Shown: positions 1 through 64,000 of the stretch, one piece after another | Layout: the number at the start of each line of letters is the position of its first letter | How positions within the stretch are numbered: position 1 is the stretch's first letter | Origin: Capitulum mitella | Taxonomy: Eukaryota; Arthropoda; Thecostraca; Pollicipedomorpha; Pollicipedidae | DNA length: 64,000 nucleotides | NCBI GenBank assembly: GCA_030062745.1 | Contig: CP099847.1 | Coordinates: 26,770,923-26,834,922, forward strand | Reading direction: 5' to 3' | The notes under the pieces: generated by a model | The model's input: only the letters and a program-made list of their open reading frames with translations | What the model was told of the DNA's origin: nothing | Databases searched by the model: none | Position numbers and translations under genes: made by a program

Positions 1-1690
1 AATCCCTCTGGCCAGCCTGATAAGCCCTCCAAGAGCACCAGTGTAGCGTGTCAATTTACATGTCCATATGAAGGTTGTAGACTTCGTCCTATGCACTGCA
101 TTTGACGCATTGGTGTCACTATGACGACTCTCGATGTCTGATGATGCATTTACGTGACGGAGCGCCTGCCCAACATGGACGCGAAAACATGGCGGAATAA
201 TTACATGACAGCATCTGAGAGAAAATAACATTATAACGAAAACATCCCACGACGGCACGTCCCACGACGGCTGCAGATTTTTGAAACCATGGATATACAC
301 GACTTTTCCCCTGCTTTGAATGAACAAGTTTATTCGTGTGTAACTTGAGGGCTTTGGTGTTGGCGGGCTAAAGGTGTAATGAAACTGAGGTACCAGGTAT
401 ATTGGGAGGTCATTTTGTTTGTTTTTCATGCTTGAAGGGGATGGAAAAACGTTTAGTGTACGACTGAATATCGTTCGCCATTGTTTGACGTCATATGACA
501 AAAAGGTCACTAAAAGCTTTATTTGTGGACGTTGACCACGAATTGCAGTTTGAGGTCAGTGGGTTATGTGACAAATCCAATTGGAAGCGCCCAGATCATA
601 TGACTACATTTAAAATATCAATGGCTTCGGGGCTCCTTCTTACCTCTAGCCCACTGATTCCTTTAAACCGCTGCTGCATTCCTTTAAATTCAAATCTAAA
701 TTCATTCCTTTAAACCATTCGTTCAGCGAAACTTTGCATTATGGCAATCGTTCCTTAAATATCTTCACCTTTTTTCTGAGGGTGGGGAAATCTTATCCGT
801 CCTCGAAGTCCTTACAATTCAACTAAAAAGACGCGCAGTAGGCATATATTTTAGCATTTGCAAACACAGGTACAAGTCCAATAACGGCAAAAACGCAACT
901 CACGTAGCTCCTTCCACCATTCATTGCATGCTGAAGTGAACATTGAAGTGCAGTTAGCACCTCTTTGCCAACGACAGCGCCACGACTGAGGCTTTGCATG
1001 GTCGCCGCGCTGATCACAATAAACGTCCTGAATAAAACGGCACTGGCAGAACAGAAAGCTTGAATCGCCTGAATAGTTTATTTCAGAATTGCTATGCTAA
1101 GTTGTGATGAACTGTGTTCTCAATTCCCAAGCTTCATTTTTTCATATGTCGTATGCCACAGTCATACCCTAAATCGTTTTGTGGTCTCGCATTACAAAAT
1201 TCACAGTTTGTGGCTCCGACTTCGCCTCGGCCACACATGAATTTCGCAGCGCTTGACGACAAAACTATAATGTTTCATGGCCACTAAGTGTTTATTCGTA
1301 CCATATTGTAACATTACTCAACAGTTACTTTTCCGTCCGCGAGGATACCATTGTTTCTATACGCTCGCAACCAAAATCTAATTTGAACTATGATACAAAA
1401 CTGATGACATGCAAGAAATTTTATTCTGATGATAAGCAATATGTTCGAAACCTTAATAGTTTGAGATGTTATACATGAATGTTTTTGTCAACTCGATTCC
1501 TCTTTCGAGCAATTCACCAAAAAAGGGCATGTAGACACCTTGAAAAAATACGTTAAAAAGATAATGAACAAAGAGACAGTGGATTTCAACAACGCATGTC
1601 TGAATGAAAACATACCGCCGAAGTAGACGAATATGTATGTATAATCAGATACCAATATCAAATATATGTATATATATTTACGTATATTTA

Positions 1691-1693
<3 letters not shown>

Positions 1694-1725
<32 letters not shown>
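1694..1725. repeat. (AT)n microsatellite
   Basis: Uninterrupted AT dinucleotides, with imperfect TA-rich sequence on both sides. Confidence 0.9.
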
Positions 1726-1732
<7 letters not shown>

Positions 1733-1932
1733 CTTCTGGAACATGATTTCAGTCAAACACGATTTTTTTTTTTAAAGCCACTGCAGTCTCTGCGTTTATG
1801 AACGTTTTGAAACATTTTTTTCAAGTTGTTCTGCTGTCCTTGTTAATGATTTGCTCAGAAGGTAAATTGCATTTACAAAGGCACTCATGTATTGCATCTC
1901 AAATTATTAACGCGTCATTATAGCTTATATAC

Positions 1933-1955
1933 ATATATATATATATATATATATA
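1933..1955. repeat. (AT)n microsatellite
   Basis: A short uninterrupted AT tract about 210 bases from the previous one. Confidence 0.85.
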
Positions 1956-3112
1956 ACTCATTCATGATATTTTCAGTCGAATAGGTAAGTTTTAGATGCA
2001 AAGAAATATATGGACATCTGTGAGGCGAAAATAGAAAAAAATGAAAAGCTTAATTACATTTACGTATAAAACATAAGTTCATTTTATGAAACAATGCATT
2101 ACTGATTCATTCCATACCTTGAATACGACATTTCAGAACGATCAACTGGTCAAAAGAAACTAACTATGAATCAGATGGGAGTGTTCCGTCATGATTCGCT
2201 TCAGGCGTGCGGTTGTCCGGATTGCATTTGTTATGTGCTTCACCTGAAGCTTTCTCTTTCACATTTCTGGATAAAATGACATAATTAACAGCTGAAAATG
2301 CCGTTCATGATTGTAAAACAAGAAATAATTCACTTTTGGCTTATCTGGGGTGTACACATTGATAAAACACGTTATTAAAACCTGATCAGCGCACGCGCAC
2401 GTGACCAAATAAAATCAGCGTTGAAGGATTTTTGTTCAGCTTAAGTCATTCAAGCGTTTATCATGCCTTATATTAATAACGTAAGGTTTCTGTATCATTT
2501 GTACCAATTTATTTCAATGTTCTCTTAATATTAACCCGTGGTGCTACCAACAAGAATTGAAACACTGCGTGATGTACGTTACTGTGTGTGAAAAAGAAGC
2601 ACTTCCACAAAGAAACATCCACAGTGAGACTCATCAAAACTAAGCAAAGCACTGATCGCCACCGCAAACGTTGTGATTCACGTCGAGTCTCTCGTGATAA
2701 GGTGTATGTCGCCAGTGCATTGCCTAACATGATACGTTTGGAGACGGACGAGACAGTCACAGGTGAGATTAAGTGACAAGTGAATCACTGTCCACAACCG
2801 AGGTTATTTACCACAGGTTGTATCTGCATAGGAACATTCGTAATCTGATTCAAAAAAAGGATTTATACACGTGTTATTGTTATTTCCTGAGTTGCAATGT
2901 ACTGTGCACCACTATGGTTTGTAATCATTTGTAACTGCAAATACCGGAAGTCAGATAAGCCCTTTCAGACAATACAAGGCAACAGGCAGGGAAGAGATGA
3001 TATGTGAAATGAAAGTTTTATGTAAACTTCGAAATGCCACAAACAATGCACAGGCTATGCGATCAATCAAATGATTTGCGTAAGCTTATCTTTGCCATGT
3101 TTTTCTTTCCAG

Positions 3113-3334
3113 GCACAAAGGCTTAATCAGACCCTCGATATGGCATTATCATGCGTTTTTGAGCAGGCCTGGCTTTCGTCGTCGGTAAATGCCTCGTTAC
3201 AATCTGAATCAAGATTATCACATTTGTTTCCTGATTCACTTGGAACCTGGCTGAACGGTGCTGCACTCCTCGACATACCACGGACCACCTCATCTGCGTA
3301 TTGTTCTTCCTGCTCTTGCATTGGTGATCAAAAG
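3113..3334 (+). CDS. Exon of a PHD-like/AT-hook chromatin protein gene (5' exon seen)
   Basis: A strong acceptor (TTTTTCTTTCCAG, ending 3112) and donor (AAG then GTAATG, 3335) bound 222 bases, exactly 74 open codons, phase 0 at both ends. The first two thirds are unremarkable. The end reads AYCSSCSCIGDQK, which looks like the first half of a PHD finger (CxxC then GD). The next exon supplies the matching CxxC, HH and C. No upstream exon or start codon was found, so the 5' end is missing or undetected. A weaker GTAAAT donor inside (after 3185) would give a different frame. Confidence 0.45.
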
Positions 3335-3863
3335 GTAATGCTGCTTTGTGCCCGTGGGAAAAATGCGCCTGATTTGACTTGGTGGTTTCAGAATGTGAGT
3401 GTTCTTTCTTACTGCTCCCTTCTGTCTTTTGATGTCTTCGTCTGCCGCTCATGGTGAAGTTTAACATATGCCTCTCGACCATATATCATTATTTGCATTT
3501 TATATGTTCATATATCATTATATCATGATTATATCATGATATCCTTGTATCTATATGTTATTCGTGGTTTGAGCTAAGAATTTCAAGGAACAACCGCTTT
3601 GTGAATACATGCCATAGATATCTACTGTTTCCATTATATCCATGTTTCCAGGCAAACTCATACTTCCATACAAATCACAGCATTCGTCGAAGGGCAACGA
3701 GAAACATGAGAAACATGGTCATAAGTACATATTTACGTATCAGCAATGTTGATGTATAAAGGCCCTCTTGTCCTCTGGCATCTCTTGCCCACGAAGTTGA
3801 ATCGATGCTCGTCTGTTTCCTGACGGAAATTTCGAGTAATTCTCCCTCGTGCCCTCGTTTCAA

Positions 3864-4097
3864 ATGCTGCGTTGTTCTCTCTGCGGTCAGCGGCACCATT
3901 TGTGCTGCGTCCAAGAAGATGAGGTGCCCGGCTCGGCAGTCGAACAAAAGGTGCAGCATTGCCAGAGTTGTGGGCCGAGTCCTGGGTGCCCAACCGCACC
4001 GTTTTCTACCGGTCCACACCACTATCGTCAAAGCGGCGGCGAAGCTTGTCGCGAAGATGGCACGGCAGCGCTCGTTAGTGATACAGGCCAGACCTGG
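3864..4097 (+). CDS. PHD-finger-like exon with a damaged acceptor
   Basis: Seventy-eight codons, phase 0, ending at a good donor (CCTGG then GTGAGA, 4098). It opens MLRCSLCGQRHHLCC and later has HCQSC. The order and spacing CxxC-GQxHHxxC then CxxC match the second half of a KMT2-type PHD finger, which binds histone H3 tails through two zinc ions. Joined to the previous exon the finger would be nearly complete. The base pair before this start is AA (TTTCAA), not AG. The nearest usable AG ends at 3890, also in frame, but using it would drop the CSLC pair. The second half (RQSGGEAC, LVSDTG) is weakly reminiscent of a following PHD finger. Either the gene is decaying or this is a base error or allele. 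Confidence 0.42.
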
Positions 4098-4305
4098 GTG
4101 AGATAAGACACAGTGAATAATTATTTATGTATTTATTTATTCCAAAGCTTTGGACAATCCACAGATAATGTAGCTTTCCTCAGCCCAGCGTTATGGGATG
4201 TAAACAGCATGATATGGGCGGGATTCCAGTCATACAAATTATTTCACCGGCTTTTGGAATACAATGTGCTATAATGTGTTACCTTCGTTTTCTTTCGGCT
4301 GTGAT

Positions 4306-4343
4306 CGTGGCCATTTCCACGCGCTTGTGTGGAAATGGCCACG
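4306..4343. repeat. Perfect 15-bp inverted repeat, 8-base loop
   Basis: CGTGGCCATTTCCAC (4306-4320) is followed by an 8-base spacer and its exact reverse complement (4329-4343). It lies in the intron between the PHD-like exon and the AT-hook exon. It could fold as a hairpin in pre-mRNA or be a relic of a small element; there is no T tract and no sign of a terminator role. Confidence 0.85.
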
Positions 4344-4499
4344 AATGTTGTGTGGACGCGCTTGATCATGAATTACTGGTCCATGAGTGTTTGTTCAGTT
4401 CGTCCCACTTCTCAGTTGATATTTGTTCCCCCACTTAATCTAGTATGCCAGTTAATCATGAAAACCATCTCTCACCTGTCCATACGATCACTTCCTCAG

Positions 4500-5655
4500 C
4501 TGGACTTCTGGCCGTACACCCCGTCCGGTCCTAGCGCCCGTACCGCATCCTTCGCCCCACCTCCACCGTCGTCGGAGTCCCTACACCAGCTGACCGTGCC
4601 TCTGGCCTGCCGGCTTTCCCTCGGGGGAATGGTTACCCTCCGCCGCCAGCGCTTTAGACGTCCGCCAGCCAACCACCTCCGCACGGCTATCACTGGATCT
4701 ACAGGATTTGAAAAAGTCGCTTAATGGAACAACAGAGCTCCCGCTGCAGTCCCGGTCAAGAGGATCAACCGTCTCACCGGGAAAGCCAACAGGGGCGCCA
4801 GAGCGAATATACCAGTTTCCGGGCAAAGCTGATAGCGATTCGGAGACAAGTGATTTCGAAGGCTTCACGAAGGAAGAGGTCGGCCAAATGACAAAGCATG
4901 ATAGGTCGAAATCAAAACAGATTATTCCAGATAATGGAAACAAATGTGGCATATCGCAAGAGCGGTGCATGAAAAGGATCAAGTGGCGGAGAACAAAACG
5001 GCATCCTTGGTCGAAGAAGCCCTTGTCCGGGCGAAAAAAATTCACGGCAGAAAAAGTCCACAATCAGCATCACGAAAGCGAAGCCAAACGCACACCTGAT
5101 GTAGAACCAGATCCAAACGCCCAATTGCAAGCATGTAGGAGTGAAGCTCCCAGCCACAGCACAACGCCAGATTTTCATAGCATCCCTATCGAGAACCAGC
5201 TGATGGACCAAGCCGAGGCCCTCGTCCTCCTGCCTGTCGGCCGCACCTCTGCTGCCTCCTCTGCTGTGGTCTCGGAGGCCATCGTCCTCGGGCAGGGCCC
5301 CTTGATGGAGTTTCCCGACGATTTCTGCGGGCCCGGCTCCACCGGAGAGGACCTATCCGTGGTTGACGTCCTCCGAGAGACAATCGAAATGGAGATGGAC
5401 GCTCTGGGGTACCCACCGCCGCCGCCGCCGCCGCCGCCACCGCCGCCTGCTCCGCCGCCGCCAGCGCCGACCCGGCGACCGTCCACGCTGCAGAGGCTCC
5501 CGTCCAAGCGTGGCAGGCCGCGGTCGCAGAAGGTGCCGCACGACATGACGGAGGCGGAATGGGAGGCCTGGAGGAAGCTGATGCCGCCCAGGCGAGGCCG
5601 GCCGAGAAAGTACCCCAGAGCCGACGACCTGACCTGGATACAACAAATGAAGCAG
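4500..5655 (+). CDS. AT-hook exon with acidic FxGF motif and proline run; one-base frame change
   Basis: Acceptor CTTCCTCAG ends at 4499 and the donor CAG/GTGGGT is at 5656. The exon starts in phase 0 (LDFWPYTPSGPSARTASF) but its length is 3n+1. The long frame from 4594 to the donor is shifted by one, so a single-base insertion (or two-base loss) near 4590-4600 is implied. The downstream frame is convincing: DSDSETSDFEGF (4831-4866), an acidic FxGF motif like those that bind the LEDGF/p75 IBD; a proline run (about 5416-5468); and two AT-hooks, KRGRPR (5506-5523) and RRGRPRK (5590-5610), which bind the DNA minor groove. It ends DLTWIQQMKQ. A nuclear chromatin-associated role is likely. KMT2/trithorax-type proteins combine such motifs, but I cannot name the orthologue. 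Confidence 0.6.
5416..5468 (+). repeat. CCG trinucleotide tract encoding polyproline
   Basis: About 17 mostly CCG/CCA/CCT codons in frame inside the AT-hook exon give a proline run interrupted by two alanines. Such tracts change length easily by slippage, but changes of whole codons would not cause the frame change seen upstream at 4590-4600. Confidence 0.85.
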
Positions 5656-6051
5656 GTGGGTTCTGGGTAACGGCGAGTTTCCCTTAATTATTTCATCATA
5701 ATCGATATTGTTATTGTATGTTCCACTTGCTCCGAGCCTTTGGCAAGACAGCGTTTTATAATTAACAGCATAATATTGTTCTAAAAATCATCCAATATTT
5801 GCTATTTTATTTTGCAAGATATGAGAATAGTTTCAGTCTTGCTAGTGTCCCTACCCTTCAATAGGTAGTCAGTGTACCTTTCCATGGCTGTAGGATCCAA
5901 TTACGTTCCATACCAAAACTAACCATTCTTTCACAAAGCGTCAGGTCGGATCACGGTACGTTATTTTTTTATGCTCGCCATTTTGTTGTTTGCTGTTTGG
6001 TGCTGTAGACGTTCTTTACCTGCATTGTACCAATAAAGGCTGTTTTTCCAG

Positions 6052-6429
6052 AGAGGAATCATACAGAAAGGACTTACCATCACGGCAAAAAACACTTCAC
6101 AGTCACGTAAACTGGGAGCAAAGCTCCGTCTTTGCCCGAAATATCGGCGTGGGACAACGTCAGACCCTGCTCGTCTTCCGCGTCCGTGCACCAGTCGCGC
6201 ACGGGTCGTTTTCTCGCCGCAGTCGTGGCTGCGGAGGGCAGCCGGCCGTCACCCGTTCGGAGCCCGGCCCCGAACATCAGCCGGCGCCCACGGCAGGGAC
6301 GCCGCCGGCCGTCCGCCCGGTCGGCGCGGCGCCCGACGTCCCCGTCACACGTTCGCTCCGTGGCAGAAGGATGGGCCCGAACGCCCGCTGGGTTCGGCGT
6401 CCGGCGCCCGGCGGATGACGTCGTGCTGA
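6052..6429 (+). CDS. Possible terminal exon of the AT-hook gene
   Basis: A strong acceptor (GGCTGTTTTTCCAG, ending 6051) opens a frame in phase 0, matching the donor at 5655, and runs 125 codons to TGA at 6427-6429. The start is lysine/arginine rich (RGIIQKGLTITAKNTSQSRK) and the rest is Arg/Gly/Pro rich. From about 6180 the sequence is very GC-rich, where open frames arise easily, and other frames on both strands are also open. An AATAAA at 6999-7004 could end the transcript. The micro-exon at 7353 is an alternative continuation. Confidence 0.3.
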   Translation, partial: RGIIQKGLTITAKNTSQSRKLGAKLRLCPKYRRGTTSDPARLPRPCTSRARVVFSPQSWLRRAAGRHPFGARPRTSAGAHGRDAAGRPPGRRGARRPRHTFAPWQKDGPERPLGSASGARRMTSC

Positions 6430-6998
6430 CGTCATGCCCTCGCTGGCAGGCCCTCGGCACGCGGGCGCATCGTCCGCTGATCTGACAAGCCTTTCAATGG
6501 AACCGCCTCTGCGCTCGTCGGCCCGATGCTGAGACGTGGGCGACGGAGGTCATACCTTTCGGCGGTATGAATGGGCTCCGGTGCGGAATCCCGGCTTCAT
6601 CCTCTGAGAAACTCTCGAGGAATATGATATGAAAGCGGTGCAGGCCATATTCAGGGCTGAAAGATGGTGCTCTGGAGAGAGAAGTGCGAGAAACAAGAGT
6701 TGATCAATTCCAGAATGAGTAATGTGGGATCTTCAATTCAGGCCGTCGTTCAGAGTTTGGAAGTCCGTGGGAAATAATGTTCGGCAAGATAAATGAAGGC
6801 ATTGGTTTTATGCCTTCATCAGCGCAGCGCCATTCATATGTGCTCGGAATATGATATACCGCTGTTAAACGGACTTTTTAGCAGTCTCTTGTCGCTAACA
6901 TTGGTTTCTGTAAATCGTTTTGATTTCTGAGTTCATTGCAAGTCATTCAGCCACTTGTGTTGTCATTCCCGTCGAAAGCAAATGCGTTCTTTCTGTTG

Positions 6999-7004
6999 AA
7001 TAAA
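6999..7004 (+). other. AATAAA poly(A) signal candidate
   Basis: A canonical hexamer about 570 bases after the possible stop at 6429 and the only obvious one downstream of the AT-hook gene. It supports, but does not prove, a gene end here. Confidence 0.3.
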
Positions 7005-7352
7005 AGGTACGAAGCATGCAGAACGCATCATGATTGTGTCTGACAGAGGCCCAAATACGAAAAGCGTACCTAATAGTCCGGGAATCCTTCGCTTCCACTT
7101 GGAACTTCGTGTAACGTATTTGTGTGATTTATAAACGAACGGCTTCTGTTATCCATTTTTTTATCCGAAATGATGCCCTGTGAAAAGCTATTAACACTGG
7201 AAAGAGTAACTCTGGATTGTGCGCATACAGAGGAATTAATTTTGCCATCGAGCAAGCTAAAGACAAGTTCGGTGACACAATAGCAGAGAGACAACGACCA
7301 GTAAATTTACGAGACGTTAAATTTCATACATAAGTGTTTTACTAATTTACAG

Positions 7353-7380
7353 GTCACCAAGAGCGGCACTGACAAGAAAC
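7353..7380 (+). CDS. Candidate 28-base micro-exon
   Basis: TTTTACTAATTTACAG (branch-point-like TACTAAT plus acceptor) is followed by 28 bases and then a consensus donor GTAAGT at 7381. Entered in phase 0, as left by the exon ending at 5655, it reads VTKSGTDKK plus one base. It may be an alternative continuation of the AT-hook gene. A matching next exon was not found: the acceptor ending near 7746 hits an early stop in phase 1. Confidence 0.3.
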
Positions 7381-10300
7381 GTAAGTTATCCTTGGAAATA
7401 CCCGCGTAAAAATAAATCGCAGTGCTAAATAAACTAAAAACTATATGTTCATTATGACAGGTACACCTTTAACTCGCTGCGCATATCTTAACCCAGGCAG
7501 TTTACGCAATTTAAATGTGTAGGAGTTTCCCATGAATATGGGACTTGGTGACACTGGAGTTTGGTGTATACGGAAGCAGGAAGTGTACTAGGTCTACGTG
7601 GTCTTTTATTTCGCTGGTACACTACCGATGGCTTTGCTTTCCAATGAACCATGGATGAATGCTACAAATGAACTTAACATCAGGCAAGTTGCCACAGAGT
7701 TTTGTTGACAACTTCACCTGACCGTTATTTCTTGCTTTGTTCACAGGTGCTGCATGAAGGGAATGGTCCACCTTTGATATGTATTTTTAGCTGAGATAAC
7801 CAAGTGGAGTCCAGTATTCTTAGACTCTACGATGTCTGCGTTATGTCTCAAAACGCTGCACTTACGGAGTTCCAAGACGATTTCCCACGGTTTTCCCCTG
7901 TATCCTAGGCACTTGTGTCCTATTTTCAGTTGCTGGATGGCGTCGCGAGTGGGTGCAGGCAAATGAACTTTTGCAGACCGCACTGTGCCATCAGCGGATG
8001 AATACAAAACTCACTTCTATTGAATGCCATATTTGTGATTCTAGACATTTTCAGCAAACGAGTGCCGAAAAGACAATCAGCAACAATTTCAGAACAGCCA
8101 AGTTTCTTTATGAAAAGCCGACCAAGATAGAACATTTCCATTGCTGTGCGTAAATTTCATCGTCCGAACCATTTTGGCTCTGTGACTGCTGTGTGTCTTG
8201 ACCTTTCATGGATGAAATCTAAAATGTTTACCATAACGATTTATAATACTACGAGGTTCTACGAGTACGAAATAAAAACATCTCCGTTTGTCAAACTCCA
8301 TTGTGGTCAACCAGATGGAAACATGCGCCCTAAAGGCGAAATAATGCTGTCATCATACGACCAACCAGATTCAGTAGATCCCGATAATACGATATTTTGG
8401 GAATTTCGTAAGGGATGCTGTGGAACACTGCAGCTTACATAAGTTCTCTGAACGTGTGAGACACAAGTACTCAAACGACGTCAAACCTGGACAATGATGA
8501 TTACAAGGAGATGATCATTTTTGAGTCGGGACGAGGTATTTTTTTGCATTCCTAAGTTTTTGTCTCCATCTTAATCAAAATGCAAGTGCATTATTTTTAG
8601 CAACATGTCTGGTGTGCTTGTAAATCTTAGATTAAGTCCCCAGTTTCAGCATAAATACACATTCACGGTGCATACACAGAAACAAATTGTTCACTTCAAT
8701 GTCGACGATGTAACGTATATAAAACAGGAGCAACAAACTTTTTTAAGTCATCTGACATATAGTCCACAATAATATCACGCAACGCGCAAACCGCTTTGTT
8801 ATTCCGAGTTTAACGCCTGTCCGAAAAAGATACAACTGGAACTTAGGAATGATGAAATATGCTATAGTATTAACCACACAGGTATGATGGTGTCACATGC
8901 ATGCAACCATATTTGTGGTAGCTCAATGGCTATTTGTGGTAGCTCAATGGCTCAATGTTTTGATGACTGGTCATGTTGTGGCACAAGCTGAAGAATGTAA
9001 AATCTTACCGCGAAAACAAATATGAAGCCTCACGGCAAAGTCATAAAGACAATGCGAGAGAATATCCTGAGAAACACAAGTATCCGGAAGGCAGCAGCAC
9101 CAGAGTTTTCTACAAATCCATTGTTATAGCTCAGGTGACGTCGCCACCCATGGCTGAAGGTTTCCGAAAATCACGGGGGATGGTCTATGTAAGGTTCCGG
9201 ACCATATCTTTCCAGTCACTTTCATGGGCCTAATCTTAAAACATTTGAAAAGTGGTGTAAGGGGTGTAGATCCTCGCCTCCTTCTCCCCACGCCTACCCC
9301 TCCAGGATTTTCAGTCATGGCGCCAGCCAGACTCCACTTTATGGAAACTGGTCCACTGTCCTCAAGAACGCACACTACGCTCGGTATGATTAATAATACT
9401 GAAATCCGATTAAGCTGGAAAACATTATTGCTTTTTTGCTTTATCAGGCGTTTGCCAAACTAGCATTCTTCTCTTTTGGTAAAAAACATGCGTGCAAGGC
9501 AGGGCCTAATTAAATCTGTTAACTAGGTGGGCAAATGCCCTCCCCCATTCTTCCCCCCCCCCTCATTCTACCTACCCGTTAACGAGGCCTTGCCCCCGAT
9601 TTTTCCACCTGTGTTGTAATCCAGACAAGCAGGTCTATGGTCCGGAAAATTTCAAGTCATGGGGTCTATAGTTCGTACTGATTAATGACTTCTAAAACCA
9701 CGTGATGTTCGGTATTTCACTCACTCCAGGAACTGCGTGAGAAAACCTTCGTACAAATGAAATGACCCTAAGGCATCTGTGGTTTGAGGCACGATGTTTC
9801 TGTTAATTACATGATAGATTCTTTCCCAAGAATAGTGAACTGCACAAACTAATTGTGAATAAACAGTCTAAGAATTCTGACTATAGTTAAGTAAGTTTAT
9901 TTCATTCCTCAAAAAAACGTTTTTAGCCAGGGCCGTGTATAGGGTTTGAGTTTGCTTGCGTCAAGGAGTTTTCTTGCTTGCTTGTTTACTGGAAGTTCAT
10001 TAGCCCTTTAGTTTTCCTTGAAGTCATTTCTGGTGCAAGCCCTTGTGTTCAAAAACATCACAGGCTTCTAGCAGAGGTGTTCACAGTGGCTGATGGGACC
10101 CAGTAAATCAAAGTGCTTCACACAGGCTGACGAAAGCCGCAGATGGCCTGTATTATTTAACTAGAGTGGGGTTGCAAAGGAATCATATTCCACGAAGGAT
10201 CAAACATTTCCTGCCCACCGTCTCATGCTTCTAGTGTAAACGCTCAATGGAGGCTCTTGGACTAAATATAATGCACACTGGTGGGGTATATTTCGCCTGC

Positions 10301-11865
10301 CCATTATGTCATCTTTTCAACCGATCGCAACGACATTTTGTGGGGATTTGGTCTGTAGTATGACAGAGTAAAGCATACCTAAGTTGGGTTATTGGAAGTC
10401 ATCCTAGGTTAAATGGTAAATACGAGGCATTCGTTTTCCCCAAATCCATTTCACCATTCAGAACTAGATGTTGTATTCATTTAGCCAGTATGAGTAACAC
10501 TTGTACAAAATAGCCGTGGCCGTTGTCGTGGCCTAATGGACAAAGAGCCGGACAACAGAGTCCGCTGGGTGTCAGGCACTGGGCTCGAGTCCCCGAACTG
10601 GCACCTGCATTCGGCTCGAGACCGAAAGGGTCAGCCGGTCACGGGGCCGCCGTGACGTGGAGTTGCACGGCACGATAAAGATCCTCCAGCGCGATCCGAT
10701 TCGGCGCGTAGGGCAAAATTGCGCCATATTTGGGAACACTTGGGTTGCGGGTTCAGGGTCAGGCAACCAGTGCAACTTAGCATGGACTTGGATCCCAACA
10801 CCAAGCTCTTCAGCACGTTTCGGTTAAAGTTTTAAAAATAAGCAGGCTTAGTCTAGTTTGTCAATAGAGGTAAACGCCGGCCAGCATTCAGAAATAATGC
10901 TCCTCATAGCAATGGAGCATCACAAGATCTGGTGTAATGTTAGTAGGTGAGATAAACTAACATTTCAAGTCAAGCGGGTATAATCAAGGTCAAATAAGAT
11001 CAGATAACAAAGCCCTACAAATATGTATTGATGGTATTATGAGGTCTGGATAAAACGAAAAAGATAGCGAATTGTGCATCTCAGTCAACTGGCCTTGCAT
11101 GATCCTGCTTGACTTGGGCACGTTAACTGTGCTTTGCGGCATGTGCGTTCATCATGCGCTCAAAGTTCCTACCAAGTATCTTAACTTCGCATTTCCAAAT
11201 TCCACTTTGTTAGCAAATGACCCTGGCTGATCTCGGCTGACCTCGTCTAGGCCACGAAGTTTATCGCATAAACCAAGTCCCCACAGAGTTGTCCGCCTGG
11301 TCAGCCAGCAGCGGCCGTTCCGTACGCAGCATGGTGCCGTCTCCGTCGGTCCGTCTGCGGCTGTCCGTCGCCGTCGACGGGTCGGCCGCACAATCGGCAT
11401 CCCGATATTGCCGGGCCATAGCGGTCAAAGTTATGGAACGATTTATGCCCCGCCAATATTCGCCGTTTGGACAACTTCAGCAGTACGGGGGAAGGGGGGG
11501 GGCGGTGGAATACGACTCCCGAGCCAATTCCAAATCCGACGTGACAAAGAAATGAAACAAAAACGGCCAGGTAGGACGTTTTGGCCCAGGTCCCTTGGTC
11601 CCTGACGAAAGTATTGACTTCGATGTTAGCCAAAAGCATTACCTCGTTACTCTAGAATCGAAAGCTGCATGTTACCGAACATTATAAATTATTTGCTCAT
11701 GGAACTTAAAGTCTTTGAAAAAGTTTAAGCATCGGTAAGGTTGACTGAAACATTGTGGGCAGGAAGAAACCAAAACCGCAAAAAATTGAGGACCTAAGTA
11801 ATAGGTAAACAGCATTAATTTCTCGACACCCGACCACTTCAGTTTTGCTGGTGACTGATCTGTCC
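7381..11865. other. Intergenic stretch with repeat relics, no gene assigned
   Basis: Holds a tRNA-like SINE head (10526-10593). A repeat relic around 9150-9310 is echoed at about 21000-21130 (similar wording around GGGCCTAAT and a run of Cs). Overlapping open frames on the minus strand at 7741-8141 look peptide-like but need a frameshift to join and match no family I know. GC rises around 11280-11400. Confidence 0.5.
10526..10593 (+). mobile_element. tRNA-like SINE head
   Basis: TCGTGGCCTAATGG (10526-10539) fits a Pol III A box and GGGCTCGAGTCCC (10581-10593) a B box, at the spacing seen in tRNAs. The flanking stems do not close as a good cloverleaf, so a tRNA-derived SINE is more likely than a working tRNA gene. 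The 3' limit is unclear. Confidence 0.45.
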
Positions 11866-11869
11866 TTAA

Positions 11870-13282
11870 CCAGCACCCAACCTGACGTGGGTTGCTATAG
11901 CCCGGGGGATTTCGACGCCCACATCTGTTTCGCGAAAGGAACACCGGAGCAAAATGAAACTTGTATCATCAGAAAACCCGCCATGATTACGTTACAATGC
12001 ACTCAAAATGTCTGGAACATTTGGAAAAATAATTTGACTTTTTGTATTATATATTTGCAAAATAGGAATGTTTAACAAGAGCTCTTGCTCCGCCTCTAGT
12101 AAGGCTAGAGCAATCCTCAGCACGCCGATGGAAAGCTAATGGAATGTACATTGACGTGACATATAATCTATAAAGTGCATATGGTAACATATCCCATCAG
12201 GTGGCCTGATATAATGACATTTTTCATTTCCTATATCTGGGAGGATTTTGAACGTCGCTGGCGAGTTGTTATGCACATATGCTTTCAAAACGGTAGAAAT
12301 GATTTGTAAGTTTTTTTAAATACGGACAAGAACACCAACGACCCGACATGGCCTTACCTGACCTTGTGACCTAACAAAACATACGGCTGCTTTGTTTTGT
12401 GTTCTGTCGGGTATCAGTAGCAATCCAAACAAAAAGGCAAGGAATACTTTTGGACTGAAACTCCTTGGGATCCACAACCGTGATCAACAGGGTGCTGTAT
12501 AAGGTTGATCATATGGCCTGACTTGACATAGGATCATAGCCTGATTTGAAGCTTACGCCTAGATTTGCCATTGACTTTTGAAATAAACCAAAGAGATAAA
12601 GATGGACATCTGGATACAAACTCAGCTTCTACCACGGTGATCTCACATGATCTCAGGTGACCTTAGGTCATTTTACAGCATGAAAGCGTCTTGGTACAAT
12701 TTTGGATTGTAAAACCGATTTTACTGCGTAGTGTTTTTACCACAGGGATGTTCAAAAGCGGGTTTTAGACACGTTTTTGCTAGTTCACCACAAATGTGAC
12801 CCAACATGACCTCACGACCCTTCATGTGGGTCGACACCATTTGTCGTGTTTAATAACTTCCTTGCCCCAGGAATGCATTTCAGGCACCAACGAGCCGAAG
12901 AAACGATTCAAAACCGTTAGAAATAGGAAAATAGGGCGGAAATTGAGCGGACCACAAGTCATTGATCTTGACATTGACAGCAAAGTCGAGATATCACGAT
13001 TTTTAGGAATGTCCTCAGCTAACATCCCTGGACGTTTTAGGTCGATCGATCGCACAGCGTAGGTTGTCGAAGACTTTAAAAAAATCAATGGTTGATCTCC
13101 TTTATGTGAACTAGGTCAGTAATTTGACATAAACGAAAGTTGAAAATTCTGAAGGATATGCAAAAGGAATGTAGAAAAAGGTGCTGCAAATTTCAGCACG
13201 GTGCGCTCGCTGCTTTTTCTTTTTTGCCATCAGCAAAAGTCCTTGGCGAGGCGTCGAAGCGCCACCCCCCTTTGGGCGAGGG
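11870..13282 (+). mobile_element. TTAA-flanked non-autonomous DNA element, family C copy 1
   Basis: TTAA lies at 11866-11869 and again at 13283-13286; the right end reads GGGCGAGGG then TTAA. The left end is diverged (CCAGCACCC). The body matches the copy at 30900-32583 over its length, for example GAATGCATTTCAGGCACC-like and AACGAGCCGAAGAAAC stretches. There is no transposase frame. TTAA targets with C-rich termini are the pattern of piggyBac-type elements, so a piggyBac-like MITE is the best call. Many TGACC(T) motifs lie inside. Confidence 0.65.
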
Positions 13283-13873
13283 TTAATTAGGAGACGTACA
13301 TATTGTAGGCATCATATTTGACTACTTAGTTTGACTACTTAGCCGAGAGGCCGACCCTTGGTTATGCCGCTGCCTCCGACATCTTCTCTCTGAGTCATTT
13401 GCCCTTAGAATCCACACTAGTATAAGTGTAATCCCAAATTTCAGCTTCCTTAATTAGAAAAGTATTTCAAGTTGGTGATCTTTGCGACAGCTCCAACTAA
13501 CCTGTTTTTATGGCTTTGGCGGAAAGCAATTACAATGATAATTGCTTCGGGTGGAGCACCTTCTCCCCATCCAAGGGGAACGCCCTGATTACTTCGGCGC
13601 TACGGGATTAACAGGGCAGTTGCCGGAGTGTTTTGACATCTTGCATTTGCGGAGGCAGGGCGTCAGACGTCCCCACTCAGTTATTCCGCAATCAGTAGAC
13701 CGATCAGGCTGATTCAAAAGGTGAGTGATTGTCTTTGATAATGGAACCCGGCTAACGTCACATTTTTATTTCAAATTATATCTGGGATCACAGATCACGT
13801 CAAAGGTCAAGATGAGGCCAATTTGAAAGTGTCGTTTATTTTTGCTGACAAGTTGAGATTACATACGCGCACA

Positions 13874-14046
<173 letters not shown>

Positions 14047-15266
14047 TGACCATTAAACCATATTGGATACATGTATGTTTCATAAAATGTATAAATACTA
14101 AGGCCAAAAATGTGGTGAGGTATGCAAATAATGCCAGCATTGTTACTTGTGCAAATGCATTTTCCTTCGGCATTGCAACACCTCAACGAATAACATACGA
14201 ATCTTCAAACATCATATTGACTCTTACTTATAAAAAATACGGGGAAAAACAGGATTCCTCCCTTTGTATAATTTGTCTTCCATTTAGACCATATAACGCT
14301 GGCAAGATGTAAGATATAATATATTCGACTTTATTGTCAAAGAGGTGGTGACACATACCCAAGTCCAATGCCTTGCATAGTACCACAAAGCATAAATCTG
14401 AACCAGAAAAGTATAGGTCCCGGTACCGTACATATTGCACTGAACTTCGCGGAGCCAGCTAGCGTATGATGAATGTTCTTGGCCTTGATTTTTTTCGTTT
14501 TCCTTCGTCGTTAAGACAGGTATGTCTCCTATTATCGCCATTTATTTCTGAAAACGTTCCATCATATTTTGAATGACATTCTGAAAAATTAGGTGCAAAG
14601 CGTGGATGGACAAAGTTAAAAGGGTTTGAAGAAAGTTGTTTTTGAATGTAATTCCATGACTGTAATCTCTGCAGGAGATGCAGAGTACATGTCTCAGCGC
14701 ACGTAGGATAATGGTGCATTTTGCATGATATACAGTAATACTAGATTTTAAGGTATGAAATAATAAATAATATAAATGCCAAGAAAAATGTCGTAAATGA
14801 CGAAAAAAATGGCAAATTACAACATAGGGTACAAGTATAACGAACACGAGAGGGTGGATGCAAGTTTATAACTACTCTGTGAACAGCACCAGATTCACAA
14901 ATGTTGCCTTATTGGGATTTGGGTGCGAGGTGCTGGTTTTGGCTTACCACACGTGGACTCAGGGCTAGACCATAGATACCTGTGACTCATTTGTCGTAAT
15001 GAGGATGGAAGTTTTGAATGAACCTGGTTTGTTTGCGTCGTATTATTCATCCAAAGCTCTGTCCGTTTTTACAAAAAAAATAACAAAATAAGATGAAATA
15101 AAAATCAGAAATAGAAATGCAAGATGGCAGCGAAGCAAGGTTCATGGAAAATCAACGTGTCTTGTTATTGCCAATGCCCAGGTCTGAACAGTTCCACGAG
15201 TAGTGCTCCCGTATGCAGGACTTCTATGCATCTACGATTGGCGTCCGGCCAGTCGCAGTGGCACTT

Positions 15267-15304
15267 TGTGAGTCACTTTTGGCGTACGCCAAATGTGACT
15301 CACA
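15267..15304. repeat. 38-bp palindrome with two TGAGTCA cores
   Basis: Arms of 19 bases (15267-15285 and 15286-15304) match at 18 of 19 positions with no spacer; the centre is CGTACG. Each arm holds TGAGTCAC, an AP-1-type site on opposite strands. No surrounding element with matching termini was found. Confidence 0.85.
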
Positions 15305-15541
15305 GAGTATACTATGGGGTAAAAAGGCGTGCACGAAAATAAAATACTACACCATTCATGAATGACGCCAAAGATAAAGATGTCCTCATATTATCACAAA
15401 TTATTTAATTTCCATTCCTGGACCATTTCGGGTGGATTTGCAATCTCAGGACTTCCGGACCATAAAGCTCAGAGCCAAGGTTTGAGAACAAAGGGCAGAT
15501 ACAGCAATCAGTCTTCCGAGCTTTGCTTAGGTGACCATTAA

Positions 15542-16760
15542 CCCGTCCCGACTGGGGGCAGCAGTTGACAATTCCCCCTGAGGTTTTTCGGGGATTGCGA
15601 GAGAACCAACAAACACAGAGTCACGAAACTTTGTGTATCTGTTGCTTCATCAATTTTACATCTTGCGCCAGAATTTTGACCTCAGGTCACGTCAGGTGCC
15701 TGACCTAGGTGAGGTCAAACAGACCTATGTCCAAAAAAGTTTAGCGCCCTCTAACGTTTTCGCAAAACAAGATATCTCAATAATACTCTCAGGGATTAGT
15801 GATCGTGATAGATGCAACAAATCTGCTATCTCAGATTTTTCGGAATATTCAGGGTCATTGATCTAAGGTCAAGCCCATTTTTAAGACACGTCGTCGTTTT
15901 TTCGGAAATTGACGGAATATTTCATAACATTTTTAATGTGGAGCGAAGCAGACATCTAGTTACCGTCACTGGGCAAAGTATCAATGACTTCCAGCCATTG
16001 ACCTGACGTCAGGCCACGAATAACTGTAGTGAACCAAAATGTACCACCGTCAAAATCGACGATGAATTACTCAGAATGGGTAGAAAATGGCAGAACTAGC
16101 TTGCACAGACATAAGTAATACCAGGAACCTCAAAAAGTTTGAAAAAGTAGCATATTTTGGAAATAAACAGGATTTCGCCCATAAAGCTCCGCCAGTTGTG
16201 TACATTGGTAACTAATGATTTTTTCCAAAATTTAAGCATGAAAAATCATCACAAGAACCACAAAGATCAACAAAATTTACATAGATCGTCTTTTTTTCGC
16301 GAAAATAAAGGAATGCTAAAATTAGTTCCCGTCAATTTGGTACCGCATAAGGCAGCGGCGCACGCCTACAGCTATCGCGAGAATTGCCGTGTCTTTAACT
16401 CAACGTTTCGGCGTATATGTTGAACAAATCTGGGGAAATTAGACGTGTATCGGCATCCGTGGACCTTTGCACGTGAGCTGGCGCCTTTACCTATGCGTTG
16501 TTAGTCAGAGCCCTTGAGATTCAGGCCATTTCTCGGTCTCATGCAGTGTGCTATGAGAAAGCATATATAGGGCGTAAATTGGCTTACATATTATCTAAAA
16601 CTAAAAATGAGATCAGTTTCGAGCTCTACTCGCCACAAGCTTTCCAACGGTTTGCTTGTTTTTATCGTGCGACCAACCGTTCGTGAGTTAGAGGGGGGCG
16701 TCCAACTGCCCCCCCCCCCCAGTCGCCCATGTTCGACACGGACCGACGGTCGTGCGCGGG
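15542..16760 (-). mobile_element. TTAA-flanked element, family B copy 1 (intact, 1,219 bp)
   Basis: TTAA at 15538-15541 and 16761-16764 flank an element that starts CCCGTCCCGACTGGGGGC and ends CGTGCGCGGG. Its body is the reverse complement of the copies at 26216-27393 and 37225-38426. There is no protein-coding capacity. Interior motifs include a block rich in TGACCT/AGGTCA (for example 15678-15716). piggyBac-like by its TTAA duplication and terminal CCC/GGG. Confidence 0.75.
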
Positions 16761-16764
16761 TTAA

Positions 16765-19579
16765 TAATCTAGCCCGTGGAGTCCCCAGCGATCCATTCGT
16801 ACCTCCCCAGTCTCAGGATAAGTTCTCAGCGTAGTCTATTCAGCAAAGCATAATAACGGCTAGATACAAACAGTTCAGTAACCACGTGCTAAAGAACGCT
16901 CAGTGCCAGCCCGTGCGACTGGCTAATTCCGTGATACAGGCATTTGCAAATCACCAGGCGACATGATCGAGGGCGAGGATAACAGACGCAGAGTCAAAGT
17001 GACTGAAGGAAAAGGCTTCTAGGTACCTGATTGTTCATATCAATCGGATAGAGAAGACAGAGAAGGGGCTTGTTATAATCAAGCTCGGGAAAGACAATAG
17101 AGTGTGCTCGTACGTGATCAAACACGGGAGTGAAAGAGGAGCGTGCTCGTTATGACCAGACACGTAGGAAAAAGCCCAGAGAATAGCCCCGGGACCGTGG
17201 CGTAAGTCGCTGCAGTCAACTAGCGACAGGAGAGGTAGAGGCGAAATGAAGAGGAGCGTCCCTTATGAGTCCCCTGAATGAGTCCCGGTTTGAATTGTTT
17301 GTTTTCTAGTTTCTTTTTCAACGCATCAGTCAGGATCAACCATAAGCGTCGCAGTCGGAAGCCGACTTGTCTTGAGTCAAGTTGTGTGTCTCTTCAGGCG
17401 TCAGTCGGTCGTCTGTCCCGGCCTGGACTGACCTGCCCCCCCCCCCCCACCCAAAGTCGCCGCTGATCTCTCCTCGGTCGCCAACGCCAGCGAAATAGCG
17501 ATACGCACGTCGCTGCACGAACACACGATGAGCTGCTATACAGGATATTCCACCTCGGCCGGGACCATTAATATCTGCCCTGAGATGGCCTCGGTCCTAT
17601 GACCTCTAAGTAACTGCGTTACTTCTCAGGGTGTTAGCCCATTAGGCCGCCGCACCAATGAGAAAACATCACGCAGAACAGCCCAAATGACAGAGGCACG
17701 CGTAACCGTGGCCAGCACCAGAGAGGGCGAACACGAAACACACCGCAGATGCTGCCACAGTACAGTGACTGCCCGGGTGAATGCCGCCGGTGACAGCCGG
17801 CGATCACAGGAGCTTAGCTGATCTTTACTTAGTGCCGACAGTTTCATAATTTTACCTCCTCCGGCCCTAAAATTATTTGATAGCGCCAGTCGCTTTTTTC
17901 TTGTATCTGTTGCACAATGGCAAAATTGCAAACATGCTAGATCACATTTTAGACACCACATTCATGCATGACTGTCGTTCGGTGGTTTCCCTTTTGCGTT
18001 TCAGTGCCTACGCATTCAAGTCTCTTACTGACCACCCTTACGAGAACCCAGCCACGTTACCGACAGACCGGATGACGGCATTAAATATTTGGGAATGACT
18101 CCGCCCGCTGCACCCTGGTCCGGCAACGCAGCAACAGACTGCAGGGTATCGCACAGAATACCATCGAAAATTTTCAGAGAGAGAAGAGGGCGCCACCGAT
18201 ATCGCAGATCATGTAGACGATCTGCTCTATAAAGCTACAGGTTTTCCGCCCAACCGTCTGGTCGTCGATCACGCTCCGCAAGAAGCGTCGTGGCCGAACT
18301 GGCCGGTTAGATGAAACTCCGTCAGTGAGAAGTGAGAGATCACTGACAATGAGCTCCCACGCCGGTCATCGGGTGCAGGGATGACCTCTGTGCCTCGGGA
18401 AGCGCTGAAAACGCACTCCTTTCGTTCAACACTGGAGGCGAGGATGGCGGATGACGTTCTAAGTCCCTTCAGGCCGACGCTCCGAAACGCCTCGGGCGAC
18501 GAGCGCAGTTCTTATTTTCGCGGGCTTGGGTCACATTTGGTGCTGTGGCGTTCGTGAGGTGCACGAGCCAGGCGCATGATCCTTGTCCGATGCGGACTTT
18601 TTTATTCGCAGGCGTCTCAGTGTGACTGACGTGACGGCATTTACGGCGGCTATTTAAAAATTCAGGCGCGGAGCGATCGGGTGATGGTGAAGCATGCCGA
18701 ACTCTGGCTCGTTTGGCTGGAATGCAGAGTATTCAAAATGGCGAGCACTTATATACCCTACAAACTGTTTCGCTGCTTTGCTCGTCTTCCGTTACTGCTG
18801 AAAGACGGCGCTGGTCGACACTAAAGGAGGTGAAGCAAACAGCGTGATCCTCTGACAAAGGCTTGTGATCATTTTGATCATCTGCTCCGCTCGAGTTCCC
18901 TTAAAAATGCAGATGACTGTATTGTTCTGTATTGTAAGTCGTTCATGTCGTATGGCAGCCGAACGGACAGTTCCAGATGGACTGCGAGACGCAAGGTCCG
19001 CAAAAGTGTGTCCCAGCGCACGGCGTCAGGACGGACAAGGGGCTAGTCGGTCGGACGACCACCGGTGAAAAATATTGACAATCAGTTTCCGCTAGGGGCA
19101 AATAAGAACAATAAGATGAAGATTAGCTGAGGATAATGTGACAGCCATCGGATAATCCCGCGATTCATATAACCAGGTTCGCACTCCAACTAAGCAGCAC
19201 CACATAGCGGGAGTTACGGAACACGGGTGGCATACGATATTGGTGCTCGCAAGCAAAACAGGAGCACAGCGGCTGAACGTCAAACGGAGCGACATGAGGG
19301 AAACCCCAAGCACATTCAAAACATCGGCAGCGGCAGTGCGTGATGATGAAGCAGCGTCGGCGCCAGAGGCGTTCATAGCGCCGTCTCCTGAGTTTCGGAC
19401 GTGAACACCGGGTTCAAGAAAAACTCAGCGTCGTCAGATGAACTCGTAACTTGGGTCCCAGGGGCTTCAGCCGTTAGTGGCGCTGAAAGACAGGCTCTCG
19501 GTCACGGTCCCTGTTGCGTTTTCATCGGCGACGGAGGCGCTGCCACCCAGATAAGCAGTCATGGACGAAGTTAGTCGAA

Positions 19580-19646
<67 letters not shown>

Positions 19647-20437
19647 ATCGGCGCACCAAAGGTGCGAAAAGGCAAGATTTCTTTCTCTAGGAAAACTTTC
19701 TCTTTCTCTACCCACCCTCTTGGAGTGATAGCTTTGCGTTAAATGCTAATCCGTTAAATGCTAATAAGTAGCATCGCTCCCGAAGGAAAATGCTTAGAAT
19801 ACGTTTTTTCTTGTTTTTTTTTTGTCGCGTATAAGAAGTCATCATACAAAAAAAATCCTTGCTAAAGGGAAAAGTTACATTGCCAGTTTATGATTGTGTG
19901 TTTCATTCAAGTTGAACATGTGTGAACCTAGCAAATTGGTTCAGACTTTGGACTGCAAAGACGCAGCCATTTGGAAACGTCACTTCGATCAAGATGTATC
20001 GTCAAGAATGCCTGTGACAAGGGCTTACCGTCGGGCAATTGGTCACCACATACATTCCAAAGTTAACAGCAGTGTGATATGACATTTAAGGAATCCGAGC
20101 GTGACTCAGTGTGATTGTAAAACATTTAACCACATCTTTGAAATGGCGTTGCAAGTACAATTTAGCGTTGGGAGCCCTTGACTGATAACTCATAGTTTTT
20201 AACCTTGCGCAGTGTATTGCTGCTGTTCTTTTCTTTATCAGAACGGAAGATGACGAGAGACCAGACGCATTTGCGCTGCCGGCATCAGAACTTTTTGGCC
20301 ACCCTGACTTCTGATTCAGTATTGTGATGCCGGAACATGCATACATAGCCATGCTACCCACGCTTACCCTCCCAGCTGGTCTTGTCATCGTCTTCTTTCT
20401 CTCTGTCTTTTCACCTGGCACTACGTCTCGTTCACCC
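16765..20437. other. Intergenic stretch, no gene seen
   Basis: Mixed composition with a C-run at about 17440-17455 and an (AT)n(GT)n tract at 19583-19647. Open frames on both strands lack splice support and domain marks. Confidence 0.5.
19583..19647. repeat. (AT)n(GT)n microsatellite
   Basis: About 38 bases of AT followed by about 26 bases of GT. Confidence 0.95.
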
Positions 20438-20767
20438 CTAACTCCACTTTTCTACCGGGTTGAACCCATCTTCCGTCTGACCCCGCGAGTCAAATATGCA
20501 CGTACTTTGCTCTGCGACCAGCTGTCCCGGAAGGCGACAGCTGCTGCTGCTCGTCAGCTGGCGGCGGTGCACCCGCTGCTGTTGGTCGGCCTCCTGCTGC
20601 TCCAGCTCCTGCTGGTCAGTCTGCTGCTGGTTCGTCTGCTGCTGGTCGTCGTCCGGCTGGAACTGCCCGCTGAGCTGCGGCTGGCGCTGCCAGCTGTCCG
20701 GCGCCGGCTCCGGCTCGCTGGCCAGTCCCAGCATGGCCAGGATCTCTCCCCTGTCGGCCGGCGTCAT
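20438..20767 (-). CDS. Glutamine-rich open frame of uncertain status
   Basis: ATG at 20767 opens 109 codons: ADRGEILAMLGLASEPEPAP, then a CAG-rich stretch of Gln/Asp/Glu, and a stop at 20438. CAG codons dominate, so a repeat origin may explain its openness. A GTACGT donor lies inside (about 20506-20511). It is downstream of the opsin on the same strand, but the 7-bp repeats just before it put stops in every frame, so it cannot be joined to the opsin through them. No domain recognised. Confidence 0.25.
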   Translation of the reverse strand: MTPADRGEILAMLGLASEPEPAPDSWQRQPQLSGQFQPDDDQQQTNQQQTDQQELEQQEADQQQRVHRRQLTSSSSCRLPGQLVAEQSTCIFDSRGQTEDGFNPVEKWS

Positions 20768-20770
20768 GCT

Positions 20771-20846
20771 TCAGGCGCCAGGCGTCAGGCGTCAGGCGTC
20801 AGGCGCCAGGCGCCAGGCGTCAGGCGGCAGGAGTCAGGCGCCAGCA
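20771..20846. repeat. 7-bp tandem repeat (CAGGCGY)n
   Basis: Ten or so 7-base units, CAGGCGT and CAGGCGC with variants. Seven is not a multiple of three, so any frame crossing it meets a TGA on the minus strand. Confidence 0.85.
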
Positions 20847-20867
20847 TGACTGCGGGGGAAGTGGCGT

Positions 20868-22395
20868 CATTGACTCATTATGGTCTGCCGACGCCGTTCA
20901 TTAGCCGTGGTCGCCCGCTGCGCCAGGCCTATAACTCTTCTGTTTTGGACAGATGCTGTCTTTCGAGGCTCCGGCCGGCCTGTCAGCATCGATAGATATG
21001 GCTGGGGACCTCCGAAAATTACGAGGAGATCCTAACAGGCTTTTGGACTTTTCTCTTCACTTAGCATTGTAGGCCTAATGTTGAAATATCTGAAAAATGG
21101 ACGCGTAGAGGCCCTTCCCCCAAGGGTCTCTAGCCAGCAACATAGACAGTAATTCGCAGCTTTGTTAAAGCCTTGCGATGCAGTGCCTGGGATACCCACA
21201 CAACTGCACGTCTATTCCTCTCGGACCCGCGACTCCCCAACACGTTTTTATAAAAACACCTGCCTGGCAAAGTCGACGCGACGAACAATTTCGGTAATTA
21301 TCGTCATTGTTTAGCTTCCTTTGTTTCTTGTCTTACAGAAAAAGTTAGGAACAATTTCGCTACTTGAGCTCATTTTCCGCATCAGTGATTTCACTGCTTT
21401 GCGAAGCACATTCTGTCCACTTGTTACAGGGTTGCTGTGCAGCGTAATTCAAGCTATGAAAACTACCAGCATAGTTCCACAGGACTTGAATAATGCTGCA
21501 TGATGTGTCGTAGCGCGGCCTGGATTTTTGTAAAGGGCAGGGTCCAAGACTAAGAAAAAAGGTTTAATACTACTTTTACGATTTTATTGCAGACACGAGG
21601 AAATTGATCCTAAGAAGTAGCCAATATGAATATTTTGAAAAGAAAAGTACCTTACTTTGGTATATTAAAAAAAATCATCTTAAATCATTTGTGGTCATTG
21701 GCCAGTTCTGGGAAACATCTGACCATAAGGGAGATCAGCTGACCTCTTCGATCCCCCTCTGGCCCCACTACTGATGACGTCGCCGCCGAGGCTCCGACGG
21801 TGCTCCACTCTCCAAACCTGATCCCCGCCCTTCCCGCGGCCGGCACCACCTCCAGCTGCTCAGCGTTCTACCGCTTCGTCATCGGCGCGTGCAGACCGGG
21901 CAGCCGGAGCCCGGACACACGTGCCAGCTGACCGCCGTCGACAGGCTTCAGCCGACGGCGCGACGTGCACGCATCGGCCCAATTAGTCAGATGGACGATC
22001 GAGCCCGGCTAAAATCGGCCCGGCCGCCCGCGCTCTGGCCAGGACCGATCCGGGCGCTTTGAAGTGGTGCTCGTGCGCGCCGGCAACTGCCGCTGAAAGT
22101 CGGGGTGCCTGAGCGGACGTAATGGCGGTCCTAACGCTAATATCCCGCCCGACGTCTCAAAGGAAACGTCTGGAAAAATACCCGAGTCTGCTAATCAAAT
22201 CCCGCAGCGGCTATTTTCGGATGACAGGCATTCGCTGGGAAAATGAGACGACTGTGACTGCGAATAGCAAGTGTTAACAGACACTGACTCCATCACGGAC
22301 AACACGACTCTATGCGTCAAGCGTCGCAGTGACCAGGCGCAGCTGCGTCTGTGATGAGCACGGCGGACATGAACAACAGGCGACGGGTTCAGAAA
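20868..22395. other. Intergenic stretch with a GC-rich island
   Basis: A CpG-rich island lies at about 21780-22090. A plus-strand frame there (DDVAAEAPTVLHSP) is open for about 60 codons but has no convincing acceptor or donor. A relic of the repeat seen near 9190 is at about 21000-21130. Confidence 0.45.
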
Positions 22396-22495
22396 GATTT
22401 AATGTTGTGTTATCATGTTACGCATTAATTTGGACATGCGCTGCTTCAGCTTTTGAAAGAGAGGCGATGTTTTCCATCGGGAAAGACTAAGACTT

Positions 22496-22765
22496 TCATA
22501 ATGGCACGCCTTGATGATTGTCCTTGGCGGTTTTCTGCGAGATATTGGAACCCGATAAACAAGATTGGGATTCTGATATGGCATAGCAAGTGAATACCTT
22601 AAAGCAACGCCTGACAAAACATGATGCAGTTAAGCCTCGCGCTTGTGGTTTTGCCACTGTTCTGCAATATGCGTGCAACCCTTCTCGTATATCTGCCTCC
22701 GATTCCGGTTTTATGGCGCGAAACACATGGCAGGAGGCACATAAGGCACACAAGTCTTTGACATC
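22496..22765 (-). CDS. Candidate last exon of the opsin (C-terminal tail)
   Basis: The exon 6 donor leaves phase 1, and this stretch can continue it. A CTTCTGAAG acceptor precedes 22765, and the frame then stays open for about 89 codons to a stop at 22496. The peptide has several cysteines (DLCALCASCHVF) followed by IKPESEADIREGLHAYC. A variant poly(A) signal ATTAAA lies on the minus strand at 22398-22403, about 95 bases beyond the stop. The polypyrimidine tract is weak and phase agreement alone has a one-in-three chance, so this is only a candidate. It has no recognised domain. Confidence 0.3.
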   Translation of the reverse strand, partial: DVKDLCALCASCHVFRAIKPESEADIREGLHAYCRTVAKPQARGLTASCFVRRCFKVFTCYAISESQSCLSGSNISQKTAKDNHQGVPL

Positions 22766-23356
22766 TTCAGAAGGTAACTCTTCCTGCCGTTTTTATTCTA
22801 TCGCTGGCACAGCGTAGCCTGAGGCCATGTATGCCTAGCGTTGTTCCGTTATGTCGCATTGGATGTGCGATGACGACAAAATATAGGGACAATGAAAAAA
22901 CGGTATTCTCCTTGAAAGAGCCGCTGGCTGTACAGAAGGCACGGAACCACTTTGCCATGAAAGCAATCAGTGCGCGGTGTCTGATTCCAGATACCAGACA
23001 TCAAGAAGTCCGGATCACGAAACACGAGACGCCCGCCGAGAGAAGGCACTCCTCCTGATTAGACGTTCCGAGGAACGCGGACCATCTCTCCATGGCGGCT
23101 GAGCAGTTAACTGGCACCGACAGAGCGGAGTTCGGCCGGAGCCATCTGGTGGGGATGCGCAGCGACACCGACGCACCCAGGTCGGGCCCGTAAAAAACTG
23201 CAAACCATCCCGCCGACGTTGGTGTAACAGTTGGTTTCAGAATGGCTGTAACTACGGTATCAATAGTGCATATATCCATCGTCTGTCACCAGATACGCTA
23301 CAAAACGCGTTTTTCACATTCTATATTCAGACCGAAGGCTTGGGGAGGGTACTTAC

Positions 23357-23639
23357 GTCCATCCACAACAAAGCACTGGGCGTTCTTATACCCTCCAGCT
23401 CCTGTGTCGCTGCCCCCCCCCCCCCCTTCCCCTGCCTCCGCACCGTCCACCGACCTGTACCGGCGCGAGAAGAGCATGTAGATAACGGGGTTGTACCATC
23501 CGGACGCCTTGGCCAGCACGGTGACGACGGCCACGGCTCCGGGCCCAGTCACCCGGTGGCCGGTGAAGGCGCCCAGCAGGGAGACGCAGGCGTACGGCAT
23601 CCAGGCCACCATGAAGCCCAGCACCAGCACGGCAGCCAC
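23357..23639 (-). CDS. Opsin exon 6: TM6, TM7 with retinal lysine, helix 8
   Basis: The acceptor is GACCAG before 23639, after a long pyrimidine tract. The proposed donor is GTAAGT (23351-23356), leaving phase 1. It encodes residues 240-333: TM6 with FMVAWMPYACV, loop 3, TM7 with LAKASGWYNPVIY, and helix 8 (MLFSRRYR). The lysine is six residues before the N of NPxxY, exactly the retinal Schiff-base position. The tail is glycine-rich because of a 12-base G run. If the donor is not used the frame ends at a stop at 23298 with 19 more residues. The homopolymer runs here and at 23689-23703 deserve checking as possible base-count errors. Confidence 0.93.
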
Positions 23640-26600
23640 CTGGTCGGCAGCGGTCCAGGACGTCGGGGCGGCGAGAGAAAGAGGGGGCAGCGGGGGGGGG
23701 GGGGCGGAGGGCAGGGGCGGGGGCAGGGGGTGGGCTGATGGACAACGGACGCATCGACGCAGAGGAAGGAAGTGAAGTGGGGGAGAGGGTAAATGAGAGG
23801 GTAAACCGACAAGACTTCCTATACAAATACTGCTAACGACAGAACTTCCACGACACGATTTCTAGGCGACATTAGTTCTAAGGCCAGAACTTCTGATGCA
23901 TAATTTTTTTTACGCGACAAAACTTCCAACGCTAAAAGCTCTATGCGACATTACTTCTAATGCAAGAACTTCTAATGTATAAACTTCTTCGCTACGAAAC
24001 TTCTAACGAGTGGTGCTCAAGACGTCAAAATTGTCACCTGCAAAAGCTAAAAACCCGAAATCTGTCACATTTCCATTTTGGTCAAATTGTATCCTGCCAG
24101 TCGAAATGATACATTAATCGCCTCCTTCCAGGGCCAGAATATGGAACCGCCGGCATATTTACAGCGACTTCTTATATTCCATGCCTGACGTTCGTATTTT
24201 CCTCAAATAATTACGGTTTCTCACACGTCTCCTTTAACCCTATTCCCGGAGGGCTAGACGGTATGGCCGATTCCCGGCAGGGGGGGGCGGATTCGGCCCC
24301 CCCCTGAGATCTCAAGAACTACTTATCCGATTTCATCGCAACAAACGGCAATCGATTTGCCGTCACGTGAACTACATTTTGGTAAAAAGAAATTTTCAGA
24401 ATTTTGAAATTTGTGGATACAGGGGGGCAAAAATGTCAAAATGGGGGGTACTTTTGGACTTCTTATAACTCCGTTGTTTATGGACCGATTTCGATGAAAC
24501 TGGCATCAATCGAGAGATTATGGATAGGGCTTTTACCATGGGTATGCAAATTTGAAATTTTGAGAAAATTCATGGGCGTTCACAGGGTTTCAAAAATAGA
24601 GGGATTAGTTTTCCAATAACGGAATGAACAAAATAGGCCAAAACACTTTTTTAGCTTCTGCTAGTCATGTTATGCTAAAGAAGTACAAATCGCATTACAA
24701 TGTTTGTATAATGTTAGCATAGGCGGTGCCAGGGACATAAAAAAGGGGGAACTGTCATGGTCACACGTTTCTCAGATCAACTTGTGACCTTTGACCTTAA
24801 ATGACCTCCAGTGACCTTGGGGTCACCTGGAATGATGTCGTGTGCATTCAATATTATCTGTAAACGTTTTTAATCGATTAAATTCACTCTATTCCAAAAA
24901 ATTCATTTTTTGGCTTTTGCGATATAGGGTACGTGCACTGACATTTTAGGTCATAGCTCCGTGACCTGACCTGATATCAAGCTGAAACTTGGTACACAAG
25001 TAGAGGGCATCTTTCTACGTCACATATATTCCGGGTTTGGCATTTGAAAAGACGGCGCCGAAATTATTGCGAAAAAACAAATTTTGACTTTTGACCTTGA
25101 CCTGACCTTGTAAAGTGACCTCAGATAAACAAAATTACATATGCACATTGCCCAACTATTTAGCTATACATTCATATAAAGTTTTAAGTTCTATCTTAAA
25201 AACTCTGTTTTTGGCAGACATTTTCCTTTTACCCTCAACATGGCTTAAAATGACCTGAGGTGCCTCCCAAAAACGTTGCCTGACTCCGCCCCTGAGCAAA
25301 ATAGAATTTCGAAATTTTGTCATGGTGCGTAGAAGGAATAGCTAGGAAAAGTGACCAAGTTTCGTGAAGCTGCGTCAAAAAGCCTGGAATTGGCAAGCAA
25401 AAAACCCGAGGGGGGGGCGGATTCCGCCCCCCTCTGCCGGGAATAGGGTTAATTCTAACCAAAATTTATCACCCAAGCTGCTGAGCAACTTGGCGGAGTT
25501 GTGCACTTCAGCTTCTAACCTAAGACCTTCTCCTCGTCAATACTTCTACGCCAAGCTTTTACGAGACAAAATTTCTGATGCGAAAACTTCCCCAAGTTCC
25601 AATTTCAACGAGGAATGCCAATTTCGAGGTTATTTTATTCTCAGGATCCCGGAATTGGAAAATGGCAATTTCTGGATATACCGGGATCCCGGGATTCGAT
25701 CTTGTTTATGGACATTCATCTAACATTGGTCTGCACGCTGTAATGTAAAACGTATCTGTACATCATAACTGCTTGCGTATTTCCTAACCTGAAACACCTG
25801 TGCGCATACAGCGAAAGAACGGAATGAACTGATATGCAAGTCATTTCAAACCTTGAAACTATGGACGACTGGGATTACTGTGCGTAACTCTAAACGCATA
25901 GGTTTAATTTTGACGCGTACCTAGTCGCATGCCGTAGGTGGCGTATGACGATATCACAAGAGCTGCTAAATCGGAAGTCCTTGTCTTGTCAAGTGTGCAC
26001 CTATGATGTGGTTTCTGAACCTCTTCAAGAACGATTTGGTCCCAAGCGTCGTAAATAAAAAATATATGACAGCAAATACCACTAAACCCGCGCCCGGCTG
26101 GCAGTCGGTGCCGTGCACGCCCGACTGGGAAGGGCTGCTGATAACCACCACCACCACCACCCCCCATGCACTCGTCTCATTTTCATTTTTGGATAATATG
26201 TAAGCGATATAGCCCTGTATACGTGTGGTTGGGGGGTGGTTGACCGTCTCCCTCTAACTCACGTACAGTTGGTCCCACAATAAAAATAAGCACATCGCTG
26301 GAAAGCTCGTGACGAGTAGAGCTTGAAACTGGTCTCATTTTTAGTTTTGAATAATATGTAAGCTATTTACGCCCTACACATATTTTCCCATAGCTGCCTA
26401 CATTAGACCTAGAAACGGCCTGAATCTCAAGGGCTGTGACTGATTAAGTCTAGACAAAGGCAGCAGCGGAAAGGCAAAAGTCTGCAGATGCCGATACACG
26501 CCTAATTTCCCTGATTTGTTTCATATGTACACGGAAACGTTGATTTAGGCGGGAGCCGCCGACGAAGGCTCTATGAAATTAACGGAAACTAATTTAAGCG

Positions 26601-29600
26601 TTATTTTATTTTCGCGAAATATGCCATTCCAAGTGTTGCTTCTTGATACTAGTGGTTCTTAAGATGATTTCTCATGCTTAAATTTTGGAAACCTCAGTAG
26701 TTATTAATTAACGCAACTGGCGGAATTTTATTCGCGAAAGTCTGTTTTTTTCCAAAATATGCAATTTTTAACTTTTCTAACTTCTTGATCTTAGTTACAA
26801 CTATGCGAGCCAGTTGTACCATTTTCTACCCGATCTGAGTCAATCATCGCCGATTTTAATGGCAGTGCATTTTGACTCACAACAGTTATTCGTGGCTTGA
26901 TCTCAGGTTAGTGGTCGGAGGTCATTGAAACTTTGCCCATGACGGAAACTAGATGTTTGGATCTTCCCACACTCCAATTGTTTTAAAAAATTCTGTCGAT
27001 TTTCGAAAAAAATCGACGACTTGATGTGATATATTAAATGATTGTTGACATGCTCAACACCGGCTTGACCTTAGGTCAATGACCCGGACATTTTCGAAAA
27101 ATCTGAGATGGCAGATTTATTGCATTTATCAAAATCTCTAACTCTTGGAATTTTATTGTGCTGTCATGTTTTGCAAAAAAGTTACAGGGCGCTAAACTTT
27201 TTTGGACATACGTCCACTTGACCTGACCCAAGTCAGACACGTTACATGACTTGAAGTCGAAAATTAGATACAAGATGTAAACATAATCAAGCACAAGATG
27301 CACAAAATTTTGTGGCGCTGCGCTCATTCGTTCTCTCGCAATCTTGGAAAAACCTCATGGAGGCTGTCAACCACCCATCCCGTCGGGGGCGGGTTAAAAA
27401 TTGTGATTTTCAATCTGCGCAGCTGGCGGAGCTTTATTCGCGAAAGTTTGGTTCTTCCAAAATAAGCAATTTTAAATACCTTTTGAACTTCGTGATATCA
27501 TTCGCAAAGCTGAGAGCCAGTCCAGACATTTTCTATCCGTTCTTCTAAGTCATTTATCGCCGATTTTGACGGCGTAGCATTTAGGCTCATAACATTTGCT
27601 GATGACCTGACCTCAGGACAACCGTTGGAAGTCATTAATACTTTGTCCGGTTACGATCATTGGATATCTGCATCACTTCATACTCAAATGTTACCAAAAA
27701 ATCCCGTCAGCTTCCGAAAAATGACATGCCTTGAAAATGGGCCTGACCTTAGATCAATGACCCAGAAGTTTCCAAAACGAAAAATGAGATAGTTGATTTG
27801 AGGCACCATTCAAGATTTCCACTTGCCGAAAGTTTCGTCGTGATATCTTGTTTTCCAAAAAAAGACGCTAAACTTTTTTGGATATAACTTCATTTGACCT
27901 GATCTAGGTCAGAGCCCTGACTCGACATTAAGCAAAAACTGTGAAACAAAATGTAAGAAGGATTAAGGAAAGGATGCACAGAATTTTGTGGCGCTGCTTT
28001 TGTTCGTCCTCTCGCAATCTTTGAAAAGCCCCTGGGGGCTGTGGACTGTGCCCTCCCCATTCGGGGCCCGGTTAAGATGGAAATCGGGGTCAAACTGGAT
28101 GTATACGGACCACACCTTCGCTATCCACTAGGTTCGTGGTCTTTTCAGTGTCAACCGAGAACACTGACTTAAGATGACACCGGATTACGTTTTTACCCTC
28201 GGGCCATGTCTAAGGTATTCTGAGACGATGATGCCGAATATCACATCTGTTTTGCATCATTCCCACTCATCCGTTTTGTTTATAGCCTCCAGATTGAGTT
28301 AACTTTCATGTCATTCCAACTTGCCATGTAATTTGACCTGAAATTACGTACGTAACTGACCGGAAGTGATGTCCAAGGCTAGCTTTAGATTCACAAGGCT
28401 TCAAGGAGCCACGCGTTTCTTGTCCGGTCTCTATGTATCATGCTTTGCGCTCCGTGCCCGTCCAAACTAAGCATTTCGCGGTTTTTGCCAATCTCAGGCC
28501 GTTGACCTGACCGGGGGGACATCGGTTGATCTAAAGCCGTAAAACTGGACATGCCTGGCTTCCTCTCATGACAAGAGACACCTCGGTTTTTCTTTCGTAC
28601 CTCTAACTCAATTAGGAGTCAAACGTCGGAGTTGGGAGGAGTCGTACCATTGAAACACCATCGAAGGTGCCGAAATTGCGTACACTGGCGAGGTTAAGAC
28701 TGATGAGATAAGTAGTTCGTATGGATCGCAGAGGGGGGTTGACAAGGGCTAGCGGAAGTTGTTCTGACCATTTGCGGTCGGAGAGCCTCTAGGGTGGGTC
28801 CTCTTTGCCACATGGAAATCGACATCTGGAATGGTCGGGATTCAAGCTCCAGACCTTTCGGCCAGGAGACGCACGCCTTATCAACAAGACCACGGTCGCT
28901 CCGAGTATCGTGAGAAAGTTATTGCATTCGAAGTGTTGTTGCCTTGAAGTTTCTGCACTATAAGTGTTCGCGTTAGAAGTGATGTGGGGTTTATGATTTT
29001 GCATAATAAGTTTCGCTGCGTAGACTTGCGGTGTAAGTTTTGTCGCGAAGACGTTTATGCATTAGCTGTTCTTATTATATGTCACGTAGAAGTTCTTGCG
29101 GTAGAAGTCTTGCCGCATAGAACTGATGTGGCCTGGAAGTTTTTGCGTTGGAAGTTTTGTCGCGAAGAAGCTTAGGCGTCATAAGTTTTATCGCGTAAAA
29201 GTAATATCGTGGTTGTGTAAGCTTTGTCGTTAGCGTTATTGAGTTAGTTCTGTCGTGGAATCCATGAGAGCGAGCAACAGACGGAAAAGAGGGATGTAAA
29301 GATGTATATTTAGACAGAGGGCGAGAGAGACCGGGAAAGGGAGAGAGCGAGGACAGTGAGGCAAACTGACACTGAGATGATGGATACGGCAGAAACCATG
29401 TTGCAACTATGTTGCCAACCGTAGAACGGAAAGGAAAACAGATTTTCACTCTAGTGTGGCTGACAACAAGAAGAGATGTGCGGACGTGCTATGAATAACA
29501 AAGGCGTCATAGTACCAACAAAACAACAAAAGCACATCGGCTTCTACGTTGAACATCTTACCATATTCAGGTTGACGTCGTTGGGCTTTTTCCTGGACGC

Positions 29601-32600
29601 TGGTTTCAAGTTCTGGTGGCTTTTTCTGACGGTGGCGATGATTCTCAAATAGAAGAATGTCATAGCGACAGCAGGCAAAAAGATGACGAAAATGGCGGAC
29701 ATTAAAATGTACATTTGGTCATCTGCAAACGGAGCGAGGCTGTTAAGGCATTCCTAAGTTAGTTTACTCTCGTGAAACATATTCTCAGTGTGGCTTGCAG
29801 ACGCGTTCGAGTCGCTTCGACACTCGATACTTGGCCCACGGGTCAGCTGGGAACTGGATTACATAGGGTCAAGCTGACTACCGCACGGTCGTATCGCACC
29901 CCTGGCGACGCGTTAATAGAAAAAACGTCGAACCCAGAGCAATAAGTACAATGTTGTTCTTGGCGATGTTGAAGAGAAGGTCGCTTTTTGTCATGTCCTT
30001 TTCTTCCATTCATGTCATTTGGCTACAAAGCAAACTTTTGTTGATTTAGCGCCGTAGACTTTCACATAAATAATTTTGTTCACCTTTGAAAAGACCAAAT
30101 TTTCAAGATATGATTTCAGCTCTCGTCATCTGCGAGGTCCTGTTTCTTATGATGGAAATGCCAGTTTTTAATCTGGCTTGCCACATACGCATTTCGCCAG
30201 CAACTACCGTTCGGTAAGCTTTCAGCGTCACAAAACCAGCAGGCGGCACTTTCCGCACACGGACTCTCGTCAGAGGAGGGGGACTTGCGTACCTGCTTGG
30301 AAAGATCTATGTAAGAGTCCTATGTACATCTCCTATATACATCTCCTATAAAAGAGTCGAGTGAGTGAACCCGTTCGTGTCCGTCAACCTACCAGACTGC
30401 ACGCAAGTACCCATCAGAACGTCGGTATCTGTGTCACCACCAGACCAAGCTGACCTATCTCCTGCCAGACCCATCTGCTCGCGGCAGGTCATCACTCACC
30501 CTTCTCAGAGGCGTTCCACTCCAAACTACAGCAGAGGCCGTGCTGTTCCACCCCGTAGCTGCCCCAGCCGAGAAGCGGACAGACCGACCAGAACGCCGAC
30601 CACACGTACACGAGGCCGACGAGGGTCGCCGGCAAGTTGGGCCGGTTCACGTACTCTGCAACAAATGCGTAATTACCTTTACCGTGACCGGCAGCTAGAT
30701 GCCGTGAATCGCCACCGGCACCGCGATCAGTGCCAGTAACGCGATCGGTGGCTCATTTCGGACAGCGGCGATCTCCCCGTCTGGCAGGACGGATTCGAGT
30801 CGATTCGACGCTCGATAGTCTGCCGTAAGTTGGCTGGCAGTTGGTAAATAGAGCGTCATGCTGACTAATAGTCGCTCGGCGTCTTCGGAGGAAGGTTAAT
30901 CCTCGCCCGGCCGGCACGTGGGCGGCCGGAGCCGGGGGAAGGCGTTTCAATGCTCTTCCCCTTTTATTTCGCGAACGGAAAGTCGGAGAAGAATGAAACT
31001 TATATCAACAGAAATCTCGCCTTGATTATGTTCGAAATCAATGAGAAATTAAAAAATGGAAAAATAATGCAACTTTTTAGCCTATATATGAAACAAATAG
31101 GACATTCTAAGAAGAGTTCTAGCTCCGCCCGAATAAAACTAGAGAAATCCTAAACATGCCGATGGTAAGCTAATAGAATGCAAATCCCACCTAACATGTA
31201 ATGCGTAACATGCATATAATCACACATCTCATTAGGTGACTGGGCATCTTCCATTTCGCTATGTTTGTGAGGTTTTTGAACGTTGTTGTCGAGTTGTTGT
31301 CCATGTACGTTTCCACAACGGTAGAACTGATCTGCACGAACCTTTCGTGAACATCGACGGACTAGACCGCCAATAAACCGACGTGACCTGACCTGACCTA
31401 ACATTCGGCCGTTTTCTTTGCTTTATTTCGTGTTCTGTCGAGGATCAATAACAATGCAAACAAAACGGCAAGGAGTACCTTTGGACTGAAACCCCTTGGG
31501 TTCCACAACCGTCATCGGTAGGTTGCTATACAAGGTCAGCCATATGGCTTGACCTAACGTGGGATCATGACCTGATTCGAAGCACGCCTGGGTTCCATCT
31601 TTTTATGCATAGATCTGCTTGACTCATCAAGTGAGTCACAGAGATAAAGATGAATATATGAACTTGCCACAGTCACCTCGCATGCCTTCAGGTGACTAAA
31701 GGTCATTTTACAACTTCGAAGCGTTCTGGTGAAATTTTGGACTGCAAAATCGACTTGAGTGCCTATTTTTACCACAGGAGTCATCAAAACGGGGTTTCGA
31801 CAACTTTTTGCTAGTTCACTAGTTCACCCCAAATGTGACTTGACCTCACCCTCATGACCTTCCACGTGGGTCACTATTTGTCATGTTCAGCGGCTTTCTT
31901 GGCCCAGGAATGCATTTCAGGAACCAGGACTTCCTTTCAGTTTCTACCACGTTGACCTCGCATATATCGCATATATCTAATGTCATATCACATCTTGGAA
32001 GCGTCTTAGTGCAGTAACAGACTGCACAATCGACTTCTGTGCCTGTTGTTGTTCCAGGGATCATCAAAACGGAGTTTAAACGCCCTTTTGCTAATTCACC
32101 CGACATTTGACCTAACCTGACTTTATGGCCCTTCATCTGGATCAACATGATTTGTCATGTTAGTGACTCTTGGCCCTAGGAATGCATTTCTGGCGCCAAC
32201 GAGCCGAAGAAACTGTCCAAAACCGTTCTAAATAGGGAAATAGGGCAGCAGCTGAACTGACATCGGGCCATTGGCCTTGGCCTCGACAAAACATTGACAT
32301 AGCACAATTTTTACGAATTCCGCGACTACTATTCCCGAAAGTTTCATGGTTACCAGTCGCGCGGTATGGTTAGTAGAAGGCCTAAAAAAAATCGGGTTTG
32401 ATCTCTTTTACGTGACCAAGGCCAGTGACCTCACATGCCCGGAAGTTGAAGATTCTATAGCGCAAAGGATGTCAAAAAGGCACGGGAAATTTCAGCGCGA
32501 GGCTGCGCAATGGTTTTTTGCTATCGCCAAAATTCCTTTGAGGTGGGGGGTTAAAACGCTCCCCCTTCCTAACTGGGCGAGGGCTAGACGTTCACCTTAA

Positions 32601-35600
32601 ATCAGCCGTGACCTGGAACCACTCAATCGGGCATGTGGCTCAGGGCCCGTGTAACCAGCTCTGCCTAGCACTAGCCATGGTCCCGAACATCACCCCAACA
32701 GACCATTTTGGGGGAAACCAAACAAACTGTTCTTTGCCGCCCCCGACACCACATCGTGGCGAACGACGCCGTTCACGGTGACTCCTTAGTCGAGGCTGTG
32801 CCGTGTTAGCCTTTCCACATGGTGTCCCAGACATATTCCGTATTCAGTTTGTTTTTAGAAAAATGGTAAGCGCCGCCCATCACGAGTACAGGTGGAATAT
32901 GCACGCATGAGCCGTATATGGAGTACGGCTGACTAAGCGGACTGACTGAGGTGCAACATGGCCATTGTAAGCCAGTACGACGTTATGCGTGGATGGACTA
33001 AGCATATGACGAAATGTGTTGCTGCCCATGACGCATAAAAAAAAATTTTGCACAAGAAGTATCCAATGGCAATCATTAAACGGTAACATGACTGTCACAA
33101 CGTATACAAATGCCTAACATGTTAACTATGACCTGGATAGCGTCCTTCGTCATATGGTGTCCCCCAGCAAGCGTTAAGGTGGCACCAGACGGGAAAAATG
33201 ATGCACCACACAATGGGTATGCCGGAACGTTGCAGCTACCTGCCATGCTAAACCAATGAAAAATAGGAATTTCGAGAAGATGTAACGATATAGTATCAAC
33301 ACCTCACTCGAGCTGACAGCGAGCGACGCCTAGTCTGCCGGCACTCACCTGCGTGCACCCAGCACGTTTTGATGTAGCGAATGATGGACACGGAGAGCAG
33401 GGCGGTGATGTTGGCCGTGCCGAAAAAGTAGCACAGCGCGCCGTGGACCACACAACCTGCGGACAGCGGGCTCCTGGGACAGGCTGGCGGTGCACCACGT
33501 CGCCTTCTCGTGGACCACACAACCTGCGGACAGCGGGCTCCTGGGACAGGCTGGCGCACCACGTCGCCTTCTCGTGGGTGAGAAAGCAGGGCTGTGTTTT
33601 CAAGGGCGGAGGGAAGGAGGAAAGGAAGGGACTGTTTTGAGGTCATATCCCGCACTCGCCAGGACCAGAATCAACGCATAAGTCGAAGATAGGGAAGGGA
33701 GCCTCCATGCGTTCAAGACTCAGGGGATCCAGAAGCCCAACTGTGCTGGGTTTGGAGAGTCTAAAACAGGAATGCCATGGAAGGCATCAAACAAATCATA
33801 TGCATTAAAAGCTGGAGCGCCGTTTTCGAATCGTTGGGATTCCCCCTGTTTCATTGCATAGCACAGTCCTGGAATGTGCATATACAACCCCCCTTCCCAA
33901 TCCTGCACTGGTTGGGTTCGCTGTATATGTCACCCTGCGTGGCTGAAGGATCTCAAAAGATCTGAGCGGAACCATTCATATTTCCTTGAGGCATACCGCT
34001 TAGGAGATTGTTCTGCCCGCACAGGCTTAAGACATACCTGATGACTCCTGGCTTCCTGCGCAGCACCGCAGTTGTGCGGGTTGTTGTAGGTGATTAATGA
34101 ATCTGGCCGCTTTTCCATGCTGTGCCGGGGAAACATCCAGGATTTGACCGCCGCCGGGCCAGTGGAGGAGTTCATGAGACCCCCTTCGGTATTTTGATGA
34201 TGGTCAGAAAACGCAGAGGCGCAGAGGCTTCACACTCAAGGTACCTTTTCATAAACCATTTTTACATCCTTCTTCAAATAAGGCCATGATCCAAAAAAGC
34301 AAAGCGCCTATTTTTTTCCCAAAACATGGATAGAACACGACAGATGCAACAATTCTGCTATCTCTAAGCCTTCGAAAATTTCGAATGACCTTAGGTTAGC
34401 TCGTTCGGCCTTATGCTATTAATTGGGATTATGGGTGTAGTTCGGTGATTGTGAAATTTGAATATGCGTCCTGGTGCTTCTCACGGCTTTTGCACATGTA
34501 CATTTACCGTTTGACCAGTGACCTGAGTTAGGGTTACGTTTTAAACCGACTTTTAAGGCCCGTGGCAGAAACTAATTCATCGATTTACAGTCTTTAAATG
34601 TTAATCTGTCGCCATGTGTGCCTTAGAAGCATGGCTATATGGTAGGAACTCGCTTTCCAACATTGACCCCAGGCCATTTGTGACAGGCTGATCTGATCTA
34701 ACATTTTCAAAAACGCTTCTTGTTTTCGATGCATTCACACTTTGTATGGCCACAAGTGGTCAGAACTACACCCATGCTTCATTCCTGTGCAGCATCTACT
34801 GCTCCAGTTCTCTTATCTTTGCCCGCCAATTTAAAAACCCTAGACATCGCTAACATGACCTCTCGTCAGATATAGGGTTTTTTACATTTTAGCCGCAACC
34901 GCTGCCCGGTGCCTGTCTCTCTTACGTGAAGAAAATGCATTGGGGAACGGGCTTCGTGGTGTAGAACGGATATTACATGAACCGATATTGTAGGCTTTGC
35001 GCTGTGTCGTATCTGATCAATGGAAATCCGGCAGATGATGCGACAGACACCAGAAACTCCCAACCTATAAGCGTCAAAAGTTGGCCTTTTGACCTTTTTG
35101 ATGTTAATAGATATTTGCAGACGTGATATGCATCTTGATCACATTTGTGTAGGAATATAACCAATAGCGACTTGCGTTTCGTCGCAAGTCGACTTGCAAA
35201 CAGTCGATTTTCGGCTCGCGGGCAATCTTTTGCAATGAATAAAAATGCAATTCCTGCCTTTATAAAATGTCGAAACTTCCCCCCCCCCCCACTTTCAGTC
35301 TCTTGTGAAATGGCCAAGTTTGACCTCGGATGCTTTTTTTACTGCACTTAATATGTAAATCAGGTTTTTTGTCACGTCTCACTTCCTTGGAGTCAAGTAA
35401 ACAACTTGATTATCACAGTTTTCTGCCGAAAATGCCAACAAGTGATCTAGCTTAAGATGACTGCTGGTTGTCTCAGTATGACCTCATTGGACTAAATCTG
35501 GGAGCCTTTTTCTAGCTGTACCACGGCGTTTCCAACAATGGTCTTACTTTTTCTGTGTGACCTGTAATTCACGGGATCTTGAGGGTCTCATGACGTTCCC

Positions 35601-38600
35601 CCGGTCTGACGAAGATGGTTACAGAGGCCGGCCGGCGAGGATTAAGTAACATTCCAGAAATTTGATCGAGTAGTCAAGTAGTCTTTAAGAAGTCTCGGGA
35701 ACGATTTTGATGTTTGACGGAAACGTACCTGCGCATAATGTCTTGTGCCAGGTCCGAATGATAGGTGCCGTCACACAGGGCGAACCAAACAAGAGCAGGG
35801 GCAGGGACGTATCCAAGGGGGAAGCCATGGGGCCATGCCCCCCCCCACCCCGAGCCATGCGGTGTACACTGGATATATGGCGATTTCGCAGGAATACATA
35901 ATAGTGATCACATATGTGTTGCAAAAGCAAGCATTATATGTTTTCCTGTGCGATAAGTATCACGTAAAATTATATGAAATTATATCCTTTTTTCTTACAA
36001 AGTTTGTGCTTTGCCAGTCACATATGACAAAATCTGACATTTACCCCCCTCCCTCCTATGAGGAAAATCCTGGCTACGTGCCTGAGCAGCGGCAACATTC
36101 AAGGGCAGGAAATCTAAACATTGCCTTATTTCCGATCGATCGTCCTCTTCATTGCAGCTTTTCACCACGATAGGAACGTCGTAAGTGCAAATAACGTTAT
36201 AGAATCCTGATACATTTTCCAGTCCATATTTATGCGTTTCAATTGGGTTTCCAAGCCAGGTAAGAGAAAACAGTGTTGTAAAGTCATATGCAAATCAAGT
36301 TATGTATTAAATGATTATTTTCTGCGCAGGGTCACCAGTTATCATGTCGTTAAAGTGATTTTCTTTTGACAAGACGGAGCCGTCTAGAAAACAAAAGCAG
36401 TTTCGTCGTTGAACTCATCCAAGGTAGACAGTCTGGTAAATTGACGTAGGAGTTCAAGCTGGACATAAAAAATACTTACGACAACGTGGTTACTGGATTA
36501 GAATGTTATACTATTAGAGGGAGCTATCTCTTACATCGATCGTCGCAACGGGTTCGTATTGTGTTGCTATTTGATTATTTTTCTTGCATAGTTGATCCAA
36601 ATGGTTGCTGGGGAGATGCTAGGAATAGGAATAGTAGCAACAGATTAACGAATACTATCACAGATATCTCGAAAAGATCGTCTATTTGCCTACCCGTATC
36701 GCCGAAGGCCCATCGGTGGCTGAAGGCGCTGACGGTCGTCAGCGGGCTGGTCACCATCATCATGATCAGGGTGGACACCGTCAGGTTGTACAGCAGATAC
36801 TCCATCGTTTGCATCTTCGCCTGACGCCGGTGAAACATGGCCAAGAACAGGATGTTTCCAACGAAGGACAAGACGCCTGAAACACAAGCCGGGAATATTG
36901 ATGGGCTTGGTTGCCTGCTGTGCTGCTCGTGGTGGAGGCTGCTCGTTTACGCATCAATGCAAAAACAATCGTCGTAATTAACCCACAAGTAAAGTGATGC
37001 TTGTAGGACTACGAGTTTATCAAGTGTTTCGCTGTGGTATGTTTCTTGTTTTTTTTCTGGGATTTATCACCGTTTCAGCATCACCACTAAGATTATTGAG
37101 TATCTTGCCATCATAAGGTTTTGAGGTCGCAGCACCAAACGTCTTAGGCGTGTTTCATGATGAGGTCGCTTTCCTCACGTATGGTCACGTCCAACAAATG
37201 TATGTGCTATGAATGATATGCAATATAGTTTTCATCCGTGCTCGAATGTGGGTTGCCGCCATCCACGCTCGACTGGGGGGGGGGGGGCGGTTGGCCGCCC
37301 CCTCTAACTCACGAACGGTTGGTCGCACGATAAAAATAAGCACACCACTGAAAGCTCGGAACGGGTCTCATTTTTAGTTCTGGATAATATGTAAGCCATA
37401 TACGCCATAAATATGTTTTCTCATAGTCGACTGCATGGGTCCGAGACACGGCCTGAATCTCAAGGGCTGTGACTAATAAAGTCTAGAAAAGGCACCAGCG
37501 GACAGCTAAAAGTTCGCAGATGTCGATGCATACCTAATTTCTCTGATTTGTTTCATATATGCACGGAAACGCTAGGTGAAAGACATGGTGATTTTTACAA
37601 GGCTGCAAGGCGGGCGCCGCCGATGAAGGCGGTATGAAATTAACGGGAACTAATTTTGGCGTTCCTTTATTTTCGCAAAATGTGCCATCCCAAATGTTGT
37701 TTCTTGATAATAGTGGTTCTTGGGATGATTTCTCACGCTTAAATGTGAGAAAAAATTAGTAGTTATTAACGTACACAATTGGCGGAGCTTTTCTCGCGAA
37801 AGTCCGTCTATTCCCAAAATGCACTTTTTTGAAACTTTCTGAACTTCGTGGTATTAGTCGCAACTGTGCGAGCCAGTTCTGCCGGTTTCAACCCGATCTG
37901 AGTTATCCATTGCTGATTTCTATGTCAGTGCATTTTGACTCAAAACAGTCATTCGTGACCTGACCTCAGGTCAGTGGTTGGAGACCATTGAAACTTTGGC
38001 CATCGACGGAAACTGGATGTTTTGATCTCCCAACCCCCAAACTGTTTTACAAAATTCCGTCAGTTTCCGAAAAAAGCGACTTATGTCGGAAACGAGCTTG
38101 ACCTTAGGTCAATGACCCGGACATTTGTGAAAAATCTGAGATTGCAGGTTTATTGCATTTGTCAAAATCTCTAATCCATGAAAGTTTTATTGTGATATCA
38201 TGTTTTGCGAAAAAGTTGCAGAGCGCTTAACTTTTTTTGACATAGGTCCACTTCATCTGATCTAGGTCAGACACCTTACTTGACCTTAGGTCAAAAATTG
38301 GATACAGGGTGTAAAAATGATTAAGCAAAAGGTACCGCAAAGTTTCATGACGGTGCATTTGTTCCTTCTCTTGAAATCTTCGAAAAACTCAGGGAGGCGA
38401 TCACCTGCCTCCCCAGTGGGGGACGGTTAATAGTCCAACAAAGAGTAAACGTTCATTTCACAGTCATGCAATGCACCTTCAGGGTTGCGGATACATGCTC
38501 CTACCAACGACAGCATGTCGAGTTATTACTCTCTGGAGGAAGGGTGAAGGGTCGCTCCTATGAGGTTTCTTGTGTACTGCCGGCGAACGGCCCACATCAA

Positions 38601-41498
38601 GAACCTGACGTTTACACCAGCTCATCCCACGTCCTTTTTGCATATTCTTCAAAAAAACATTTCCAGGTCATCTTAGGTCACCGAGTTGTTACGTCATACT
38701 CGAGTGCATAGAAGTCGTTCTTCTAGATCTGAGCCGCATTTTGGTTTCTTCTTCAAGATTATAACGATCTATGGACGCAGTTTTTTTATACAGGACCGTT
38801 TGGATACATGTTTGACAACACATTTTGATGTGGAAGCTCGATAAATTCCGCAAGGTCATTTGAGCTTACTAATCTCATATGGCCTCGAAATTGCTTTGAA
38901 TCGGGGATTTTGTCCCCGTTGACAAAAATCACGTTGACAACGATTGCTACCTTTCGAGATGATCAGAACTACACCCTGCGACAATCAAATACCATTTTCG
39001 ACATCTGCGGCGTAACAAGAGCTGATGACAATATTTAGCCTGTTGTTAACTTAATCTTGACCTGAACAGGAAAAAACAATCACTGAATGCAACGAATGGC
39101 AGTTTTAAAACCAGATCGTTGCAAAACATAGTTCGCCGGCCGAAATGCTATAAAGCTGCCGCGGTAACGACAGAGACGTCAAAGGACAAGATGTTGTTTT
39201 TCCATGTGGTCTCATTGGTTACCAGGCGACTTGAAGGTATCAAATCAGGTCTCATTCGAAAAAGTGCAATGTGCCACACGCTTCGCTTTCCTTAATTGCA
39301 TTATTGGAGCCTTGGGTTTGGTTAAGGAAGATATGGGACGGGGGAAACCAACCTCTCGCCAGAAGCCAGGGACATAGCCAGAATTTCGTCAATGAGAGGG
39401 CCAAAATAAACCCAAACTCTCCCAAAATTGAAACTTCCTGAGATTTTGCCCAGTTGATTCACAATTTCCGGATGCATTTATTTATTTTCATTTATTGCGC
39501 GTAAAAAACGTTAAATTTCAAGGTTCAGTCGCGAGACATCCCCCCCCCCCTTCCGCTCCATTCCCCTTGGCTACGCCCCGGACCGGGGCGCAGACGAAAA
39601 TCTTTGTCTGTCTAAGGTTAATAAAGTTCAAACAAATCTTTCTCGAGCGTCACGTATAAAGATGAAGCTGCACGTGAAAACTCGAACATTCATTATCCCG
39701 GTTTTGAACACGATGCAAAATATCCTCCATAAGCTGACGACCACGTCGCTAACTGCACAGTTGCCCGCCTGGAAGAAAATTCACCTTCTGAGGCCCTACA
39801 GCGTGAGAGATTTTTGGACTGGACTGAATGGTTTTCAAACTATTACAGTTTTTTTAATTAATTGTTTTCAAACAATAAGATCTATTCCCGGACTCATAAC
39901 GCCTCTACGCATTTCCTAGGGGCCTGTCCCCCCAACCGAGGTCTCGAAAACTTTCCGTCCAATTTGATCGCAACAAAAGGTAATCGACCTAAGCTGCATT
40001 TTGGTTAAAATGAAAATCTTGTAAGAGCCGGATACAGTTGTGTGGGGGAGGCAAAACAGCCATAAGGGGATTTCTTTCTTTTCTTTTTAAAATTCCCATG
40101 TTTACTTACCGAGCGTGATGCAATTGCCATGAAATGGGAAGCAATTGGTGGGACCTTTCCTTCGGTACATGCGGTAAGAATTCTGAGAAAATTAATAGGC
40201 GTTTACAGGGCTTTGAAAATGGGAGACATATATTTTGGGGAAAAATGGTGAATATAAAATTTAAAAAAATGTTGTTTTTAATCATCTTCCCGTACTTCAG
40301 AAATAGCAACCATATTACACTGTTCGTATAATGATGGCATATGGAGCAATGATGGCTCCAGGGGCATGAAAAGGGCGGAACTGTCATGGTTGCACGCTCA
40401 TCAAGTCCGCTTAAAACTTTTGACGTCAGGTGACCTCAGATCACCTCAGAGTCACATGGAATGAAATTTGGCTCATTTCTTAGTTCTTGACAACGTTTTC
40501 AATAATTTCAGCCGACTGTACTTCTGAAGGTCCTGTTATTGACGTTCTTTATACAAAGTACACGCGAATATTTTACGTCATAACTCCTCGACACGACCTG
40601 ATATCAACGGAAACCTAAACTATAAGTAGAGAACATTGTGTTGAGCTCCTCATGTCCTAGACTTGTTTTAAAAAATAAGCGTAAAAATATTTACATAATT
40701 TGCTGAGACGGACTTGCAGCGTTCTACCTCCCGACGATCTGTACTAAGGGGCCTTTTGAGCTACCTCGCAGCAAAGTGGGACGGTTAGTTCGCGTGATAC
40801 CAGGGGGTCGAATACGTCCCTGCGAGTAAAATCAAGGTTCCGGCATTAGGTTGACGCTTTTTTGCCGATTCCATGCACGTCATCCGGGTCGTAATGAGCA
40901 TTTTAGGCCCTCTGATACTGTCTTTTGATTAAAGTTGATTTGTACTGATCTGATTTTTTCATTTATCATATCTGGTATATAATGATATCAATATAATTAA
41001 GTTTAATAAAAATAAGAAATGAAATTTATTAAACAATACTTCATGTATTGATTAACTGGCAATATGACAAATCATAATGCCGATTAATGGGAGTCGCCGA
41101 ATGCCTCCTGTCAGGTGTTCGTCTGCCATTCTTGTTGGCCAGAAACGCATGTCGCTATCAACCATAGGCACGGAAGCCATGGGGCCAGGGGCCTTCAGTC
41201 CCCCAATTTTTTTGAAATTTTACGTTGACCCTGTGGGCGCTGACTGGAAAGAATTGACCTAAAATGCTTGTCGGTTTCCCCAGCTGAAAACGAGTTCCCG
41301 TGCCCCTGCTATCAACCATCTGCAAAGTATCTTATGCGGGCCTGGATTTGCCATTTTTTCCTTTTTGTTGGCATCCGCAAGGATGCATTAACAGCACGAC
41401 AGTCCTGCATCACGGTGTTAATTTATATAATATAAAATGTATTACATATATCTTATATTGTGCAATAAAAACAGCATTCATTACCATACAATAAATAC

Positions 41499-41543
<45 letters not shown>

Positions 41544-44500
41544 TGTTAAACACACAAGTAAATAACGTTCCCGCAGTGCGCCCTAAATGGTAACAATGGT
41601 TGTGAACAGCACCGTATGGAATCGCTCTGATGTATGCAGTGCAATCAGGGGCTCTTTAATTGACACTCGAGCGACTTTAAAGGGCATGGGCCGACCTAGA
41701 CAGATTGCCACGTACTTCGCCAGGCAATTATAATGTTTACGGTGTTCCCGCAAATCAGATGAACTTCGGTGGACCGCTGTGCCTCTGTACTTTCATTGCA
41801 GAGCATATTTCCTTCGCAACATGCATCTTCAGTGCAACGGCGGCGAGGATTAGTATTGACTCCATCGTAATTAGGTTTTCAAATGACTCCCGAAACTCTG
41901 GCTGGTCTCACAATGCCAAGCAAATGTGAGAAAGCGTTTCATTGGACGCGTAACAGCATTTACAATGGCTGTGCGTCCTTTTTATGCTTATTTAACCCTA
42001 TTCCCGGAGGCTGAATCCGCCCCCTCGGAATTTTTTGCCTGCCAGTCCCAGGATTTTTAGCGCAGACTCACAAAATATGACCATCTTTCCTACCTATCCT
42101 TTCTACGCCCTGTCACAAAAATTTCGTCATTTTATTTTGCTCAGCGTCGGAGCCAGACAGCGTTTTTGGGCGGCACCTCAGACCATTTTGGCCCTATTGA
42201 GGGCAAAAGGAAAATGGTTTCCAAAACGACGTTTTTAAGATAGAACTTAAAACTTTAAATGGGTGTACAGGTAAATAGTTCTGCAAGCATATTAATACAG
42301 TTTGTTAATCTGAGGTCACTTCACAAGGCCAGGTCAAGGTCAAAGTTCAAAATTTGGTTTTATAGTGATAATTTTGGTGCTTTTTCCAAATGCCAAACCC
42401 GGAATATACATGACGTAAAACAATGCTGTACCAAGTTTGTGTCAATTGTGTACCAAGTTTCAGGTTGACATCAGGTTGGGTCGCGGAGCTATGACCTAAA
42501 ATGTCACTGCGCGTACACTGTAACATAACAGCCGTAAAATGAAATTTTAGAAGTAGAGTGAACTCAAATGATTGGAAACATTTTCAAACAATATGAAATT
42601 CACTCAAGATCATGCCAAATGACTGTAAGGTCATTTGGGGTCATTTAAGGCCAAATGTCCTAAGTTGACAAGAACATGTAACTATGACAGTTCCCCTTTT
42701 TCATGTCCCTGGCACCTCCTACGCTGACATTTTACAAACATTATAATAGGAATCGAATACTTCTTCAGCATAACATGACTAGCAGAATCCGAAAAAGTGT
42801 TTTAACTGTTTCGTTAATTCAGCTTTTGAAAACTAATCATTCCATTTTAAAACCCTGTGAACACCCGTCAGTTTTTTTTCAAAATGCCAGATCGATGGAC
42901 CAGTGGTAAAAGCCTCATTCATAATCTCTCGATTCATGTCAGTTTCATCAAATCGGCCCATAAACAACAGAGTTATAACAAGTCCAAATATATCTCCGAT
43001 CTTGACTTTCCTATATCTCTTTTTGAAACTCTGAAACTCCTTTTTATAAAAGTGCAGTTTACGTAAAGGCAAATCGATTGCTAATTGCTGCGCTAAAATC
43101 GGACATGTAGTTCTCGACATCTCAGGGGGTCGAATTCCCCGCCGGGAATCGGCTATACCGTCTAGCCCGCTGGAAAGAGGGTTAACAGCTGGTTGCCTAG
43201 TCAATTGATAGTGATAATGAGCGGCTAACTTGCCGTCCTGTCTTACATTCAGCCATCTGAACAAGTTTCACCGCCCCTATGGGTCACACTCGTGTTCGCA
43301 ATCTACACACCAGAGCCAGTACGCTTGGACAGTGCTAAGCAGAACTTGCTGCAAGGACGATCAACCCTAAACAGGACTGTGCAATACCAGGAAAAGGCCA
43401 ATTTTGCGACGAAGGTTCCGCCTGTCGTCAAAGATACGGCATGACCGTGTGACAGTCAGTGTGATTCAGTATTGTTACCGTCATTTGAAAAGATCGTCTG
43501 CCATACCGCGATGGTACCGGACCCAGTCCAGACCCATGTACGGAGCCCACTGCAGTGGGGGTGGGGGTTAGTTGATGACAGATATATGGTAATACGATGT
43601 GATGTGATGAGATATTGATGCCATTCGACATCCCATGTGGTCGTGATAAACATCTTATCTGGCTGCTTTATATTCCGACGTTCAGTGCAAATGAAACTGT
43701 CTTTGGCCGCCTTCTTGTGTTTTCGTTAATTTTCTTTGTCACACCTTCCTTTCCGTATCAAGTCTCTTTTTCTCTTTTTCTTTCTTTCTTTCTCGCTCTC
43801 TCCCCCCCCCCCTCTCTCTCTCTCTCTTGGCACAGACAGAGGCATCTACGTATAAACTCAACGTCCCCTCTGGAGCCTTCGAGAGTCAATCATCAGCCAT
43901 TATCCGACCAGGCACATGACGATGACATCACAGAGGTCTGGACGGAGCTTTGCTCCTCTGACACGACCTCAGATGGGTGTCTGTGGTCCCCAAACCCGAC
44001 TGAACGCTGGCCGTGGTGTAGTGACGTGGTGATGTAGTGATGCTTTCACCAGTCATTTCATGAGTCCGATGAGCTCTCTAATCACGACACTGCCTCAGAC
44101 GTTTCGTCCAAGAACTCAGTGCCTTGGCTAGTCCTGTCATTCGCAGCATTCATGTAAGAGTCATTTGCACTGTATTGGGGAAACCTTGGCTCTAAGTCTT
44201 GTGTTTTGTCCCAGTTGCTAGCTGATACGTGGGCGTCATATCGAGGGCTGAGGTGTCTGGTGTCCTTCTTGCCAACATACCTATTCATATGTTACACTAT
44301 ATCTATTTACCCAACTGTAATGCCCTTGACACATATTTTTTAGCTTTTTAAAATGGCAAGTGCGTAAATGCTTCCATCACCAGTCTTAACAATTAATATC
44401 GCAATAATTCAAACAGTTAAATCGGGAAGTTATTGCGAAACAAACGTGACCAGTTGCATTCAACCAAAACATTCAACATGGGGTAAAGTAGCAGCCTAGC

Positions 44501-45197
44501 TGTTTTTCTAATCAGCGAGTTGAGCAAATTTCGGCAGCATTTTCCGCCCATTATATAACTTCCAAGCCGAAGACGTAAATGGAAAACGCTGTGAAGAATT
44601 TTCTCGCAAGATTATGTATCAATGCTATTTTCTTTACCACCGTTTCCGGAATGAAAACCTCACGAATAAACAAGGCCTTTCAGTGAGAAAGCAACCTAAA
44701 CATGCCTACCATCGAAAGCCATACGTGTCAACAATGGCATGCAACAAAATGCATTTGAATATCACATCTTGAAACGCACACATACAAACATAAAGACATC
44801 GACAGTCATCGATCGTTTGAAAAATGATTCATCTCAGGTACGTGCATACCCGGACGACGTAAGGAACGAGAGTAATCCAGATTACCCCACATGCTCGGTG
44901 TAAACACTCACGGGAAGCCCAGACTATTTTTCAATTACAGTGGGGTATACCCGCAACAGAACAGAACAGCGGTGCCGATGGACAACAAACGGCGAGCCGA
45001 CCGGCGAAGCGTTTGGTGTGTTTTGATTTTCACAGTATCGCACGTGTTTGATGCGACCCGGACGCCGTCGAGCGAGAGCGAATCCACCAGTGATGGCAAC
45101 GCTGGCGACAAAGTTACGAGCGCGAAACTCGTTAGACGTCTCCACCAAATACCGTAGTTATTTATCTATTTATTTGGTTTGTTGTATATTTATTGTA

Positions 45198-45253
<56 letters not shown>

Positions 45254-46377
45254 AACCTACATATGTGTGTAATCATGTATCGCGGCAGAGCGTATTCTTT
45301 CAGACATATCTTGTTAAAAGGAACCGCAGCATTAGCTTTTCCCAGCTTTTTGATAGTTTTTCTTTTTTATGGATCGAGCAGTCGTTCCAAGATCGTTCGT
45401 TAATCGTGAAATCAGGATCACAAAGGCATTCATTTATTAACGTTTCGAAAAATTATTGTTTTTGTCTTCAGAATACGGACAATAGTTACGACGCTACACC
45501 TCTCGTTGGAACTACTACGTGCAATGCAATACGCATTAAATATAAAAGTAATTTCATTCTTGATATTTCCTAACAGCGAAAATTATTTGTTAATCCTTTG
45601 TTTCTTTGCTTCGTTGCGTTTTTTAATTGTCTGAAAATTCCTTGTTTCACCCGCGGCCACGCTAAAAGTCAAGGCCATTCCAAGATTGCGCGTCACCGAC
45701 TATTCCAAAGTCCCAGTGCCAAGCACAGCTGTATCTGAACGTTCAGTTCCGGTGTACAGTTTTGTGTAAAAAGGGCCTCATGTATGTGAAGACGTCTGTG
45801 GTCATTACACATCATGAATATCGTCGTGTCACCAGTCAGTGTCTGCTTTGTCAGAGTACAGTCATGCACCTGCCGTGAGTGCTGGGCAGGAGAACCATCG
45901 TTAAGGTGTATGAAAAGCCGTCTAGATAGAGAAGTTGTAGTACCAATGTAATGCTATTTACGAAGCCTGCAGTCTTCTTGTGGGCATGTTTATTGATACA
46001 CTACATTGTCACTTTTCAGCGTGCCGTGTCTTTTAGTCAGGTCGTCTCCCATGACAGGATTTTGGATCGTTCTGTTTCGGCAGTAAGTGATGAGCTTAAG
46101 TTCGTCGTTTCTTGCCCTAGGGGTCACGTGTTTGCGTATTCTGTCGTTTATCACGTTTTCGTCCGTTGCAGGCCGGTTTCATCCGATTTTTGTAGAAGAG
46201 TTTGATTGCACTGTTGTGATCCGTGTAAGTCTTTGTATGCTTCACATTGTCCATGTGTGTAGAATATGATTTGTTTGTCAACAGTCGCGTTTGGTAGCCG
46301 TTGTTCATTAAAGTCTGCTTTAGTCTGTCGATAACGATAAGAAAGTTTGTAAAAACCAATGCTGCAGTCGCTTTCAA

Positions 46378-46450
<73 letters not shown>

Positions 46451-49400
46451 AAGATGCATCATATGCTTTTTATATGTGTATGTCCGTTTGTCTGTGGTTG
46501 GGTGTGAGGATGTGACTTTCTTTTTCATGTATGAGTCGTCTGAATGGGTGTTTGTGCTTTTTTATTTAGGCCGCCGATAAAACTAGCCGGCCCTGGGGTG
46601 GCCCAACCCCAACAGCAAACCTTGCTTAGTCCTAATGGGCTATCCGAGCGGTCGGCCTGTAATAAACAGGGCCAACGAGTGTTCCCAGCCACCTCGAGAA
46701 ATAAGTTGGTTTACACTAACAATACATTTCAATTTATGGGTATGGTTAGTGGACAGTCGTAAGCTTCCTGGCTGAGACTGATTTTTGTCATGTTGATTAA
46801 CACATGGTAATACGGGTGGTATTTTGTATGTGAGTTTTCATTTTGTTTTCCGGCTTCCTGTCTTAGCAGGGAGTACCACGACTTGTATTATGTTCTTTAG
46901 TTTAGAGGTTTGATTGTCCTGGGGACTAATGTAAGGTGATCTGTGTCGTGATGGTTTAGGATGGAGGCATTCACTTCAGTTCAGTCCACACACCTCCTGA
47001 TAATAGATAGTGTGTAAAAAATATTGGTGCTCTACCACTTAGATTAGCCTCCTGAGAGCCATTATGGCTGGCCCTCGTCCCCGAAGCTCTCGGGGTCGTG
47101 TACCCAGAACTCCGCACCTGAGCTCTCGGGGCCGTGCATCCGGATCTCCGCACCTGAGCTCTCGAGGCCGTGTACCCGGAACACCTCACCTGAGCTCTCG
47201 AGGCTGTGTATCCGGAACTCCGCACCTGAGCTCTCGGGGCCGTGCATCCGGATCTCCACACCTGTGCTCTCGAGGCCGTGTACCCGGATCACCTCACCTG
47301 AGCTCTCGAGGCCGCGTACCCGGAACACCTCACCTGAGCTCTCGAGGCCGTGTACCCGGAACACCTCACCTGAGCTCTCGGGGCCGTGTACCCGGAACAC
47401 CTCACCTGAGCTCTCGGGGCCGTGTACCCGGAACACCTCACCTGTGCTCTCGAGGCCGCGTACCCGGAACACCTCACCTGTGCTCTCGAGGCCGCGTACC
47501 CGGAACACCTCACCTGTGCTCTCGAGGTCGCGTACCCGGAACACCTCACCTGAGCTCTCGGGGCCGTGTGTCCGGAACTCCACACCTGAGCTCTCGGGGC
47601 CGTCTGAGTCGGAGAGCCGGTCTCTCGGTTCGTATTGACCGAGGTCAGTCCGCGGCCGCAGCTCTGTCGAGTCCCGGACAGCCGGAGCGGTGAGCTCTGA
47701 AGGTCCACCCCCGGGAGCAGGGGCGTCGCCAGAGGAACCCAGCGGTGGGGTGGGGGAACGGTCCTCTCAGCCCCCAACGGCACGACCACGTCCGCATGGA
47801 TCGAACGTCGCACCTTCTGCCGGTGCAGGACAAAGTGGTGGCTGCTCATTCCTCACTTGTCGTCACCCCCATTGTTGAATTCCTGTGGCGCCTCTGCCTC
47901 GATGGCATGAAACAAAAACTTTCGTAGCTGTGCTGGAACCATCGCAGCCAATTTCACCCTGGACGCGGGATGCATTTGTCATCTTCGCTCTTCCCTTGGG
48001 GGATATTTCATTCCGTTGCCGTGGAAACACGAAGCGCTCTGAAAAACTCATAAAAACGGGCTAAATGAATTGGAAACCAGAAATTTGAGTCAGAGTCAAG
48101 CTCGTAGAATAGGAATCTCAGCACCATCAACTGGCCATCCGGCGAAAAGGAAGCTGGCTTTCAAAGCCTGTTAAAAGTTCTTACAGACGGATCTTCTATC
48201 GATCCGTTGCTCAATTCCAACATATGGTTTACTGGGATTATCAAAACCCTTTAAAGAGGATTGCAATCCAATTCAATTCCACATTCTTAGCACCAAAACG
48301 AATACAGCAGTCTCAGACCCCAAAGCCGAAAGGGTTACGGTGCAATCCGCAGTCAGCTTTGCAATCCTTTCTTCGAACAGTTAATTTTTGCTGAAATAGC
48401 CACAGCAGTACGCACCACGGTGTTTACTTTTTGTGGTGGAGGTTGACCGTCAGCCATCGCACCACAAACGATGACCAATTTATCATTTTATGCCGACTTG
48501 GTGAAGAGTTCTAAAAGCATTAAGAAACAAACATCAGAAATGGCATTCACTCATACCGCGTCTCCTTTATAATAAAGCAGTTTAGTCTGAGGAAAAACTA
48601 TCTCGTTTTCCATGCAATTTTTTACGTTGCGGTCAACCATTGCCTTCTATATATGGGGTCCGGAGCAGGGAGAAGGGGCAAAGGGGACACGTTCCCCTTT
48701 CCCCACCTTCCGATGAAGGGACAGTCTTTTCAGCTTTTTGGCAATGCCTACCAGCAAGGCCAAACTACGAGAAAGTCTATGTGCTCTGAGGAGCCTGAAA
48801 ATCTCGCTACGCAGCACTAATGCCCAGTGCCACCAAAATGAATATATTTGTGTGTTCGGTGGGCATTGGAATGCTCAGTTCCGACCGAACTCGCTGGCTG
48901 TGATCCGTGGCGTAGCAAGGATTCGGTCAAGGGGAAAAGAACTTAGATTTAGTTCCCTCCCCCTCCGCCAACCACCCCAAATTAAGTAGAATGTACAAGA
49001 ATTTTGTCCACCTTATTTTCATGACTCTCTACGAAATATACGAAAACTAGAACAAAGGATAGTTTCCATGGTGTTCCTAAGATGTTACACTGATGGTCCC
49101 ATGTGACAAGATGGTTGAATGGAAAGGTTCTCGCTAAGGTTCTTGCGGGCAGATTCGATTCTCCATCGTTACATCGCGTTCGGTTACGAACTTTTATGTG
49201 CCCTTTTATTTACTCCCTTTTTCCTCCCTTTCATAATCAGGCTGATCTTTGGCTTAGCAGGATGCCCTCGAACTGACGTCAGTTGCGGGTCGGCGAGCGT
49301 TGGGCAGTCGGCCTCTCGACTCGGTCTCGTGCACGTTCCAGCGGGACTACTCGGACGCGCAGGGGATGAGAAACTCTGCCCACTGTCACGACCACAGCCA

Positions 49401-52400
49401 AGGGCGGCGACACTGTAGGGGACGTAGGGGGTGCATCCCCCACAATCTTCAGAGGATAGCGAAAATGTTCCCCACGACCTTGGAAGGAGTTTATATTTTA
49501 GTACGTATGTGCATTCTGGCGAGGAAGGTAAATGCTCGAAATCGCGTGCAAACATGAATAGTTACCTAAGCGGAGAAGAGAAGAATGTACCACAGACCAC
49601 ATTCACGTCATATTTTGCCATGCTTCAGTGCCTGGTGCCAGTGGCGTATTCAGGGCGAGAGGAGGGGCACAGGTGCGGCGCGTGTCCCTCCCCTTATCAT
49701 TTATTTTATATGTATTAACATGCATGTGAATTAAACCAATGGTTCAAGATTTGGGGTACGCAGGTAGAAATAAGTAGATTGAGAACATACGATGTTGTAG
49801 GACATGCAAGAAATTTCGCGCGCCTGTTAAGTTGAGACCTTCCATTGCCAAAGCTGCGTATGTTCCTGCCTGGCACAGCATGGTCAGACCTATCGTGCGA
49901 AGTGTTTTTTCCGCTGTTCTATTTTTGTGCACGGCGCAAATCCTCACAAACGGAAGCGTCGGTCGCATAAGCGTCGACGAAAAGCACGAGCGTTCGCCAC
50001 ATTTCCCACGGCTATCGACAATCCGCATGCGAGCAAGCTGTAGGCGCACCATCCTGAGTAGGTATTCACAGATAACAGCGTGGACATCGGGACAATCTTA
50101 AAAGAGACGTGGGAATTATCTATTCCGACAATATGCTTCATAAGAAATGATTTTGAGGTTCATATGGACTTTCTGCATCGGGTCAACGGCAGCTTCTCTG
50201 GCCCGGCCAATGCCGAACCCAAGCCGACAGGACCGCCGCAAGAGCCCTGCTTATCAGCGACCGAGGTAACGTTGCGAAACCAGCTGCCGTCGTTTCAAGG
50301 TAGCTTGTTTTATCTCAACTAAGACTGGTTAAATTGTGCATGCATCATAACTTCAGTACGCTGACACGAGACAGGTGACCCGGCACAGCTTTGGATGTCA
50401 CATCAAACTTCAGACTTAAAGAGGAAAACGGCATTTCCGGTCATGCCGACAGTTCAAATGTGATGGTAATAGTTGGCAAACTTACGGATAAATGGACCGT
50501 CCGCTTTTGTGCATAATCGATACAGAACACGTTTGAAATAAAAAAATCATGTGGTCGAAATCTGGCGAGTTGTTTTCGAGGACGGATTGGCCATGCCTGA
50601 TCCATCTTTCGTCCCGCACAACCAGACCTGTGCGTTGCCACCGCTGACCACAGCTACTGCGCGCTCGCAGATCCACAGCAAGTTAACTTGAACCGTGAAA
50701 CCGAGTCGTCGGGTCTGTCGCATGTGTAAGGCCATGTAAGTAACGGCTTAACCTGGCGCCGCCTGGAGTGTTTTTATACCCGCGACCGCCCGGGGGTGTC
50801 CAAAAGGGCACCCCCTGTTACCTCACGACCTAACCGTCGGTTCTGCACCGGTCTGCCACCAATCGACAGCCCTGAGTTTTGCGACTCAGAAAATACTATG
50901 CTAGCCCTTGTCACGTGACTGATGACGTTCGTAGGTCACGTAAAACGCATAAGACGACGTCGGAAAAACTGACACCGGTTCGCACATCATATCATTAGCA
51001 ACACTGATCTTAAAGCCTTCAGTTGGGTATCAAACAAAAAGTCACAACCGTCAGTCTCAGAAGCATGCCAAAACGTTAGAAAATGCCGGGTCAAAGACAT
51101 CCTAGGTCAGGCGAAATATTAGTCCTATTTTACATGCCAAAGATCGATACCTGCAGCTGTTTTGATCTACGTACCAAAAAAGACGAAAATGAAACCTTAT
51201 GATGATCAATTTTCCATTACCTGCTCTTCATCCACTCAGGGTCATTCTAGGTCAGGTCAGATAAGGTTGTATGACTCTTCCTGACAAAGAGCAATCATTA
51301 CTCCCTGGGATTCTTAACTGCGTCAAATACAGAACTAAAATGACATCTCGTGATAATAAAATCTTCTCTGTCTGCTCCTTATCATCGGGTCACGGTCAAG
51401 CCAGGTCAGGGCAGATAGTCATTCTTTATCTTCTGATTAGGAAGAATAATTGCTTTCTGCTGCTACTGAACGATCTTCCACAGACAATGCCGTATTTTAT
51501 TTCTTTTTGGCATCGACTTATGACCTGACCTGACATGATCTTATGTCGCCTTTGGTGAACCTTGCTAAGAGTCCATATAAATTCGCTTGTCTGGCTTGAA
51601 CGATGGGGAATGTCAGCGGCAACCACTTCTATCACCCACAATACAGATCAGTTCAAATGCCATCATGTGTGTGACCTATCATGACATCCAATGCCGACGT
51701 GTCACGGCTTTATATCCTTTTGGGATTTTGTTTTATGTAAATCCAAATAATCCATGCATTATATTCGCGAATATTGCCAAAAAACTAAGGATGTTCGAGC
51801 CACCGCCCAAAGAGGTGAAAACATGCATGTAAGGGTTCTCGTATGGCCTCATGTCTCCATGACCTGACCTAGCAAGGCATGTAAGGGTTTACGTATGGCG
51901 TCATGTCTCCATGGCCTGAGTTAGCATGGACATGGTTTTGATGTCAAAATATGTAGAATTAATTGGTAAACATGTACGGAAAGTTTGGCTGGGTTGGCTC
52001 TTATGGTTCAAAGGTTCTTCACACAAAAATCGAGGGGAGTGCCCTATTTGACACCCCCGGGCAGTGCCGGGTTAAACTACAGTAAGTAATAAATAAACGG
52101 CAGTGAGCAAGGGACGCAAAAATAACTGCAGAAAAAATGCAGTGCAATAAGTAATCCGATCCTTAAAAAAGAGCTCATTCCGCCCGCAATCCTTAAAAAA
52201 GCATTGCATTCCAGAATTGCTAATTCTGCAGTCCAGATCCTGATGATTCTTAGAACGGAAATATGGTTAAAACTGGTGTAAAATTGGCCTCCAAGAACCG
52301 CCCGAACCAGGATGGCATGTGTTGCCAGGGGCGCAGCCAGGAATTTTTTAAGCGGGGGGGGGGGTGGTGGAGCTCAGTGTGAACTGAAATAATACAAAAA

Positions 52401-55400
52401 CCGACTGCCGAAAGACGATGTGCAATAGTTTTCGAAAAAAATGCGGGCCTCCGGCCCCCTTGACTGCGCCTGTGTGTGCTGCCATCACGGGTGGAACTAT
52501 GTGGAATTTCTGGCATGAGGTCCACGGTGGTGCATGGAGAGAATGGTCTCAAAAACCGCAGTAATAGTCGAAATTAGCACTTGCCCCCATCATTTTTTGC
52601 GTAGTTCCACTCGTGGTTACCATTTTTCTAAAGAGTTATGTGCATTGGTCTCCGATGTACACCTTTTCACGCGTTTTGGGCATAGGGAACCCGCAGCCTC
52701 CGATTTGCAGCCAAACAGACGGCAAGCCCCGAAACAGTCAAATATCGACCCGTGACGCGGCTAGCGACCCGCGACACACTACTGAGGACCAAAAATCCCT
52801 AGAGCAGTCGATCGACCAACCGACCATGATCGAGGGCAATGGACCGCCGTCTGAATTAGCCGGATCAATCCATTGGCTGTGGAGCAATCGAGTGGGGCTT
52901 CTGAGGCAGCTCGCCGGAACGTGCACGGTGGCGAAATACTCCTGCCACTACTGCGTTAAAGCCATGGAGGAGCATCAAGAACTCTGGAACAACACCTGTA
53001 CCCCGATGACTTCTGCTGTTAGCCGTGAGGCTGTTCCTTTGCGGTTCGGGGAGGGGGTTGACGACTTGGTGGCATTTAGCTGCAGAGTTATGCGACCGAG
53101 AAAAGGTGGGGAGTCTGAAGCTCCCTTTCCCACCCCTCCAAATGCGGACTCAAAAGGAGCATCGTGTCATATAGTGAATGAAGAATGTGAAGTAGCACAA
53201 CAATTCTGTTATGGATGAGACGCCAACTGCCTTTCGCAGATGTTGTTGACTGGAACGCTGAAGGTAAGAAAAGACACCCTACAACATCATTAAGGCCATT
53301 ACTGTTCTCGCAGCGGAGTGCTAGATCGGCACGGCCATGCGATAGTCCAAACAACAGACTCAGATAAACATCCAAACACTTCGCCTGCCAGCGTGGTGTT
53401 GACAGCCTCCAGCCAGTTACTGCTCACCAGACAGCAAAGTCGTTAACTCCCCTATTCAGGCACAGTGAAATTCCGAACTTCAACCTCGGGGATATATGTC
53501 AATTTGCCACTTACGTCTATGCAATTTCAACAGCGTCAAACTATCAGCTCACTGAGTCACAGAAGCACGGACCGGAGAAGAGGCCAGATCATCTGAGTTC
53601 AATCTGATTCCGCCATCAGTCAAGCGCCAGCACACTTCACCGTTCGGCCCGCGGTCCCGCACGCACTTTCGCTGTATCGTTGCCTATCCTACACTCTCTC
53701 ACATGAACTCGGCCTTGAGAAAACAGGGTTAAATAGTTTTAGGGCTACAAATACATCTAAAATGTCTTCAGATTCATAATTTACGTCGCTTGGGTACTGA
53801 CTAATTGAACAGCTTTAAATGAACTTTGTTATATTCACGTGGAAATCAACGTCGGAATCGGCGGGCCCGACCAGGGGAGAGGAGAGGTCGGGGTGGCCGC
53901 TGTGCGGCTCGGGGCAGTAGTATCAGCGGGCGGCGGGTGCCGGTGCCGCCGGTGCTGTTTCCTGTCCGTCGGGCGCGAGCTCCCAGGACCAGGTGACGAT
54001 CGCGGCCGCCGAGCCTGGCGCAGCTGCGGTCGAGGCAGCCTCTGAGCCCCGCGCGTCCCGACCGCGCCCGCAGCCCGGGACTCGAGACGGCTGCCGGGGA
54101 CTCGAGACGGCTGCCGGGGACTCGAGACGGCTGCCGGTCGGCCAGGCAGACCGCGACGACGGCGGCTGGCAATAGCCCGACCCCAGATCGGGGTCACGTG
54201 AAATCCGCAGCGGTTGGTATATCGCAATGGATGTTTTCTTTAAGCCTTGACGACCTGAGCTTCGCACTGCAGCAGGATTCACAAAATGGAAATGCGGTCG
54301 AAATGCAAAGAATGATGGGTAGAGTAGGTACAGCGTAGGTGCAACGCATGCGCACGAAGACAGACGGCATGAAGGCGCAGCACGAGCAGGAAGGCGTTAT
54401 GCGAAACCAGACTGTCAATGGCTCTGTGGGTGGCGTGACTTACTGATATTAATGATTTTAATGGAGCACTGATAGTACTGATGCACGGCCATAGGCCTGC
54501 TTTTAGCTCAAACCACGAAGGATGGCTTGCTAGACTGAGCCATTAGACCTGACTAGTCGTGGTGAAAAACCGTTTCGAGAGCTTACGCTTGTACCCTCTG
54601 AGCACATGATCACGGTACCCTTGCCTTAAGCCGCCGGTTACCCTGATAGAAACTGCTCTTCATGAGACTCATCACCAACATATGGATGGACTCCCATAAA
54701 CTCCTATCAAGAATAGCCCTGGGTAGATTCTGTCGGCCTCCGGCCGGATAACGGTATACCACATAAGAAAACCAATTGAAGAGCTCACATTATTAGCATT
54801 TATTGGGAGGTGTGGATCAATAGCATCCAGAAGAAATGTGCATATGGGGCAGGGCACCACTTGGTAAACTAAAAACTATTTTCAGGACTCGTGCTGAGAC
54901 TTACAAAAAGTTGCTCAAGAGGGCTTGAGATGTCTTCAGCTATTTCTTCGCCTCACATTTCGTTTTCTCTTATGCACTTCTGAGACAGCAATCCTTCCAG
55001 CCAGACTGATGTGCTTAAGTTCTGCATTTGTAGAACTAGGTGTGTGAAGCATTTAATACATATGAACGCCACGACTACTTATGTGCGATTTGTGCCAAAA
55101 CCGACACGCCTATATTGACAAACAAACCTTAAGTACACTGCAGCATTGAACCAACACGTTTCCTGGTGATTTTTTGTCATTGCCAACATGGAATGCTTTG
55201 CATTTGAATAATATACCACATCCACATATTATGGACAAAGCTTCGTAGATGTGTTGGTATCGATGACGAGCAAAAATCCCGCTGGTGAGATATGTGGTGA
55301 GAACAAACCCAAATCCTAAATGAGCAGAGGTCATAAATTATGATTCTGAGGGCAAAGGACAGAGGAAACTTCCTCTTAGCTCACTGCAGTCTGATATAAT

Positions 55401-58400
55401 CCATTAGTCATTTGGACATCATTGGAATTTAGTTGTCGTCACACAGCATTTAAACCACAAGCTCCTAAGGTTCTCAGAAGGAGGTTCTTTCAGATATGAA
55501 AGACCTGCGAAGAAAACGGTATTTTTGTAGTTCTTTGTTTCCATGCATCGCTTTTGGGATAATGTTAAATTTCCCCGAGCCAGGGGGCAATTACAAATTG
55601 CATCTATGGTTCAAGCTATGGAAAAATAACGACCCGACCTATGGTGATTAAAGTTGGTCGCTGTTTGCTGTTTGCCCTGTTTGCCCCGAAAAAGCAGGTG
55701 CGTTTTTCAGGTAGAGAGGTGGCTAATATTTAAAACGTTTGGCGTTTGCTGTTGAGAAGTTGTGCCGGTAAACCAATGGGGAGGTACGAAAATAGGTCGT
55801 CGATTTGCCCATCAGGCGGCAGAGAATTGCCACTTCTCATCTTTTTCAGTGTCGTTTGAAATAGTAGCAGTGCCGCTGAAATAGTGACAGAGCATCGCGG
55901 GACATTAGATCTTCCCAAGTAAACATCATTTCATTAGTTTGGGTACCGGGAAACGCAGACATCTATGGGAACCAAGCGAGCAGACGAGACTGCAAAAGTT
56001 AATTCGAGGTTGGCTTTCAAATCTTTTTGGCAATTTTTGCCGGCGGCTGAAGTCGCGGACGAACACAAACGAACGCGAACTGTGACGAACAGCTGGCGAG
56101 CAGGAGACCTCGCAGAAAACTGACAACAAACATTTTTTGCATCTGGGGCTGTCGCAGTGTTGCGAGATTGCTGCCATATTCTTACCATCTGAACTTTTCA
56201 TTTCGCTCGTTTCTGCCGATACAAAGGCGTTGGTCTCGCTGTGCGTATCGTATGCGCACTCACCAATGCCTGGGACGCCCAGGTGGCCCGCCAAGCTGTT
56301 GAGCTAAGCGTCAAAGCGATGACTGTAAAACACGAGGACCACTTGACCCGAAAACACATAGCATACGCTCCTATACATGCATGTGGCAACACCACTTTCC
56401 AGCCAGCGCCATCTTGCGCTGGACGGAGATCTTTCCTGGCTGAGACATGATTGAGATTTCGCTATCTCACCTTTCCTTCCCTGAGATCCTTTTCCCCCTG
56501 GAGGAATGCCCCTGGTTGGGTACGCCTGTTCTCGGCAAGTAGGGGCATTCCACGTGAGATCGATCAGGGGATCGATCGATTGATCGGTCGATGAGATCAG
56601 ATCAGGATCGATCAACACACCATACTCTCAAATTGTGATGAAATTTTGTCCGGGGTAGTCTGTGGCTGGGATGTCAGATTTGCTCTTTTTAGCTCAGTCT
56701 GAAGAACGATTTTTGCGTGGGAGCAATTTGAAATTTTGACATCTGATGATTTTTGGCCAAAACCTTGGTGAAATAATGTGTATTATTTCAGTAACGAATG
56801 GTTGCATTTTCAGACACGGGATGTCGTTGTGATAAGAACAAAATACTGTGACGTTCTGCTGATTACGTTTTTCGAATTTTATGCGACTTTTATTTCACCT
56901 TGGAATCTATCTTCAGAGTCAAATTCCGAGGGTATGGCCAGTGATTTCGATTAATTAAGATTATGAACACGGGAAATGTTCTCATAAATGCTCTGATTTG
57001 TTTAACAACAAGAAAAGTTCCGCGTTTTCATGTTACGTTACGTTAACGTTACACGTTAACGCTGTACATAGTCGTATAAATCACGACATATTGACCGAAA
57101 AATATCCTCGTTGGACATTACCGTCCGTTATCGGCGGCGGAAATGGCATTAAAATTACAGGTAGAAATGGTTTGCCTTGTGCGTTCCAGTTTATCACGTG
57201 ATGCTATTATGAGTAAAGACTGGTAGGAATACGGGTACAAGAAACACCTGGTGTTGTTCGCGACGGAATCGACCGAAAACTTAAAAGGATCAAGGTTTCA
57301 GTCGACGCCGTCGTAGAATAGGGAGCGGGCAGGCGGTGCGGTGAGTCCAATCGGCTCGGGTGACAAAACAGGCAAAGAAAGACAAAATGTGAGTAGTTTG
57401 TACGTTTGTCATCACATCATCACTGGAATATTCTTCATAGACTAATGTGGTGACTTTGGTGACTGTGTGGCACCGTAGCTTGAGACCGGTGGCCACTTGT
57501 TTAGAAAATACTGTAGGCAACACAGACTGAGCTGTAATTCATGACTCAGAATGGTATCAAATGTTCTCCACGGCATGAGGATATACCTGGCGTGGCCTTC
57601 CAAGTTGTTTCTTAGCTCTCCTACTACTGAGGCAAATTTTCACCCTTTTCCCGGTGGTCAGTAACGCCATCTTTGGTGCTGCTGACATGTTTGCACATAT
57701 TCCCTCAGGTTTTATTTTTTAGAATGACGAGAAACATTGGCGCGCAGCGCCGCCAAATTTTCAACATCTTTTCTCACATCTATTGCGCATATTTTGGACA
57801 AATACCGCCTTTTTGCCTCGTCAGACCACTGACCTTTATCAGTCTATGGAGACCCATGACAAGAAAAATTTAGACTGCTATGACATTAATAAACTGAAAG
57901 ATATCAAATTGAATATTGGTACATGACCTTATCTTGCCAATGACTTTAAAGCTTTCATCTTGGAATTTCTCTTAAAAGTTAAGCTAAAAATCCGAGGCCA
58001 AAGAAAGTTTTAGCCGTTTCCATGAATTCCGTTTTTTTGTAATTTTTGTCTCCTTTACAGTTTCCACTTTAGGCGCAGTGTTATAGCATAGTATCATGAG
58101 CATAAGAGGAAACGAAAGTGGCTAACTTCAGTCAATGCACTGGAGGCCAGGCCGAGATTAAAGTCATTTTCCTTTTTCATCTCGCTTCTTAGTTAATTGT
58201 AAGAATTTCGAGAAAACATTTTTCAGTTTTATGACACGAATTGCCTTGTTTACCCCAAATAGCCCCGATGCGTACCACCTTAACGCACTGCAGTGGGTAA
58301 GGGTCACTTGAGGTCATTCAAGATCATCTCGATTCATCTACCTAATTTATCCTAAAAAGTTCAGTTGGAAAGTTGGAAACGCACGGAAAATATTTTTGCC

Positions 58401-60417
58401 TTTTGGCCTACTTAGGCATATACAAATACAAATTAGGGGATGGTGGTGTGCGCTCCGAGCCCCGTCCATTACGAAGGATACGTGCCAAATACAGCGCCGT
58501 GGTGTCTTCTTGCGAATTACGTTCATCGCTATGCTTTGTGGAAAAAAAGAAGGCAGTATGCTGCTTGGCTCTTTGCTAGTACGGCGGGGCTGACAGGGTG
58601 AGACAGCAGGCAGGCTTCGCCTGTTACTGCGTGGCGCGGGCGGAAGGGCGCGTTGTGAGACCACAAACTTTTATTTGCGAATGGCAATGATGTTAGGTAT
58701 AATTGATTTATTCTGCGTGATGTAAACTCTGCTTGTACTTGATGTAGGTGCTATCCAACGGGGTATTTATTTTTTCCTATGACATATGTTTCGCGAGTTG
58801 GAGGGGGGCGAGTGTTCAGACACCCTCCGGCACGGGAAAGGCGGATCTGAACTGCTGGTACGGTGCCGGCTAAAGGAGGCACAAAATCTTCCCAACCGGC
58901 CGAATCAACAGTCTTTCTCGTTCCTCAGGGCAGAAGTCAGAAAGGAACTGCCAAGTATGATCAAATGAACGCAGTCAGCTGACGGCACTTTCGGTCGAGT
59001 CCGTCGAGATGACGTCATCGAAATCTGCGTGTCGTCATTTCGTTTGCCCGTCTATTTCGCGTCCGTTGAGTCCGTGACGTGTAAACTGAGATCAGAGTCC
59101 CGCTACGCACTTACCTGCGATGTGTAATGAGGGCCAAAACTACATCATCGCAGCGGCCGACAGATGGCGATAAATGTATTGAGGTTACGTAGTTTGTGGC
59201 GACTAAATAAAAGAAAACAATGACCTCGGATGTTCAGAACCAGTTTCCCGGTCGTTCATAGTACTTTTTGCCGGTCCAGGTCGGAAATCGCCGACATGGA
59301 CGTTTGGGTGAAAACATCGTGAATTTGGTGTGCAGCGTGTAGTATTAAAACGTAAAATGGAGAAGTTTTCTCGTTTTAAAGGAAATCAGAATCCTTTGAA
59401 GAACATTTCAGCTGTTAAAAGTTTTCTTCGAAGTTACTGTTCACACCCTGAAAATGAGACCTTGAAAATTGGCTTCAAGTTAAAAAAAAAGAAAGACATT
59501 TTCCTTTTTAAATGCAAATAGCAGAAAGACGCAGTATTTCATCTTCACCATGACCATATCCAGTTCTTAAACATGTGGTGATTGGTAACATTACTGAAAT
59601 AGTGCGCATTATTTCACCAAGCAATTTACCAAAAATTACCAAATTTCGAAATTTTGAATTGCTGTAGCAAAAAAAAAACATTGGTCAGATCGACCTGAGA
59701 AGTGAAAATATGAAATCGCATCCGCAGGTTAAACTATTGACCAAGTTTTGTCAAAGTTTGGGACTAGGGTGCGTTAATTTTGGTAGGTGCCTGGCCGATT
59801 TATCCTTGAAGGCCCCAGTAAGCAAAACTTTGCTCCCTGGCCCGACACCGCCTGGGGTAGGTCTCAAATGACACACCCCTCGGTTTTCCGTGAATAACTT
59901 CTCAATCGGGCCACCATTGCGCATGTTAGAGCGATTTTTAGTAGCAATCCAAAACAGGGACAGATCTCATGTTTGCCTATTGCCTCAGCTCAGCGCGTCT
60001 AAAACTGCATCATAGAGAGTTTCCGCGTCGCTCTCGCACGGCGACATGCCTCTTTTCCCTGCTTATATTCTCCTTGCCTCCCTGTCGAATTCGGCCCAAG
60101 CATTTCTGCTTTCCGGCATTTCTGCCGAAGTGTCCGTCGCCTCTTCAGCGCCATCACAATGCCATTTTTGCATCGCCACCAACCGGCGCGATGCAAACGA
60201 TCGTTTTTAAGGAGCACGCGAGCTCACGGGAAGCCGGGAGAGCAGTCACGAGACACGCGGTCCGCCGCGCCCAGCGCAGGGCGCGACGCCCACGCGCCCG
60301 TCTCTCACCGGCAATGGCCACCAGGGTGCCGTAGATGTAGTCCTGCAGTGGGGTCAGCTGGGAGGCGAACTTGTCGGCGTCGCCGGCCGGCCGGCCGCCC
60401 TCCGCTCCGGCCGACAT
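23357..60417 (-). CDS. Opsin (seven-transmembrane photoreceptor GPCR), six coding exons recovered
   Basis: Joined on the minus strand, exons 60417-60309, 36876-36694, 33456-33349, 30655-30500, 29722-29562 and 23639-23357 make a continuous frame of 333 codons plus one base. All junctions are GT-AG with phases 1,1,1,1,0. Opsins bind retinal through a TM7 lysine and signal through G proteins at the plasma membrane or in photoreceptive organelles. Visible marks: GN in TM1 (N44), C99 and C176 for the extracellular disulfide, RY at 124-125, W152 in TM4, GWGSY and E170 in loop 2 (the E181 position), WMPYA at 252-256, K283 in LAKASGWYNPVIY, and helix 8 after NPVIY. Odd points: I123 replaces the acidic residue of (E/D)RY, T72 sits at D2.50, and H102 sits at the vertebrate counterion position 113. 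This fits E181-counterion opsins, perhaps near neuropsin, peropsin or RGR, but the subfamily is inferred. The 3' end is uncertain: a strong donor follows residue 333, while read-through would stop at 23298 (352 residues). Confidence 0.93.
23820..24010. repeat. Degenerate 15-17 bp tandem repeat, orientation 1
   Basis: Repeated variants of CGACAAAACTTCCAACG and CTTCTAATGC at roughly 15-17 base spacing. It resumes at about 25500-25600, across the family A element at 24238-25448, so the element appears to have landed next to or within the array. Confidence 0.6.
24785..24817. promoter_or_regulatory. Cluster of four TGACCT half-sites including a perfect DR1
   Basis: TGACCT at 24785, 24792, 24802 and 24812. 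The first two form TGACCTTTGACCT, the reverse complement of AGGTCAAAGGTCA, the consensus DR1 element bound by RXR/HNF4/COUP-TF-type nuclear receptors. It sits inside a transposon copy, so function is unproven. Confidence 0.6.
25092..25121. promoter_or_regulatory. Second TGACCT cluster in family A copy 1
   Basis: TGACCT at 25092, 25098, 25103 and 25116 (directly abutting or overlapping by one base). A further group (AGGTCA then two TGACCT) lies at about 24947-24975. Confidence 0.55.
25500..25600. repeat. Degenerate 15-17 bp tandem repeat, continuation
   Basis: The same motifs as 23820-24010 (TTCTACGCC, ACGAGACAAAATTTCTG, GCGAAAACTTCC) resume beyond the family A element. Confidence 0.5.
26216..27393 (+). 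mobile_element. TTAA-type element, family B copy 2
   Basis: The start is diverged (GGTTGGGGGGTGGTTGACC); the right end GGGGGCGGG is followed by TTAA at 27394-27397. The body aligns with 37225-38426 and with the reverse complement of 15542-16760. It is in opsin intron 5. Confidence 0.7.
27398..28071 (+). mobile_element. 5'-truncated family B copy abutting copy 2
   Basis: Immediately after the TTAA at 27394-27397 comes internal family B sequence (GGCGGAGCTTTATTCGCG), running to a family B right end and TTAA at 28072-28075. The left half is missing. Two same-direction copies share the middle TTAA. Confidence 0.6.
28076..28775. mobile_element. Decayed TGACCT-rich element relic
   Basis: Starts at the shared TTAA and carries TGACC(T) motifs and a GACCGGGGGGACATCGG stretch resembling the other families, but its right end is not clear. 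Confidence 0.3.
28790..28905 (-). mobile_element. tRNA-like SINE head
   Basis: On the minus strand GTGGTCTTGTTGATAAGG (28876-28893) resembles an A box region and GGAGCTTGAATCCC (28837-28850) a B box, at tRNA-like spacing. No clean cloverleaf; tRNA-derived SINE favoured. Confidence 0.45.
28920..29235. repeat. Degenerate 15-17 bp tandem repeat, orientation 2
   Basis: About 18-20 diverged units around GAAGTTTTGTCGCG, for example GGTGTAAGTTTTGTCGCG and GTTGGAAGTTTTGTCGCG. It is the reverse complement of the array at 23820-25600, about 3 kb away. Confidence 0.65.
29562..29722 (-). CDS. Opsin exon 5: TM5 and start of intracellular loop 3
   Basis: The acceptor is CCGTTTGCAG before 29722 and the donor is GTAAGATG at 29554-29561; phase 1 in, 0 out. 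It encodes residues 186-239: a TM5 helix with FLPAVAMTFFYLRI (proline and tyrosine of the class A TM5 pattern), then the basic stretch VRKSHQNLKPASRKK at the cytoplasmic end, as expected for the G-protein-facing loop 3. A 776-base intron holding a repeat fragment near 29790-29890 separates it from exon 4. Confidence 0.92.
30500..30655 (-). CDS. Opsin exon 4: TM4 and extracellular loop 2
   Basis: The acceptor is TTGTTGCAG before 30655 and the donor is GTGAGTGAT at 30491-30499, phase 1/1. It encodes residues 134-185: TM4 with W152, then GWGSYGVEQHGLCCSLEW, an opsin-specific loop. Aligning the second cysteine (C176) with rhodopsin C187 places E170 at rhodopsin position 181, the ancestral opsin counterion. 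NAS at 181-183 is a possible glycosylation sequon. No ATG-started reading frame marks this exon; it was found from splice sites and the GWG motif. Confidence 0.9.
30757..30830 (+). mobile_element. Repeat fragment with B-box-like GGATTCGAGTC, copied at 29790-29890
   Basis: GGATTCGAGTCGATTCGAC with a following CTCGATA recurs, diverged, at about 29800-29830 (TTCGAGTCGCTTCGACACTC). A tRNA-derived SINE fragment is likely. The two copies sit on either side of opsin exon 4. Confidence 0.35.
30900..32583 (+). mobile_element. TTAA-type element, family C copy 2
   Basis: TTAA at 30896-30899 followed by TCCTCGCCC; the right end is GGGCGAGGG at 32575-32583 with CTAG in place of TTAA. Internal sequence matches 11870-13282 and has a partial internal duplication around 31860-32170. 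TGACCT-type motifs recur (for example 31383-31400). It lies in opsin intron 3. Confidence 0.65.
32590..33340. other. Opsin intron 3 remainder, nothing seen
   Basis: No exon, element end or repeat could be supported here. Confidence 0.5.
33349..33456 (-). CDS. Opsin exon 3: TM3
   Basis: A 108-base exon between CCGCAG (acceptor, 33457-33460 on the plus strand) and GTGAGTGC (donor, 33341-33348), phase 1/1. It encodes residues 98-133, starting with the disulfide cysteine (GCVVHGALCYFFG) and ending in SIIRYIKTCWVHA. The arginine-tyrosine of the (E/D)RY motif is kept but the acidic residue is isoleucine. Histidine occupies the position of the vertebrate counterion E113. The acceptor lies in a 67/64-bp tandem duplication that supplies a second acceptor 67 bases upstream; use of that one would shift the frame. 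Confidence 0.92.
33442..33572. repeat. Tandem duplication (67 and 64 bp) over a splice acceptor
   Basis: Copy 1 (33442-33508) and copy 2 (33509-33572) are identical except for a 3-base gain (GTG) in copy 1. Each contains, on the minus strand, GTCCGCAG followed by GTTGTGTGGTCCACG, the acceptor and first bases of opsin exon 3. Confidence 0.92.
34180..35600. mobile_element. TGACCT-rich element relic (possible further TTAA-like family)
   Basis: Bounded by inverted CATGAGACCCCC (34172-34183) and GGGTCTCATG (35584-35593), with many TGACC(T) motifs between. No TTAA at the ends was found, so the limits are tentative. It lies in opsin intron 2. Confidence 0.35.
35802..36084. mobile_element. hAT-like MITE (283 bp) with 8-bp target duplication
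   Basis: Starts CAGGGACGTATCCA and ends TGGCTACGTGCCTG, imperfect inverted termini beginning CAG. Flanked by AGCAGGGG (35794-35801) and AGCAGCGG (36085-36092), 7 of 8 identical. An 8-bp duplication and CAG..CTG ends fit hAT elements. Similar termini are at 39366-39580 and 52326-52474. Confidence 0.6.
36694..36876 (-). CDS. Opsin exon 2: TM1-TM2 and first extracellular loop
   Basis: The acceptor is TTTCAG before 36876 and the donor is GTAGGC at 36688-36693; phase is 1 at both ends. It encodes residues 37-97: the GN of TM1, the basic intracellular loop FHRRQAKMQ, TM2 and the loop motif HRWAFGDTG typical of opsins. TM2 reads NLTVSTL where most class A receptors have NLxxxDL, so the sodium-binding aspartate D2.50 is a threonine. 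The exon is AT-poor relative to the surrounding intron, as expected for coding sequence. Confidence 0.92.
37225..38426 (+). mobile_element. TTAA-type element, family B copy 3
   Basis: The left end is diverged without TTAA; a long G run and CCGCCCCCTCTAACTCACG follow, as in the other copies. The right end GGGGGACGG is followed by TTAA at 38427-38430. It lies in opsin intron 1. Confidence 0.7.
38431..39360. mobile_element. Possible TGACCT-poor element relic
   Basis: Follows directly after the family B TTAA. Some AGGTCA motifs (38667-38680) but no recognisable ends. No exon seen. Confidence 0.25.
39366..39580. mobile_element. hAT-like MITE relic
   Basis: Starts CAGGGACATAGCCAG and ends CTTGGCTACGCCCCGG, imperfect inverted termini of the same kind as 35802-36084, with a C run before the right end. 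Target duplication not clear. Confidence 0.45.
39905..40850 (+). mobile_element. Decayed family A copy
   Basis: Internal stretches such as TTTGATCGCAACAAAAGG and the block of TGACGTCAGGTGACCTCAG align with family A, but both termini are gone. Confidence 0.5.
40851..41990. other. Opsin intron 1 segment, nothing but a microsatellite
   Basis: Contains an (AT)n tract at 41503-41540 and a GGAAGCCATGGGGCCAGGGG stretch like the inner part of the hAT-like MITE. Confidence 0.5.
41503..41540. repeat. (AT)n microsatellite
   Basis: Uninterrupted AT tract of about 38 bases. Confidence 0.93.
41996..43181 (-). mobile_element. TTAA-flanked element, family A copy 2 (1,186 bp)
   Basis: TTAA at 41992-41995 and 43182-43185. 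It begins CCCTATTCCCGGAGG and ends in a diverged GCTGGAAAGAGGG. Reverse orientation relative to 24238-25448. Contains AAGGTCA/AGGTCA blocks at about 42310-42350 and 42620-42650. Confidence 0.8.
43763..43828. repeat. Polypyrimidine (CT)n/(TTTC)n tract
   Basis: TTTC repeats pass into a C run and then (CT)n. Confidence 0.9.
45204..45246. repeat. (AT)n microsatellite
   Basis: About 43 bases of AT. Confidence 0.93.
45400..46378 (-). pseudogene. Penelope-like retroelement remnant (RT C-terminus and GIY-YIG endonuclease)
   Basis: Read on the minus strand, the frame from 46377 shows the end of a Penelope-type reverse transcriptase (IDRLKQTLMNNGYQTRLL; IKLFYKNRM), a linker (ITYCRNRTIQNPVMGDDL; NVVYQ) and a GIY-YIG nuclease (HYIGTTTSLSRRLFIHL; then RRLHIHEAL). 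Penelope elements join RT to a GIY-YIG endonuclease, so the order is diagnostic. The YIG codons are at 45942-45950. The copy is dead: a stop and frame change near 46117, further stops near 45985 and 45955, and no sequence upstream of the (TA)n tract at 46380-46447, which truncates it. Downstream, TCGAAACGTTAATAAATG (about 45428-45447) is like the 3' tail of such elements and includes AATAAA. Confidence 0.75.
46380..46447. repeat. (TA)n microsatellite at the Penelope-like breakpoint
   Basis: About 68 bases of TA abut the truncated 5' side of the element on the minus strand. Confidence 0.95.
46448..47089. other. Opsin intron 1 segment, possibly retroelement-derived
   Basis: No exon. GTCCTAATGGGCTATCCG and AATAAACAGGG look like a retroelement tail, but no family can be named. 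Confidence 0.35.
47090..47622. repeat. 36-bp minisatellite, about 14-15 units
   Basis: Units of 36 bases contain CACCTGAGCTCTCGAGGCCG then a variable TGTACCCGGAACACCT-type half. CACCTG recurs in nearly every unit. Since 36 is divisible by three, several frames on both strands stay open and give 12-residue repeats (for example GRVPGTPHLSSR on plus and VFRVHGLESSGE on minus). No spacers, so not CRISPR. No sign that it is translated. Confidence 0.95.
47640..50747. other. Opsin intron 1 segment, no exon seen
   Basis: Contains a SINE-like head (49109-49164) and fragments with hAT-like termini wording (GTGGCGTAGCAAGGATTC near 48909; AGTGGCGTATTCAGGGCG near 49640). Nothing else supported. Confidence 0.45.
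49109..49164 (+). mobile_element. tRNA-like SINE head
   Basis: AAGATGGTTGAATGG (A-box-like) and GGGCAGATTCGATTCTCC (B-box-like) at tRNA-like spacing. No clean cloverleaf. Confidence 0.35.
50752..52071. mobile_element. TTAA-flanked element, family D (1,320 bp)
   Basis: TTAA at 50748-50751 and 52072-52075. The left end CCTGGCGCCGCCTGG and right end GGGCAGTGCCGGG are imperfect inverted repeats, each followed inward by a block of CCC/GGG pairs. Interior has TGACCTGACCT and CAGGTCAGG strings (for example 51243-51265, 51523-51537, 51860-51872). No transposase frame. A related end fragment is at about 59830-59890. Confidence 0.75.
52326..52474. mobile_element. Short hAT-like MITE
   Basis: Starts CAGGGGCGCAGCCAGGAATT followed by a G run and ends GACTGCGCCTG, an imperfect inverted terminus. 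About 150 bp. Confidence 0.5.
52480..56500. other. Opsin intron 1 segment, no exon assigned
   Basis: An open plus-strand frame at 52613-53218 (201 codons) is peptide-like in parts but has no known domain or clear splice sites. A GC-rich island lies at 53850-54180 with a 20-bp triple repeat. The rest is unremarkable. Confidence 0.4.
54077..54136. repeat. 20-bp tandem repeat, three units
   Basis: GGGACTCGAGACGGCTGCCG three times in a row within a GC-rich island. Confidence 0.9.
56503..56613. repeat. Inverted repeat next to a cluster of ATCGAT/GATC motifs
   Basis: GGAATGCCCCT (56503-56513) and AGGGGCATTCC (56541-56551) are exact reverse complements with a 27-base loop. They are followed at once by a run of GATCGAT motifs (56558-56613). 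Confidence 0.8.
56700..59650. repeat. Inverted repeat pair about 2.8 kb apart
   Basis: GGTGAAATAATGTGTATTAT (about 56769-56788) recurs as its near reverse complement at about 59594-59625 (TGAAATAGTGCGCATTATTT), with similarity extending on both sides. They may be the arms of an unrecognised element, or two copies in opposite orientation. No gene is seen between; 57000-59460 holds only unsupported frames. Confidence 0.45.
59830..59890 (-). mobile_element. Family D-like end fragment
   Basis: CCCTGGCCCGACACCGCCTG and CACACCCCTCGGTTTTCC, read on the minus strand, resemble the right end of the element at 50752-52071. Confidence 0.4.
60309..60417 (-). CDS. Opsin exon 1: N-terminus and start of TM1
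   Basis: Starts at an ATG (60417) and encodes 36 residues. A short Gly/Ala-rich extracellular segment is followed by LQDYIYGTLVAIA, the outer half of TM1. The exon ends with one base (phase 1) at a GTGAGAG donor (60301-60308), and the split codon becomes the glycine that continues TM1 in exon 2. The join gives a hydrophobic helix running into GVLSFVGN, the expected opsin TM1. The N-terminus has no NxS/T sequon. The exon lies in a GC-rich island and is separated from exon 2 by about 23.4 kb. An in-frame GTG at 60429 is not a plausible eukaryotic start. Confidence 0.85.
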
Positions 60418-60429
60418 GCTGGACGCCAC

Positions 60430-61852
60430 TGCCGCCCCGCCGCGACGGCGGCGACGGACACGGCCTCACCTGCCAGGGTGCTGCCGTCGGCGTCGGAGTC
60501 GGCGCATCGTCCGCCTCATCGGCACCGGCGGAAGAGCGGGCCCGTTGAGGATGGTCGCGTGCCTCTTGCACGCCGCCAAAGCGGTCCTGAAGGACGACGG
60601 GTTGGAACTCGCCTTTTTTCGAGAGATCTGTGTTTATATTAGAGTTTGATAAAGGTATGAGAAGAGAGGTGCCACGACCTCGGTGACGTTGCGGTTATTC
60701 GCGCCGGATTTTGCCGCCACGGCTTTCGGTGGTCACTGACCACGTCATATCTAATGTACTGGACCAGACTCTGGTTTGGTCTTCCAAGTTTTGGACCAGC
60801 CGACACAGGATTCGATCTTCCACTGTAGTTCGGTACGCGGCCACTCCCGGTTTCCGAAACCGCACGAGATCGACTTCAGCGTTTCTCAGATGGCAGGCCA
60901 GCTTCCCAGCCGGGATAATTTGCTCTGGTGTTGATATGTCTCCTTGATATGTGTCCTTTGGCCGGGGCTGGTCATTTCGAGCGATGTGATGAAGCAGGCA
61001 GGTTTGAGTGGCATTTGCCTTGTGCCGAGAATACGGGGTTTGTTGAGCTGCGGATTGGTTATGACGAGGACCCGAGGATGGGTCGCTGGGACACCTCCAG
61101 ACAGCTCGGTCCCGCTCGTGTGTCCGGCGGCCGATATTTGTGGCGCTCGGGACTAATGGGCGGCCACCGCCGGCGGTCTCGCTGGAGCAGTGTCTCCCTC
61201 CGAAAGGGTGATGGTTAAGCTCCGTTGTGCCACCGCGAAGCCCTCGTGAAACGGTGAACAAGACGCACCGTCCGTCAGCCCGTGTACCTGCTGTCGGCCG
61301 TGTCTGAGAGATTTCAGCCGTCTCCTCCAAAACCAGTCACCCCTGAGATTCGAATGTCGTTCTTGGTGCGGCTGATGAGCTGGGTCTCAGGGGCGGTCAA
61401 TGCCTTCGGCGAATTCTGTCCGATGGAGGCTCAGTTTCGTCCGGAGGAGCAGCCGCGGGCCGTCTGCTGATGTGCCCGAGCGCGGCCAGCACACGCCCAT
61501 GCGTTTCCTTCAGAGGTTCCGATAGCTGCCACAGTGTCGCTGAAGTTCCGGTTGTCCTGAAAGAAATGTCTTGTCTGTCCGATGTTGGGCGAATGCTGAC
61601 AGCTCTCGGTCTTTTGTCTCTGGCGCTGAGGCCAGTAATCGATAAGGAGTTCTGTACTGCTGTCCCCCTTTTGTATTCGTCTCGTGCAGCCAGTTTCTAA
61701 AACGGCACCCCGGACGGCCACCCAATTAGGGTTTTCGCGCAACTTTGTGACGTCATAAGCGGCGTTCAGGTCAGTAGCGGGCCCACTTTCTGGGCAATGA
61801 GTCAGATCTTTATCGATTGCGGTTTGACTAAGCAAAGCCGTTCACTGTCAAT
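60430..61852. other. Region upstream of the opsin start; GC-rich, promoter or 5' exons not resolved
   Basis: The opsin ATG lies in a CpG-rich island (60200-60560). Upstream, a minus-strand frame of 211 codons (60695-61330) begins with TTG, not ATG, and has no known domain. Other frames on both strands are equally open. No TATA box or clear 5' exon can be chosen. Confidence 0.4.
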
Positions 61853-61856
61853 TTAA

Positions 61857-62715
61857 CCCTATTCCCGGCAGGGGGCTGAATCCGCCCCCCCCCACCGCGG
61901 GTCTTTTTGCTTGCCAACTCCAGGCTTTTTAACGCAGCTTTACGAAACTTGGCCGCTTTTCCTAGCTATTTTTTCTACGTGTCGTGACAAAATTTCAAAG
62001 TTCTATTTTGCTCAGGGGCGGAGCCAGGCAACGTTTTTTGGAGGCACCTCAGGCCATTTTTGGCCATGTTGAGGGTAAAACGAAAATGTCTGCCAAAAAC
62101 AGCGTTTTTAAGATAGAACTGAAAACTTGATGTGGATGTATAGCTAAATAGTTGGGCAATGTGAAAATATAATTTTCTTCATCTGATGTCACTTAACAAG
62201 GTCAGGTCAAGGTCAAAAGTCAAAATTTGGTTTTATTGCAATAATTTCGGCGCTGTTTTTTTTAAATGCCGAACCCGGAATAAATATGACGTAAAAAGGT
62301 GCCCTCTACTTGTGTACCAAGTTTCAGCTTGATTTCGGGTCGGGTCACGGAGCTATGACCTAAAATGTTAGTGCGCGTACCCTATATCGCAATAGCCATA
62401 AAATGAAATTTTTGAAATAGAGTGCAAATAATTGAAAACGTTTACAGATAATATGAAATGCACACGAGATCATTCCAAGTGACTCCAAGGTCACTGGAGG
62501 TAATTTAAGTTCAAAGGTCACAAGTTGATCTGAAGAACGTGTGACCATGACTGTTCCCCCTTTTTCATGTCCCTGGCACCGCCTATGCTAACATTATACA
62601 AACATTGTAATACTATGTAGTTAATAATGTAGTTCTTGAGATTTCAGGGGGGCCGAGTCCGCCCCCCCCCCCCTGCTGGGAACCAACCATACCGTCTAGC
62701 CCTCTGGGAACAGGG
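61857..62715 (-). mobile_element. TTAA-flanked element, family A copy 3 (859 bp, internally shortened)
   Basis: TTAA at 61853-61856 and 62716-62719. Begins CCCTATTCCCGGCAGG and ends CCCTCTGGGAACAGGG. Shorter than the 1.2-kb copies because part of the interior (near the start-proximal third) is missing. Confidence 0.82.
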
Positions 62716-62719
62716 TTAA

Positions 62720-63925
62720 CCTTATTCCCGGAGGGCTAGACGGTATGGTCGATTCCCGGAAGGGGGGCGGATTCGGCCCCCCCCTGAGATCTCGAGAACT
62801 ACTTGTCCGATTTCATCGCAACAAACGGCAATCGATTTGCCGTGACGTGAACTACATTTTCATAAAAAAGTAATTTTGAAAATTTTGAAATTTGTGGATA
62901 CAGGTGGGCAAGAACGTCAAAATGGGGGTACTTTTGCACTTCTTATAACTCCGTTGTTTATCGATCGATTTCGATGAAACTGGCATGAATCGAGAGATTA
63001 TGGATAAGGCTTTTACCATGGGTCCGCAAATCTGAAATTTTGGGAAAATTGATGGGCGTTCACAGGGTTAAAAAATAGGAGGATTAGTTTTCTAACAAAT
63101 GAATGAACAAAAGAGGCAAACACCCTTTTTTGGCTTCTGCTAGTCATGTTATACTAAAGAAGTACAAATCGCATTACAATGTTTGTATAATGTTAGCATA
63201 AGCGGTGCAGGGACATGAAAAAAGGGGAACTGTCATGGTCACACGTTTCTCCGATCAATTTGTGACCTTTGGCCTTAAATGACTCCCAGTGCCCTTGGGG
63301 TCACTTGGAATGATCTCGTGTGCATTTAATATTATCTGAAAATGTTTTTAATCATTTGAATTCACTCTATTTCAAAAATTTCATTTTATGGCTATTGCGA
63401 TATACGGTACGCGCACTGACATTTTAGGTCATAGCTCCGTGACCCGACCTGATATCAAGCTGAAACTTGGTACACAAGTAGAAGGCACCCTTCTACGTCA
63501 CATATATTCCGTGTTTGGTATTTGAAAAAATGGCACCGAAATTATTGCGAAAAACCAAATTTTGACTTTTGACCTTGACCTGACCTTGTAAAATGATCTC
63601 AGATAAAGAAAATTACATCTGCACATTGCCCAACTATTTAGCTATACATGCATATAAAGTTTTAAGTTCTGTCTTTAAAACGCTGTTTTTGGCAGACATT
63701 TTTCATTTTACCCTCAACATGGCCAAAAATGGCCTGAGGTGCTTCCCAAAAACGTTACCTGGCTCCGCCCCTGAGCAAAATAGAACTTTGAAATTTTGTC
63801 ACGACAACGTAGAAAGAATAGCTGGGAAAGTGACCAAGTTTCGTGAAGCTGCGTTAAAAAGCCTGGAGTTGGCAAGCAAAAAAACCGAGCGGGACGGACT
63901 CAGCCCCACCCTGCCGGGAATAGGG
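62720..63925 (+). mobile_element. TTAA-flanked element, family A copy 4 (1,206 bp)
   Basis: It shares the TTAA at 62716-62719 with copy 3 and ends at TTAA 63926-63929. Begins CCTTATTCCCGGAGGGC and ends CTGCCGGGAATAGGG. Very similar to 24238-25448 over the full length, suggesting recent spread. The TGACCT cluster at about 63262-63305 is partly mutated here. Confidence 0.85.
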
Positions 63926-64000
63926 TTAATGAATGGCGAACGAATTTAAGGAATGGTCGCACAGGTCGCACGTTTTAAATTCACGTTTTTTTTACACAGG

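Follow-up and report, generated by a model that had tools for sequence, protein, structure and literature searches.

A divergent opsin gene of Capitulum mitella, probably of the Opn5 group, with changed residues at positions 2.50, 3.49, and 4.50

Neuropsin (opsin 5, Opn5) is a nonvisual light receptor. Neuropsins have been reported in vertebrates, echinoderms, molluscs, crustaceans, and tardigrades (PMC3279408, PMC6233551, PMC12221356, and PMC10733189 among the sources), so another divergent member would be no surprise by itself. Members of the Opn5 group are reported to differ in colour, in isomer preference, and in the direction of the light response (PMC3279408, PMC12221356, PMC12579811, PMC12405127). 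In chicken Opn5L2, I-R-F replaces E/D-R-Y, and the recombinant protein is described as activating Gi in a UV-dependent, reversible manner; the purified pigment turns Gi on under UV and yellow light lowers its activity, and after incubation with all-trans-retinal it has a detectable dark activity, the authors suggesting some basal activity (PMC3279408). Lys91 is a UV-tuning residue conserved in vertebrate Opn5m, where the K91S change gives a violet-sensitive pigment (PMC12405127), and Opn5m2 and Opn5L2 are reported to be UV sensitive without it (PMC12457702). Opn5L1 is described as a photocyclic receptor that depends on Cys188 and whose all-trans-retinal form is dark active (PMC5871776, PMC12579811), and Cys188 as conserved in the whole Opn5L1 subgroup (PMC5871776). 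For crustacean Opn5b, Asp83 (position 2.50) is given as the counterion and E181 as absent; positions 83, 94, 113, and 181 are named as counterion sites in the same source (PMC12221356). The slug proteins Opn5A and Opn5B, with responses to visible and UV light, are reported to mediate a lowering of cAMP by light (PMC10729476).

The window analyzed here, a stretch of 64,000 nucleotides from Capitulum mitella, was described in an earlier note as holding an opsin that could be rebuilt from six phase-consistent exons over 37 kb. All six were recovered on the minus strand, from 60417 to 23357 (Table 1). The five introns are all GT-AG, in phases 1, 1, 1, 1, and 0, and the joined exons contain no in-frame stop. 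There are two options for the 3′ end of exon 6, a GTAAGT donor or an in-frame read-on to a TAG near 23300; when the donor is left unused, the frame comprises 352 codons to the TAG, and the tail past TM7 is glycine rich with a poly-G run. Within the window, the opsin gene looks complete, single, and intact.

Table 1. Exons of the predicted opsin gene and the duplication at its third exon
Feature	Coordinates	Strand	Content
Opsin exon 1	60309..60417	-	Start codon, N-terminus, TM1 start (MSAGAEGG...YGTLVAIA); donor GTGAGA; phase 1
Opsin exon 2	36694..36876	-	TM1-TM2 and ECL1; N1.50, T2.50 (ACC), S91; phase 1 to 1
Opsin exon 3	33349..33456	-	TM3; C110, H113, I3.49-R3.50-Y3.51 (Ile = ATT); phase 1 to 1
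Opsin exon 4	30500..30655	-	TM4 and ECL2; Y4.50 (TAC), E181, C186, C187, S188; phase 1 to 1
Opsin exon 5	29562..29722	-	TM5 and ICL3; P5.50, Y5.58, D6.30; phase 1 to 0
Opsin exon 6	23357..23639	-	TM6-TM7 and start of tail; W6.48, K7.43, NPVIY
67-bp tandem duplication	33442..33577		95% matches; exon-3 acceptor copied

Exons 2 to 6 were also detected, in the correct order and strand, by tblastn with a presumed human OPN5 sequence as query and with the composition correction and low-complexity filter switched off (E-values of 1.3e-9 for exon 2, 1.8e-9 for exon 6, 3.8e-5 for exon 4, 6.0e-4 for exon 3, and 0.004 for exon 5). Matches to bovine rhodopsin were weaker (exon 6, 1.5e-7; exon 2, 0.007; exon 4, 0.90; exon 3, 2.9), only exons 6 and 2 falling under 0.01. 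Exon 1, which had no tblastn match of its own with the OPN5 query, is supported by its phase, its donor, a third-position GC of 0.92, and its resemblance to the start of an opsin TM1. In the last respect it ranked first of the 15 phase 1 candidates running from an ATG to a donor within 36877-64000, with a score of 11.2 versus -2.7 for the runner-up. The GC contents of the coding frame at codon positions 1, 2, and 3 are 0.544, 0.453, and 0.826, with 0.461 for the window. Given the frequency of stops in intron 1, 333 codons would be stop free with a probability of 2.5e-7; this value is rough, since open exons had been selected in the first place. A scan for coding sequence, based on codons and weak as a tool here, placed six stretches of the window above its threshold, including exons 2 and 6, and missed exons 1, 3, 4, and 5. 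At the duplicated acceptor of exon 3, use of the outer copy (first exon base 33523) would shift the frame and introduce a stop after residue 198. This decoy acceptor could lower the rate of correct splicing, with a share of the transcripts lost.

The highest score of the codon-based scan fell outside the opsin gene, at 20540-20770 on the minus strand, about 2.6 kb past its last exon; this stretch encodes ADRGEILAMLGL... followed by a glutamine-rich part, and no Pfam match was found for 20441-20770. On the plus strand, a 358-codon open frame at 4594-5670 carries a long proline run and ends in an AT-hook-like RRGRPRKYP. Pfam gave no match for the whole frame at E 0.1 or below. With the limit raised to E 5, the matches were weak and well short of their cut-offs (E 0.26 with the entire frame, 0.096 with part of it), and the frame may represent an exon of an unknown gene. 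A 36-bp minisatellite at 47085-47603 (14.4 copies, 91% matches) is open throughout on both strands, for example as repeats of SSRGRVPGTPHL. Copies of an interspersed repeat lie at 24282-25414, 61887-62616, and 62762-63893, the latter two as a large inverted pair; they are 87 to 96% alike in the ungapped pieces listed and are probably a noncoding mobile element. Of the 595 ORFs of the window, 10 were scanned against Pfam, none of them with a match at E 0.1 or below, and neither an Rfam family at gathering scores nor a tRNA was found in the window.

The predicted protein, hereafter the window protein, is an opsin, as had been proposed. Its residues 43-293 match profile positions 1-260 of 260 of Pfam 7tm_1 (E 2.8e-37), and it combines the seven-TM class A architecture with the lysine at 7.43 (K296) that marks animal opsins. 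A search of solved structures returned 501 sequences under E 0.001; in the ranking, taken from the best 60 of the 501, the best 25 were opsins, headed by squid rhodopsin, and the 26th was an adrenergic receptor. In blastp comparisons with ten presumed reference sequences, the best partner was OPN5 (34% over 296 residues, E 1.4e-52), with scallop Go-opsin (30%, 8.0e-40) and peropsin (24%, 8.5e-38) as runners-up. Matches in virus and prokaryote sequence collections were peptide-pattern matches (one and five stretches), none of them encoding a relative, as expected for an animal gene.

A small opsin tree was run by maximum likelihood under a mixture model with 11 rows. The references for the tree and the landmarks were presumed sequences, mostly one per group, with a single Opn5 row. 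The window protein was sister to human OPN5 with support of 98/97, and it stayed with OPN5 (97/95) in an 8-row tree from which retinochrome, RGR, and MT1 had been removed. All five alternative placements, as clades fixed before the tree was seen, were rejected by the AU test (p-AU of 0.0064 with RGR and retinochrome, 0.0045 with peropsin, 0.0168 with Go-opsin, 0.0086 with rhodopsin/OPN3, and 0.0197 with OPN4/Rh1). The wider tetraopsin clade had a support of 74/83 in the 11-row tree and was not resolved in the 8-row tree. The branch of the window protein is long (1.99 and 2.35 in the 11-row and 8-row trees, respectively), so long-branch effects are possible.

Residues were called by alignment to bovine rhodopsin, whose numbering is used, with presumed sequences as the reference rows; Ballesteros-Weinstein numbers are given alongside, and positions 2.50, 4.50, and 6.30 are read by the roles generally assigned to them. 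The landmarks that the earlier note had listed as retained, namely, K7.43, E181, the disulfide pair C110/C187, W6.48, NPxxY, and R3.50-Y3.51, are all present, the last motif but one as NPVIY (N302, P303, Y306), and N1.50, P5.50, Y5.58, F6.44, and P6.50 are kept as well. With D at position 6.30, an acidic partner for R3.50 remains. The three substitutions pointed out earlier, T at 2.50, I at 3.49 (giving IRY), and H at 113 (CAC), are likewise real in this sequence, as judged from the alignment and the codons. Single base errors were considered as their source for T2.50 and I3.49 and were rejected, because each would need at least two base changes (ACC versus GAC; ATT versus GAT). The other differing positions are 6.34 (N), 186 (C), 188 (S), and 91 (S).

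A further landmark change, absent from the earlier list, is W4.50Y. Within TM4 of class A receptors, W4.50 is generally the residue with the highest conservation, and among the ten other rows, all presumed sequences, Y4.50 is shared only by squid retinochrome. A nonacidic residue at 3.49 occurs in 3 of these rows (G in RGR, C in scallop Go-opsin, and N in MT1), and D2.50 is absent from one (A in retinochrome). The joint change of 2.50, 3.49, and 4.50 in the window protein exceeds that in any of the ten: retinochrome has two such changes, and RGR, Go-opsin, and MT1 have one each.

Within the Opn5 group, the window protein can be compared with four described types. Human OPN5 (Opn5m), the closest row throughout, likewise has K296, E181, C110/C187, NPxxY, and an acid at 6.30, whereas its D2.50, D3.49, Y113, W4.50, and Lys91 correspond to T, I, H, Y, and S; with S in place of Lys91, typical Opn5m identity was rejected. 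Chicken Opn5L2, as described, resembles the window protein in belonging to the Opn5 group, in having Ile at 3.49, and in lacking Lys91 (PMC3279408, PMC12457702), and differs in reading I-R-F rather than I-R-Y. Its TM core is reported to be 34% identical to Opn5m (PMC3279408), a value similar to the 34% blastp identity of the window protein to human OPN5. A link to Opn5L2 is possible. Opn5L1 also belongs to the group and has two adjacent ECL2 cysteines, and Opn5L1-type photocycling was considered for this reason; it was rejected because the pair in the window protein is one place off (C186-C187-S188 rather than the described C187-C188) and Cys188 is absent. Crustacean Opn5b, of the same group, is described with the reverse of the residues found here (T83, with E181 kept), so that identity with Opn5b was rejected as well.

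We consider it probable, from the residues and the tree taken together, that the window protein is a fast-evolving tetraopsin of the Opn5 group on a long branch, which would act as a retinal-binding, light-switched, bistable receptor of the Gi/o type with E181 as counterion. Retinal would be bound through K296, as the earlier note had argued, and K296, E181, C110-C187, and W6.48 support this part well. E181 is the only candidate counterion among the four sites named for opsins, since positions 83, 94, and 113 are nonacidic. H113, singled out earlier as an oddity, loses that standing, because M or H is named at this position where E181 is the counterion; Y occupies it in most of the tabulated starfish opsins (PMC6233551). 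The receptor would presumably be switched by light as a bistable pigment and signal via a Gi/o-type G protein, the functional mark of the Opn5 group being a bistable pigment that activates Gi/o (or a Gq-type protein) in light. Given S91 instead of Lys91, the Opn5m route to UV sensitivity is not expected; the colour cannot be called from this, because Opn5L2 is reported to be UV sensitive without Lys91. Nor would a thiol photocycle of the Opn5L1 type be expected without Cys188. The earlier suggestion that the loss of both acids alters activation fares unevenly. Its 3.49 part is weakened, because Opn5L2 works with IRF, and a missing E/DRY acid alone is therefore no sign of an odd mechanism; dark activity may be somewhat raised without D/E3.49, as suggested for chicken Opn5L2. 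As for its D2.50 part, D2.50T stays unexplained, as does W4.50Y; without that aspartate, signalling could be damped or redirected, and the three landmark changes together might mean that signalling has been lost.

A photoisomerase-like opsin that binds all-trans-retinal, of the RGR, retinochrome, or peropsin kind, or a nonsignalling Opn5-group protein in that role, is an unlikely explanation, although the earlier note had offered a photoisomerase-like function. H113, C186-C187, and a nonacidic 3.49 are common to human RGR, and the lack of D2.50 and the presence of Y4.50 are common to squid retinochrome (both presumed sequences). Counts of private shared columns place retinochrome (11) second to OPN5 (13), followed by rhodopsin and MT1 (9 each), OPN3 (8), Rh1 and Go-opsin (7 each), RGR and OPN4 (6 each), and peropsin (5), and they separate the candidate groups poorly. 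Against these likenesses, the AU test rejected the clades with RGR and retinochrome and with peropsin, and membership in the former, considered for the shared H113, CC, and Y4.50, was rejected with it. Moreover, the window protein keeps NPVIY, Y5.58, P6.50, and D6.30; in retinochrome, by contrast, NPxxY, Y5.58, and P6.50 are missing, and RGR reads NAxxY.

It is quite unlikely that the window protein is instead a dark-active (reverse) or constitutively active receptor of the Opn5 type. Mutation of the 3.49 acid is reported to make class A receptors constitutively active, and the basal activity suggested for Opn5L2 points the same way (PMC3279408), as does the dark activity of Opn5L1, from the same group, with all-trans-retinal (PMC5871776, PMC12579811). 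Chicken Opn5L2, however, is described as clearly light activated with its IRF (PMC3279408), the cysteine 188 of Opn5L1 is replaced by S188, and D6.30 remains to hold R3.50. We regard as similarly improbable a tetraopsin outside Opn5 proper, for example a Go-opsin or a member of a clade resembling the unclassified tetraopsins of molluscs beside neuropsin and Go-opsin. Scallop Go-opsin, the second blastp partner, also lacks the 3.49 acid (C), and unclassified tetraopsin clades are reported to adjoin neuropsin (PMC10733189), but the Go clade was rejected, in the weakest of the three tetraopsin-group tests. Early gene decay under relaxed constraint, with no working receptor made, is very unlikely, since the long branch, the three changed landmarks, the poly-G run, and the 67-bp duplication with its decoy acceptor are set against a stop-free frame of 352 codons with five GT-AG introns, a GC3 of 0.826, and the retention of most ligand and signalling landmarks.

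For the Opn5-group receptor that we prefer, the noteworthy feature is that T2.50, I3.49, and Y4.50 occur together with K296 and a complete NPxxY, a combination that deserves a test. Of the nine other aligned opsins, RGR and scallop Go-opsin are those that lack the 3.49 acid, and both retain D2.50; the sole one without D2.50 (retinochrome) also lacks NPxxY. Among the best 10 of 252 matches to literature on neuropsin or opsin, the wording "D2.50" does not occur. We propose, tentatively and with considerable reserve, that a receptor of the Opn5 lineage may have replaced D2.50, D/E3.49, and W4.50, which rank among the best conserved contacts of class A receptors, and yet kept retinal and the remaining G-protein machinery, as the predicted residues suggest. 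Any signalling would then take place in the absence of the sodium-site aspartate, and the balance between dark and light activity may be shifted. With both acids lost and the G-protein-facing R3.50, D6.30, Y5.58, and NPxxY kept, such a protein would help to separate the role of each residue in light activation, and, if the proposal is true, it would be a natural test of the limits of an opsin that lacks D2.50, D/E3.49, and W4.50. As a probable member of the Opn5 group, the window protein would widen the known sequence range of that group.
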